A stretch of DNA of 64,000 bases, taken from the NCBI GenBank assembly GCA_034401795.1, contig CM067365.1, positions 12,599,656 to 12,663,655 on the forward strand, written 5' to 3'. Positions 1 through 64,000 of the stretch are shown piece after piece; position 1 is the first letter of the stretch, and every line of letters begins with the position of its first letter. The stretch comes from Chaetoderma sp. LZ-2023a (lineage: Eukaryota; Mollusca; Caudofoveata; Chaetodermatida; Chaetodermatidae). The notes under the pieces were generated by a model. It saw only the letters and a program-made list of their open reading frames with translations, did no database searches and was not told the origin of the DNA. Position numbers and translations under genes: made by a program.

Positions 1-1130
1 GTACATGATATAGGAACGTTCATCTGGATATATGTGTGAGAATTGATATAATGGTCAACACCTGATCTCTTTCAAAATAGAATTCAATGTGATTAGAACA
101 AAGTGCATTTGAATACGTCTCCAGCTAGCCCCCCCCCCCTCCCCCAGGTGGGCGTATTGAGAGAGCGGGAGTATGTCTATCCTGACACTAGTTTAGCGTC
201 ACATGGCATAGATTGGCTGATCAAGCTATATAGTAACACTATAATGGGCATGTATACTATGTATATCGATTTGATTTCTCTATTAGCAGTGCTGCAGTTG
301 CTACTATTTAGTTGTAAATTGATTGCTCGGTAGAAAGGTGATAGGTGTAGTAACTGATTTTAAAGCTGGTTCATACTCTGCAAAGATTCACATGGCATAC
401 AAACATCTTGACAGAAATGGTATTATGCTATCAATGTTCAGCATTTTGACATTGTCATACATTTGCTGAAGTATATTCGCAGCATATTGTATACTGGTTA
501 ACTGCTGTCTTCGTCTAGAAGAGTACTGTTCTGATCAGTATTTCCCGTAGCATCACACAACATATGTAATCATGCCACTGAAAAAGATAGGAAAAGGGCA
601 ACGGGAGAACACATATCTTTAAATGGTATTTGTAATAGACATACTAGAAAGGATAAGAAAAGAAAATAATCTTCCGATGAACACGCATAGGATGAAGGTC
701 GGAAGTGATCGATGGCCCCACATGTTTTACGTATATGTAGAAGTGAGATAATGCCTTCTATGAAAGATAGTCGCCTACACGACTGGATGAAAGAGATAAT
801 TTCAACATATGATTTTTATTTTTCCGATACCGTTTTTTTATGTCTGATTAGATTTCTTAAGGGCATCTTTAGATTATCTTTCTTTTTGAAATTTAATATT
901 AGAAAGAACACGTAGAAATATACTTGTGCACGGATGCAGAATTGTGCCCTGATAATTTCTTCGAGGGCAGCGCATGGCAGTGGAACGTCAACAACCTGAA
1001 TGGGACTTAGCCACCTCATTGATCGGCTGATTCCGGCTAAGAAACTGCTGTAACTGTATTCTTGCACTGGCAGTCTCTGATTGGCCGAGACCACGCCCGA
1101 GTCGGTGGCCATTCGCCAAAAGATAATGAA
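1..1130. other. Intergenic, no recognised gene
   Basis: I read both strands and found no recognisable protein or RNA gene. The short open frames here have no family resemblance and no coding-like composition. A C-rich run lies near 130-147. Confidence 0.5.
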
Positions 1131-1133
1131 ATG

Positions 1134-1560
1134 CAGAGCTGGCGAGTATAACTGCTGCCTGCTTTGCCCTGTATGTGGGGCTTAGAATACACCTTCCGTA
1201 TCCTTTGCGTGTCGTAAGAGGCGACTAAAGTAGGTAAGGGTGAGGTAACCCTGACAGAAACCTCGAGTGCTGAAGACGGAGGTTACAGGCCGCGCGGCGC
1301 ACTCTAATAAATCTTGGATCCACGCACTTAACGCTTATGCTCGTGTCGATAGTCACTTAGGACTGGCGGTATGATCAGCGAACGAAAAAAGAATAAGACT
1401 GCTGCCTGCTCTGCGTTAAACAAGACCGCATCACCAACGGGTACGACATCGATTCTGATCGCCAGTCGTTTGGCTCCTGCCTCGCTTAATATGAGTAGGG
1501 AACTGCTAGCATAACTTCACTACTTTCACCATTCGGAGTGAGGCGGTATTCACATAACCG
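1134..1560 (+). repeat. Possible SINE-like / retroelement-derived block
   Basis: This GC-richer block differs from its AT-rich surroundings. It contains GTCGTAAGAGGCGACTAAAG (about 1210-1229) preceded by a GGGGCTTAGAATACACC-type stretch. I remember this phrase from dispersed repeats in several marine invertebrate genomes, including molluscs. No A/B box pair or poly-A end could be fixed, so family and ends are uncertain. Confidence 0.25.
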
Positions 1561-1953
1561 CCAGCGCCTCACCTACGTTTTGGAAAGACTGCCCTACAAA
1601 AGCGGCATAATAATGTCCTAAATTGTTCCACTGTCTGAAGACTCTGCTGTTCCGTGTGTTGCACATGAGTCATGTGTACGGAAACCCAGCACCCTGCCCT
1701 GCTATTGAAGGATGATTGAACCAGCTTTTATCGCAGCAGAAATTGCTGCGAAAAAAGTGTGAATACTTCACACTTGGTACCAATCTTTGACCCATTTTCG
1801 CTTTTGTGCCATTCTGTGCCTCAGCTTTTCGCCATGACAGGATATCTCCCGAAGAAAGAAAATTGACTTCCACCATCGTTGCTCCTGCACCTATTCCACT
1901 GCGAGGACCCGCCATACCTTCTCCATTCCAGGAAGTTCTGCCTACTTGAGATC

Positions 1954-2019
1954 TGTGGGGGGGGGGGGGGGGGGTGGGGGGGGGGGGTGGGGGGGGGGGG
2001 GGGTGGGGGGGGGGGGGGT
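1954..2019. repeat. G-homopolymer microsatellite
   Basis: Runs of 11-19 G are separated by single T. The tract could form G-quadruplexes on the plus strand. A proline-rich minus-strand open frame across it is only a translation of this tract and is not a gene. Confidence 0.9.
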
Positions 2020-2029
2020 ATGTTGTCAT

Positions 2030-3811
2030 CGTCATTTTATTTCTAGCTGCCCTGGAACCCCATAGTTCCAAATTCAGCGTGAAATAGCGTGACGGAGGAT
2101 AGTGCAAACAATTAAGAATCCCGGAGGCTGGCGGAGTGTACAGACAGACAATTACTCATATAATCGCGGCCTTAAGGTATTTGGCCACTATATATAATCT
2201 AGCCAGTGTACGGTGTTGCATATCCGCGACTCCAGGAAAATAGACTAACACAAACTGTCTCCTCCTGAGTAATCGTTCCTACCATTATAAGCCTATCCTA
2301 TCGTGCGAAAATAATCCAGGTTAGTCGACCGCATGTCATGCTCGCGCAGTGAGAACATGAGCAGCGACCTCGGTTGAAGATTGATGCTGTGTGTGGAACA
2401 AGGTGGTGTGTATGTTGTTGCTGTATAGTGCAACCGAGTGATACTGCCGCCCAAGAGGTGTATATAAAATAAATAAGCACTATAACTCGGAAGGCTACTG
2501 CCATATTACTAACGTATCACAGTCCAGTAAAATAAAAGGTCAAACGACCTTGACGGTGCTTATGCACACAAATAAGAATAATATATACAAAATGATATAC
2601 TATAAAAATCGGTCTCAAACGACCGGGCAGTACAGATTAGTCATCAGTACCTGTTACACCAAACGTTATTCAATAATAATATGACAAAAACAGAGAACCA
2701 TTAATCATCGGTACAGAACAATGTCTAGAGTCACCATATATGAAGCGTTACACATCCGGAATGCAAGATGACACGTGGTACACATTAACGATGTTATTTC
2801 TCTCCAACGCTAAATGTGCGTTGTCTAGCAATATCTGATTGCCCCGCGTATGCGCGCTAGGCAATCTCGCAGAGTTAGTCGTTTTTACGAACCTCTCGTA
2901 TATGGCTTTATACACGGGTAATCGTCCTACCCAGGGCTGGCTAGGATGGTCCGTACCTGACCTGTGGATCTGCGCTACAAATGACTGCACTGCTATATAC
3001 TTATTTGCGCTACTTAAAGACTGCTCCGCATCGGGCTTATCATATGTAATGGCTTCGAATTCCTTCCCAATCCTTTCGATCTCCTCCTTCGGGTCTGGTT
3101 ACCCTTGTACCGTTTCTTAAGAGAAGGATTTCAACACTAAACTAAACACTCCACACACTAGCGCGCATTAGGTATATGCTTGAAGGAAAAAACTGGCAGC
3201 TTAAACTTCTCCGTCAACTAGGGACCCTTTTCTTTTTAGCCCGCTTGGTCTGCAGTCAGGATAAAACCTTTAGTTAAGCTATCGTGCGGTTATCACCAAT
3301 AATAGGGGACTGGACTAGATAACCGTCACATCATCCATAAATATTCTTTCTAGTCTGCCACGCCTTCTCAGTCTGCCATTATATTAGACCGCAGTGGCAC
3401 GCAGGCGCGACGGAGATTCCCTAATCTATTTCCTCTTTTAATTGCACAGGGCAGTGTGCACGTCTGCAACTCGGAAGGGTCCCGCTTGGACTGCATCATG
3501 TTCTTTTTGACGTCACTCAAGCTGGTCTAGCAGCCAAGCGAAAGATTTGCTCGACCCTGCGAGGGTAGAAATTATCTTGTAACCTAACCGAGTGCCGCCT
3601 TCTGTTGCCTTCTAAGGACTTAAACAACACAACAATTAGGTTGAATAAAAACTACGGCCTTGAGCATAAACATCGCTGGGAATAGGCACACTCAGAACGC
3701 CCGCCTATAGACAATCTCCCAAATCAGTGGACCAACTTAGTGGCATTTACTAAATGTTCCAGTGTAGATTCCTGCCATTCTTCCACAGAAGACACAACAT
3801 CGTCGTGTCGT
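2030..3811. other. Intergenic, no recognised gene
   Basis: No recognised coding, RNA or mobile sequence. The last 16 bases (3796-3811, AACATCGTCGTGTCGT) run up to the first gap and recur in inverted orientation at the right edge of the second gap. Confidence 0.45.
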
Positions 3812-4311
3812 NNNNNNNNNNNNNNNNNNNNNNNNNNNNNNNNNNNNNNNNNNNNNNNNNNNNNNNNNNNNNNNNNNNNNNNNNNNNNNNNNNNNNNNNN
3901 NNNNNNNNNNNNNNNNNNNNNNNNNNNNNNNNNNNNNNNNNNNNNNNNNNNNNNNNNNNNNNNNNNNNNNNNNNNNNNNNNNNNNNNNNNNNNNNNNNNN
4001 NNNNNNNNNNNNNNNNNNNNNNNNNNNNNNNNNNNNNNNNNNNNNNNNNNNNNNNNNNNNNNNNNNNNNNNNNNNNNNNNNNNNNNNNNNNNNNNNNNNN
4101 NNNNNNNNNNNNNNNNNNNNNNNNNNNNNNNNNNNNNNNNNNNNNNNNNNNNNNNNNNNNNNNNNNNNNNNNNNNNNNNNNNNNNNNNNNNNNNNNNNNN
4201 NNNNNNNNNNNNNNNNNNNNNNNNNNNNNNNNNNNNNNNNNNNNNNNNNNNNNNNNNNNNNNNNNNNNNNNNNNNNNNNNNNNNNNNNNNNNNNNNNNNN
4301 NNNNNNNNNNN
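3812..4311. other. Assembly gap (500 N)
   Basis: Exactly 500 N, a conventional scaffold gap of unknown true size. Open frames that cross it are meaningless. Confidence 0.99.
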
Positions 4312-4337
4312 CGCATGACACGTGTGTTGGTAAGCTG

Positions 4338-4424
4338 TTGAATATTTTGAAACTAATTTGACTGGGTGCTGTTGCTTCAATAATCACCAGCACCGCCCAG
4401 TCAAATTAGTTTCAAACTATTCAA
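4338..4424. repeat. Palindromic foldback core of MITE-like family
   Basis: Inverted arms of ~38 bp: one contains AAACTAATTTGACTGGGTG, the other its complement ending in CAAATTAGTTTCAAACTATT. They are separated by a short TTCAATAATCACC-type loop. The same core recurs more than 20 times in this window. Confidence 0.85.
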
Positions 4425-6666
4425 CGTAATGCGCATTAAAAAGGAAAGACAGACACTTGACATACTTAGATACGCCATTCATGACACATTTGATTGTGGC
4501 GTCAGCCAACCCATGACGTAATTGATTATGATGTGATAATCGAGACTGACAGAGTGGGTGCCTCTATTCTCACGTAATATTCAGTTCTAGCACAATGATG
4601 AGGCAATGGCCTGGTATTTGCTAAGAAAGTAGCAATGGCTGTGCATTGCATCCATGATGTACGAGTGTGCGTACCGATGAGTATATAACTAAAAATTCAA
4701 ATAAAATTAAATACTTGGTAGCATATCTGTGCTGGTTCCTTTTGCAGTGGTAGTAATTATAATTTGTGTGAATAGTATAAGGGAAAGAACATATGTGTTA
4801 GGCTCCTAATGTTATGCATTTTCATTTTAATCAACGGTGTGATTAAATAACAAAAGAAAAGACAACCATGAAAATAAAATTAAACTTCACCATGCCGAGC
4901 TCATATTATGGTGTCATATTAGTAACATGGATGGCTTTATATAATAGGAAACTATCCACGTAAAGTTAAACGTTGTTGTTACCCATTGTAAATCTTCAAT
5001 TATAATTCGGTTCAGATATCTATAATAATAACGCATCACTGTGTTAGTATTGGCTGTCATGTGCCCTGGGAAAGTATCGAAATCCCGTAGAATTCACCAT
5101 TTAGACGAATAACCGATAGTCAAATTACAAAGCACCTCCTTACATATCGCTGCAAATAACACGCACAGTGTTGACTTTTCCGTAAATAATTTGACTGCAA
5201 GTAAAATTTTTGAATATTTACTACCGTCGACATCACAGAGTAACACCATGGATGGATTATGTTTGGTTTACCTCGGATACATATGATATTGCTGGATGCT
5301 GTCATCGCTTAAATTACATTATTATTGACTGATGACTTGCGTTCTTCTTGAAAATCCTTTCAGATATAAGATTGTGTTTTAAGATTACGACCACGCTGTT
5401 TAAAATACAATTGTTTTCAAGATCAATACCTAGTTCCTTATCAAAATGTACATATAAGTGACATCCATACTACTTCACATGCCACTCCAAAATGAACAGA
5501 CACGTGTGTGAATGTATACTAATCAACATTATATCGCAGCATTATCGATGGCTTTGGATTACACACATGTAAACCAATTTATCGGTCTAATTCTGAGTCC
5601 ATGATATAAACAACCCACGGTAGCTATGCCTACGTTGTAATATCCTCCTTCAGAAGAGTACCATAGCAATACAGCCGATGTCACATATAAGAGACGCCAT
5701 TATTACAAAAATAGATCTTGCAAAATAGTTTTAAACGTTATCAACTCAAAATGAGTACTTAGTACCACTTTGTCAAATATGGCTAACACGCTGTTTGGTA
5801 ATTTTCACAAAGAAAATCTTCTGACTGTGAAGTGGCATCCACTTCTTCCGGAATACTGTGAAGTCGAATGTAAAATTGATTAATGAGGACTAGAGCACAT
5901 GATGTGGAATTCCTATCATGAAGACTAATCCAGTAACATAGTTCTACGTTATCAGAACACTGATGTACACGCGGGATACGCATCGTGTTATGTATGTGCC
6001 ATTACACGATAGATTTCAAGCAACTGATGTCAGATGATTGCTGGTATACAATGATAAACGGACAGAACCTAGTAGTCCAAGTCAATGACGGGTAGAAGGA
6101 TGCATATTAATGCCATTTCGAACGATGTAGCAGTGTCTCCGTGATGTGTGCCACTTGGGGTGCAGCAATCAGTGGTTGTATGATGCGATTTACACTAACA
6201 TGCCAAAATTCGGCTTCAATATGTTCCCCAAAGAAGGTAGTCATTCGTATTGTGTCTGCGCATCGGCTGTATTTAGCGCAGCAACTTTAAAACAGCGAAT
6301 GCGGCTATGATATGAATCACCGATACTATCACATAGTCCAGCAAATCCAAACGAATCGGCCTTTATAAATGTATGTCAAATAGTTCAAGATATGTATTAT
6401 ATGTTCGCCTTCTCAATGTTATTTTGATAATCCTCTTTCGGGAGAAAGCTTTCCATTTGGGCATGCGTATTGTTCTTATCATCAGCGCGGCCATTGTTTT
6501 CTGACATGTCAAACGTGACATGAACAGCGAGATTATTCTGGCGTTTTGATGACGCTCCTGCTGAGCATATCCTTCGACAACACGCAGATCTTTGTTTCAT
6601 TAAACTCACAACCTGGTGATAAAGAGCGCTTTCTATTGTTATTTCATATATTCTTGCAAGCCAGAA

Positions 6667-7033
6667 TGGACCTTTCCAGTTTAGCTATGCCCCGCCCATC
6701 TCAATATAAACTCCACCCACTTCTCGATCGTGTTGGGATCGATCGATCAGTGATTTTCTTGACTATCAATTTCCAGAAAACTATACAGGTACGTTGTTGA
6801 ATATTTTGGAACTAATTTGACTAGACGCTGTTGCCCAGTCAAATTAGTTTCACAATATTCAGCAGCGTGTTTATTAAATAGGACATACAATTCGTACAAC
6901 GTGTCGGACTATTAAGAATTAAAGACGGGTCAAATATAATCATTTATGACGTAATGATTATGACGTCAGCACATACGCCTCTTACCCGATTATGACGGCA
7001 TTTGAAGCCAGATGATAGATAGCTACTCTGGAA
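6667..7033 (-). mobile_element. MITE-like element, near full length
   Basis: Read on the minus strand this has the family order: imperfect 5' end (CCGTTCCAGAG), TGACGTCA-containing arm, TTTAATAAACACG before the palindromic core (6791-6866), then GGAAATTGATAGTC, a GATCGATCGATC box, GGGCGGGGCATAGC and the end CTGGAAAGGTCC. No coding capacity, so it is presumably non-autonomous. An identical copy lies in the inverted arm at 21801-22167. Confidence 0.7.
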
Positions 7034-7359
7034 CGGTACATTAGTGATGATCTTTAACATAATTGACGGAAGATTGGTGTTTTACGAATGGTGATACTGA
7101 GGGATGGTGCTGTCCTATCTTAATAGCGCGTTTCAGCAATGCGTTACAAATATAAATCTAGCTATATTATAGTAGGGCCCTGCTTACCAGACGTTGCATT
7201 GATTAATACGGGCGTGATGCACTCGGTCATGCCATAATCAAATACGGCACTTGTTAGTTGACCTCAAAGTGACGCAGGGCCGACACGAGACCGCCAATCA
7301 TCCGTCAGGAAAGTCTCGGAATTGTATGCCCCTGGTTAATTTACATTTTAAAACAGATT

Positions 7360-7446
7360 CTGTTGAATATTCTGAAATTAATTTGGCCTGCGCTTTTGCT
7401 GGCATAGGCAGAATGACCACCGGGTACAATTAGTTTCAACATATTC
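7360..7446. repeat. Diverged foldback core
   Basis: Palindromic pair around GCTGGCATAGGCAG, with arms resembling TTGAATATTCTGAAATTAA and its complement. A decayed copy of the same core family. Confidence 0.6.
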
Positions 7447-7719
7447 AACAACTTACCTGTTTCTCTTACCTTGCGATTTAGAGGTAGATTGGTGATATAA
7501 CAGTGGATGCAAGTTCAAGTAGATGGGTATGGGAATACATGATCTTCCAGAGTGTGATGCAAATACTATAAGATAGCTGATGCATTCCTTGACAATGTAG
7601 GTATAGATTGGAACCGAAAAGGGATCTTATCCCGTTGCGAGCCCTCAGCCTAGCATACTAATGCATATTTCACCATAATTACCCGCGTCGCTAGATGCAA
7701 GGATAAATGCACACATGGA

Positions 7720-7837
7720 GTGATTGTTGTTGTTGTTGTTGTTGTAGTTGTTGTAGTTGTTATTGTTGTTGTTGTTGTTGTTGTTTGTGGTGTTGTCGTT
7801 GTTGTTGTTGTTGTGATGGTGGTGGTGGTGGCGGCGG

Positions 7838-7875
<38 letters not shown>

Positions 7876-7893
7876 ATTGTTGTTGTTGTTGCA
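7720..7893 (+). repeat. (GTT)n microsatellite
   Basis: About 170 bp of TTG/GTT units interrupted by GGTGGTGGC and GTA variants. Poly-Cys and poly-Val open frames across it are artefacts. Confidence 0.95.
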
Positions 7894-8329
7894 TATATTC
7901 TATTTTAGCTAGACAGCTAAGCCATTTCAAGGATCATATAAACACCGCTCGCTAACTGGTAATTTAATCCATTGTAGGTGGGTTGTGGGTATAGAGTAGT
8001 CATTGGGGTGGTGGTGGAGGCTGGCTGGGTGTGCAAATTATTAGCATAGCATAGTGATATCCAGTGAACTTAGTCAGAAAAGAGTCATTTTGAAGACGAT
8101 GCGTATTTAAAGAAATACCACTTAGATCAAACATACCTCACTGTTTAGGAAGCAAATAAGTATAGCGACAAACAAGCCCTGAAATAAAATATATGCAATC
8201 ATTGTATAAATAACGTACAACGAATAAATGCATCTAAATGGGCATGTTTAAATCAGAGGTGGAACTCCATAAAATGCCCACTAGATTGTGTACACATTAT
8301 TCCTATATAAAGGTGCGTTTATCTGACAC

Positions 8330-8935
8330 ACTGAATGCGGAAAGCGGGTTGCGGAAACGGAATGCGGAATATACTTCAGATCGCTCTTTACTATTCTCCT
8401 TCATCCATGTTTTTGCACGCGGTAAGCGGTATGCGGAACGCGGAACGCGGGATGCGGAAAAAACGATCGCTCAATGTAGCTATTTTTTCGGACGGAAAAG
8501 ATTCCGTTGCGGGATAGAGCGCATGCAACGGTAATGCAAGTAGTTAAAGCTGATGTTCATCTAAAATTATAAAAACAAATTTGTCGAAAAAATTCGGAAA
8601 TCATTAATATTATAATTATATGTTATTAGATTAGGCCTAGGTATCATTTTCAAATCTAGTCGTCAGTATCAGTCAGCCATTTTGGATCTACATCCCTCGC
8701 CTCCGTACATAAACATTTTGTAATGGTCTCAGTGGAAAGCTAGATAACAAAGCGCAAAAAATGTGTTGCCGCTTTTGAAAGAAATTTGATAGACATATCG
8801 CAATATTACCAATAAAAATGCAATAAAATAACGCAATGATACCGTGTGCTGGTAAATGGTGCACGCTATATTTTACCCGCAGTCCGCATACCCGCTTTCC
8901 GTTCCGCGTTCCGCATTCCGCACCCGCGTGCCAGG
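8330..8935. repeat. Element edged by inverted GCGGAA-type arrays
   Basis: The left arrays (about 8333-8372 and 8418-8459) are repeated GCGGAA/GCGGGA heptamer-like units. The right array (about 8878-8930) is the same unit in inverse orientation (TCCGC/CCGCT). The ~400 bp between is AT-rich and non-coding. The layout resembles a non-autonomous DNA transposon with repetitive subterminal ends, but no target duplication could be fixed. Confidence 0.45.
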
Positions 8936-9859
8936 TAAACGCAGATCTCATCCGCCGCTAATAAATCACGTAATTTTATTTTTTCAGTCAGCGTCAACGA
9001 TAACACACATTGCTACTATGTGCGTGTACACCTTGTTAATGCCGACGCCGGCCTACACCGCCATCTGCGGTAGTCTGGATTAATGCCCGTGTCTAAGAGA
9101 AAGGCTAAGAGAAAACTATTTTTGAAACTGTACCATTTGAATGACAGGATCGATATCCGCGCCATTCATTCCAGCAAATGAACATTTCATACGCAATATA
9201 TGTATTTTCTTAACTAAATATGCCCATTAAACCTTTAATGACTAATATTTGTTTCAAGACAATTTAAAAAAATAAATATCCATATTGAATTACCTTTATC
9301 GGCAAACGGAACACGGTTTTTTAATACGGGAAAGTCTGGCTCTGTTATCGAGCCAGTCATTCTAGTGGTAAATTTTCAAAAATATAATTCGCTTGGCCTG
9401 CAAATGGTCATGAGAGGGTTAGATGGCTATCTAATCCGTATACACAGTTATGATAGGTATAGCAGCTTAGAACTGCAGTCAATATTTGGCGCGCAGGTAC
9501 ACATTGCTCTGCATCCCGGCGAATTGTACGTATGATGTTTATTCCAGCCATACCTGTGTGTTTGTTATGAAGATATTGAAGCGCTCGTATGAGACTTGTC
9601 CAGACGGAAACCAGGCTGGAAGGGTGTACATTGTAGTGAATATGTGCACCGCGAATATAGGCGCCAATAGGAAGAAGGCGCGTATCAAACGTCTGTGGAG
9701 AGAAGAGACCGTCTTATTAAATACATATCAAACTTCCGTATACTATATTGCATATAGCGGCCAGATCTGTCACTCAACTTATTGACGTAACGATCGAAGA
9801 CGCCACTTGCTGCTGACCTCACAACCAGACGGAAAAGGCAAGTCACGATAAATTTACAA

Positions 9860-10445
9860 TTAAATACACATCATGTTGAATATTTTTTTAATAATTGAAT
9901 TGGTGCTCTTGCTGCCATAGGCAGATAGTTACCTTGAAATTCGAATTCTGTAAATTCAAGATTTAAAATGTTAACATCGATTGAAACAAGCGTAGGCAGT
10001 GCACATAGCTCATCTAGAAGTAGGCGGGCCATAGCCAGAAATAGTTCATCCAATTACCACTGTTACTACGCCATTCAAAATAGTTTTTCTTTAAGCATGT
10101 GTTTAGGAAGCAAAGGTATGAATTGCATTCTTACAATGCATACGGTGACTATTTTGAAACTAATTGGGTAAGCCGCCAGTGTTGCCCGTGTCATTGTTGG
10201 ACGAGTGACAACAGATAGAATGTCCCGCCTAGTATAGTGGATTGTAGAATACGGAATAGAACGATCCATTTCAATTCCCACCAATCTATAGCGTTTCTCC
10301 GACTACGATTTGGGCGTACTGAGATCGAGTTATTTATTTAGAGCTGAAACCCCGGTATCCCAATGCCATGCTAATCATGCAGCTATAAAGCTATAGCAGC
10401 AACAACGCCCAGTCAAATTACTTTCAAAATATTCAACAGAATGCG
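9860..10445. repeat. Scattered decayed MITE-like fragments
   Basis: Partial arms at 9873-9930, 10150-10195 and 10399-10440 match pieces of the foldback family. The intervening sequence shows no gene. Confidence 0.45.
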
Positions 10446-10588
10446 TATTAAATATTTAACCCCTCAAAGACATACGATTCGTGCACTTGTCGGGCGATTC
10501 AATCTTCATGACGGAGATAGATACGTCATTCATTGTGCATTTTGATTGTCGCATCATCCTATGTGTGACGTAGTTATTCTTGACATGT

Positions 10589-10776
10589 ACATCGACGTCG
10601 ATGTCGTCGTCGTCGTCGTCGTCGTCGTCATCGTCGTAGCCATATAGCTGTTTTCGTCTTCGTCGCTATCTCTGACGCCGCCGCCGTCGTTGCATAGGCA
10701 ATATTCTCATTGCTGGTGTCGTCGTCTCTGTTGTCGTTGGTATTGTCGTCGTCGTCGCCGTCGTCATCGTCGCTGC

Positions 10777-10815
<39 letters not shown>

Positions 10816-10816
10816 A
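10589..10816 (+). repeat. (GTC)n and (TTG)n compound microsatellite
   Basis: GTC units at about 10592-10640 and 10741-10770 pass into TTG units at about 10776-10815. Asn/Asp-rich and Cys-rich open frames here are translations of the repeat. Confidence 0.9.
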
Positions 10817-10899
10817 GCCGCTGCTATCCTTCTTCGTCGCATGCATTACGCTATAGATGCCATTGCCACTGCACATGGCAATAGTTATAGAATCATTAC

Positions 10900-12880
10900 C
10901 CACCTGAAATGTGTTGGTTCGTGGGGATGACCTTGTTTCTGATTGGCTAGCACTCGCAGTATGTTGATTAGAAAGAGCAAGTTCAGCTTTAAATAGAAAG
11001 CAACAGAATTATAGATTAGATGACACTTCTATCTTCACACATAATTCCAAATGCATAATTAGTTTCACTGTCACTGCACACTGTAACGGAAGTGTAGGGG
11101 GCATAGAAATTAAAGACGTATTGGTACGCATTATCTAGGATGTCGTCATCAATGTAGATGTTTGGTTTCAAATATTACGTACTCTTAAGTTTAAGTTCAA
11201 TTATCTTATATATTCAGCCTAGTTTACTGTCATTATTCAGATATATTAAGTATATTTGCATTATGTCCTTATGCCAGAGCTATGCGACAGCCGCAATTGC
11301 CTCCCCAACGTATCTTATCGGGACGTGGTAAATACAGATACTTAAATATGCAATTTCAAAAATATAGTATGTACAAATAACCTACCATTTAATCCTTTTT
11401 GTGCCCATATTGCATACGTGGAACCCCGCATGATTAGGCACTCTGTTGAGGCGATTGTCAAGTATGCGATGTGGGCACCACAGTTGACTATGGGGCAAGT
11501 TATTGGTATATTGTCCCAACAGTGTCAATGGTGTATTGTACAGGCTTAAGTGCCGACATAGAATTAACTGTATCTCGAAGTGCGTATGCTTTGTGTGATT
11601 TATGCTGGTATATTGTGTGTAAGGTATTGACCTCCTAGCGCAGCCACTTATCTGTAAATCAAGTATCTAAGTTTTAACATCACGATAGCACGTTAATGAC
11701 TACATTTGGTAAAAAAGAAAAAGCAAGGCAAATGACCGTTTCACGCAAAACAAAGACTAATCTTGAGAATGTACCAATGAAATGGCTGTCTGCAATATCG
11801 AGGCAGTTTTACATGTGTTAACATTCCAAAATTATCTCTTAGTTTGCAAATGACCATTCCGCAAGACCACTGCAGAGGATGGTTTAGAGCAGCTTCATCT
11901 TGGAGGCTTAATGCTGCCCAGTTGGAGCTTCAATGTCCTGTTAGTTACAGCACAGTCTAATGTACGCTTTATGTAACACTTATCATGTTGAATATGTATC
12001 ACTACTTTGAGCGGATAGAGTTCAAGTTGTTCCAAAATATGTCATGGCTTAGCTGCATCATTGCCTTGAAATTCAGATTGTGGGAAATCAAATTAATGGG
12101 CACTGCGGGTTTGGGGCATAGCTGGAAATGGGTACTCCGTTTACAGCCTAAAGGTAACGGAGACAGACATAAACTGGGTACATGTATTAAGAAAGAACAC
12201 GCTATGAGAATATACTAATATGTATGTTCGGAGAATTATATAGAGACTTACCACAAGGCACAGGAGGTTAGGCGCGCAGATAACCCACTCATAATTCCCG
12301 AAATGCACCACCCAACAGCTGCAAATCAAATGCAGAATTAGAAAATTCGTTCAAGTTAAATATAGAAAATTAGCTTCAATAGAGGCAGCAGATAAGCATG
12401 CTGTGGTATCCATACAATAATCCATAATACAGCCAGGTGTGTGGAAATTTGAATGCATTTAAGCTAATCATTGGTAGCTGAGAGTTATGCCACAATTACA
12501 GCAATCAGATCATTGCGCTGAAGGTTGATTCTTAAAACAATTTTCGATATGCATGATAGTTTCCTGCTGAGATATATTTCCAGATTGTAAAGTTAAATCA
12601 ACAAAAGTGTGATATTTGCAAAGTATATGTGGCCACATTTCTGTCATTTGAACTACCACCTGCTATCAATGTGAACATAATTGTCGAGATACTATCAGGA
12701 CAACTCCTTAAATAAAACATAGGAAAAAGCCAGATTTATGCTTCCCAAATAAGAAATAAAGATATGGTAAGAGAGCTGAGTTCGCAAAAAAGTGGTTTCG
12801 AACTACGTCTTACCGAGGTCCACATTGGCATTTATCCCACAAGATCCAACCTCAGAAAGGCATAGCCAACGTTACCACTC
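10900..12880. other. Intergenic, no recognised gene
   Basis: AT-rich sequence with no recognised coding, RNA or mobile features on either strand. The frame at 11985-12218 is short and unlike any family I know. Confidence 0.45.
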
Positions 12881-12883
12881 GTA

Positions 12884-13232
12884 CTTCACCGTTCCAGAGT
12901 ATTCATCCTTCAGGCTGACGTCATATGACGTCATAATATGTTAAGCGGCGTGGATGATGACGTCATAATCATTACGTCATAAATGATTATATTAGTCCCT
13001 TCGTTAGCTCTTATTAGTCCGGCACATTGTACGAATTGTCTATCTCTACTATTTAATAAACATGATGTTGAATATTTTGAAACTAATTTGACTGGGCGCT
13101 GTTGAAAATATTCAAAAGCTTAAATGTATAGTTTTATGGATATTGATAGTCATAGAGTTCAGAGATCGAACGATCCCAACTCAAGCGAGTTTAGCTAGAG
13201 ATGGGCGGGGAATAGCTAAAACTGGAAACATC
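12884..13232 (+). mobile_element. MITE-like element
   Basis: Begins near CACCGTTCCAGAG and has repeated TGACGTCA sites at 12918-12985, TTTAATAAACATG, and a half-deleted foldback core at 13072-13112. It ends at GGGCGGGGAATAGC and CTGGAAAC. Same order as the full copy at 31543. Confidence 0.65.
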
Positions 13233-13233
13233 T

Positions 13234-13316
13234 TTTGAAACTAATTTTACTGAAAGTTGTTGCTGATATAGGCAGCAACAACCTCAAGTTACATTAGTTT
13301 CAAAATATTCTACATG
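13234..13316. repeat. Second foldback core
   Basis: Palindrome around GCTGATATAGGCAGC, with AAACTAATTTTACTG and CATTAGTTTCAAAATATTC arms. Confidence 0.7.
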
Positions 13317-13844
13317 ATGATTATTATATAATTCAGAATGTAATGCATTGGCATTTACGTGACATCACGCACTAGCGCTTGAGGAGTGAAAATATTGACG
13401 ACCATTGGTCAACATTAATACAATACTCCAAAGCAGACATGTTGCGATACAGATATGGAAATATGACAGAATATGAATGATATGGACTCTATAAACCAAA
13501 CACTAGTGATGCAAAACAACATTTAGTATGAGAATCACGTTAAGGAATCACCATCCCTGATGAATGCGTGTTACCGGCCCATTACTGGATCAATGCCATA
13601 CTGCATTGTGTGGGAATTCGTCCAGTACCCGTTCAATACCTGCATAATCATGACACAGTAACCTGCCCTACCAGGCACACGTGGCCCACATGTGGCCCAC
13701 AAGATGGTATCAGATATGGATGTGTTTAAAGAATTAACTCACCTTATGTCTGAGTAAGCTAGTCTGAGTACTGAATAGATACTGGCTGGGAAGATAGGAG
13801 AAACTGAAACATAATTGAAGCACAGTGCCATAAATCATGAATCC

Positions 13845-14190
13845 AATTCCTCACTCAATCATATGACGTCATAATCAACTACGCGACGCATATGCTGACG
13901 TCATAATTATGACGGCATGCATGATTCGACTAAGGCCGTCTTTAACACTTAATTGTCCGACACGTTGTACAAGTTGTATGTTTTGCTATTTAAGAAACAT
14001 ACTGTTGAATATTTTTGAAACTAATTTTACTCGGTGCTGTTGCTACCATAGGCAGCAAGAGCACCCAGTCAAATTAGTTTCAAGATATTCAGCAGCATAG
14101 CTGTATATTTTTCTGGAAATTGATCGTCAGGGAGATTGATCGAGCGAGCTAGAGATGGGCCGGGCATAGCTAAAACTGGAAAGGTCCATT
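13845..14190 (+). mobile_element. MITE-like element
   Basis: Contains the CATATGACGTCATAATC box, TTGTACAAGTTGTATG, a complete foldback core (14002-14095) with a CCATAGGCAG loop, and the 3' end CTGGAAAGGTCCATT. Confidence 0.7.
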
Positions 14191-14199
14191 CAAATAACT

Positions 14200-15370
14200 G
14201 TTTATACATGCTTAGCAAACATAAGCTGACACCTCACTAAGACATATATCTAGGAGCAAATATTCCTTTGTGGTAAAGAAAAGCGACTCAGGTATGCTTG
14301 AAACAAGCCCACATCTATTAAACTATATCCAAGTCACATTGGTTCTGATCATTAAATGGAAGTAGCTAAATCGACTGCTCTAGATACACGGGTGTGCGAA
14401 GAACACCATTTATGAGTGAAAGCATATGCCAAATTAAATATTAAATATAGTGTGTTTTAAAGTTACACCATTTAGCTGTTTGAGAAAGTACACGATGCAA
14501 TATTTGTAACACGAAATTAATAAGACCAAACAACGGGATATTTATTAATAATTATTGACTTATTAATGCATATGCCAGGTCTTATGAGTACGACGGTATG
14601 CCAAATATATGGCAGACATTAGTGATAGTATGGACATAAATGAGTGTGGAATTGTATTTAACACCAGTACACCTCAGACCAGAAAATCCTTATGAGGTAG
14701 AAGTAGTATGGCGAATGTTTTTTTAGACAAAGCTGACGGGAATAAGGTTCTGTATTAGTCAGTAATGTCTTCCAATCAACTTAAAGTTTGCATACGCAGC
14801 CAAGACCACCTGATTAGACTAAAAACATATCCGAGTTCAGGTGCAAGCGACTGCTACTCTGAAATCGTTAGCGAGGTGTGATGACAAAATCCACCTTTTA
14901 TACCGGACTATGCAGGGTCTAATCAAGGTGGGTTCATCAAGTCGATAGTTTGCCAGGTACACTGAGAATCAAACTTTCTAGTATAATGTGCTGTATATGT
15001 ATCTGCTTACATTAATCTAGGGGTATATAACAGACAGCTTGATTATGCACAGTACAATCTGCTGACTACTGTGATAATAGAAACATATAGGACGTTGTTA
15101 TCATATCACAGAGTTACTTACCCCATCCAATGATATAGAGAATTGTAAGTTTATTCGGTTGTTTGAAGCCTTTGTTGACAAGCCGATGTAGATAGTAGCC
15201 TTCACAAAGCAGCCACATGTAGTTGGTACCTTTCAGATAGATTTTTATAAATGTGAGCAATTTGCACCAGGCCTGAATTGTGAAAAAGATAAAACAATGT
15301 GTGAGATATCACGGTTCAAACTTCGACACATATATAGCAGATTACATAATGCTATCAAAATGACATAAGC
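14200..15370. other. Intergenic, no recognised gene
   Basis: No coding, RNA or mobile signal recognised. Confidence 0.45.
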
Positions 15371-15435
15371 AATGCTGTCTTTTCATGTTCCCCTCCTCCT
15401 CTACCAATTTCAATCACCTTAAAGTGTATGTCTCG

Positions 15436-15737
15436 TTCTCCCCCCCCCCCCCTCTCTCCCTTCAACCCTTCTTCCATCCCTCTCTACCTCCCTCCCTCCC
15501 CCCTCTCTCTATCTCACTACCTATCTTGCTCTCTCACTCTCTCACTCTCTATATATATCTTTCCAACTCCCTCCCCTCTCACTCCCTCCATCTCTCTATC
15601 TCACTCGCTATATTGCTCTCTTACTCTCTATATCTCTCTCCACCACCACCACCCACCCCAACCCCGACCTCCGTCCCTCCCTCTCTCTCGCTCTCTCGCT
15701 CTCTCGCTCTCTCACTTTCTCTCTATTTCTCTCTCTC

Positions 15738-15795
<58 letters not shown>

Positions 15796-15924
15796 GCTCT
15801 CCCTTTCTCTCACTTTCTCTCTATTTCTCTCACGCTCTCTCTCTCGCTCGCTCTCTCTCTCTCCCTCTCCCTCTCTCTCCATCTCTCCCTCTCCCCTTCC
15901 CTCCCTCCCCCTCTCGCTCGCTCG

Positions 15925-15970
<46 letters not shown>

Positions 15971-16032
15971 CGCTCGCCCTCTCTCTCTCTCTCTCTCCCT
16001 CCCTCCCTCCCTCCCTCCCTCCCTCCCTCCTT

Positions 16033-16091
<59 letters not shown>

Positions 16092-16109
16092 CGCTCGCTC
16101 GCTCGCTCT
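15436..16109 (+). repeat. Long polypyrimidine (CT)n/(CCCT)n tract
   Basis: Roughly 670 bp that is almost purely C and T on the plus strand (CT, CTCC, CTCG and TATCTCTC units). Ser/Leu/Pro open frames of over 200 codons are artefacts. Mirror-symmetric purine/pyrimidine tracts of this length can adopt triplex (H-DNA). Confidence 0.95.
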
Positions 16110-16302
16110 CTTTGATTAAAGTATACTATTATAATGGGCTCACGTGATTTTGCACCATGACCGCCATACTGTGAACTGGATTGGTTAGTTTATCGTACGC
16201 AATCATGACATCCCATAAAGCATGCACGACGGCGTACGCCACGAAAGACAAGAGGAAGTTTATATGAACATGGATTCGCTGTTGTATTCGTAATTCTCTG
16301 GT

Positions 16303-16303
16303 G

Positions 16304-16372
<69 letters not shown>

Positions 16373-16465
16373 CAACACAAACGACGACGACGGCGGCGGC
16401 GACGTTGGCGACGACGACGGCGACGACTTCGACGACGGCGACGACGACGACGACGATACCAACAT
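16303..16465 (+). repeat. (ATA)n followed by (GAC)n microsatellites
   Basis: ATA units at about 16303-16369, then ACG/GAC units at about 16381-16460. Poly-Tyr, poly-Ile and poly-Val minus-strand frames are artefacts. Confidence 0.92.
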
Positions 16466-16499
16466 CAATAGCGACAACCACAACAACACAAACAACAAC

Positions 16500-17400
16500 A
16501 AACAAACAGCGACAACAACAGTAATTCCATACATTTCCAATGTGCAGGCAACTTGGGCATGGAAAAACACATTTCAGGAAAACCATTTGATGGATCCAAT
16601 TTAAAAGTGATACTATTTCTAGTCCACATAGACCATCAAAACTAGCCAAGATTTAAGTCAATCTGGCAAATTTGTCAACCACAAATACAGCAACCGGAGT
16701 TCACCCTTGGCAAAAAAGAAAGCTTGTAATTTCATCACAATGGTGTCGCTGGTTACCGATACGTCTTTCAGTGTATCGTGTAATATACCAATTGGATTGT
16801 GTCATTAAGTGGAGCGATTAGCCAAAGGCAACCCCTATCAACTGTGATGCTATAGGGGTTGGTACACATTGGACTTCTTTGACTAAGAGGAGTTAATTTC
16901 TGCCAAAAACTAAAACAGCATAACCACTAAGATGTTACCTAAAAATTTGACCAACATGAAATGAAAACCTTCTCGAAAAGCGTAGTAGAGATTCGAGAAA
17001 AACTCTAGGCGTGTTCGCGATTCAAATATTCTTAATGCAAGTCACCATAGGTGTAATATCGGCACCTATTTGAAAACCGACACAAAGGGATTTCGAAGAT
17101 ATGGCCAACCCAATTTATGTTGAATGGCAACATGTCTCGGTTGATACTAGAAGGTGACCGACGTTCTGAAGCAAATTATATGAAGAGATGCGATGGCAAA
17201 ATAATTGGTAACGGTAATAAGAAAAGAGAAAGAAGAGCGGAGGAAGAGAATACTCTTGTAAGAACATAATAATCTGCGTTTGCGTGTCGATTAAATAATA
17301 CTCACTGGGAGTAAAGAGTATGGCTTCCTGTTCGGAGGAACTGTGGTGCTCTCGGGAAAGCCCAACCGAAAGTCATTCTTTGACGTATGGTGATCTGTCT
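16500..17400. other. Intergenic, no recognised gene
   Basis: No recognisable gene or repeat. Confidence 0.4.
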
Positions 17401-17539
17401 TAATGAGGCCACACGCACCACAGACTGCACATGCCGCCACCCCGCCTTTGCCGCAGACAGCCACCGCCACACACCCCATGCCACCCCGCGCCACCCCAAC
17501 CACGCCCATCAGTCACACTGACTCCCACCTCAGACACAC

Positions 17540-17568
17540 AAACTCTCTCTCTCTCTCTCTCCCTCCCT

Positions 17569-17626
<58 letters not shown>

Positions 17627-17794
17627 GCGCGCGCGCGCTCACTCACTCATATAAGCACATTCTCGCACACACGCACGTATGCAACCAGGAACGCAGGCAC
17701 GCACGCATGCACGCACGGGCATATGAGGCACGCACGCATGCAGGCACGCACACGTGCACTCACGCGGACGCGCACACACGCACGCACTCACTCA

Positions 17795-17866
<72 letters not shown>

Positions 17867-17868
17867 CA
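17540..17868 (+). repeat. (CT)n then (GCAC)n microsatellites
   Basis: CT units at 17540-17621, a short CGCGCG junction, then CACG/GCAC units peaking at 17786-17868. His/Thr/Ala-rich frames are artefacts. Confidence 0.93.
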
Positions 17869-18394
17869 TGACTTGATAGCTAGTAAATGACCACATTAAA
17901 AACTGATCGCATTCCCTAGTGCCCTCCGTGATCGTCTTGGGACATCTTCCAATGTAAATTATGTATTGCCATTAAGCGACATGTTTCGTGTTAATTTAAT
18001 TTGGCTATTGGCAAAAGTACAATATGACTCCGGGGCATGCCTGGTCGAAAGTAGAACAGCCACTTCAGAGTTGTCTAATTAAGCTTAATGATACTTTGAA
18101 AAAGATTTTGGAAGCGAGGAATTCCAATCATTTTCTCGTGAGATCTAATTAACAATAGTTCCATTACCCGGATGTCGATTGATTTAATCCATGCCATGAT
18201 TTGGGTGGGTATCGCTCTCGGCCGTATTGCTTAAGAGAATGTATATGGATAACACACAGGGACAGGATTGCACGCAGTGACGTAACAGGACATAATATAA
18301 TAGAGGGATCCGAGCTATCACTTATGTGTATAACATCATAATCAATTGACCTTCCCTGTGTATCCATCCATCATATGATATCATAAGCGCTTAA

Positions 18395-18610
18395 CCGGTC
18401 CAGTGTATGCGTCCATCATATGACGTCATACTCAGCTACGTGGCGTGTAGGATGGCGTCATAATCGACCACAGCTTGCGCGAATGAGTTTGATTTAGTCC
18501 GTCGTAATAGTCCGCCGACACGTTGTACGAAGTTAGTGTCTTTACTATTTAATAAACATGCTGTTGACTATTTCGAAACTAATTTGACTGAGAGCTGTTG
18601 CTGCCATATA
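18395..18610 (+). mobile_element. MITE-like fragment, 5' half
   Basis: ATCATATGACGTCATACTCA box, TTGTACGAAG, TTTAATAAACATG and a single palindrome arm ending at GCTGTTGCTGCC. The 3' half is missing. Confidence 0.6.
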
Positions 18611-19126
18611 AAGGTGCATTATATTATATATAATCTGAAGTAGTAATCTCAGTTATGTATTATTATTAAATGTATCTCCGGCAGCTGCATGGTATGTATG
18701 TCTTCATGTTCCATCGCACATTTTGAAAGTAAGTTGACTGGAAGCTGTTGCTGCCTTAACGCAATTCTAAACGGAGCAAGAATTCCGTGTTAAAATAATA
18801 GAGTGTGACCTATGTAAGCAAGAGGTGCAATTTTCATATCAATACATAGTAATCAAAGAAAGATATTTGATGTTTGATTGTGAAATTTCAATGTATTCCC
18901 CGAGTTTACCGAAGCCGCCATTGCATGTCATTTCACCCAATATCCAAGACGTCATTCTGGCTCAGGTGTAAAAGCAGGCTAGTAAATTATATTCTAGTCG
19001 TGGCGATAAAGCCATCTATAGGCAAATATGCTTTACGGCCGTAATATGATTGCAAGTTAATTTCACTTATGCCCTACGTTGAAATTCCAATAAACTCAGA
19101 CCGTGAAAATCCTATATGAGCCCGTT

Positions 19127-19225
19127 GGAAAATTGTTGGATATTTTGAGACTACGCTTGATGAAGTGTTGCTGTCCTTAGCTGCAACAACGTTTCGCAAA
19201 TTTAATTTTAAAATATTTAACAGAT
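19127..19225. repeat. Diverged foldback core
   Basis: TTGTTGGATATTTTGAGAC arm and a complementary AATTTTAAAATATTTAAC arm around CTTAGCTGCAACAAC. Confidence 0.45.
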
Positions 19226-20127
19226 TAATGGTTATATCGCAACGATTATGGGTTAAGTATTGGCTATGCACTCTAGTCAAAGCGGTGTATAACTGACGGC
19301 CTGTGCGCAATTCACAGTTGTCACCAAAGAGCGCAGTCGCCACACAATTCAGCTCATTTGAGCGTGGATGACGTCAGACACCACTGAGCAAAGAGACACG
19401 ATGGACGAGCTCTCGATGACAAAATAATGCTATGGCCAAAGGGTAAACGAAGGGTTGTTAATAAACGAATGATCATGTCACACTCTAGTATATTCAATAC
19501 GAAGATATGACTTCATTTAGAATCGCTTTAAGAAGCAACATACCCCAGTCAAATTACCTTCAACATGTTCAATAGTTGTCCGGTGTAGTTACCATGAAAT
19601 TGCGATACTGCTAATGCAGGTTTCAAAGTATATTAATTGATTTTACCCCAGGTACGAAGTGGGTGGGGATTAGTTGGAAAGGCAGGTGCATTGCTCTGTT
19701 AATTGGAAGATTGCTCGCCATGGACAGAAATTGTTAGTGAGAAGATTCTTCGCCATGGACAGAAATTGCTAGTGAGAGACATATTGTAAAACACACGTTG
19801 ATTTCTTAAAATACGAACATTAATGTTGGATCAACTGTGACTTTCGAGGGGGTGGGGGTGGGGGGGGGGGGGTGTACAGCGGTTGAGGGTAATAATGATG
19901 TAATTCGGAAAATTGTCCATGTTCTGGAAAGTTACCCAGAAATTTTTTCCGTAAAATTTTCCAGTTTTTATTTAAAGCTCCATTTCCCATCTCATTGCGT
20001 AAATTGTATTATTTATTCTTAGAATTGTTTTTAACGTAACACTAATTAATAGAAAAAGTGCACCAGTTCAATGAATTCAATGAGTCCAATACTTGTTGGG
20101 GATTACATGAGTTGATCACAGTGAATT

Positions 20128-20376
20128 CACCTTTCCAGAGACCCCACCCATCATATGACGTAATAATGAACTGTGTGATGTGTACAATGACATCATACTA
20201 AATGACGCCATAGGCAGTCAAATTAGTTACAAAATATTCAACAGCTTCCCTGTATAGTTTTCAGGAACTTGATAGCTAGGGCATTTGGGGATCGATCAAT
20301 CCCAACACGGCGATGTGTGGGTGGAGCTTAGCTAGTGATGGGCGGTGCATTGCTAAAAATGGAAAGAACCATTGTA
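20128..20376 (+). mobile_element. MITE-like element, core deleted
   Basis: Starts at ATTCACCTTTCCAGAG and carries CATATGACG and one palindrome arm only (20217-20246). It ends GATGGGCGGTGCATTGC and ATGGAAAGAACC. Confidence 0.6.
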
Positions 20377-20456
20377 GAACCAGGTGTGACCTACTTTTGT
20401 TACATTAAACATGATTAAACCTAACAATGCATGTATACACCAAGGTTGATAAATTA

Positions 20457-20547
20457 ATATTCTGTTGAATATTTTGAAACTAATTTGACTGGGAGCTGTT
20501 GCTGCAGCAACAGCTTTCTGACAAATTAGTTTGAAAAATAGTCAACA
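20457..20547. repeat. Foldback core
   Basis: AAACTAATTTGACTGGGAG arm and a complementary TTTCTGACAAATTAGTTTG arm around GCTGTTGCTGCAGCAACAGC. Confidence 0.75.
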
Positions 20548-20639
20548 GATTGCCTGTATCATTGTCTTGAAATTCAGTGTTCTGGGAATGTAGCATTAAA
20601 AGGGTTAATAATGCTTATAGGGCCTACAGCAACAACCTT

Positions 20640-20757
20640 CAGCAGCATTGTTTCCAAAATGCGCACCAGCCTTTCTTCTACCAGTTCTTTAAAACTCAGT
20701 TTTCAAGAACTGGTAGAAGAGAGACTGGTGCGCACTTTGGAAACAATGTTGCTGATA
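20640..20757. repeat. Unrelated ~50 bp-arm foldback at contig end
   Basis: AGCAGCATTGTTTCC at 20640-20654 pairs with GGAAACAATGTTGCT at 20742-20756. The arms stay complementary through GCGCACCAG and CTTCTACCAGTTCTT to a tiny centre near 20697. It lies within 40 bases of the second gap. Confidence 0.85.
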
Positions 20758-20792
20758 AGAGCTACAGGAATGAAACCTGGTGGTCAGAAATC

Positions 20793-21292
20793 NNNNNNNN
20801 NNNNNNNNNNNNNNNNNNNNNNNNNNNNNNNNNNNNNNNNNNNNNNNNNNNNNNNNNNNNNNNNNNNNNNNNNNNNNNNNNNNNNNNNNNNNNNNNNNNN
20901 NNNNNNNNNNNNNNNNNNNNNNNNNNNNNNNNNNNNNNNNNNNNNNNNNNNNNNNNNNNNNNNNNNNNNNNNNNNNNNNNNNNNNNNNNNNNNNNNNNNN
21001 NNNNNNNNNNNNNNNNNNNNNNNNNNNNNNNNNNNNNNNNNNNNNNNNNNNNNNNNNNNNNNNNNNNNNNNNNNNNNNNNNNNNNNNNNNNNNNNNNNNN
21101 NNNNNNNNNNNNNNNNNNNNNNNNNNNNNNNNNNNNNNNNNNNNNNNNNNNNNNNNNNNNNNNNNNNNNNNNNNNNNNNNNNNNNNNNNNNNNNNNNNNN
21201 NNNNNNNNNNNNNNNNNNNNNNNNNNNNNNNNNNNNNNNNNNNNNNNNNNNNNNNNNNNNNNNNNNNNNNNNNNNNNNNNNNNNNNNNNNNN
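20793..21292. other. Assembly gap (500 N)
   Basis: Exactly 500 N. Its right edge is CACGACACGACGATGTT, the inverse of the last 16 bases before the first gap. Confidence 0.99.
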
Positions 21293-21309
21293 CACGACAC
21301 GACGATGTT

Positions 21310-24300
21310 ATCTACTTGAACTTGCATCCACTGTTATATCACCAATCTACCTCTAAATCGCAAGGTAAGAGAAACAGGTAAGTTGTTGAATATGTTGAAA
21401 CTAATTGTACCCGGTGGTCATTCTGCCTATGCCAGCAAAAGCGCAGGCCAAATTAATTTCAGAATATTCAACAGAATCTGTTTTAAAATGTAAATTAACC
21501 AGGGGCATACAATTCCGAGACTTTCCTGACGGATGATTGGCGGTCTCGTGTCGGCCCTGCGTCACTTTGAGGTCAACTAACAAGTGCCGTATTTGATTAT
21601 GGCATGACCGAGTGCATCACGCCCGTATTAATCAATGCAACGTCTGGTAAGCAGGGCCCTACTATAATATAGCTAGATTTATATTTGTAACGCATTGCTG
21701 AAACGCGCTATTAAGATAGGACAGCACCATCCCTCAGTATCACCATTCGTAAAACACCAATCTTCCGTCAATTATGTTAAAGATCATCACTAATGTACCG
21801 TTCCAGAGTAGCTATCTATCATCTGGCTTCAAATGCCGTCATAATCGGGTAAGAGGCGTATGTGCTGACGTCATAATCATTACGTCATAAATGATTATAT
21901 TTGACCCGTCTTTAATTCTTAATAGTCCGACACGTTGTACGAATTGTATGTCCTATTTAATAAACACGCTGCTGAATATTGTGAAACTAATTTGACTGGG
22001 CAACAGCGTCTAGTCAAATTAGTTCCAAAATATTCAACAACGTACCTGTATAGTTTTCTGGAAATTGATAGTCAAGAAAATCACTGATCGATCGATCCCA
22101 ACACGATCGAGAAGTGGGTGGAGTTTATATTGAGATGGGCGGGGCATAGCTAAACTGGAAAGGTCCATTCTGGCTTGCAAGAATATATGAAATAACAATA
22201 GAAAGCGCTCTTTATCACCAGGTTGTGAGTTTAATGAAACAAAGATCTGCGTGTTGTCGAAGGATATGCTCAGCAGGAGCGTCATCAAAACGCCAGAATA
22301 ATCTCGCTGTTCATGTCACGTTTGACATGTCAGAAAACAATGGCCGCGCTGATGATAAGAACAATACGCATGCCCAAATGGAAAGCTTTCTCCCGAAAGA
22401 GGATTATCAAAATAACATTGAGAAGGCGAACATATAATACATATCTTGAACTATTTGACATACATTTATAAAGGCCGATTCGTTTGGATTTGCTGGACTA
22501 TGTGATAGTATCGGTGATTCATATCATAGCCGCATTCGCTGTTTTAAAGTTGCTGCGCTAAATACAGCCGATGCGCAGACACAATACGAATGACTACCTT
22601 CTTTGGGGAACATATTGAAGCCGAATTTTGGCATGTTAGTGTAAATCGCATCATACAACCACTGATTGCTGCACCCCAAGTGGCACACATCACGGAGACA
22701 CTGCTACATCGTTCGAAATGGCATTAATATGCATCCTTCTACCCGTCATTGACTTGGACTACTAGGTTCTGTCCGTTTATCATTGTATACCAGCAATCAT
22801 CTGACATCAGTTGCTTGAAATCTATCGTGTAATGGCACATACATAACACGATGCGTATCCCGCGTGTACATCAGTGTTCTGATAACGTAGAACTATGTTA
22901 CTGGATTAGTCTTCATGATAGGAATTCCACATCATGTGCTCTAGTCCTCATTAATCAATTTTACATTCGACTTCACAGTATTCCGGAAGAAGTGGATGCC
23001 ACTTCACAGTCAGAAGATTTTCTTTGTGAAAATTACCAAACAGCGTGTTAGCCATATTTGACAAAGTGGTACTAAGTACTCATTTTGAGTTGATAACGTT
23101 TAAAACTATTTTGCAAGATCTATTTTTGTAATAATGGCGTCTCTTATATGTGACATCGGCTGTATTGCTATGGTACTCTTCTGAAGGAGGATATTACAAC
23201 GTAGGCATAGCTACCGTGGGTTGTTTATATCATGGACTCAGAATTAGACCGATAAATTGGTTTACATGTGTGTAATCCAAAGCCATCGATAATGCTGCGA
23301 TATAATGTTGATTAGTATACATTCACACACGTGTCTGTTCATTTTGGAGTGGCATGTGAAGTAGTATGGATGTCACTTATATGTACATTTTGATAAGGAA
23401 CTAGGTATTGATCTTGAAAACAATTGTATTTTAAACAGCGTGGTCGTAATCTTAAAACACAATCTTATATCTGAAAGGATTTTCAAGAAGAACGCAAGTC
23501 ATCAGTCAATAATAATGTAATTTAAGCGATGACAGCATCCAGCAATATCATATGTATCCGAGGTAAACCAAACATAATCCATCCATGGTGTTACTCTGTG
23601 ATGTCGACGGTAGTAAATATTCAAAAATTTTACTTGCAGTCAAATTATTTACGGAAAAGTCAACACTGTGCGTGTTATTTGCAGCGATATGTAAGGAGGT
23701 GCTTTGTAATTTGACTATCGGTTATTCGTCTAAATGGTGAATTCTACGGGATTTCGATACTTTCCCAGGGCACATGACAGCCAATACTAACACAGTGATG
23801 CGTTATTATTATAGATATCTGAACCGAATTATAATTGAAGATTTACAATGGGTAACAACAACGTTTAACTTTACGTGGATAGTTTCCTATTATATAAAGC
23901 CATCCATGTTACTAATATGACACCATAATATGAGCTCGGCATGGTGAAGTTTAATTTTATTTTCATGGTTGTCTTTTCTTTTGTTATTTAATCACACCGT
24001 TGATTAAAATGAAAATGCATAACATTAGGAGCCTAACACATATGTTCTTTCCCTTATACTATTCACACAAATTATAATTACTACCACTGCAAAAGGAACC
24101 AGCACAGATATGCTACCAAGTATTTAATTTTATTTGAATTTTTAGTTATATACTCATCGGTACGCACACTCGTACATCATGGATGCAATGCACAGCCATT
24201 GCTACTTTCTTAGCAAATACCAGGCCATTGCCTCATCATTGTGCTAGAACTGAATATTACGTGAGAATAGAGGCACCCACTCTGTCAGTCTCGATTATCA

Positions 24301-24495
24301 CATCATAATCAATTACGTCATGGGTTGGCTGACGCCACAATCAAATGTGTCATGAATGGCGTATCTAAGTATGTCAAGTGTCTGTCTTTCCTTTTTAATG
24401 CGCATTACGTTGAATAGTTTGAAACTAATTTGACTGGGCGGTGCTGGTGATTATTGAAGCAACAGCACCCAGTCAAATTAGTTTCAAAATATTCA
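21310..24495 (-). repeat. Inverted copy of 4339-7524 (arm 2)
   Basis: Reverse complement of arm 1 at constant offset with no indels seen. Homology stops 17 bases after the second gap. It carries the mirrored foldback cores at 21388-21474 and 21968-22043 and the MITE-like copy at 21801-22167. No recognisable gene. Confidence 0.9.
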
Positions 24496-24600
24496 GTAGC
24501 TTACCTGCATAGATGTCTGGAAATTGAGATGCAGGGATTGCAGAGTCCGATCGATTCCAACACAGACAAAGCGTTGGCGGAGTTTAGCTAGAGATGCCTT
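24410..24600 (+). mobile_element. MITE-like element, 3' half
   Basis: Foldback core 24410-24496, then CTTACCTGCATAGATGTCTG, a GATCGATTCCAACAC box and GCGGAGTTTAGCTAGAGATG. It breaks off just before the (GT)n tract. Confidence 0.6.
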
Positions 24601-24624
24601 TTCTGAAGATCATCCTGTATTCAT

Positions 24625-24650
24625 TGTGTGTGCGTGTGTGTGTGTGTGTA

Positions 24651-24720
<70 letters not shown>

Positions 24721-24826
24721 TGGGTGTGTGTGTGTGTGTGGGTGTGGGTGTGTGTGAGCGCGGATGCGTGTGCGTGTGCATGCGCGTGTCCGTGCGCATA
24801 CGCGTGCGCGTGCGTGTGTGTGTGCC
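24625..24826 (+). repeat. (GT)n microsatellite with GC-containing tail
   Basis: Perfect GT units at about 24654-24715, then GGGTGTGG and GCGTGTGC variants. Confidence 0.95.
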
Positions 24827-25009
24827 CATGTGTCAGCCGAGGATTGCCATCCCAAGACATCATGCTATCTGGTAATAGATGAATCCAGTTATAGCTATGC
24901 AAGGCCCGTTTCTTGCTTAGCTTCTCGCAGTCTCTAGTTATATTGGAATCGATTTGAAACTTTGAAACCTGACTTCCAAGAATATAAGTTCACTGTAACT
25001 ATACAGGTA

Positions 25010-25100
25010 AGCTGTTGAATATTTTAAGGTAATTCGATCAACTACTGCTTCTGGCAACAACAGCTCTCAGTCCAACTAGTTTCAAAATATCCAACTGTAT
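25010..25100. repeat. Diverged foldback core
   Basis: TTGAATATTTTAAGGTAATT arm and ACTAGTTTCAAAATATCC arm around GGCAACAACAG. Confidence 0.5.
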
Positions 25101-25109
25101 GTTTATTAA

Positions 25110-26390
25110 ATCGTAAATGTATATGCAGTTTGCTGAATTATGTGACACACTTTTCGAGTTGTTCATGGGAGCGCATGCTTATGACGTCATTATGACTTTG
25201 ACTTCAGGAAACATGTGAACTAGTTGATCATGACTTAAGAGACGTGTGTGATATAGGGAACCATCCTATTGCACATATCTTTCTTCACAAGTCTGTAGTA
25301 CAGATACGATATTTGTTTTCACTGTGCTGTTCCTGCAACGGTACAAGTGTTTGTTGATTTAATTACGCCTTTGATTTTAATGTAAATACGTAGATAACAC
25401 CGTTGTCCTGTACAAATTATATGTCTTATTTAATTCTAGTGTATTATGTAATTACACCCAATTTAAATATGGCCACTAATTTCAGCTTCCAGAGACGGCA
25501 TATTACTGGTGTACATTTATATGCGTTGTATTGAGCAGTTTGAAAAAGGAATCTCATGAAGGCACGAGCATTCAACAATAATGGTTTTCTGTATGCTCAG
25601 CAATTTCTTGTTTGCATGGCATATTAGATGTAATGTGATGGATTGGAATGATGAAGTTGCCGTCAAGAAGGGTATTCTTTTTTATTACTAGGTATTATTT
25701 TTAGTTAGTGCATTTGTTTGAATATATGGTGCTGTGTATCTTTCATTCCAATATACGCCTATCGTAATGAATGGGTTATATAGTTTCAGTATATGAAAAT
25801 GTACGACGTCTCCTGACACCAACTACAGAGAATGCCAACGTAACGATCACAATCTGATGTCATCCTTAATCATGTTGACTATCATCTAAGTATTGCTATT
25901 GTTATATATATGCCTCTTAGGTGCTATTAGATTTATTTGGGCAATTATCAAAATGTAGCTTCATGTATGCGGGTAAAGAGTAATCCTTGACGAAATTATG
26001 GTGTTGGGGAATATGTTATTAACAGTGTCATGCCACCTTCTAAAGCAAGCACACTCAGGGCGTGGGTGATTCTGAAACATGTAGCCAATACCGCTTTCTG
26101 TTCTGATATTATACCACTAGTTATTCCTACTATGAGCTATACTGTATATAGCTGGACTTACAAGTATCTCATCAGAAACGAGAAAACAAGTTCAAGGTCA
26201 TTTATTCTGATATGTTGTACATTTACAATTACACAACATTACTGGTGATCGACCAATATAGAACATAAACACTAATATTGATACAGCTATTACATAGCAT
26301 AGACTACACCTTTGTTTAGCATGCTGGTATAGTCCTATCTACATCTACATATAGACACAAGATTCCAAGCAATTAGCAACACATTTACAG
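25110..26390. other. Intergenic, no recognised gene
   Basis: AT-rich; no recognisable coding or RNA feature. Confidence 0.4.
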
Positions 26391-26541
26391 GGACAAGGGG
26401 TGGGGGGGGCTGATCTTGCTTACGGTGAAAGTCATATATTACATATTCTTATTGTCATTAACAATTTGTTAGCAGTGACGTGTGGCTATGAGAGATGTAG
26501 TGGCACCAGCGGTGATAGTACGATGATTACCATTATGGAAA

Positions 26542-26543
<2 letters not shown>

Positions 26544-26627
<84 letters not shown>

Positions 26628-26661
26628 ATAATAATAATAATTATTATTATTATTATTATTA
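26544..26661 (+). repeat. (ACT)n then (AAT/ATT)n microsatellite
   Basis: ACT units to about 26624, then AAT and ATT units to 26661. A poly-Leu/poly-Ile frame over it is an artefact. Confidence 0.95.
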
Positions 26662-26699
26662 TCTTTTTTCTTCTGTTGCTATATATTTTTATTTTGAGG

Positions 26700-28300
26700 T
26701 TGCGTAAATAGTCTGAAATGTCTACGACAACATACCAGATTGATTCGTGGTGGCACTTACAGTAGCATTTAAATTGGTATCAATAACAGTAGCCGAGTAG
26801 TCAGTATTTCCTGTTGTTTTCGTTTATGAATGGAAAACGCCATATATTTTTAATAAATTGTGTAATTCTTTGAGAAGCTGTGTTGTTTTAGCAAATCATT
26901 ATGTATGCCACCTAATATATAAGCAGGTTTCTTTCTTTCTGTAGAGTATTAGAAAACGATTTCGAAAGATTGTATGAGTTTTACCACCATTGCGTTTATT
27001 TTTTTACTTTTTTAGTAAACGGTAATCATCCAAATGGGCCAATATTGCAGATTATTCGCATATCATATGCATATTCAAATATGTATCCAAACATATAACG
27101 AATTGTCTTAAATTGGATTGAAAACAAAATTATTATTTTTAAATGGCTGTCAAATGGTTGTTTTGGTCAATTTCTAGGTCATATACTGACTTAATTTGGT
27201 AATAATTTAAAAATGAATACACTGTTCTTCGAGATACCAAGAGTAGCATAAAGATGCGCATTATTGGTATTTCAACCGTGACTATACTTAAGCTTTTAAT
27301 AGAATCACCACTACGCTGCTCTTGAAGATCTCTGGTGAGTTTGTAGCCAATGGTAAAAGGTCAAGGTTACCCTTGACGTCAACGTTACCAGGTGTTTTTG
27401 TCAGGAATGAATGGTGATTTACCTGAACAGTCCAGCAAGCACTGTATAAGTTGTCCCGTATCACTCAACGTTGTCCCTTTAAGAAGGATTGATCGAACTG
27501 CGACTGCGCCCACTGTTGTTACACCTAAAATGTAGGTAAAATTTTGGGTGAACGGTCAAAGTACAGTAGTACAGTAACAATAAGACAGTGAGTAATTTAA
27601 AACAAAAATGTGATTCTTTTCAAAATGGCTCCCAAAATTGGAAACTTGGCATACTCAAAATTGTTACAATTTCTTGATTAGGTAAATAAGTGTATAATAA
27701 ATACCTCCAATGCTTCTTTTTTTTTTTTTTTAGAGAAATCAGTTTTTCTTTACCCAAGTTATTTCCCATAGGAATATAGGAACTGGATGATAGCAATAAG
27801 AAGGCAGGGCTTCGAAAATATAAATCGATCCCGACACGTGCTGAACGTGTACGGAGCTTAGCTAGGAATATGTGGCGCTTAGCTAGACATGGATCCCTCT
27901 ATTGTTATAAAATATGGTTAATAGGTTGTGGTTAACTCTTGTGTTACTAGTTCTAGTTTTCGCATCTATTCTTGCCATTTTCTTGTGATTTCACATTATA
28001 TTTCTGTCATCAGTGTAGCGTTACGGTGGTATGAGTGTTGACGAATGCGCAACAAATTCTATACCAACAGCAATAGTTTATTATTTCACACATTGAAGCA
28101 GCGGTTTTAGTGGTTTAGTGGATACATTTGGTCAAGCAAATCGAAATAGTTGCTTATTTAATGCTCATTTGCAGACCAGGAGAAGACTATTTATGGAATC
28201 ACAGACTCCGTTATCTATTGGCTTGCAAATGGACATTCGTCAAGAGCAATGTTGAGGCCGGTTTTGCCGCATTCAGCATGAGAGGGTTAAATTATAAATC
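26700..28300. other. Intergenic, no recognised gene
   Basis: AT-rich; no family recognised. A run of 15 T lies at 27718-27732. A MITE 3'-end remnant (GATCCCGACACG, GGAGCTTAGC) lies at about 27826-27890. Confidence 0.4.
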
Positions 28301-28310
28301 AATAAGAGAG

Positions 28311-28412
28311 CGGGGGGGGGGGGTGGAGGTTGGGGTGGGGGTGGGGGAGGGGGGGGGGGGGGGGGGTGGGGTGGGGGGTGGGGGGGGGGGGGGGTGGCGA
28401 GAGAGAGAGAGA
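28311..28412 (+). repeat. G-homopolymer and (GA)n tract
   Basis: Successive G runs broken by T, ending in GAGAGAGAGAGA. Confidence 0.92.
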
Positions 28413-28419
28413 GAATTTT

Positions 28420-29790
28420 AACTTAACTTAAATATTGTCAAATCTGAACACTTTACGACGTCATTTTCAGAATGCATCAACCCTTATGACGTCATGACCT
28501 TCGTCATTGGCTATTGTTACGTCATAATTAATCTTGCCATTAAGCCTAAGCAATGATGTTCGCGCGGGGGTTTGGGTGGCAGGATACCTTGTAGCATTGC
28601 CCTCGTATGAGGGAAATACCAGATCATACATGACTGATCATAACCAATCAAATAACAGCATATTGGCGGCATATGACATTACTGACGGATAATACAATAT
28701 CGTACTCTTCAACCACTAAGTAAATTGAGTTCAGATGTATCAATAACTTCCATATCGCTTATGAATTGATGTATCTACATAATTGTGATGTTTTCCTGAT
28801 TATTTTTTTAATTGTAAGTAAATATATAAGTGATCATATGTACTGTTTAACTTATCAAATCGTGTACCTAGAACACATGAGCATTGCCATGACAAGATGA
28901 ATGCTGCATCATTTTACTATATCTATGGGTGTGTGGTCTTGTCCCTGGGCAGCTTTTGCATAGCATTTGTAACTGGGTACGATTAATGTACATATACCTA
29001 TGCTCACGGCTCGAATACGAACCGAAACAAAATCTCACCGTGGGCTGAAAGCGTAAAAGCATTACATTCAAGAGCGAGATAATATCATTCTAAACGGCGT
29101 TTATAGATTGTATTTAACATGATAGAACGGCCTACTTTCATAAAATTGCTGTGATTCCGGGGAATTCCCCGCAATATAGCAACGAGTTTGAGAGTGTATT
29201 AGCCACATAAGTTATTTCTAACATTTACACAGGTTTTGCTTATTTTGCATTACTCATTTAGAACACTACCGCTTTACTAATGTGAGCCCTCGCCCATGTG
29301 CAACGACACAGAGCGACACCTAGGCCTTTTATTATCTTAAATTTGAAACTCTATTATTGACGCTAAAATGTCTGAACTTGTCACGCCAAATTTACCAACA
29401 TATTACATTTTACAAGATATTATCAGTAACAAAATAGCGTTGCAATCGGAGATTACTATGTCATCTTTGCTAAACAAAAGTAGTGGATTGTGTGCGACAT
29501 ATCCCGCTAGCGTGTGAAGGTCTGGCGGGATTGTTACACTATCTGGATATAACGAGGTATTATGTACTGGTTTCATGAATGTTACGAGATGGCATATAAG
29601 CCAGCCTTGCGTTCCGTAGTCAAAACGTTTTGCTAATCTGCAAACTATTGACAATCTCCTGATTTCGCATTAATTCCATCATATAATATACAAACCGAGA
29701 AAAGCAGATGTTGCACGCGCAGAGCGCTCTGGAATGGGTTTTTTTCCCGACGGATCGCAAGGCTGGCTCCGTCATAATAGGTTTTAATGT
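28420..29790. other. Intergenic, no recognised gene
   Basis: No coding signal. TGACGTCA-type sites at 28457-28540 look like another decayed MITE arm. Confidence 0.4.
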
Positions 29791-29805
29791 CTATAATGGC
29801 ACTTG

Positions 29806-30125
29806 ACCTATCCAGTGTTAGCTATGTCCCGCCAATCTCTAGCTAAGCGCCACTCACACCTCGCTCGTATTGGGATCGATAGATCCCTGACTATCAAGTT
29901 CCATAACACGGTACAGCTAAGCTGTTGAATATTTTGAAACTAATTTGACCGGGTGTTGTTGTTGCCTCCGAACAAACAGCGCCCTGTTAAATTAGTTCCA
30001 AACTATTTGGCACAATGTTTAGTAAATAGTATAGTCATTCAATTCGCACACCGTATCGAACACGCCACGTAGTTGAGTATGACGTCATGTAACGTTATAT
30101 GATGGAGGGATAAACTGGAATGTTC
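29806..30125 (-). mobile_element. MITE-like element
   Basis: In minus orientation it ends CACTGGATAGGTC and carries the GATCGATAGATCC box and a foldback core (29918-30012). Its TGACGTCA arm is at about 30080-30088. Confidence 0.6.
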
Positions 30126-30289
30126 AATTATCTGATGACTATTATGCTTGTTAAGTATGACGCCATTCACATGAAATGGGCCCGGACGTGTAGTACTTGT
30201 CATGTATTACGTCATAAGTGTGTGTTTCTGGAGTAATCATTAATTTCATTGGAGGGGAAAAGGGAAATAACAAATGATGTTTATTGCCA

Positions 30290-30527
30290 ATTCACCTTCC
30301 CAGAGTACCCATCCATCATGTGACGTCGTAATGAACTGCGTGATATGTAGAATGACATCATAATGAATGACTTCATGAATGGCGTCGATAAGTACGTCAC
30401 GAACGCATATTTGAAGACGGTCTATGCGTTGTTGTACAAATTGTTTGCTTTTACTATTTAATAAATATATGTGGGTGGAGCTTAGCTAGTGATGGGCGGG
30501 GCATAGCTAAAAATGGAAAGTTCCATT
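30290..30527 (+). mobile_element. MITE-like element with the core cleanly missing
   Basis: ATTCACCTTCCCAGAG start and ACTATTTAATAAATATATG joined directly to GTGGGTGGAGCTTAGC. The palindromic core and following ~100 bp are absent while both ends remain (ATGGAAAGTTCC). Confidence 0.6.
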
Positions 30528-30740
30528 TCATACAATATTATATAAACTACCACCGGTAAAAATGGCAATGAACCGGGATTAATTTAGAAAAAGCATTTAT
30601 TAATTCTAGGAGCATCTACAGCTAGGATTCCATTAACGCGTATGCACGTATACGCTTTGTATCCATTTGTACGCATGCGTATGCGTATGCGTGTCCGAAA
30701 GCAGTGCGTTTATTCTATGCTAGGCCAATCAAGTCGCCTA

Positions 30741-30983
<243 letters not shown>

Positions 30984-31039
30984 GATTAGACAGCATTTTA
31001 GTCTGCACGAATCAAATGGTCCCAGTATATCAGGTTGAA

Positions 31040-31445
31040 GTCGACTGTATACACCACCACTTGCCACGGATTATCAGAAAACATAGTTTCCAAGGACGCA
31101 CTGTACAAGATGTGCAATACACTCTGCCCGTAAAAGTCGGCCAGCAAATAAGGCCCATCTTTGCACACGTGCTACGGATGTCAGAATACACACCTGGACA
31201 AATAGCCTTGGAATTCTCCCTTTTGGGAGACACCACCAATAAAGCCGCTAGAGTGCGGCATTTCATACATGTTAATGTCGCTATGAGGTGACCTCAATAA
31301 ACCAGCACTAGGTACACTACCCATACTAAGAATAGACCCTAGGAAGCCAACGATGTTGACTGAATACAAGCCGTGTGGTCAGAAGATAAGAAGCGTTGAT
31401 TGCCGCTGTAGGCTAGTTCTACTACTACATCCGCATAATACAGTA
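31040..31445 (+). mobile_element. Non-LTR retrotransposon 3' end (ORF2 C-terminus)
   Basis: The frame ending at 31291 shows the post-RT motif FAHVLRMSEYTP followed by ALEFSLLGDTTNKAARVRH. LGHVLRMPxDTPA-like sequence is typical of the region after the reverse transcriptase of many non-LTR elements. The frame then breaks, but sequence to about 31440 still aligns by eye with the tail at 59.8-60.2 kb. No RT palm is present, so it is a 5'-truncated dead copy. Confidence 0.6.
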
Positions 31446-31542
31446 ACCATGCACGTACATACGGGAACTAATTTATGTTTGAAAGAAGATTGACTAGAAA
31501 TGATTTCTGCATAATTCATAATCTTAGCTTATTCAAGCTAAT

Positions 31543-31926
31543 TCACCTTTCCAGAGTACCCACTCATCATATGCCGTCATAATGAACTGCGTGATGTGTA
31601 CAATGACATCATAATGAATGACGTCATGAATGACGTCGATAAGTAAGTCACGAACCCATATTTTAAGACGATCTATGCGTTGTTGTACACATTGTTTGCT
31701 TTTACTATTTAATAACTATTCTGTTGAATATTTTGAAACTAATTTAACTGGGCGCTGTTGCAACAGCACCCAGTCAAATTAGTTACAACATATCCAACAG
31801 CTTCCCTGTATAGTTTTCAGGAAATTGATAGCTAGGGCATTTGGGAATCGATCAATCCCAACACGGCGAGGTGTAGGTGGAGCTTAGCTAGTGACGGGCG
31901 GGGCATAGCTAAAAATGGAAAGGTCC
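31543..31926 (+). mobile_element. MITE-like element, best full-length copy
   Basis: Reference copy of ~385 bp. In order: ACCTTTCCAGAG end, CATCATATGCCGTCATAATG, repeated GACGTCATGAATGACGTC, TTGTTGTACAC, TTTAATAACTATTC, foldback core 31722-31800, CTTCCCTGTATAG, GATCGATCAATCCCAACAC, GGGCGGGGCATAGC and ATGGAAAGGTCC. The ends are an inverted repeat of about 9-10 bp. No open frame. Confidence 0.75.
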
Positions 31927-32335
31927 ATAGACTTGTATTACAAACCTTTTGTTTGCACGCTGATGAATTATATCACGTATTGTACATTGTACATTCCATG
32001 ATGCGCTCTCAAAATATGTTGTTAAACAATTTTAATAAAATTGTAAATTTTATCAAAGATAATGTTGCCAATTTTTTGTTTTAATGTTGCGAACGGAGTT
32101 CATACTAATATACGAGAAGTGGCTGTAATGTTGTATTTTCGTCATGTGTCAATCACCTGATTAGCCACAGTATGCCAAGAAATACCGTACATAGCTGACC
32201 ATTTGATAAACTAGATTGTCATGCGTGTGCGCATTCCACACTACCGTATCCATAACCTGTGGTCATTTTCGCACAATACACCTAGTGTGTTGATATTTCG
32301 ACTGAGGAAGAAGGGGTTATCTAAATATCTATCAA

Positions 32336-32512
32336 CAGTTCACTGGCAGCAACGGCACCAAGTCAAATTAGTTTCAAAATATTCAACAGCTTACCTGTAT
32401 AGTTTTCTGGAAATTGAGACTCAGAGAATACAAGGATCTATCGATCTCAACACCGGATATGTGTTGGCGGAGCTTAGCTAGAGGTTGGCGCGGCATAGGT
32501 ACAACTGGAGTC
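32336..32512 (+). mobile_element. MITE-like element, 3' half
   Basis: One palindrome arm (32355-32390), CTTACCTGTATAGTTTTCTG, CTATCGATCTCAACACC, GGAGCTTAGCTAGAG and an end near ACTGGAG. Confidence 0.6.
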
Positions 32513-32584
32513 CTTCTTTAACGTGATAGACCCAGCCTGAGTTGAACACACATATAATCTGTTCAATACGATTTAGCTATGGAG

Positions 32585-33050
32585 AATAGATCTTTCCAAT
32601 CCATCCATCCATCAAATAACGTCATACTCAACTACGTGACGTGTAGGATTATGTCATAATCATGACGTCATGAATGATTCGAAATAGTCCGTTTTTAATG
32701 CGTAATAGTCCGACATGGTGTACGAATCGTACGTCTTTACCATTCAATAAACATTCTCTTGCATATTTTGAAACTAATTTGACTGGACGCTGTACAAATT
32801 GTATGTCTTTGCTATTTACTAAACATGCGGTTGAATATTTTGAAACCAATTTGACTGGACGCTGTTGCTGCCATAGGCCATTGGCAGCAACGGCGCCCAT
32901 TCAAATTAGTTACACAATATTTAACAGCTTACCTGTATAGTGTTCTGGAAATTGATAGCTAGGAAGGTCAGGGATTGAGCCATCACAACACGAGCGAGAT
33001 GTGGGTGGAGCGTATATAGTGATAGGAGGGGCATAGCTAAAACTGGAATG
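32585..33050 (+). mobile_element. MITE-like element with duplicated core
   Basis: Two successive left palindrome arms (32758-32795 and 32828-32870), each preceded by TTTGTATG/TAAACAT-type sequence, then a single right arm (32890-32930). It ends GGGGCATAGCTAAAACTGG. Confidence 0.6.
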
Positions 33051-33211
33051 GCCGGTTCGCAAACCGTCTCCTCCTCGTAATGCATTGGTTGTCCAAAGCT
33101 CAATATAAACTCTCCTCCGTTGGATTGTATGCAACATATTAGATTCCCCAATAAAAACATTTCTGATTCAGATCCAAATAGGTATGCATTGTAGCACAAA
33201 GTCATTACCGA

Positions 33212-33257
33212 GGGGGGGGGGGGGGGGTGCGGGGTGGGTGCGGGGGTGGGGGGTGGT
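33212..33257 (+). repeat. G-rich homopolymer tract
   Basis: G runs broken by T and C. Confidence 0.85.
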
Positions 33258-33389
33258 GTCGTCTTAGCTACTTTTATCTTGATCACATTGTAGATATGTG
33301 CAATTTAAGATGTTTGAAACAAGTGCTCAATCTGTCTTACACATTGCTGAGACAGTAACTGGACAGCGTGTTGGTTGGCATAGAAGTTA

Positions 33390-33782
33390 CCCTCAATTCA
33401 CCGTTCAAGAGTATCCATTGATGAGTTGACGTCATATGACGTCATCATCAGCTAAGTGGCGTGTATGATGATGTCATAGTCATTACGTTATAAGTGATTC
33501 TATTAGGCCCGTCTTTAACTCTTAATATTCCGACACGTTGTACAAAGTGTATGTCTCTACTATTTAATAAACATTATGTTGAATATTTTGAAACCAATTT
33601 GACTGGCCGCTATTGTGGCCATCGGCACCCAGTCAAATTAGTTTCTAAATATTCAATACCTTACCTGTATAGTGTTCTGGGAACTGATAGTCAGGGAGTT
33701 CAGAGATCGACCGATCTCATTATGATCGAAGTGTGGGCGGAGCTTAGATAGAGACGGACTGGAATAACTAAAATGGAAAGGT
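33390..33782 (+). mobile_element. MITE-like element
   Basis: ATTCACCGTTCAAGAG start, TTGACGTCATATGACGTCAT, core 33572-33660 around GTGGCCATCGGCAC, GATCGACCGATCTC box and AATGGAAAGGTTC end. Confidence 0.7.
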
Positions 33783-34168
33783 TCGTTGGAATGTGGTCAC
33801 TCTTTACTCTAACGAAGCACGCATCTCATACGTGGATATCTAAAACGCTGGGAATTTTGATTTTAAGAACGCATAATCAATGGTTATTTCCTCACATCTA
33901 TTGGCAGATAGAATTGCGGTCTAGCAATAGTATTTTAAACTATGTCAATGTGCAGAAAGCGTGCCCATTCATACACGGTTCGACCTACAGGAGAATGAAT
34001 TTCCCTGATTATTTCGATGACCTAATAATTTTGTTTTGTAATTTGCCCGATCTTTCCGAGCAGGAACAACGGGGTGTAATCCTAAGGAAAGATTACACAT
34101 GTGTGTGTATTAAGATCCCAGCCAAATTCAGCAAGATGTGTCCGAAATATATGCACATCCGAATTTGA
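33773..34168 (+). other. Unsupported open frame (131 codons)
   Basis: Open frame starting inside the 3' end of the preceding MITE copy. I recognise no family, domain or repeated motif. The start context argues against a real gene; listed only because it is the longest frame in this stretch. Confidence 0.1.
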
Positions 34169-34234
34169 TGCGACCCAACAACCGCATGGAAATCCTCTTT
34201 CATTTTATGATCATTTATTGCGATATTTTTTTAA

Positions 34235-34632
34235 CCCAAATTCACCTTTCAAGAGTACCCACCCATCATATGACGTCATAATGAACTGCGCGATGTGTAG
34301 AATGAATGACGTCATGAATGACGTCATGAATGACGTCGATAAATACGTATCGAACGCATATGTGATGCTTTGTTGTACAACTTGTTTGCTTTTACTATAT
34401 TATGAATATTATGTTGAATATTTTGAAACTAATTTGACTGGGCGCTATTGCTGCCATAGGCAGCAACAGCAACCAGTCTAATTAGTTACAAATTATTCAA
34501 CAGCTTCCCTGTATAGTTTTCAGGAAATTGATACCTAGAGCATTTGGGGATCGATCAATCCCAACACAGCGAGGTGTGGGTGGAGCTTAGCTAGTGATGG
34601 GCGGGGCATAGCTAAAAATGGAAAGGTCCATT
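34235..34632 (+). mobile_element. MITE-like element
   Basis: TTCACCTTTCAAGAG start, CATATGACGTCATAATG, GACGTCATGAATGACGTC repeats, core 34411-34502 with CCATAGGCAGC loop, GGGCGGGGCATAGC and ATGGAAAGGTCCATT end. It stops about 50 bp before the left end of the large TIR-bounded element. Confidence 0.75.
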
Positions 34633-34686
34633 AGGAGCAGCATCTTTGTGTTTTACAACATCCGAACATACGAGTAGTCTCCTGCG

Positions 34687-35230
34687 GGGCTGTACGTTAT
34701 TGTTCTAGAACAAAATAATGATCTGCCCGTCCGTCTGTACGTCCATCAGTTCAACCATCTTGCTGTTCCGTCCATCATCCATATGTCTGTCCGTCTATCC
34801 GTGCCTAGACCTTCCGTCCGTCCACCCGTCCGTGCCTGTATCCTTCCGCCAATATGTATATGTTTCTGCGCATGAGTAGGCTCTTGTGGGGATGTAATTT
34901 TTTGTTCTAGAACAAAGGAATTATCGAACAATGACGTACAGCCGTGCATGACATTTTTGAGGTTCACATTTTTGTTCGTTATCGTTTAAATAGAACAATG
35001 GCGTACAGAAAAAAGGCTCGAACAATGACGTACAGCTGTAGAATAAAAGTATACGTGCATATGTGCTTATAATAATATGGTATGAATAGGGTGTTTAGAA
35101 ATGCTAGACTGTTATTGACAATGGCGTACTGCGTTATAATATTGGCGAATGGTGTGTTGTGCATGAGCGTGGTTAGTGTTTTGAAAATTTTAACCACCTA
35201 TAAGTTTGGTATATTACGTTTTAAACTAGT

Positions 35231-35231
<1 letters not shown>
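34687..35231 (+). repeat. Left terminal inverted repeat
   Basis: Aligned by eye to the complement of 57655-58148: GTCC-rich outer part, TATGTATATG, GTTCTAGAACAAA, units of CAATGACGTACAG (34927, 35019; variants at 34995 and 35117), GCTGTAGAATAAAA, TAGAAATGCTAGA and GTGGTTAGTGTTTTGAAAAT. An extra outer unit (GGCTGTACGTTATTGTTC) lies at 34688. Not identical to the right copy, so not recently homogenised. Confidence 0.85.

Positions 35232-35233
<2 letters not shown>

Positions 35234-35285
<52 letters not shown>
35234..35285 (+). repeat. (CA)n microsatellite
   Basis: CGCG then CA units immediately inside the left TIR. Confidence 0.95.
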
Positions 35286-35286
<1 letters not shown>

Positions 35287-35299
35287 ACCCTGGTGGTTA

Positions 35300-37680
35300 G
35301 CTATCGAGGTATATGGGTTAAAATATAAGAGGTATAGTTGGTCGCATAATCGAGGCGGATGGATGAGGATAGGTGAGTAATGCTACCGTACTTGTTTACG
35401 AGTTAGTCAATGTTCGATACCGTTGTACACATATTTTGAAAATAATTTGTCTGCGATGGTAGTGAGCATCAACCTTCGATCAAATCGTTTCCAAAATATT
35501 TATCAGTATCCGTAGATCCCTTGAATGACTGCGATGTTTCATCAGTCATATGTTTATTATGTATGCCCCTCTAGGTATTGAATAGGTTTTTTTAACCCCG
35601 CTACGTGCCACTAATCGATAATGTCTATGGATAATAAATGAATATTTTGAAAATGATTTGACTGTAAGTTGTTGATAGCTTAACCGACATCGATTTATGA
35701 GCAAATTGTTTTTTAAATACTTAATAGGTGCTGCGATATAGGGTTTGCAATAACGTCAGTCAGTTAGATTTGGTGGCTGAGAAAATTTCTGCATTAAGCC
35801 TCTGAGGGCTATGAATCACGCGTTTAAGGACTGATAGTAGTCGTCACTCGCGACGAGATAGTGTTTATCTCTTTGTAGTTACGAATGCCGGCTTCTCTCG
35901 ACTTTTTTTGTACAATTTTGAATGGAATACATACTGCAATTTATACCTTTACATTTTTTCCCCCGCATTTTCGTTCGACCTCGTGCACAATTTGTTTCCC
36001 AGTTCTTAACCGAGTGGACATATGCACTAGTTCCCTCATCAATTACTGGCATATCTCATTTTGGATTTCGCGCCAGAGATTGTGCATACTTATGAAGGCG
36101 GGTTGGGTGGGGGTGTGGTGGGGGGTGGGGGGGGGGGGGGTGGGTGTGGAATTAATCGTCAATATATGTATACATAATTTCCCTTCGTGCACCGCATTGC
36201 TCATGTTAACATTAAACATGGATGCTTCAAACGCTTCAAGGTTAGAACTAATAATGGCGTTGGTATATTAAGGTATGAACCCACACATGACCATGACGAA
36301 AGGCGTATCATTATTCGCCTCACCGTGGAATACGTGCGAGAACACTACGTGCCTGTATCATCGGAATCTGGTTCTGAACCATCTTCCACCCATAAGGGTG
36401 TCCTAAGTTCTATCGCTTACACCACCCACACACATACACGCACCTCACGCACCAGCACACACACTCACATAGATTGTGCATTCCCTCGCATGCAGGCCCC
36501 GGCTCCTCTAAGCATACCCATGGATGTATTCCCTGTTCCCTTCATGTGTACGTCGTGTATGCATGCGTGTGTGCGTCTTTTATGCACCAATATATAAATG
36601 CGTGCATATGTTGTGTATGTACGAGACATAATTTTGTTTTTTGGTGGCCCTCTTAAAAAGAGGCCTATTTTTTATGGGTTTTTTTAAAATGTTTAATCTC
36701 TATTTTTCAATCAATATTTTCTGTCATTCTCACACCACATACACACGCAGCAATCATAAGGAAGTTGATACTTCGTATGCAGCCATTTGTTGTAATTATG
36801 TTCATCTGGTTCCACTAGATATTCTCTCCAGCGGTTCTGGATTTCGTGCATTACCTTTTTAAATGGCTGCCGAACTGGTACTTCGTTATATCTTTTCCAC
36901 TCCACACATCCCCATTTAATCGGTATAGAGCCGATTGTTCGCCAGCGATCACAGAATAAAGATTTGGTTTTTTTCCATTTTCACTTCACAAATTCAAAAA
37001 GATGAATGCCTTACTAGAAGCGTGCATTTCGCTTTTATAGCTAAAATATGAATGCTGTCAGTAAACCTAACTTTCCAATCTGAACACGCCCTTATTTCGG
37101 TTACGTGCTTTTGTGCTTTTTTCAACCGCTTACAATTAACATCAATGGATTTAAAAACAACTATGCGGACAATTGTATGTACAAAATTCGTTTCTTCACG
37201 CCATAAATGTTTGATTGGTATTTTTTTTTTTACAGAAACTGGAATTGATACATGCGACATTTAATACAAAGGATTCAATTATGGACGAGAATGCAGCATA
37301 CGGTTTCCCGTAGTCAGATATTAACACCCCGCATTTTGACATAGTCCATAATTCATGCGAATACGATTAATTAGTGTATTAATTTAGTTTCCTTCTGGAG
37401 TGCCGCGAGCGCCTAGCATGACATTGTTTGTTAGCCATTATCGGAATGCGTTCGCATTAAAATGTGTTCTTCCACCGGTGCGTATCAAAATAAAATGTTG
37501 ATAATTTGGGATGGTGACTGAGTGGTGATAGAGGCGGGTAAGGGAATGCGAAGAAATAATAACTTTTTAAAAAAAATAAATGTATTTATTGACACTTCCA
37601 AGATGATACATTTTTATGATAAATAAATACATATTAACGTTGTAATAATTATATTCTTAAAGAAAACCTATCACAAAAAT
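35300..37680. other. Left non-coding arm of the element
   Basis: No Polinton or module B gene is recognised. Diverged foldback cores of the MITE family lie at about 35433-35510 and 35640-35735, and a G-run at 36118-36143. Minus-strand frames at 36711-36905 (WREYLVEPDEHNYNKWLHTK) and 36994-37260 have fairly protein-like composition and might be remnants, but I cannot assign them. Confidence 0.4.
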
Positions 37681-37682
37681 AA

Positions 37683-38165
37683 TTAAGCATGATCTTTTTT
37701 TCTCTGTTTATTCATAATACTGCGCGTCAAATGTTTCACTATAGTGTCATTTTTCTCTCTGTATCTTAGTGCCCATAATATGTGCTTCATTTGTACACCT
37801 CTCGAATGATGATATAAGGAATAAACACAATACTATCTGCAGGTAGTCATCATTGCTGGTTGAACACGATCATTATTGAAATAATACACATGCGCATGGT
37901 GGCCATTTTGCACATTTGATATCATTCTTCCATCTGAAGGACGTCTTCCATAAGGGTAAAAGTATTCAGTATTTCCATTTCTAGTGTAATAAACCACCAC
38001 CCAATGTTGTCCGGATTTATTACTGGGCTGTGTGTTTATTATTAATGAAGCCGGATGACATTTAATATGCATGGGCACATTGTCAATTGGAAAAACTCCG
38101 AGAAAGTGTTCGCGCATTTTATTGTCACCAAATAACAGAGCCTCTATTTCAAATGTATTGAACAT
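37683..38165 (-). pseudogene. Polinton adenain-like cysteine protease (PRO), premature stop
   Basis: Virion-maturation protease of the Ulp1/adenain type. It starts MFNTFEIEALL, followed by FLGVFPIDNVP, which is typical of Polinton proteases. The active-site region GQHWVVVYY supplies the His. A YFYPYGRRPS segment holds the second site, and RVQPAMMTTC supplies Gln and the catalytic Cys (residue 109). Two residues later a TAG stops the frame. Reading on in the same frame gives the expected C-terminal part (YCVYSLYHHSRGVQ to KKDHA, TAA at 37683). Families normally have Cys-Gly here; this copy reads Cys-Arg. One nonsense change therefore separates the two halves. It lies directly downstream of the capsid gene, as is common in Polintons. 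Confidence 0.85.
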
Positions 38166-38169
38166 ATGT

Positions 38170-39447
38170 TTAATAATCTGTCAATACGTTACAGTCTGAT
38201 CCAATTTCTACCATATTATCAAATTCAGCATAGCAAATTACGTTGACTCTAGCTGAAAAAGCCTGAGCAGAATGGAAGACCACTCTTAATGAAGCAGTGC
38301 GCGTAGGGTAGCGATGCTCTGAATCAGCTAAATCTGGTGTAAAATCCCATGCAAACAGTGTGGTTCCATGTCTGTACTGTGATTTATTTATCAGGTAACC
38401 ACGGTCTTGGAATAATGCACCAGTACCAGTGAATAGTGAGAAATAAGTGTCTGAGAAAATGTTGTCGCTAAACGAAGGTCGTATTGGAACTGTTGTAACC
38501 TCTTCTCCATGTGTATACCATGTTGCATAGGTAGTGTTATTGTTATCAAACTTGAATGGCTTTTTTTGTACCACCCCATTATAGGCATCATTTGGTACAA
38601 AAGCGAATACTACTCTAGTAGGAAGCTGTCCAATAACTATATTATCTCTATCGATGCTCATCATGCCACTAGGTACTGTAAAAGTCTTACACACTACCTG
38701 CGAATAGGATATTTCATGCTCGTCTGTCTCAGAGTAACCACGTGTGCCACTAGTAGATCTGGCGATGGAGTAACTTTGCGTACAAATAAGTTAGCTGACA
38801 AGATTTTCAGTGTAGGCCTCATTCCTACTGCAGCCATAATGGCGAACACATCTTTACTCTCTATGGAACTGATCAGGAATCGATCCTGCAGAAACATATC
38901 ACTGTGCATGCGTAACATTAAATGTTGTGTTTTACTTTGTGCCATCATTTTTCTGCGAGCTTGAAATCCTAAATTAGTATCGCCGATATTATCAAATTCG
39001 CCTACATCATCTATTGCCCATTCGCCGAGTTGTGGATGCGAGGATGAGGCATCGCTCCCATAATTAAGTAGTGTTTCAAGGTATGAGTGGTGAGCGTAAT
39101 TTTTGTTCGAGTCAGTGACTCATTTTCCATTAAAAAAACCATCCACTTGTGAGAACATCGTATACATAATATTATTCGCAGGAACTATCAGCTCATCCTC
39201 CTCGAGTGGCTTCTCATCTTTGATCTATCTTTACTAGCTTAACTTTAATTGAAAGATAAGACTGTGTAAGCTGTACATATCTTTCAACAGACTCACTGAC
39301 GTAAAACTTGATCGGACCACTATCTGATAAACTCGATATGGGCTGAAACTGTTTCCATTTTGCAGACTCCAATTTTGGCACTATGGGGTATGTCTGAAAC
39401 CTGTCTAATTCACTCTTTGAGCACTCGCATATTTGACTAAGCTCCAT
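38170..39447 (-). pseudogene. Polinton major capsid protein (double jelly roll), frameshifted
   Basis: About 425 codons from MELSQICECS to IGSDCNVLTDY. The N-terminal part has ELDRF and WKQFQPISSLSDSGPIKF; the middle has NNIMYTMFSQVDGFFNGK, YLETLLNYG and LGFQARRKMM. The C-terminal part has RVVFAFVPNDAYNG, a TLFAWDFTPDL segment and ICYAEFDNMVEI. These are hallmark stretches of the Polinton/adintovirus hexon-like capsid. Breaks seen: a one-base frameshift near 39228, an in-frame TGA at 39120-39122 and a one-base frameshift near 38695. All three frames rejoin without loss of homology. The penton and PX genes lie upstream and the protease downstream. Confidence 0.88.
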
Positions 39448-39449
39448 GG

Positions 39450-39863
39450 ATTTTGTGTGTTTCCTCTGACATCTATTGTGACCCTTCCTCTTTGGTATCG
39501 CATGCATGGACTGAGCATTACCCGTTTTCTTCCTCTTTTTATGTTTAGGTTGTGGTGGTCTTAGACCACTATGCACTGCTGTTATCGCGTCCAGTATCAT
39601 AGCCCTGACAACACTGTGCACTCTCGATTTGTTTTAACATTTTTCCCAGCCATTACATCCTCAGCTAGGCCGATTCCCGCATTAAGAACTTGTTTACCTA
39701 CAGATTTAGCTACATTTTTTGTGATAGGTATTACTGAATGTAATAGCCCACCTAAGATATTACTGAGTCCATGCTCTGATTGGTATCGCATGCCTACAAA
39801 AACTGGAATATGACCATGGCCCGCTTGACCCGCTTAGTAATACTCCAGCATTGGAATGCTCAT
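39450..39863 (-). pseudogene. PX-like small virion protein, damaged
   Basis: Short basic/hydrophobic protein found beside the capsid gene in Polintons and adintoviruses. It starts MSIPMLEYY; an in-frame TAA (39834-39836) follows. Then come GHIPVFVGMRYQSEHGLSN, ILGGLLHSVIPITK and KSVGKQVLNAGIGLAEDVMA-GKNVK. After a frameshift near 39630 a basic tail (PKHKKRKK) follows. Because the normal stop has been lost, the tail frame runs straight into the capsid start. The usual role is given as a virion core or membrane-active component; that is family knowledge and not visible here. Confidence 0.65.
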
Positions 39864-39883
39864 TCTACCTCTATTCCTCCACC

Positions 39884-40165
39884 TCATCGTCGTAGTCGTC
39901 GTCTGAAATGCCGGCAGAGTGCACTCGGTGATGCTCCATCCTTGAATGGTACATTGGCACCAGTTCTATCCATTATAAGTATTCCAATAGTATCAATGTA
40001 TTTCTTTGACACAGCGAGGTATTGAATATCAGGAAATATCCAGTAACATATATCTTTCTCTCCATCTTTACTAAAAATGGGTATCACTCTGAGTAGTGAT
40101 GTGGAAGTATCGCCTACCATGCTGTGTGAGACTATGTCACAGTAGATATATATATATATATATAT

Positions 40166-40245
<80 letters not shown>

Positions 40246-41016
40246 TTTTGCCAGTCGTAGGCCCACCCTCACGATTCGAATGAAATGAGTTTTTAAAATT
40301 CTCTATGTCCCATATGTATCTTTCCTTCTTCGAATCTGATTAAATTTGCTAGTTCACCACCTAATCGTATAGCGTAATTATCTTTAACTGAGAGAGAAAT
40401 GAAATTTGCGCCACGCAAGTAAAAATTGAAATACATTTTTTTGTGTTTAAATTGTGTCATGCTCTCTATTTGCCCATTTAGATAGTCTGCCATATTTTTC
40501 ACTGCATAGTACACTTTTGGCACACGGATAAATGGAGCTTCTGATTGCATATAATAATATTCGCTTCTACGTGTACGTTTTTTTCTCCGATTGTCTGTTT
40601 GATCATTTTGCGCATGTTTTCCACAATCATCCACTTGATCATTTTGTGCATGTTTTCCCTGATCAGAAGGATGAGGATTACCGACACCATATTTTAAAAC
40701 TAGCGCATATGGCATTGTTGTTGCCTTTTCTATTTCTGTTGCCCTATCGACATCTTTGCAAATTTTTCTTCTGGTTCGTCATCGCATCACTTCATTTTCT
40801 TTATCTTCTTCTTAGTAAATGCAAATATTTGAACAACACTTTGTAAATAGTAAGCCAACTCCTCGGATATAGTGCACTCAAGAGGCCCACTTCTCAGTCG
40901 CCATTTAATGTTAATAGCGTTTGCAGACGAGTTCTACACTCTGACATCTTATTGTCTGGAAAGAACTGCATACTACTATTGCTTGGAAGGGTTATGCAAA
41001 ACTGATCCGCGTTCAT
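39884..41016 (-). pseudogene. Polinton penton / minor capsid protein (PY), broken by a TA tract
   Basis: N-terminus MNADQFCITLPSNSSM, matching the FYVTLPSNSS start typical of the family, then FFPDNKMSE and LTLNGD-x-EVGL. The x is TGA (40894-40896) exactly where the family has the Trp of GDWEVGL. The middle part is open at 40293-40715, with ADYLNGQIESM and [13 protein letters not shown]. The C-terminal part (39884-40140) has [33 protein letters not shown] and GANVPFKDG, ending HFRRR. Between them sits an (TA)n tract (40148-40236). It ends 20 bases before the PX start. The single jelly roll is expected from the family, not shown here. Confidence 0.8.
40148..40236. repeat. (TA)n microsatellite inside the penton gene
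   Basis: About 88 bp of TA with one ACACACAC interruption, followed by a T run. It separates two halves of a recognisable gene. Confidence 0.95.
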
Positions 41017-41263
41017 TCTGAGTTGAATAATGTATGTCCGTCTTTATGTGCAGACTAGGCAAAATATACCCTAGACATCCACTCAAAAGTGATATCTGTA
41101 TGCCTGAGTGCCAATTTTGTATACTCAGATTCACGATACATGTAATGAGTATGATATAAATTATTATAACTTGAGCTAGGTATACTATTTCATCTTTTAG
41201 TACTCGTGACCCCATCATCCGCCACATGCTCTGATCTGACCTTCTCTCTATATATTCATCCAT
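40976..41263 (-). CDS. Small Polinton-type membrane protein
   Basis: 95 codons starting MDEYIERRSDQS. It has a charged N-terminus, then LKDEIVYLAQVIIIYIILIT, a strong membrane segment (about residues 22-45), then NLSIQNWHSGIQISLLSGCLGY, a second hydrophobic segment ending LGYILPS. A small protein with KDEI(L/V)Y plus a LLSxxLGYxLP ending recurs beside capsid genes in Polintons and adintoviruses as I remember them. Its role is not known to me. It overlaps the penton start by ~40 bases in another frame, a typical compact viral arrangement. This is one of the few module A frames that looks intact. Confidence 0.55.
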   Translation of the reverse strand: MDEYIERRSDQSMWRMMGSRVLKDEIVYLAQVIIIYIILITCIVNLSIQNWHSGIQISLLSGCLGYILPSLHIKTDIHYSTQNERGSVLHNPSKQ

Positions 41264-41265
41264 CG

Positions 41266-42342
41266 TTAATGTTGTATAATACTGAGTTCAGCAACCCATG
41301 TGTTAAACTTAGCCGGGTAACCGAGCCACTTTACCAGATACTTGCATGGTCCCTTCTTATTTTTTCTACTTTTAAGTATTCTTTCCACCGCATACTCTTT
41401 ATCATTTTCTTCTATCACATGCTGTATCTCATCATGATAAAAAGTACCAATGATCAGATCGCCTGCATAGTCTTCCAATTTATATAAGTATGGAATTTGT
41501 CTTTAAGTATCTCACGTACCATAAACAATTCCCTACTCCATTTCCCACGATATGCTTTTTCAAATGGCATTTTCGCTTGAGATAGTCTAACATGGTCGCC
41601 TTGAGTACGGAATGTTTTTAGATTTGATGTGTTTCTTCGTCTTCGTACCATATATATTGTTCCATGTGATTAACTCAGTACTATGGTTGACTTCAGAAGG
41701 AGTCATGCACGTACTGGTATGTGTGGTGTTATTGTACACGGCGACTAGGTAACACATCAATATACTGTCAAGTATTCTTATGTATCATGTATCTATATAT
41801 TCGCCCATTCAGCGTGCGTTGAAAATGCTCCACCATTGCAGCTTTCGTTTCATTTTGAGAAGTGTAGAAATGTGTTCCATTATCTTTCAAATAGTTCTTC
41901 ATTACATGGTTTATGAACTCACCCCTTTTGTCTGTTTTAATAGCATGTGGACAGCACTCAGTACGCTCCAGTATTGTTTCTAACACTTTCCTGACAGCAG
42001 AGGACGTTTTACTAAAAAAGACTTTCTACCCATGCATATTTTGAAAGGGCATCATCTATGCATCGCACATATAACACATTGTTGTTCTCTTTCGCCAGCA
42101 TTCCCATCGAGCATAGATCTGCCTGCCATGGTTCATCGACAGCTGAAACTCTTATTTTTCGCCTGTCAAACGTTGTTCTCCATGGTCTGTGTAGCCTATA
42201 CACTTCTTGGCATTTTAGCCATTTGCCAATATAGGCATGTGGTATTTTGCCCTATATATGCATTATATAGGTTTTCTTTCCCACCAAAAGATGCGAAATG
42301 TTTCGGGTTGAAATATATTTTTGCCAATTTAGCATCATTCAT
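41266..42342 (-). pseudogene. Polinton retroviral-type integrase with chromodomain (INT), frameshifted
   Basis: Starts MNDAKLAKIYFNPKHFAS, and its ATG overlaps the previous stop as ATGA. Then SFGGKENLY, WLKCQEVYRLHRPWR and the DDE core. First Asp is in DEPWQADLCSM (about 42130), followed by IDDALSKYAW. Second Asp is in IKTDKRGEFIN (about 41930). Glu is in NETKAAMVEHFQRTLNGR (about 41850). Then GDHVRLSQAKMPFEKAY-RGKWSRELF and a C-terminal chromodomain (EYAVERILKSR, YLVKWLGYPAKFNTW). Frameshifts near 42240, 42000 and 41465 and short gaps between open pieces make it non-functional as read. It would catalyse insertion of the linear element. Confidence 0.88.
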
Positions 42343-42806
42343 GACTTATTTAAATACACCCACACCGGAGTTGAATGCCCCTTTTTCTTCCATCTGCCCA
42401 CTGGAGAACTCTTTCTACATATTCTGTTGCTCACGAGCGTAGCCGTGTACCCACTGGCACTATCATCCTTTTCTGTGACATTATATATCTGTCTCATCGG
42501 TTTCTCTTGGCCTACACATCTGTGTGGTATGTTTAGGTCATGTAGCAGATTAAGAAACTTTCCCTCCGCTTGATTGTGCATGCCGACCATAAGAGGCTTT
42601 CTCCCATGCACTACTACGTTTGTAAACAGGTCAAATACATTCCTTTCTTGGGTAAAACGTACATCTATTGTCACTTCGCCCAGCTCGTTAATGTTAAAAC
42701 ATTCAGGAACCATATGTAAAATATCAATTACTCTATTGGCGTTTGTCTTGTATGTTTTTGGTATTCCCCTCAATGTAAATTTCAAGTATTTGTGTGGGCA
42801 GCGCAC
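42339..42806 (-). CDS. Conserved-looking Polinton protein of unknown function
   Basis: Open for 155 codons with no break. Segments include KYLKFTLRGIPKTYKTNANR, VIDILHMVPECFNINELGEV, NVFDLFTNVVVHGRKPLMVG and LLHDLNIPHRCVGQEK. I do not recognise the family. No ATG opens it: the frame is closed just upstream by TAA, and the first codon given is GTG, so the true N-terminus may be lost or altered. Its stop overlaps the integrase start (ATGA), which supports both being real. It lies between PolB and INT. Confidence 0.5.
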   Translation of the reverse strand: MRCPHKYLKFTLRGIPKTYKTNANRVIDILHMVPECFNINELGEVTIDVRFTQERNVFDLFTNVVVHGRKPLMVGMHNQAEGKFLNLLHDLNIPHRCVGQEKPMRQIYNVTEKDDSASGYTATLVSNRICRKSSPVGRWKKKGHSTPVWVYLNKS

Positions 42807-43009
42807 CGTAGCTAGTTATGCATTGCAGAGGTGGTGGCTGACGTACTGACGGATAAAGGACAATGTTACTATTTATATTTATACTATTCTAGAGTAACCA
42901 TATGCTACTCAACGATAAATCACCCAGTTTCAAAATGTGGTTTTGAAGACGGGTCTGAAAATCTTACTGCTATTGCCTGAAAGAATTATAAATTGAGACG
43001 TGCTTGTGA

Positions 43010-46000
43010 TCTTAGATGGGTAGCTTGGTAGTACGCTATTACTATCCACAATTTCACCATTGTTTATAATTCTAGATACCTACTCTGTTCTTGAATGGTC
43101 GGCTCACCTTCACGGGTACTAAATACCACAGAATCCATATCATGATAGGTTACGTGGTGACGGAGTAGGGACAAGACTTAATACAGTTTTGCTCGCCCAT
43201 ACACTGTCACGAAAGATGCAAGAATACAATTGCTATTTAATGGTTGATTGAATAGGATGTCAACAGAAGACTATCGTTCATGAATGTAATGGTTCCTACA
43301 GTTTTACTTGTATCATTCAGGGAACCTTTACATGTTGATATCATGCTATTCTTGGTATGATCACGAAGAGAAAATCGTCCCCACGAAATATTCAAACAGG
43401 ATTTAGCAACATAGCGCAAACCCGGGTTATTCAATATTTGTACAGGGTGGAGCTGTATTCCTTCATGTTTATATATATATATATAGTCAGCCATGTAATT
43501 CACCTTTTCACTCTCGCTACTGACACAATCAGGATAACCGCTACTTTCCTGTTTAATTTAAAAAAAACAGTTGATGTATTCTGAAAATAACCAATTGTCA
43601 ACATGCTGCTCATATTGCGATGATGCATGATACTGCCAAACTTCATACATTGTTTTAATGAATTAAGTGTTGCGTATAGCTAGATGTATCTCTGGAATAG
43701 TTTATGTTCCACATATACTGCACAGTTCTTCTGTACATTCGCATACAGAAGATTGTTAATTTTTTGCGCATTCTGCGCATAGTACATACATGAAGCATAC
43801 ATTAATTTTAGCAGAAAAGTAAATCACGAGGTGGAAGGATGTTGCATTTAATAAGACCAAAGAAGGAATGCACCATCTTATCACTCAAGTCATTGCCTCT
43901 TAGTACCGTATATGGCCCCTTCTGGAAAACAGCATTGTTTCATTACTGAAGGATACATGGAAACACAGTCTAAATATTCGAGCGTGGTATGCTCATCCGC
44001 TTCCATAAATAAATGAATTGCAGACGTGCATCCACCTTCATGTGGGGATATTGGGTGTGCTATGTCCAATTTGGTGATAAAATAATTGTGTGCAGAGGAA
44101 TCAGTGACTTGTTTCTTAAAGACGCATTCCGACATAATCCTTACCATATATCCATGTGATTCAAATAAAAATATGTGACATTTAAGCGCAAAATGTGCAT
44201 CTTCATATGTCTGATCACCATATGGTGTATATGTTGTATCACGCTTATCACCGCAACAATCAGACTCATGCCCATGACATTTGCATCCTAAAAACTCGAA
44301 AATAGTATTTACAGCTGCATCAATTCTATTTACATAATATCCGCGTATGTCTGTTCTCCCTTGTTTAGCACATGTTCGATTTGGTGAGCCTCGCATTGAC
44401 TGACCCATTCCATCTATTCTATGCCCCACACGCTATAAGCGCATTTTGCTCTTTGTGAGAAATCAGGTATAGGTTGCATGCTCTCACGTTGAAGCCATAA
44501 AGCATGATAGGCCGCATTACACACACCCACTAGTGTTATCCCTGTCACAAATGCATTTTGTCCATCTGTCGTTCAGAAATTAACGTCTTAAATCTAGACA
44601 TGGCTAAACGTAAGACGGTTACATCACCACTACAATATTCATTGAGCTTTGTTTCAACATCGTGGTGCTCGTGTCTAGGTACCTGTTCATTGTACCAGCG
44701 ATCAAATTCAATAAATTCATTCGCATTCATATTTTGGGGACAAAATATCTCCCTCTCGGGAAAGGGTATTACCTTACCCCAATGTTTAGGCATATTGAGC
44801 TGATGGGGAAATGCCCCCTTACAAACAGGAAGATTAAAACCATTGCCCACCGTATGTAAAGAAAGAGGAAAAATGTTAATGGACTCGATTAAACATATAG
44901 TGCCTACGTCAAATGAGAGAACTGCACGACCACGCATAATAATATCTGTAGGTTTAAGATGAAGGTTAGCAGGTTTGCAAATGCAGTGAAGGAGTACAAA
45001 AGAAGCATATGCGCGAACGTTGTGTGCGATCACCAAGTAGTCAGAGAAAACATATTTTCTATTGAATTTTTAACGGCATGCATAGCCTTAACACGTGTCA
45101 ACCATTTAATGAACTGATCCACTGTGTCTAACCCATGAAAGCGAACATATCCATAATTCGTGCCTTGATGACATGTGGTGCAATCGTCTTCTAAGCGGTT
45201 ACTTGAAGCACGCATCACAACATACGTTGGCTATTACGAGATTAACTTTATACTCTGAAATAATATTAGTATTCCTACTATCGATAGGTGATAAATATGT
45301 TTCTGTGTCATAAAAAATGTATTTTTAAAAATCTTCGTTAATACAAATGTCTGCATCCTTATGCATAGGGTGTGCGTGGGATAATGACATAATAGGTTCT
45401 GCAATTACTTTATGATAACACATATGAGTTTCAGTAATGACAAACTTTGCTTTACATGCATGACATTTTGTCATACCGCAAATGTGTTCATCACCATCTT
45501 TATGAATGCGAATGAAACATTAGGGACACGCCCTTCAGACATGGATTTCGCAGGTCCCATTAGAGAGGTGGTTCACCTTACATTGACGGTTCTAAAACAT
45601 ATGATGACAATCATTACACATTATTTTATGTGAAGCACCTGTAGAAGTACAAGATCCTTATCAGAATAAGGTATCAGACAACTACGAAACCATGCTGCAC
45701 ATGCGTGATCAATAGCGTATGATGTGTTACACTACATGCAGTGATTACATACCATAAGAAATGCAGTGGTAGACGTAATCAAGGATATATGATTATCACG
45801 TCCTGAATGCATAAGATTAATACATGGTAAACTCAGGAAAGTGCTACCGAATAGGCATTCATGTGTTGTCTTTGAGTAGACTTGAATAGAAAATTGATTG
45901 TGAAAATGTTCCTGAAATGTATACCAATCAGTACTATTAATTTCACGTTCAGGAATACAGCAAGTTGCATGATACTCACGCACCATATGCGTCAAACATT

Positions 46001-46593
46001 TTTATTAAGTATCAAATTACACCATTCACATGTAGAAATTACTTTGTTTATTTTCTCAATAAATTTTATTCCTAAAAATATTCCTGCCGTGAAACAGAAT
46101 GGATATTCAGCGCAAACGGCTATAATACATTTTTAATACGAACACATGTATCTATATCAGAGGTATGCACATTTAATAAATTTAAATGTCTAGTATTTGC
46201 CGAACCTTAGCGAGTATCATTTCTCCCACCTGAGTAGTAGTCTTCTACGTGAAGCACATGAAATTCAAAACCATTTGATAACCTACAATCAGTGTTTGAC
46301 TGAATGACTTTTTCCACTGATTCTAAAATTACGTCATGCATAATTTCATTCCACAGCCTAAAAGTCATGGCTATTGGCATTTACAAAGAAAGGTGAATCA
46401 ACTCGATCTCATGTGGTCATTCGGATGTACATTACTATATTCACTATACATATCAAGCAAAGAGAGAAAGGCACCAGACATGAACTCAGAATGAGTAAGT
46501 GGTGCATCACCTATAAGATAACTGTTAAAAGATACCTTATATTCAGTACCTTGGATACGATCATTTTTACTGCGGTATTTGCTCACAGTCTCA

Positions 46594-46689
<96 letters not shown>

Positions 46690-46735
46690 AGTATAATCAA
46701 ATACCGACCCTCTGATTTGAGTTTACTCACAGTGA
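43010..46735 (-). pseudogene. Polinton family-B DNA polymerase (PolB), many breaks
   Basis: N-terminal part near 46500 (KYRSKNDRIQGTEYK) and INLMHSGRDNHISLITS at about 45800. A Cys/His finger (CHACKAKFVITETHMCYHK) lies near 45450. Exo I is FYDTET (about 45305). Exo II is VIAHNVRAYASF (about 45030), where the family Asp of YD is Ala. Then KGAFPHQLN and LNEYCSGDVTVL. Polymerase motif A is LEYLDCVSMYPSVMK (about 43945). Then LFSEYINCFFK (about 43590), IQLHPVQILNNPGLRYVAK-SCLNISWGRF (about 43400) and motif C YHDMDSVVFS (about 43140), where the usual YxDTDS reads MDS. At least eight frame changes or stops, plus an inserted TA tract at 46598-46686. It would replicate the element by protein priming. 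Confidence 0.88.
46598..46686. repeat. (TA)n microsatellite inside PolB
   Basis: About 88 bp of perfect TA, in the N-terminal part of the polymerase gene and almost the same length as the tract in the penton gene. Confidence 0.95.
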
Positions 46736-47083
46736 ATGCTTTGCAAATAACAATTAAGAAGGTCTTTGGTAAGCGCTATATTCTCTGATATACAATGAGT
46801 GATTTCATCAGCGATGAAAGTAATTTCATCTACCCTATGTTTTGCATGCATGTCAATAAGAGTTTGTTGAGTAGGAACGATTGCATCCCTGTGATAAGCG
46901 GAATCATTAGGAAGGCATGCTGAATCCAGAGATCTGTCATTAGGAGAAGACACAATAAAGTCAGGAACAGGTGCAACATCAAATATATGTAGGTTGCACC
47001 CATCACGTACATCGGTTGAAGCTGAATGCATAGGCGCAATTACGTCATAATCATAAACATTATGAGGATAATTGAAAAATGAA

Positions 47084-47128
<45 letters not shown>

Positions 47129-47504
47129 ACAGTACTCATATGAGGAATAGATCATCAGTAGAAGCAGGTTGTGTAGGTACAGTTATGTCATAATCAATAA
47201 CATTCTGTGTTAAATTTAAGTCATGTTCTGCTCTATCATCTGCTCCCACAGACAACACACACGGGTATACCTCCACTACTCCATACTCATAAAAATGATC
47301 CCGATAATTGAATAACGAGGTGTCAGTATTCGTAATTGTCAGTTCAGGAATGACTTCACGGAGTAGTATAGCCGATAGTAGAAAAATACCACATGCCTGA
47401 GCACCTCCCTCAACTGGATTTCCATTTAGACAACTGTAGTTCCATTTAGACAAATGGCCATGGCCAAGAATATAAAATTCCGAAGTGTCCGGGAAACCAC
47501 ACAT
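46723..47504 (-). pseudogene. Ser/Asp-rich unknown ORF pair upstream of PolB
   Basis: Two frames (47136-47504 and 46723-47139) that join across a (GAT)n tract at 47083-47128. Each half contains a version of the same stretch: NVIDYDITVPTQPASTDD in the first and NVYDYDVIAPMHSASTDV in the second, suggesting an internal duplication. The end (AKHRVDEITFIADEITHC) runs into the start of PolB, so this could be an N-terminal extension of the polymerase or a separate gene. No known domain recognised. Confidence 0.35.
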
Positions 47505-47535
47505 ACATACACCCAGGCCCTACACCCATCTGCCC

Positions 47536-47583
47536 AAGGTTTAAGATCTTGATATAGACTTTATCAAACATGCATTACAATAC
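47536..47583 (+). promoter_or_regulatory. TATA-type promoter motif, copy 1
   Basis: AAGGTTTAAGATCTTGATAT then AGAC, ahead of the zinc-ribbon ORF. The same block recurs at 48187 and 48239. Inferred promoter; no experiment seen. Confidence 0.4.
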
Positions 47584-47748
47584 ATGCAAATGGCTTATGG
47601 AGAATATTGTGTGACACACAATGCTCAGATTCAGAAGCCTGCTGTTGAGAGGAAGCCATGCAGAGGATGTGGGGCAGGTATTTATACAGACTGTGAACTA
47701 TGTAAAGCATGCGGGGGGTGGGGGTGCGTAAACATTCCAACAGAATGA
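47584..47748 (+). CDS. 54-residue zinc-ribbon miniprotein
   Basis: MQMAYGEYCVTHNAQIQK followed by KPCRGCGAGIYTDC, ELCKACG and WGCVNIPTE, stop TGA. Seven Cys fall in two CxxC-type pairs plus extras within 23 residues, which looks like a small zinc-binding fold. An alternative start two codons later is possible. It lies immediately after the repeated TTTAAG/ATATAGAC promoter block and before the 77-bp tandem array. I treat it as the first plus-strand gene of module B. Function unknown; small Zn-ribbon proteins are common regulators in dsDNA viruses. Confidence 0.5.
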   Translation: MQMAYGEYCVTHNAQIQKPAVERKPCRGCGAGIYTDCELCKACGGWGCVNIPTE

Positions 47749-47818
47749 ACTACAAGAAGGTCTCTGCCAGGAGAAAGTTCAGTTTTGTTATGGAAGAACC
47801 TAAACGTGTCATGCCACG

Positions 47819-48186
47819 CATTTAGAGACAGGCCTCCACAGGGATATACACCATCCACAGGTACTGATCGCCACACATAATAGGGTCTGAACGCCCATTT
47901 AGAGACAGACATCCACAGGGATATACACCACCCACAGGTACTGATCACCACACCTAATAGGGTCTGAACACCCATTTCGAGACCGGCATCCACAGGGATA
48001 TACACCACCTGCAGGTACTGATCACCACACATAATAGGGTCTGAACGCCCATTTAGAGGCAGACATCCACAGGAATATATACCACCCACAGGTACTGATC
48101 GCCCCACATAATAGGGTCTGAACGCCCATTTAGAAACAGGCATCCACAGGGATATACACCACCCACAGGTACTGATCGCCACTCAT
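47819..48186. repeat. 77-bp tandem repeat, about 4.8 copies
   Basis: Units begin at 47819, 47896, 47973, 48050 and 48127, each CATTTAGAGACAGGCATCC-like and ending GGTCTGAACGCC; the period is exactly 77. Since 77 is not a multiple of 3, the 166-codon minus-strand frame across it is not a conserved repeat protein. The minus-strand start of each unit (GGCGATCAGTACCTG) follows the promoter at 48187, so the array may have grown from the beginning of a lost leftward gene. Confidence 0.9.
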
Positions 48187-48270
48187 AAGGTTTAAGATCT
48201 AATATATAGACCTTGCATCAGGGTTACTGTAAGTCAAAAAGGTTTAAGATCCAAATATAGACCGTGCATC
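48187..48270. promoter_or_regulatory. Duplicated TATA-type promoter block
   Basis: Two 52-bp units (48187 and 48239), each AAGGTTTAAGATC, then ATATAGACC and TGCATCA. The second abuts the ATG of the SAP-like gene (48271). On the minus strand it reads GGTCTATAT...GATCTTAAACC, resembling the motif before other module B genes, so it may fire both ways. Confidence 0.45.
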
Positions 48271-48599
48271 ATGGTTACTGTAACCCAGCTTCAAGTGATG
48301 GCAAAGGAATTCGGTCTTAGAGGGTATTCTAAGGCCCACAAAGCCGACCTGCTCCAGATGATTGCACACGCCAATGCCAAGGAGTGGCGAAAGTAACTCC
48401 CCACACTTGCCGAGGAGTTGTTAAAGCGACTCTCCCCAGCAAAACAGGCAGGAGGTTTCCGGCGCTCCCCTCTCAGGATCCATGGAACCCTCACAAGAAA
48501 ACACAGCTGCTCCATGAGAGTCGTCAGGTGTATGAGGAGGAAGCTGTAGCAACTCAGATGGCAAGCCATCCACACGAACGCCTACCACTTCTACACTGA
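48271..48599 (+). pseudogene. SAP-like DNA-binding protein, frameshifted
   Basis: Starts MVTVTQLQVMAKEFGLRGYS then KAHKADLLQMIA: the helix-G-Y-S-K-x-x-K-A-D/E-L pattern of SAP motifs, which bind AT-rich DNA. The frame stops at TAA after ~40 codons. A second frame (48384-48599, with PSQDPWNPHKKTQ and ESRQVYEEEAVATQM) probably carries the rest after a one-base shift. Small SAP-like proteins preceding this kind of PolB occur, as I recall, in related cnidarian and other invertebrate elements. Confidence 0.5.
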
Positions 48600-48735
48600 A
48601 TCGGAACACGATTAATGAGGGGACCGAGATCTGAAACCCGGGACCCAGATCTGAAACCCAAGCCCGGAGTATGCAGTGAGAAGGTCAACAGATTCTTAAC
48701 GAGCGTCTCAGTGAGAGGGAGACCGAGGAGAGAGG

Positions 48736-51700
48736 ATGGCGAACAGTACGCTAAACATTACAGGTCGGATCATGGAGAAGCTGCGGACTGTTCAGAACAC
48801 CTTCCACCTTTGCTATATCCACACAGATCGAATCCGCCACATCGAGGATGATAGGGTAATGCTCTTCCACAATAATGCTCCAGGAAGTCCCTGGATGAAT
48901 ACACTATGAGAGATCCAGACTTGGGTGGAGGGCAGAGAGCAAGCCCGCCTTGAGCCAGACAATATCAATTAGCCCACTACCGCGTGGGCCTTCATTAGAT
49001 GAATCACGGTGACGTAAAGGTTGTCATCGACCGCCAGCCTCTGCTAGGGACAGGCCCCCTCCCAGTCTGGCTCCGATGTAGGAAGGGAATGGTGGCACTC
49101 GATACCTACAAAGATAACGTGTGCCTCGAGATGTCTAGCAGTCCAGTAGGGGGCAAGAGATGATAGAAATACAGCTCCTGCATGAGAGCTTGGTAAACAG
49201 TTCTACGGCCTGCACAGGCCTGTGGTTGACGTACCAAAGACGTCCCCAGACCAGCTGGACATGGTAGAGTTATTTGCGAAGACAGGGATTCGTGTTTATG
49301 AGCCCACTGAAGAGGGTAGCTGGCATCTGACCAGGAAACCTGCACACTATCCGACCATCATGGCAATAGGAGTGTACGATCACCACGCCTTCTTTATTAA
49401 GGACATCTCCAAGCTGGCCCCGCCCTTCAGCTGTGGGCACTGTCAACAGCAGTTCACCCAAGCATGTAGTCTCCATCGCCATGCTGACCACCGTACAGGG
49501 GGAAAACGGCCATCGATTGCCCTGGGCAGAAGGTAGTAGCACCGCCGTCCCCATACAAGAAGGCCTTCTATCCATACCAACCGGGCAGTTCCGCGGCTAC
49601 TCGTTGGATTGAATATGAGCCGAGAAACCATGGAATTCATATAGACCACGCAAAGTGTGGTCACGGTGGTTAGCGTTGGATCGAGAGGGGCTCCCGTAGA
49701 TGGTTATGATCCGACAACTGACACAGTATACCAGTTTCATGGCTGTCACTGGCATGGATGTTCACAACACCAGCGAGGTGAGGATGCTGATCGAAGATAC
49801 CACAAGACGGTTGCACGAGACGAGAAACTGAGAGCATCTGGACGCACACTTGTGGTACAGTGGGAGCGCTGTATAAAACGCTAGCGTCCACAACCATGTG
49901 CAGACAGTACCATACCCACACTTTGTTGTCTATGACTTTGAAGCCCTTCTAGATGGGATCAAGACCCACCCTAAAGATAGTCTCACGATCGAGAGTGCCC
50001 ACATACCAATCTCGGTGTCAGTCGGCTGCTCCTTAGACAGTAGCGTGCGCTCGCCAACTCACCTCTGCAATGCTAACCCCAAAGTGTTGATCTCAGAGTT
50101 CATGCAGGAGATCCAACTACGAGCCTCCATGATCCATGCAAGGGTTCGGTCACAGTATCTACCCGCAGACTTGGACAAGTTACCAAAACAACAGCAGCGG
50201 CTTATCAATGAGTGGTGTGACCAGGTGCCTGTGCCCGGGTTCAATTCTGGGCGGTACGACCTGAACCTCATCAAGAAGTACTTCGTGGATGAACTTACTA
50301 CTTCGTCCACAGGAACGGTGAAAGTCGCCAAGAAGGCTAGCCAGACAATGTTCCTCATTACGCCTGAACTGAGGTTTCTCGATGTAATCAAATACCTCGG
50401 CCTAGGGGTTTCTTATGAGAAATGGATCAAAGCCTACGGTTGCACGCAACAGAAGAGCTGGTTACCTTATGAATGGTTCGACTCACCTGAGAAGCTTGAC
50501 TATCCTGGACTACCCGATTATCATGCATGGTGGTCCAAGCTCTAAGGGGGTGACCGTCTTGAGTTGTCAGAGTGGAAAGCTTGTAAGCAGAACTTCAGAG
50601 ATCTGGGATGAAGACGTTTGCTGACTGGTTGCGATATTACAGCGACTTGGATGTTAGCCCATTCATTGAAGCCTTAGAGAAGATGTGAGAATTCTACACA
50701 GAACGAGGTATAGACATTCTGAAGGACGTGGTGTCACTTCCTGGTGTGTCGCTTCAGTACTTACTTCGTGGTACTGCTGAACATGAGCCGGATATTGGCC
50801 TTTACTCTCCAGGCAAGGAAGCTTACGGGATGTTAAAGGGGGCTGTTGTTGGGGGTCCGAGCATTGTGTCCATGTGGTATCACGAGGCTGGGGTTATCCG
50901 AATTCGCCAGGTAAGCGAGTATGTCAACGTCTCCTTGGTTATGACGCAAATGCTCTGTATTTGTCAACCATGGCCTAAGCAATGCGTTGTCGTAAAGAAA
51001 CTGTATGACGGTGGGGTGGGTGTGTAAGCAGTGATATTGAACCCTTTAAGCAGGATCTGCTAGCGGATTTTTGGTTTGGGTTTGCTTAGGTCGACATTGA
51101 AGTGCCTAAAGTGTTATGGCCAAAGTTCGAGGAGATGTCTCCCATCTTCCATAATCGGGAGATCCCAGACGAGGCTATACCTTCGGAGATGCTTGCATAC
51201 CTTGATAAAACAGGTCGAAAAAAGTCCACAACTATCAAGCTCGCTGGTGCACTCCCTGGTAAGAAGAGGGTATTGTATGCACCAACTCTCAAGTGGTACC
51301 TTGCCCACGGGTTAGAGATTATTGCTATCTATCACACTACAGACTACACCTCACAGAACCCTTTTGAATGGTTTGTAGACTCTGTTACTGAGGCACGTCG
51401 TACCGGGGATGTTGACGAAAGAAAGCCTTGTTGGCTGATCTCTTCAAACTCCTCGGCGAAGGTGCATATGGGAAGCTGATCGAGGCATTAGAACGTTATA
51501 CCAACACAAGCTTCACTAAGGATGCACGAGCAGTAGACAGAGCCTTGCATAGCGCATGGTTCGTGGAGCTACAGGAGATCGGGGATTCCTATGAATTGCA
51601 GAGACATAAGGCTAAAATCACCATTTGTCGCCCCTTTCAGGTGGGTATATCAGTATACGAGCTGGTGAAGCTGCGAATGCTGGAGTTCTACTATGACTTC

Positions 51701-52261
51701 CTCGACTGCTATGTAGCTCGTGACAGCTTCGAGTACCTGCAAACGGACACCAATCTGCCTATATCGCCATAGCAGGCTCCAACCTCGATGAGGTGATACG
51801 CCCAGAGATACGAATGGAGTATGAGGCCTGCAAACGGGACTGGTTGGCATGGGACAAATGGTATAACTGTACTCGAGTTCGAAGGCATTCGTGGTATTGC
51901 TCTCTGCTCCAAGTGCTACTATGTGGAGAATACAGACCACTTGAACAGCAGAAACTTGCAAGTGAAATGCTCGACCAAGGGAATGTCTAAATGGTAGAAT
52001 GGCATCTCCTGGCAGAGGTTCTACAGCGCCCTCCATGGTGTAGTAGACAGAGCCACCAACCGAGGCCTACGCATGCGCAACCAGGGTATGGTGACATATG
52101 TGCAGGAAAAACTCGGACTCTCCGCTTACCACGATAAGAGATATGTGCTACCAGATGGTGTCCACACCGAGCCCATCGAGCATCATGTTAGCACCCTATG
52201 GGTGGTAGCTGTGTGTCTTCAGGGACTAGCTGAAGCTCTTCAGCAACAAATGGTCGCCTAG
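48736..52261 (+). pseudogene. Second, distinct family-B DNA polymerase (PolB-B), many breaks
   Basis: Starts MANSTLNITGRI. N-terminal part: VVIDRQPLLGTGPLPVWLR, LTRKPAHYPTIM, HHAFFIKDISKLAP and a CGHCQQQFTQACSLHRHAD finger. Then PVDGYDPTTDTVYQFHGCHW-HGC (49694-49757). Exo I FVVYDFEALLD (49921); Exo II VPGFNSGRYDLNLIKKYF (50235); RFLDVIKYLGLGVSYEKW; VVGGPSIVSMW. Motif A GYDANALYLSTM (50938). LLGEGAYGKLIEALER (51441) where families have GNSAYGKLIE. RPFQVGISVYELVKLRMLEF-YYDFLDCY, then motif C LQTDTN for QxDTDS. VIRPEIRMEYEACKRDWLAW and KLGLSAYHDKRYVLPDGVHT near the end. It differs throughout from the module A PolB. About 6 or more frameshifts and stops, e.g. TAG at 49672, TAA at 50543, TGA at 50686 and TAG at 51993. 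Confidence 0.85.
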
Positions 52262-52640
52262 GCACTCCGTGCTGGCATGCCAGGTAGTACGGTGTAGGCC
52301 GCCCCTCCGCCTCCACATACCTGTCAAGTATGTGAACATCTATCGACCAGTTAGGATCTGTTGCACACCGTCGACCCCCTTCCAGCTCACCACGCTCATA
52401 CAGGTACCGAACCAGAGCATCAGGTGGTAGGTACTCCTCTCCCTTGTTCACTCCTCTAGAGCTGTGACCAGCAGAGTGTCTGATAGCCTCTACCGGCTTC
52501 TTCCCGATTAGCCTCGTAACCTCGGCATTGGATCTCTCCACCACAGCAGGCAGACCTCTCGCCCATACTCTAGAATGTTCACTCGGCGCGGCCATTTCCT
52601 GGGCACCAGCGTCTAGTCTCTCCTGGATCCTCACTGAACA
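52188..52640 (-). pseudogene. Integrase C-terminal tail of module B, truncated
   Basis: Convergent with PolB-B and overlapping its end. Reads ERLDAGAQEMAAPSEHSRVW, then ARGLPAVVERSNAEVTRLIG, KKPVEAI, YLPPDALVRYLYERGELEGG, RRCATDPNWSIDV and VPEDTQLPPIGC. This is the part after the DDE core in a retroviral-type integrase family common in invertebrate transposons (the ExTRLxGKKPxxAI and GELEGGRRRATDPxWS signatures). The catalytic core and N-terminus are absent: homology begins at the codons equivalent to ..AERL.. and the next gene ends 60 bp further on. It has no chromodomain, so it is not the module A integrase. Confidence 0.7.
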
Positions 52641-52703
52641 GTAGTTTATCGACCAACCCTCGGAAGCTAAGGGAATTGACCAGGTCGTACAGGGATGTCA
52701 TCC

Positions 52704-53164
52704 TTATACAGTACGGCTTAAATGTTCGGCGGCCCATATGGCCGCGAGCGCTATGGCAACGTATGCTAGCCAAGGGCTTGCGACTCCGAAGAACGTACCT
52801 ACTCCTGAGGCGATGGCTGGTATGGCTTCAGAAATCTTCTCCACCCCATGGAGAGCATTGTTGGGGATCTTGTGGACCGCCTTGCCAGCCTTCGATGTGA
52901 ACAGAGCGACCAGAGCCCCAACTGCTGCCAGCGGACCGATAGAACTTTGTATGTAAGTGCGATAGATTCCTTTCACTCCGTGCACTAGCTTGACGGATTC
53001 AGGCTCTACATCATCATACTCACCCACGGTCTCCACTACATCGTAGTTGTCTGCATCCTCCTCCTCATCATAGTCCTCCTCATGGTCCTCGACATCTATA
53101 TCCTCGACCGGATCTTCATAAGCCTCTGGCTCATACACCGCTCTGGGGATCCGCCGCTGGGGGA
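52704..53164 (-). CDS. Acidic N-terminus, hydrophobic C-terminus membrane-type protein
   Basis: Open for 144 codons. Residues ~1-45 are highly acidic (DPVEDIDVEDHEEDYDEEED, then NYDVVETVGEYDD). A short middle follows (KLVHGVKGIYRTYIQ), then PLAAVGALVALFTSK, IPAIASGVGTFFGVASPWLA and YVAIALAAIWAAEHL, giving two or three membrane segments. The frame continues upstream as AVPQRRIPRAVYEPE to an ATA codon just after a TAA, where an ATG would be expected. I suspect the original start was lost by a single change. Divergent from the coiled-coil gene, with ~36 bp between. Function unknown; a virion membrane or core protein is a guess. Confidence 0.5.
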
Positions 53165-53199
53165 CAGCTATTTAGTGGCTTTAAACTGTAGTCTATAGC
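53165..53199. promoter_or_regulatory. Divergent promoter between membrane-type and coiled-coil genes
   Basis: GGCTTTAAACTGTAGTCTAT then AGC and the ATG of the rightward gene. On the minus strand it reads CTATAGACTACAGTTTAAAG. Same TATA plus TTTAAA ingredients as the other module B promoters. Confidence 0.4.
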
Positions 53200-53490
53200 A
53201 TGGCATCCACAATCTTGAATGCAGGCGTGTTTGCATTAGCGAACTGGGGACTCAGCTTCGCCAACAAGAAGGCGGTAGAGGTCGAGCATGAGCGTCATAA
53301 ACAGGCGATGAAGAAGCTGTCTAAGGTGAAGTTTGAGTACAGCAAAGCCCTCGAGCAGATACGCCAGCGGGAGGCACGCCGACGCGAACTCCGAGCTCAG
53401 GCCAACCAGAGCCTCAAAGAGGCGGATGAGAGTCTCGATGAGTACTACGAGGATGTACAGATATCTGAGCCAATGCTCGACTATGAATAA
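53200..53490 (+). CDS. Coiled-coil protein of module B
   Basis: 96 codons, intact, starting MASTILNAGVFALANWGLSF, a hydrophobic N-terminus. Then ~55 residues rich in Glu/Lys/Arg with heptad-like spacing (KQAMKKLSKVKFEYSKALEQ, IRQREARRRELRAQANQS), ending acidic (DESLDEYYEDVQISEP). A protein with the same MASTILNA start and ..EYY.. end recurs, as I recall, beside this class of PolB in other invertebrate genomes. That points to a conserved but unnamed component. Role unknown; a structural or fibre-like part would fit. Confidence 0.6.
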   Translation: MASTILNAGVFALANWGLSFANKKAVEVEHERHKQAMKKLSKVKFEYSKALEQIRQREARRRELRAQANQSLKEADESLDEYYEDVQISEPMLDYE

Positions 53491-53554
53491 TCGACAGGTC
53501 AGAAGACAGCAGAGTAGTAGTGGCAGCTGCAGCGCTGACGACAGGAGTCGTGCT

Positions 53555-53929
53555 CTATGCACGCTCAAACTGAATACCTGATGTGTTCGACACGCATACC
53601 TTAGCATAGCCAAAGTAAAGTACCATCACACCTAATGAGTGAGTACCAGATATGAGGTTTCCGATGTTGAAGATGCGCCAGTTGCCATGATCAGGTGGGA
53701 TGTCCATGCCCCCGAGGTGGTGATGGCCATCGAGTGCTGACTCGAGGTCGTCGCTTCCACTGGTTAGTCGCAGAAGTACATATGACTTAGATTTCTGTCT
53801 GTAGAGTTGGCAAACAGCCCACTCGTGTACCTCACCAAGAACATTGGCCCCAGCAACCACACGCTTGAAGTCATCTAGCTTATCCCTTCTGCACCAGGAC
53901 CGCAAGAGCGACACCGTCTGATGCACCAT
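53555..53929 (-). CDS. Unknown module B protein (124 codons)
   Basis: Open frame from ATG (MVHQTVSLLRSWCRRDKLDD) through FKRVVAGANVLGEVHEWAVC, SKSYVLLRLTSGSDDLES, GNWRIFNIGNLISGTHSLGV and MVLYFGYAKVCVSNTSG. The alternating hydrophobic pattern of the second half looks like beta strands, as in a jelly-roll or other virion protein, but I cannot assign it. It starts 27 bases after the stop of the preceding minus-strand gene, so it could be co-transcribed. Confidence 0.4.
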   Translation of the reverse strand: MVHQTVSLLRSWCRRDKLDDFKRVVAGANVLGEVHEWAVCQLYRQKSKSYVLLRLTSGSDDLESALDGHHHLGGMDIPPDHGNWRIFNIGNLISGTHSLGVMVLYFGYAKVCVSNTSGIQFERA

Positions 53930-53955
53930 GATGCAATGTCACCTCTACCCGTTGG

Positions 53956-54514
53956 TTAGCTGTGGCTTGGACCTGCTGGTGTTCTTGCTCCACTCTGCTG
54001 TTTTGAACCCATTTGCTTCATCTCCTGGTCATTCTCGTCATGTCAGACATGAAGTCGTGGAGCATTCATCGTCGCATCTGCGAGCTGCTCAGTGTACATC
54101 TGGAGGAACAGCCTATCCTGCATGGCAGCCGGATTCATGTGTGCGTTCTCGAGGAGGTTTAAGAGTGGAACTGCCACGGGCTTCTCAACACCTGCCCGTA
54201 GTTCGTATTCCGTGAACCCCTCATTGCACCCTACAGCATAGTACCCCTTTCCCTTCGCATAGAAGGTTGGGCCATGAGCCAGCGGACCTAGGACTCGGTA
54301 CTCATCGTTCACATAGGTGGTGTCCACGGTGCCGTTGCTCTACACGATCTCTACCGTCTGTTTTATTGCGCTCTGAAGCTTGAACTCGAGTGTCATGCTC
54401 TTGATCTCTTGATATACTGGGTCGAATGACCATCAGGCATTCCTTCCGTGGATCATTGCAGTGCGATGTCGCGGGTTCACTGGCCCCATCTGAATGTTGC
54501 ACATACTGCCGCAT
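53956..54514 (-). pseudogene. Unknown module B protein, frameshifted
   Basis: Starts MRQYVQHSDGASEPATSH only 39 bp from a divergent gene. After a frameshift near 54410 it continues SMTLEFKLQSAIKQTVEIV, an in-frame TAG, then DTTYVNDEYRVLGPLAHG, YAKGKGYYAVGCNEGFTEYE, PVAVPLLNLLENAHMN and LFLQMYTEQLADATMNAP. A TGA follows, then a short tail to TAA at 53956. The beta-rich middle suggests a structural protein. No family recognised. Breaks are C-to-T type (CAG to TAG, CGA to TGA would restore sense). Confidence 0.45.
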
Positions 54515-54553
54515 GTTTAAGGTCTGGGTATATAGAGGGGTTAAACGGCTGCC
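54515..54553. promoter_or_regulatory. 39-bp bidirectional TATA promoter
   Basis: Between two divergent ATGs. Core GTATATAGAGGGG is flanked by an inverted pair, GTTTAA on the left and TTAAAC on the right. Minus-strand reading: CTCTATATACCCAGACCTTA then AACATG. Confidence 0.5.
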
Positions 54554-55368
54554 ATGTTTGGTAAAGTTCTCCAGCAGATTGTCTATAGGCAGCTGAACAT
54601 GTCGGCACGACAGCCACGGTGTGCCCTGTCCAACTGTGACAGGGTCTGAGGACTGCTTCGTGACATCAGCATTATCCACGAGCGAGATAAGGTCACAGCT
54701 CTGTCTGATGCGGAGATACTGGCCGCCATAGAGGAAGGCGCGCCAGTTCGTAGTACAAAAGAACTCCTGACTCGGATACTCTATCTGAAGTCTGACAGCA
54801 CCCAGGGCAGGACACTCGTCCTACCCATGGCCCAAACCAACAGTCCTATTATTCTAGCTCTACTAACGGTCGGGATGTGGCCTCCATATTTAGCCTCCAT
54901 AGCCATGAAGAGCGAGATATGCTTGATAGTCTCCAGTCTGGAGCAAATAACTACTTCAGGGAGGAGGTCAGTGCCGCTGTAGCGGCCAGCCATGACACCG
55001 GTCATGTAGAAGGTACTCAGGAGGGGCTCACTCTTGGCCGCAAGGAGGCTGTTGAGTACATCTTCAACGAAGAAGGGCGCAGCAGATTGATCAGTGATCT
55101 GGCAGCATTTCTGAAATTCCCAGATAACTACCAGGACTACCTGATCAAATCCGCTCGCAAGTCAGATGCTCATCGCGCATCATCAAAGTGGATCTTACGT
55201 GATAAGTTCCAGAAGAAGAGAGCCCTAGACTCTGACCCTCAGTGGGTAGAGTTTAAACGACAGGCTTCTGACGAAGTTCCTCAAGCTTCTGACGAAGTTC
55301 CTCAAGCATCTGACGAAGTAGCAGAGACCGCAGACGAAGTAGCGGAGACCGCACAGCCTTCTTTCTGA
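54554..55368 (+). pseudogene. Unknown module B protein with C-terminal ASDEV repeats, damaged
   Basis: Starts MFGKVLQQIVYRQLNMSARQ; an in-frame TGA falls at codon 32. Then GLLRDISIIHERDKVTALSD, AEILAAIEEGAPVRSTKELL and YLKSDSTQGRTLVLPMAQ. A frameshift near 54835 leads into DVASIFSLHSHEERDMLDSL, REEVSAAVAASHDTGHVEGT, LTLGRKEAVEYIFNEEGRSR, FLKFPDNYQDYLIKSARKSD and WILRDKFQKKRALDSD. The tail repeats QASDEVP twice and then AETADEV twice. Mostly helical and charged. No known family; perhaps a scaffold or DNA-binding virion protein. Alternative start at 54599. Confidence 0.5.
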
Positions 55369-55404
55369 TGAATGAAAACAAGTTGCGACAGCTGCGACAG
55401 TCTG

Positions 55405-55842
55405 TCAGCGATGATGCGTAGAGCAGGTTAGTTTCCTGGCTGGATTCAGCTTGTAGGTGAAGGTCTGCGCCTTTTCCAGAGATGGCTTGAAGTGTGACAG
55501 ATCACCTGTCTCCTTGTTGCTGAAGATGAAGCGGTACAGCTCAGCTGCCCTCTGTACACCTGCGATAAATTCCCCTTTAGTCTCCTTGAGGGTTAGGCTG
55601 TCGTATATGGTCTCTCGCAGGGCACGTCCACACTTGGAGCTGAAGTATAGCAACCGGGCATTGTGGCGGATGTCTGGTGAGATCTTGCAGGTGTACTTCT
55701 GAAAGAGGATGAAGACAGTTATCTGTGTGTGCCGGATGCGCTTGGTGATGCTGCTGATGTAGGTGACTGTCTTCTGGTCCATGGCAGCCGCGAAGATAGC
55801 GTAGAGGGCCTGTGTCATCACCCACAGTGTCTAGTACATCCA
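55405..55842 (-). pseudogene. Possible packaging-ATPase C-terminal part
   Basis: Frame reads MTQALYAIFAAAMDQKTVTY, ISSITKRIRHTQITVFILFQ, KYTCKISPDIRHNARLLYFS, KCGRALRETIYDSLTLKETK and GEFIAGVQRAAELYRFIF. The stretch (R)H-x-Q-I-T-V-F-I-L-F-Q-K-Y followed by I-R-x-N resembles the sensor region of A32/FtsK-HerA packaging ATPases (RHxxISVIxxxQ, then a Gln-containing strand and RxxxN). Walker A and a clear Walker B are not visible, so only the C-terminal half is here or the resemblance is chance. Confidence 0.35.
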
Positions 55843-56387
55843 TTATATGCATGAAACATGCACGGGAAGCCATGACCATCCTGTGGTCTTAAATGGCAAA
55901 CCAAAGAATCCTGACTTCTTCACCTCTGGTAGCCGGAGGCTGGCGGTAGCACCTGTTTGGCCATCGACAGTGATATTGCTCAGGCCGAGGGTGCCTATCT
56001 TGAGATTCTCTCCATCCTATCTTAATGAGGTCCGTGGTTTCAGGAGTTCCGTAACCAGGTCCTGTGCATAGGACTCAGCCATCACCTTGATGGCTGCAAC
56101 TTCATCGACTCCGAGCATACCATGCATCGTCGCCCTCTCCTTGATGCCCATCCCCTTGTATACAGTCTTGGCCTTGTTAATGGCCGAGTGTCCTACCGTA
56201 TCAGTGTTCCGATGAGATCTCGGGCTGGGATGGTACCTTGGATCTCCCGCGGGTCTCCCTTCTCATCGAAATCTAGAAAAGAGATAGGGGTAACATTATC
56301 CTCTGAACCGAGGCGTGCCTCGCCCAAGTGAGCAAGATCGTCTAGCTCTTTGCTTTCTAGGTCTGTGAGTGACAGAGTCATAGTCAT
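55843..56387 (-). pseudogene. Unknown module B protein, frameshifted
   Basis: Starts MTMTLSLTDLESKELDDLAH, then LGSEDNVTPISFLDFDEKGD and EIQGTIPARDLIGTL. After a shift near 56200 it continues VGHSAINKAKTVYKGMGIKE, MHGMLGVDEVAAIKVMAESY and AQDLVTELLKPRTSL. A further small shift leads to ENLKIGTLGLSNITVDGQTG, ATASLRLPEVKKSGFFGLPF and a TAA at 55843. About 180 codons, mixed helix then beta. Not recognised. The C-terminal beta part could be a virion or membrane-binding module. Confidence 0.45.
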
Positions 56388-56407
56388 ATACAGACGGCTT
56401 ACACCTA

Positions 56408-56608
56408 CTAGTCATAAGAGGACCACGCAGTCGGCCAAGGGAATAGGTAGCAGTGCTCAGGGTACTGGCCCTCTCTGCAGGGGCACGCCTTGTGGACGGT
56501 CCAATATTCCCGGGCATTGGCGATCCTCAGTTCGCGTGCTCGACTATGGGCTACACACCACCGTCCGGCACGCCATGGCTCGTATGCTGCAGAGGTCTCG
56601 TGATCCAT
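56408..56608 (-). CDS. Small Cys/Trp-rich unknown protein
   Basis: 66 codons, intact, starting MDHETSAAYEPWRAGRWCVA. Contains HKACPCREGQYPEHCYLFPW; five Cys and several His suggest metal binding. It is preceded on its own strand by GTTTAACCCCCTCT, as before the gene starting at 54514. Function unknown. Confidence 0.4.
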   Translation of the reverse strand: MDHETSAAYEPWRAGRWCVAHSRARELRIANAREYWTVHKACPCREGQYPEHCYLFPWPTAWSSYD

Positions 56609-56628
56609 CTCTCACTATTCAGAGGGGG

Positions 56629-57030
56629 TTAAACGTAGGCGGCGATGATCTCAGCCATTGCACTCGTTGCTAGCCCTAGAACCGCGGCCTCCATTAGTGT
56701 AACACGTTCACCCATGATCGTGGCGGCAACAGTGTAGGGGGCACCACTGAGGGCGATCTTTGGGATGGGGTGAGTTATTCCGAGACAGTGCCCGTCCACC
56801 CCACTCACCACTGTAGCGAGGACATCCGCTGTGGTGGCAGGAAGAACCTCATTTCCCCCTGTCATCTTCACCACGGCCACGTTCGCCGCCACGTTACTGG
56901 CGGCATGGACTGCCAGAGGTTTTGCTTTGGTCAGTAACGTCTGTGTCTTGGTTCGGAGCAGGTTCTCCACCTTCTGAAGACTCGGCTGGCTCTCGGGCAG
57001 TTGCTTCATGATCTGCACCGTTGACGTCAT
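56629..57030 (-). CDS. Hydrophobic C-terminus unknown protein
   Basis: 133 codons from ATG (MTSTVQIMKQLPESQPSLQK). The N-terminal third is polar and helical. Then LAVHAASNVAANVAVVKM and an Ala/Val/Gly-rich region (PATTADVLATVVSG, IALSGAPYTVAATIMGE, LMEAAVLGLATSAMAEIIAA), which could form two membrane helices. Promoter-like CATTGTATACTCAGTGCTTA then AACA precedes the ATG. Function unknown. A different minus frame (56894-57148) overlaps and I consider it a shadow. Confidence 0.45.
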   Translation of the reverse strand: MTSTVQIMKQLPESQPSLQKVENLLRTKTQTLLTKAKPLAVHAASNVAANVAVVKMTGGNEVLPATTADVLATVVSGVDGHCLGITHPIPKIALSGAPYTVAATIMGERVTLMEAAVLGLATSAMAEIIAAYV

Positions 57031-57171
57031 TGTTTAAGCACTGAGTATACAATGCGGTTACACATCTGCGTCCCTTGTTATGAGCGCTAATAAGATCTTC
57101 CCAGCCTGCATTTGCCGGGTGGCCGGGTTGGTACTCAGGAATATTCATCTCTCTATTGCGACATCTTAAAC
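57031..57171. promoter_or_regulatory. Divergent intergenic region of module B
   Basis: 141 bp between divergent genes. Leftward: GTATAC then CTTAAACA next to ATG. Rightward: TCTCTATTGCGACATCTTAA then ACATG. Both use a TATA-like box about 20-25 bp before the start and the same CTTAAAC at the start. Confidence 0.4.
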
Positions 57172-57594
57172 ATGTCCGAGCTCACGCTCTGCGAGAAGTA
57201 CTATGATCTCTTCTGGAGGGAGTTGAAGGACTACAAGAAGAAGACACTAGATGAACTCGCTCAGCTCTCCAGTGCTGAGCTCGCAGAGGAGCTGACAGCT
57301 GTGAAGCTCTATCTAGGATTTGGCAAGGGACAGATCTGCTTTATTGAATACCTTATCATGGGCGGGAGTATCGTCGAGCAGCTCCTGCGAGCTAAAGGTT
57401 TCTACAAGGATCGGGAGTATTTGTCATATGTGTTCCAGCAGTTGCAGACCGCCATGGCCTCACCGGACTCAGAGCTGAACAATGCGCTGCCGAACCCTCC
57501 AGCCCTTGGATGTGCATGTTGGCAGCGAGTATACGGGCTGTATGGCATGGCAAGCTGGGTCAGTGTCTCACCGTGGTCCCCACTGCTACTGTAG
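57172..57594 (+). CDS. Unknown module B protein (140 codons)
   Basis: I choose the ATG at 57172 (MSELTLCEKYYDLFWRELKD) because it directly follows the CTTAAAC promoter element; the frame stays open further upstream. Continues KKKTLDELAQLSSAELAEEL, TAVKLYLGFGKGQICFIEYL and YLSYVFQQLQTAMASPDSE. Mostly helical with a Leu-rich centre; no family recognised. Last gene before the right TIR. Confidence 0.5.
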   Translation: MSELTLCEKYYDLFWRELKDYKKKTLDELAQLSSAELAEELTAVKLYLGFGKGQICFIEYLIMGGSIVEQLLRAKGFYKDREYLSYVFQQLQTAMASPDSELNNALPNPPALGCACWQRVYGLYGMASWVSVSPWSPLLL

Positions 57595-57654
57595 AGAGTC
57601 AGGATAGTCTTATAGCTGATGTGGGTGTGTGGGGGTTGGGGGTGGGGGAGGGCA

Positions 57655-58148
57655 CGCAGCTAGTTTGAAACGTAAACTACTACACTTTTAGTGGTTACAA
57701 TTTTCAAAACACTAACCACGCCCACACATAACATGCCATTCGTCAACATTCTGACGCTGTACGCCATTGTCAGTAACATTCTAGCATTTCTAAAGACCCT
57801 ATTCGTTCTATAGTATTATAAGCACATATATAACATAATTTTATTCTACAGCTGTACGTCATTGTTTGAGCTTTTTTTCTGTACGTAATTGTTCTATTTA
57901 AACAATAACGTACAGAATTTAGATTCTCAAAAAATTCAAAGACGGCTATACGTCATTGTTCAAGAACTAAAGAATCGGCAATTCTTTTGTTCCAGAACAA
58001 TAACGTACAGCCCCACACGAGACTACGCATACGCATAGACATATACATATGGGCGGAAGGATGGACAGACATATGGATGATGGACGGACGGACGGACGGA
58101 TGAACAGCAAGATGGATGAAATGATGGACATACGGACTGACGGGCAGA
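57655..58148 (-). repeat. Right terminal inverted repeat
   Basis: Complement of the left TIR: TTTTCAAAACACTAACCACG, TCTAGCATTTCTA, TTTTATTCTACAGCTGTACG, then repeated (T)GTACGTxATTGTT units at 57757, 57853, 57880, 57902, 57947 and 58000 in alternating orientation, GTTCCAGAACAA, CATATACATATG and GGAC tetranucleotide units at 58081-58100. Confidence 0.85.
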
Positions 58149-58229
58149 CAGCGAAGCGAGATATACGGGCCGGAAGGCAGTCATACACGCACATACGCAT
58201 ACACGCGCACACGCACAAGAACATCGGGC

Positions 58230-59530
58230 ACGTGCATTTAGATATTATTCAGTGTAATTCAGGGACAACCATTGCTACAAATATAAGAATGAAGAATGTT
58301 AAACTGCGATATGTTATGTTGAACTAAGAATACTCTTGTAGTTTTTTTAGGATTTAGAACTTGTGTGGCAAATGCAATTTCAGAGTTTTAGAGTGTTATA
58401 TAAGCCCTTGTTCGAGGATTTAACGGTATTTATTGTCATGATAATTTGATAGCAATATATCTGAATCTCGTCTATATTAGACTCGCCACTGCCAACTTTC
58501 AGAGATACTCTCATCACGTACATTTACTACAGCACTATAGTTGTGCGTTGCTATTGACATTTGCTTGAAATATAAGATTGCCACTTAGCCTTCATTTCGC
58601 GCACATGTAATCTACCGTAATTTAATAATACTAGAAGGAGTGTCAACTTGAGATAAATTGGAGTCGGCACTGATTATGGCATGGATAATGCTGTCAATGC
58701 GGCTAAACCAAGTCACTGCACTGTGCCATTTCGCAGCATTTGGAAATCAAATAAACAGCCAGTTTCCGGCGAAGTGCGCAGAAATCGACGCGGATAGCGC
58801 GACATTATTTACTAATAACGCAGGATAATATAGAGAAGTCCGTCAAGGGATACGACCGACGTCAACCTGAACAGACTTGACATGATTCAGTTTAAGTGGC
58901 AAGTCTCGTAACCATGGCGAGGCTAAGAGATCCGCGAAATTGACATTCCGTTCTTGTAGTGCCGCGTTAGGAAATACGTCCCGAACATCAGCATTCAATC
59001 TATATACGTCGTATAAGGCCTATCGCCTACTGGCCTGGGCACAATCTAGACTTACTTGCGCCAACATATAATATTTAGCAGGATTAAAGCATATCTACAA
59101 ACTAGCCAATCTCTATAGAGTAGTGCATAACTGTTCACAGTGTGTGTGGGATTGCACAGCGGAGAATGCTCCTTATGCATGATTATGCCGTTAGTCTATT
59201 GCCGTGAACACCGTTTACCTGTATGCCAGTCCATATAGCAGCGGCACACACCAGCATCCATAATCATGATGTCAATCCATCGGAGGTGCCTTCGTGGCGT
59301 GCGTCCATGGGTGCACGCGTCCGTGTATGAGTGCGTGCGCGCTCGCACGCACTCATACAGGCGGGCGTGTGCGTGTTACAACAACTCTGATTACAAGTCA
59401 ACTCATTTATCCTCTAGGCGGGAGAGAATGAAATGCCTGGACTTGCCTGATATACGTACGCATCTAGATCCCCCATTAAACAAGTTGATTTCTGTCCTTG
59501 GGATATATGTGTATGTAACGAGAGAATAAC
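58230..59530. repeat. ~1.3 kb repeat, copy 1
   Basis: Same order of landmarks as 62140-63460: GTGTAATTCAGGGACAACCA start, GTCCGTCAAGGGATAC, GACATGATTCAGTTTAAGTG, CCAATCTCTATAG, a GCGT-type tract, ACAAGTCAACTCATTTATCC and TGATTTCTGTCC. By eye roughly 70-80% similar. On the minus strand both copies share a protein-like stretch (copy 2: RLYDIYKLNDDVRDIFQNEA), with stops. Confidence 0.7.
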
Positions 59531-59690
59531 CAATTTGGCCCATTTGTAAATGGCGCAGACACATATACCAATTTGTTATCGGCATACCCGGTTGTAAACA
59601 GCTCAAGGCCCATATATAAAGTTGTTATCTGTGCACACGTTTGTAAACAGTAATTGCCTGTGTGCAAATTTGTTATCGGCTCGCCAGTTT
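59530..59690 (+). repeat. Degenerate ~50-bp tandem repeat
   Basis: Three to four copies of a unit like TTGTAAACAG ... AAATTTGTTATCGGC (around 59545, 59595, 59640 and 59688). Confidence 0.5.
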
Positions 59691-59814
59691 ATAATAGACA
59701 CAGACATATAAAGGCACAGACACATCCACAGGCAGATCTAGACAAACAGAATGCCCGCCACCGCAAACGCATACGCATGGACACTGGCCACTAATGCAAT
59801 CCAGCATAAGTTCC

Positions 59815-60235
59815 AATCATGTACTTTACAAGATGTGTAATACGTCGCCGCTGCCTGTCTAAGGGACCCCGCCCCCCCACCCCTACCACGACTCCCAGCA
59901 AATGATGCTTCATGTTTGGCGATGTGCTAAGGATGCCAGAAGACACACCAGCACATAGAGTGTTGGAATCCGCCCTACTTGCAGCCAGCAAATACAAAGC
60001 CAGGAGAGGACGCCATTACTTAAATTTAACCTGCTAAGCGTACTACGAGGTGACCTCAAGAAAGCAGGACTCGGTACAAACAAGTCAAGAATGGACCTGA
60101 GAAAGCTAAGGATGTCGGCTGAGGACAAGACTCGGTGGGCAAAAGCTAAGAAGGACAAATTGCATCTGTAGGATGCTTCTACTACTGCAGGCGCAGAATA
60201 CAATAATCATACATACAGACATATATGTTAATGTC
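59815..60235 (+). mobile_element. Non-LTR retrotransposon 3' end, second copy
   Basis: Frame with FGDVLRMPEDTPAHRVLESA and LLAASKYKARRGRHYLNL, then breaks. The nucleotide tail (GAGGTGACCTCAAGAAAGCA and GTCGGCTGAGGACAAGACTC) aligns with 31.3-31.4 kb. Same family, also 5'-truncated and dead. Confidence 0.6.
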
Positions 60236-60289
60236 AAACGTGTGCCAACAGGAAATGCGCATAGTTACAAACAAATGTTGATTTCTACA

Positions 60290-60880
60290 GCTAACTTCGC
60301 AAATCAATGATTAATTTTCACTCACTGTCTTAGTTTATTTGAATCTGTGTATTATATGCGTGGGCAGTCGCCGGGCGAGCTGCGACATACACATTGTTTA
60401 AATATGCCGGAGGCTAGTGCTAAGAGAAGCTGTCACATTCTCCATTGTATTACTAAAATGGAAGGATATTTTGTACGACTCTCATAATCACAGAGCAGAA
60501 ATCTTAAATACACGTGAGGCAGCTGAACGGAGACCAGATAGTCGTTGTGCTAATCACATTACATTTGATTTTTAAAGGACACCAGCTATTTGCCCTTTTA
60601 TATATTCTCACACATATACCAATATGGCACGGCCAATTTGCTGGAAGATGGCATACCACTCTCTGTCTAGCAATGCCGGAGACAGGGTGTATCGGCACAA
60701 GGCAACTCTTTCTTTGCATTCGCATATAGTTGGGTTATTCCCCCAGTGACACAAATACGGGCCTAGCTACAGAACGTCAAACGACGGATGGAAATCATAA
60801 TAAAAACTCGTGACATTCATGACACCAAGAATAATTTGATACAGATTCGTGTCTGCATAGCGTTGATACGAGTTACTAGG
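60290..60880. other. Intergenic, no recognised gene
   Basis: No coding or RNA feature recognised. Confidence 0.4.
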
Positions 60881-60889
60881 GGCGAATCA

Positions 60890-61945
60890 GTAAACAATAA
60901 CACTATGATCAGTATTGAGCAGTAGATCCGGGATGAAATGATGGGCCACACATGTGTGTTCAAGAAGAAATCTCAAGCTGCGCTCTTTTAAGTCAAGTAT
61001 TCTCTGCATATCAGGACTGAGACCCATGTTTATCGACCCACTCAGCCCCTTCCCGTGTATGTTTGCTGTAGAAATATGTTGTGTAGATCTACCGGATGTG
61101 TTCACAAATGAACTTCTCAGTTACATGCCATCACTGTTTGAAATAACTACAAACCATCACAAGCGGATCCTATAGGGAAACACATTTCTTGTTACTCCTG
61201 CCAGATCAAGTCTGTCGCTTCGTGCATTTCACCATAGACATGGTTCGTCCGATGAACATAGATGAGATTCTCGCTAACGCGAATAACACACATCGATTTA
61301 TCTATCTGAGCTTTTAACACTTTCAATTGAATGTTAAATCCAACGCAACTGGCATACAACATCGCATCCTGCCACCCACATATACACCATCTCGGTGTCA
61401 TAGCCAGTGCACTTATCTATCAGTTCAACAATATAGTGGGTTCGATATGCATACTGCATATTGTGAATGGAAGATTAGCAATGGAAGATGGTTCTTGCGT
61501 ACCCTGTTTCAAATCTGCCACGAATGAATCTCCTGTAATGTCCAGCTATTTACAACAATGGGCCAACTGTCGCAACTGCTCAGGACGAAATCTCGACAAG
61601 ACGATGTTTATTAAAATCACTGGCTATATTGGTTTGTGACAACTGGCATCCGCAAATGCCATGGCTCTGTTAAATGTGCTAAATGGATGCATACCCCCGA
61701 ATTGTAAAACGTATCATCTCCACCATCTGTCGGGAAGACGAATATTCTACATGCATCGAATTCCTTGCTAATTCAGAAAATAGCACGTAATTAATTTTGG
61801 ACCACTTCAAAATCCTCAAACAATCAAATCTTAAACATTCACTTATGAGGTTAGGTGAAATACACGTAGCTAGGATAACTTGTTCACTCGTACACACTGC
61901 CCAAGGCCCAACGTCACAACTATAGCATGTTGCGGATGGACACAT
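60890..61945 (-). pseudogene. Decayed coding region of unknown origin
   Basis: One minus frame from about 61662 to 61192 reads sensibly with only four stops: AMAFADASCHKPI, FRPEQLRQLAHCC, FVADLKQGTQEPSSIANL, MLYASCVGFNIQLKVLKAQI, CVIRVSENLIYVHRTNHVYG and EMHEATDLIWQE. Neighbouring frames add KWSKINYVLFSELARNSMHV and SSSRQMVEMIRFTIRGYAS (61.7-61.8 kb). Downstream they add NMGLSPDMQRILDLKERSLR and FLLEHTCVAHHFIPDLLL (60.9-61.05 kb). Protein-like composition over ~1 kb with scattered stops points to a dead gene, probably mobile or viral. I do not recognise the family. Confidence 0.4.
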
Positions 61946-62115
61946 ACACGAATGGACAGCTGGGCAGATGGATGGATGGACAGATGGATGGACGAATAGA
62001 TGGGCGGACGGAGGAATGGGAGGTTGGGCAGCTGGACGTATGGACGGACAGATGGATGCCTAGGACAGATGGTTGGATGGACGGGCGAAAGGATGGTCGT
62101 ACCGACGAGCAGACG
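61945..62115 (+). repeat. (GGAT)n/(GGAC)n degenerate tetranucleotide array
   Basis: Repeated GGATGGACAGATGG and GACGGAC units, like those in the outer part of the right TIR (58081-58140). In both places the array directly precedes a copy of the 1.3 kb repeat. Confidence 0.75.
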
Positions 62116-62139
62116 AATTGACAGACAAGCATGGCATAC

Positions 62140-63460
62140 AAAACATTCATTGTAATTCAACGACCAACATTGCTACGAGTATAGGAATGAGAGATGTTAA
62201 GCTGTGAGTTATTCCGTTGAATTGAGAATAACGTTGTATTTTTCATATAGTGAAATTATATGGCAAAGCCAGTTCGTAGATTTAGAGCGGCATATAGACC
62301 AGTGCATGAGGATTTAATGGGATGTATCGACTGGATACTTTCGTAGCAATATGTCCGAAGCTCATTTATTTCAGAATCACGAATGCCACCTTTCAGAGGC
62401 ACTCTCCTCCTGGTCATTTATTACGGAGATAGAGTCGTGTGTTGCTATTGACGTTTGTATTGATCGATTTACTGCTTGAAAGATAAAATTGCCACTTAGC
62501 CTTCACTTCGCTCATATGTAATCTCAAGTCATCTAATAATGCTAGGAGGAGTGTCACCTTGAGAGAAATTGGAGTTGGCGTTGATTATGTCATGGGAAAT
62601 GCTGACGCGGCTGCTAAATCAAGTCGCTGAGCTGTAACATTTTCCGCCTTTTAAATCAAATGAACAGCGTGTTCCCGTCGTAGTGCACATAACTTGGCGA
62701 GAATTGCCCGGCATTATTTACTTATAACGTAGGCTTAGATAGAGAGGTCCGTCAAGGGATACCGCAGGCGTCAATCTGATCAAACTTGACATGATTCAGT
62801 TTAAGTGGCAAGTCTTGTAAACATGGCGATGCTAAGGCATCGACGAAATTGGCATTCCGTTCTTCCAGCGCCTCGTTCTGAAATATGTCACGAACATCAT
62901 CATTCAATTTATATATGTCGTAAAGCCTACCACCCGCTGGCCAGTGCACAAGCATACTTGCGCGAAAATATAATAGTTAGCAGCGTTAAAGCAGGTCTGC
63001 AAACTAGCCAATCTCTATAGCGTAGTGGAGAACTGTTCACAGTTGTCGCGGCAGTAAGCGACGGAGGAATACATGTGTGGCAGTCCATAGAGCAGTAGCA
63101 CCGGCATCCATAAACACCATGCCAACCAATCGGGGTGCGTACGTGCGTGCGTACGTGCGTGCGTGCGTGCGTACGTGCGTACGTTCGTGCGTTCGTGCGT
63201 TCGTGCGTGTGCGAGCCTGGGTGCGTGCGTGCGTGCGAGAGTGGATGCGTGCGTGTGTGTGCGTGCGTGCGTGCGTGCGTGCGTGCGTGTGTGTGTACAT
63301 GCGTGAGTGCGTGCATGCCTGCGTGCTTATTGCAACAGCCCTGCTTATAAGTCAACTTATTTATCCTCCAGACAGGAGACAGCGAAATGTCCAAAGTGTA
63401 TAAGATATACTTATCAATGTGGATCTCCAATAACCGAGCTGATTTCTGTCCCTGTGATGT
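62140..63460. repeat. ~1.3 kb repeat, copy 2
   Basis: Direct-orientation partner of 58230-59530, with all landmarks in the same order. The minus-strand frame 62752-62955 (YDIYKLNDDVRDIFQNEALE, NFVDALASPCLQDLPLKL) extends rightward through stops. Several stop positions appear shared with copy 1, so decay preceded or accompanied duplication. Confidence 0.7.
63135..63305 (+). repeat. (GCGT)n microsatellite
   Basis: GTGC/GCGT units with GTAC and GTTC variants. Cys/Val/Arg and His/Thr frames across it are artefacts. Confidence 0.93.
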
Positions 63461-63710
63461 ATGTCTTTACATATACAATTATGTTTTTTTAAATATATAT
63501 TCCCCATGTATCTCATCATAGTGTACATATTAATTCGTTGTACGTATCCTATATATGTTGTGTGTTAGATATTTTGATTCTGTGAATGTTGACTATATGT
63601 TAGGAGTACATCGCCTTATAGTCTTTGCCGTGGACGCACTTCTTGTATCGATTTGTACATAGTAACATGTGATTGACAAATAAATCTACTTGAATGATGA
63701 TCAAAGAAAA

Positions 63711-63935
63711 CTACCCATGGTGCCAATGCTGTCGACTAAGAGATGCCATGATCCATTGTGATAAAAGCCGTGTCACATTCAGAGATGTGCCATTAAGCAT
63801 TTTCTGACCATGCTGGTCAAACCCAGCCTTGGCAGTGGCCTTAATGTTCTTGTGCAGTTCCAGAGAAGACTCCTTTTTAACATTTAAACGTTCAAAAATA
63901 ATCTTATCTTGGCCTGCAACTGGATATTCAAAAAG
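63711..63935 (-). CDS. Probable terminal coding exon of an unidentified gene
   Basis: A minus-strand frame of 74 codons plus TAG begins directly after a splice-acceptor-like TATTTAG (63936-63942). It reads LFEYPVAGQDKIIFERLNVK, KESSLELHKNIKATAKAGFD, QHGQKMLNGTSLNVTRLLSQ and WIMASLSRQHWHHG. Codon use and composition look like a real protein, unlike neighbouring frames. The upstream part lies beyond the acceptor, toward or past the window end. I do not recognise the family. It may be a host gene or a further mobile remnant. Confidence 0.45.
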   Translation of the reverse strand, partial: LFEYPVAGQDKIIFERLNVKKESSLELHKNIKATAKAGFDQHGQKMLNGTSLNVTRLLSQWIMASLSRQHWHHG

Positions 63936-64000
63936 CTAAATATTTTAAAGAGTTACACGTATATGTTCATTATGATGTAGACTACTCAATGGGCGAGGTT

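Follow-up and report, generated by a model that had tools for sequence, protein, structure and literature searches.

Introduction

The closest described relatives of the locus analyzed here are the animal Maverick/Polinton/adintovirus elements (Polintoviricetes). For vertebrate Mavericks, one study gives a length of 12.7-24.6 kb for intact elements, arms of 46-1447 bp, AGTAGT as end motif, and accessory genes that flank the core modules (PMC8097293). According to another study, a C-terminal chromodomain of the integrase is distinctive of adintoviruses, and adintoviruses exist with mixed pairings of alpha or beta hexon and PolB (PMC11071296).

The locus of Chaetoderma sp. LZ-2023a described here was found in a stretch of 64,000 nucleotides, which is called the window. 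It resembles the known elements in its PolB, an rve integrase with a C-terminal chromodomain, a capsid gene, a possible adenain-like protease with a weak match, long terminal inverted repeats, and its size. The total of about 23.4 kb and the arm length are within the ranges that the vertebrate study lists for intact Mavericks (PMC8097293). In contrast to the known elements, two PolB sets of different lineages, called modules A and B, lie inside one repeat pair, module A is without a recognized ATPase, the putative ATPase of module B is truncated, genes are broken, and no target duplication was proven. We read the locus as the broken remains of two different Maverick (Polinton) elements, which lie back to back within one inverted repeat and may form a composite. 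The presence of two Maverick-type lineages is very probable. Instead of one PolB and one integrase per element, the whole locus holds two PolB lineages and a presumed second integrase, and because of the two PolB lineages it is not classed as a single ordinary Maverick. A literature search of titles and abstract beginnings, with most subscription papers outside its scope, retrieved no description of a nested, tandem, composite, or chimeric Polinton, or of a unit with two polymerases or two integrases.

Layout and composition of the locus

The arms are outermost at 34722 and 58148 and enclose two PolB regions, one at 45.5-43.2 kb on the minus strand and one at 48.2-52.3 kb on the plus strand (Table 1). 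Module A comprises about 36.7-47.5 kb on the minus strand and has a GC content of 37.3%. Module B comprises about 47.6-57.6 kb with a GC content of 51.7%, and its length of about 10 kb agrees with the initial annotation. That annotation had placed two unrelated PolB gene sets, one of them a full Polinton set, head to tail between one pair of terminal inverted repeats. The repeat pair and the two PolB regions were largely borne out, in contrast to the claimed completeness, orientation, and unrelatedness. Module A contains no recognized ATPase, its genes are broken by frame changes and stops, both gene sets are incomplete, and both polymerases are broken. Because the recognized A genes are on the minus strand and PolB-B is on the plus strand, the modules diverge at 47.5 kb; at this junction, two open frames run in opposite directions from start codons that are about 80 bp from each other. 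The lineages of the polymerases are distinct, but both are of the PF03175 type.

Table 1. Coordinates of features of the locus, numbered from the first letter of the window.
Feature	Position	Strand	Description
Extra arm-sequence copy	34673..34719	+	about 46 bp, starts with AGTAGT, CATACG directly before it
Iteron GAACAATGACGTACAG, 4 copies	34690..35035		in or beside left arm; 16 bases, at most 3 mismatches
Left arm	34722..35270	+	outer GTCC-type minisatellite 34722-34872, core 34873-35232, CA tract at inner edge
A protease piece	37836..38180	-	adenain-like, weak; PF00770 E=0.0042, below curated cut-off
A major capsid protein	38173..39146	-	two frames; relatives P0121-P0123
A probable PW-like virion protein	39600..39833	-	presumed from a motif; coding signal
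A probable minor capsid protein	40296..40778	-	presumed; coding signal
A integrase	41269..42815	-	six pieces; rve core piece and C-terminal chromodomain
A PolB	43240..45519	-	five pieces; PF03175 on three pieces
Two A open frames	46726..47519	-	common short motif; rightmost A genes
Left edge of module B	47536..48251	+	tandem array, short repeats, zinc-ribbon-like frame
B PolB	48196..52258	+	Rho_N domain, weak zinc finger, Vsr-like GCHWHGC region, exonuclease, palm
B probable integrase C-terminal tail	52191..52697	-	presumed from sequence similarity
B acidic/hydrophobic protein frame	52707-53171	-	by eye
B coiled-coil frame	53185-53487	+	by eye
B open frame	54796..55365	+	
B putative packaging-ATPase piece	55408..55785	-	residues 95-220 of relative P0124
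Last B open frame before right arm	57094..57591	+	
Right arm	57620..58148	-	core 57656-58030, minisatellite 58031-58148
Iteron GAACAATGACGTACAG, 6 copies	57757..58010		right arm; 16 bases, at most 3 mismatches

When 5 kb are compared on either side, the GC content of the window changes most strongly at 47630 (from 0.368 to 0.505) and at 57660 (from 0.526 to 0.426). The latter step, the second strongest, coincides with the inner boundary of the core of the right arm, and therefore module B is the island that looks inserted. The GC change point at the A/B boundary is 47636 (47581-47713 within 2 lnL). The exact boundary is uncertain, because the zinc-ribbon-like frame at the junction (47545-47745) has a third-position GC of 0.34, which is closer to that of A. 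The same region contains three short AAGGTTTAAGATC repeats (at 47536, 48187, and 48239) and a 77 bp tandem array (47819-48188). Scanning the window for Rfam families and tRNAs gave no matches.

Inner terminal inverted repeats of A or B were not found, save for a 20-base match at the edges of B with an E-value of 4.1, and exact inverted matches of 10 bases were absent from the edges of A, as were those of 9 bases from the edges of B. A search for a target duplication at the edges of module A, as suggested by the initial annotation, revealed no convincing direct repeat; the longest direct repeats at the inner edges are of low complexity (GGGGGTGGGGG, CACACATACA).

Terminal repeats

The two arms of about 0.55 kb give the whole locus terminal inverted repeats, and they are 75% identical with gaps (E=7e-112). 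The identity of the cores is 84% over 358 ungapped columns (score 456 versus at most 61 in 30 shuffles), and the window contains no other long copy of the core. The GC contents of the cores are 35.6% and 35.2%, those of the minisatellite parts 50-54%. The outer minisatellite is partly simple sequence and is 66-69% like a GTCC array at 61.9-62.0 kb. Ten of the 12 window matches of the iteron GAACAATGACGTACAG are in or beside the two arms, while 0.63 matches are expected in the window. The arm sequence had 0 matches in IMG/VR.

The motif AGTAGT at 34673 and the motif ACTACG ending at 58027 each adjoin a CATACG (34667-34672 and 58028-58033). However, these positions may not be the element ends, because CATACG recurs (three copies within 57991-58240) and the arm homology runs outward beyond 58033. 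A target duplication at the outer edges, which had also been suggested, was represented by just 6-7 base matches, approximately the chance level by estimate. The candidate ACAGCGA was rejected, as on the left it is part of a host repeat that runs on without interruption. The interval of about 1.4 kb from the left arm to module A contains degenerate host-repeat copies and no recognized viral gene.

Gene content of the two modules

Judged from its sequence, module A is a broken Maverick/adintovirus. It contains a protein-primed family B polymerase in a broken gene, three pieces of which match PF03175 (E=1.4e-10, 1.6e-4, and 0.0025, the first above the cut-off), and an rve integrase with a C-terminal chromodomain (PF00385, E=1.9e-12, adjoining PF00665, E=3.1e-4, the latter below the cut-off). 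Three relatives of the capsid protein were found among 43 candidates, with identities of 36-39% in the search and 34-38% in the alignment. Two models with pLDDT values of 45 and 37, which cover the window piece and P0122 (from a 14 kb contig), are of low confidence and too poor for fold identification. A bracovirus protein was the top Foldseek rank for both; in second place, the window piece had a plant virus movement protein and P0122 had an adintovirus capsid. These matches lean on sequence. A PDB profile search with the capsid protein resulted in a chance match only (E=0.31). Two further frames are taken to encode a PW-like virion protein and a minor capsid protein; the Pfam scan gave nothing useful for the former and one weak match below the cut-off for the latter. 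A packaging ATPase was not recognized among the scanned pieces of A, where a decayed gene may have escaped recognition, and neither of the two matches to the Walker A expression in 34.6-58.2 kb is inside a recognized ATPase gene.

Module B is, as far as similarity can tell, a second Maverick-type lineage. Of 247 candidates from public data, 154 proved to be related to one piece of its PolB at E<=0.01. PF03175 matched five of the 18 members of the relatives' alignment A1, at least two of them above the cut-off, and it did not match the scanned window pieces of PolB-B. For the presumed integrase tail, Pfam, NCBIfam, and PDB searches yielded nothing useful. The ATPase piece of 126 residues is 91% identical to P0124 (11 of 126 residues differ) and contains no stop. 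P0124, from a 2.7 kb contig, has Walker A and B motifs by eye, and its AAA and Pox_A32 matches are weak and below the cut-off; the Walker A half of the B gene was not found within the window. No capsid protein was recognized among the scanned frames of B; a divergent or broken one may have escaped recognition. Relatives in IMG/VR were sought with one piece each of PolB-B and PolB-A, A1, A2, P0124, and P0122, and none was confirmed. PHROGs gave weak matches only, among them a DNA polymerase family for a PolB-A piece (E=0.075).

Relative age and decay

In module A, three genes with a combined length of 4.77 kb contain nine frame changes, four of which are in the 2.28 kb of PolB; for its integrase and PolB, stop-free pieces were assigned by coordinate, without homologue alignment. 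PolB-B has four frame changes and six supported stops in the 1.8 kb tested. From a total of 15 stop rows, these six count toward PolB-B, with 7 to 83 relatives behind each. Another row, supported by 24 relatives, was excluded because of its position beyond a frame change. The remaining eight rows, which include one in the capsid gene, had the support of 1 to 4 relatives and were discarded. The divergence of the arms (K=0.18) corresponds to 0.09 substitutions per site per arm, and six stops in 600 codons fit this value. In this rough comparison, the polymerases and the arms have decayed about equally. The B ATPase piece and the A capsid gene look younger than the arms: the simulated probability for the ATPase piece is 0.002 at 0.09 substitutions per site, and no stop in the capsid gene has support from more than one relative (P=0.064 at the age of the arms).

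Origin of the locus

The initial annotation had posed a chimeric or composite element against nested elements, and this turned out to be the right pair of alternatives. Our preferred explanation, held tentatively and with slightly less than even confidence, is an A-lineage Maverick that had captured 10 kb from a second Maverick, with the ends of B left behind. The locus would be a dead Maverick/Polinton/adintovirus provirus of lineage A, framed by A's AT-rich terminal repeats, and the GC-rich B block, without terminal repeats of its own, would fill the space between A's PolB end and the right terminal repeat. Most likely, the block would have been captured through recombination between two element genomes prior to integration; the composite would then have been integrated, presumably by A's integrase, and would have decayed as one piece. 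On balance, the arms probably belong with A rather than with B, as the arm cores (35% GC) match the composition of A (37%) and not that of B (52%). This argument is of moderate weight, because terminal regions can be AT-rich regardless of which element they end and the arm minisatellites have a higher GC content. Between capture without ends and transposition the scales are even. A single genome would have no need of two polymerases and two integrases, which was counted against the capture, as were the interval without a recognized viral gene to the left of A, the A-like third-position GC of the zinc-ribbon-like frame at the junction, the lack of a clean target duplication, and the young-looking B ATPase and A capsid genes. 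It is unlikely that the 23.4 kb composite, with iterons and two replication and integration sets, moved as a unit.

Independent insertions, nested or adjacent, are not very likely; deletions would have erased the inner repeats and duplications, and the outer pair would be that of the element that arrived first. Dead elements lose pieces, and the ATPase and the presumed integrase of module B are truncated. The A capsid frame and the B ATPase piece, younger in appearance than the arms, also favor separate insertions, and the vertebrate study counts 2,166 Maverick elements without discernible terminal inverted repeats (PMC8097293). However, both inner ends would have had to vanish exactly where the divergent start codons stand so close together, B's other end would have had to be lost no more than about 65 bp away from the right arm, and neither an inner terminal repeat nor a convincing duplication was found. 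The assignment of the arms to B, with Polinton A inserted between B's left arm and the remaining B, had been derived from a distance of about 60 bp between the last B gene and the right arm. The distance itself was confirmed (about 65 bp, from the frame end at 57591 to the inner edge of the arm core at 57656), and B frames continue rightward from PolB-B up to the arm. Yet a gap of this size is no less expected where B occupies the interval from A to the right end of A, the arm cores resemble A and not B in GC content, a composition step separates B from the right arm, and terminal repeats of A were not found around 35.3-36.7 and 47.5 kb, so that we regard this assignment as improbable. An assembly join, i.e., a junction at 47.5 kb that is absent from the chromosome, is very improbable. 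The scaffold is not clean, because the window contains a 3208-base inverted duplication of 100% identity beside two runs of 500 N, and the 77 bp tandem array is close to the junction, with its start about 280 bp to the right. However, there is no N from 21293 to the window end, and the junction itself is outside any long repeat.

Under the preferred capture of B by an A-lineage Maverick, module B has the same position as the accessory genes of vertebrate Mavericks, but the block is 10 kb long and is itself a second Maverick-type remnant (PMC8097293). The mixed adintoviruses similarly exemplify gene exchange between lineages of the same kind; there, genes have been re-paired in one genome, whereas here two replication sets stand side by side (PMC11071296). 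If both sets travelled as one, Mavericks are able to incorporate entire modules and not just single genes, and this would bear on the origin of related viruses through module exchange. If nesting and decay took place, it is an ordinary fossil locus.

As regards the polymerases, the N-terminal regions of PolB, where adintoviruses have an OTU-like domain, are broken. A GCHWHGC region is located upstream of the exonuclease in PolB-B, and a similar region is located downstream of the exonuclease in A, a difference that also speaks for B as a separate lineage.

Two polymerase lineages within one inverted repeat pair

The locus is, as assembled, a real two-lineage locus, in which the gene sets of two family B polymerases, PolB-A and PolB-B, lie within one inverted repeat pair, as the initial annotation had recognised. 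The left and right copies of this repeat, the arms, share a core of 84% identity (358 ungapped columns, K2P 0.18), and the core alignment scored 456, compared to a maximum of 61 in 30 shuffles. No further long copy of the arm core was found in the window. A 28-base block close to the inner edge of the arms is identical between left and right at all positions but one, and the 16-base iteron GAACAATGACGTACAG has 12 matches in the window at up to three mismatches. Of these, 10 fall within or next to an arm, and chance would give 0.63 matches across the whole window. The outer part of both arms is a GTCC-type minisatellite; a similar array is also found at 61.9-62.0 kb. The CpG ratio of the arm cores exceeds that of both modules, probably because the iteron contains CG. 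A direct repeat of 0.9 kb (76% identity) is located just outside the right arm.

Features of the locus and its surroundings (window positions)
Feature	Position	Strand	Evidence or description
Arms	34722-35270 / 58148-57620		inverted repeat
Module A	47.5 down to ~36.7 kb	minus	pieces of Maverick/adintovirus
PolB-A		minus	PF03175 on three pieces, E=1.4e-10, 1.6e-4, 0.0025
Integrase of A		minus	rve piece, E=3.1e-4 (below cut-off); chromodomain, E=1.9e-12
Capsid protein of A		minus	three relatives, 36-39% identity
Adenain-like protease of A		minus	weak match, E=0.0042 (below cut-off)
Module B	~47.6-57.6 kb		GC increases to 52%
Tandem repeat, left edge of B	47819-48188		77 bp unit, 4.8 copies
PolB-B	48.2 kb to ~52.3 kb	plus	begins with Rho_N domain, E=8.1e-6
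Presumed integrase tail of B	52697-52191	minus	no matches or chance matches in Pfam, NCBIfam and PDB
Packaging ATPase piece of B	55785-55408	minus	second half; 91% identical to relative P0124 over 126 residues
Direct repeat	58247-59141 / 62145-63043		0.9 kb
Inverted duplication	4317-7524 / 21310-24517		3208 bases, 100% identity
Runs of 500 N	3812-4311 / 20793-21292		each adjoins one duplication copy
Dispersed host repeat	4.3-34.6 kb		many copies
Dispersed host repeat	35431-35727		old degenerate copies

Gene content of the two modules

Two genes of module A presumably encode the minor capsid protein and PW. Structure prediction gave poor models both for the capsid piece of A and for P0122, one of its relatives (mean pLDDT 45 and 37, respectively). 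With these poor models, the top BFVD match was a bracovirus protein in both cases; for the A piece, a plant virus movement protein ranked second, and for P0122 an adintovirus capsid. A C-terminal chromodomain, as found in the A integrase, is called distinctive for adintovirus integrases in PMC11071296.

For a stop-free PolB-B piece of 222 residues, 154 of 247 candidates were relatives at E<=0.01, 120 of them among the matches listed, and 5 of the 18 sequences in the PolB-B alignment matched PF03175. A Vsr-like region, so called after a TIGR00632 match below the cut-off in the PolB-B relative P0031 (E=0.0069), lies upstream of the exonuclease in PolB-B, and a similar region lies downstream of it in PolB-A. 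The expression for an intact motif C matched in neither polymerase. The Walker A half of the ATPase, which was not found for module B within the window, is present in P0124 (220 residues, encoded on a JGI contig of 2.7 kb). The gene that we take to be an integrase tail yielded no matches or chance matches in Pfam, NCBIfam and PDB, and no capsid gene was recognised in module B. The left edge of the module is occupied by a tandem repeat.

Junction, ends and age

The two modules are divergent at their junction and point apart; the head-to-tail arrangement assumed in the initial annotation is thus wrong. The rightmost frame of A has its start at 47504; three short repeats are shared with module B, and the leftmost begins at 47536. 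The best single GC change point within 40.7-57.6 kb, fitted with one AT microsatellite omitted, is 47636 (gain 152; positions 47581-47713 lie within 2 log-likelihood units of it). This point lies inside a zinc-ribbon-like frame with a third-position GC of 0.34, closer to that of A, which makes the exact position of the boundary uncertain. When 5 kb on each side are compared, GC changes most strongly in the window at two positions, 47630 and 57660, and the second coincides with the right arm core at its inner edge.

At 34673, an extra 46-base copy of arm sequence starts with AGTAGT directly after CATACG, and on the right side ACTACG ends at 58027 and is followed by CATACG. AGTAGT is described as an end motif of vertebrate Mavericks in PMC8097293. 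With ends at these sites, the element would measure 23,355 bp and be flanked by a 6 bp duplication, CATACG. However, the sites may be inner copies rather than element ends, because CATACG occurs three times in 57991-58240 and the arm homology extends outward of 58033 into the minisatellite, the left counterpart of which lies inside the supposed element.

Over 1.8 kb PolB-B has four frame changes and six supported stops, and module A has nine frame changes across 4.77 kb in three genes, by our own assignment of pieces. Six stops in 600 codons are consistent with the value for each arm that follows from K=0.18, about 0.09 substitutions per site. An equal age of PolB-A and PolB-B is therefore plausible, but it is not upheld for all pieces of the locus: the B ATPase piece has 11 differences from P0124 over 126 residues and no stop (probability 0.002 at about 0.09 substitutions per site), and the A capsid gene has no stop supported by more than one relative (probability 0.064 at the same value).

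Possible origins of the two-lineage locus

The most economical reading is an A-lineage provirus that would hold the B block in an accessory position beside the right repeat, the block being present without ends of its own. The GC content of the arm cores (35%) resembles that of module A (37%) and differs from that of module B (52%); the values are 39-43% for the host flanks and 50-54% for the arm minisatellites. Inner terminal repeats were not found at the module edges, and no direct repeat there was convincing. Nesting of A and B with subsequently erased ends ranks next, followed by the initial proposal that the arms belong to B and that A was inserted into it, which has to be set beside the A-like composition of the arm cores.

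An assembly join comes last. The scaffold does deserve caution, because an exact inverted duplication of 3.2 kb, both copies of which adjoin N runs, is probably a scaffolding artefact. A dispersed host repeat with the palindromic core GTTGAATATTTTGAAACTAATTTGACTGGG... is abundant to the left of the locus, and its old degenerate copies also lie in the interval that separates module A from the left arm.
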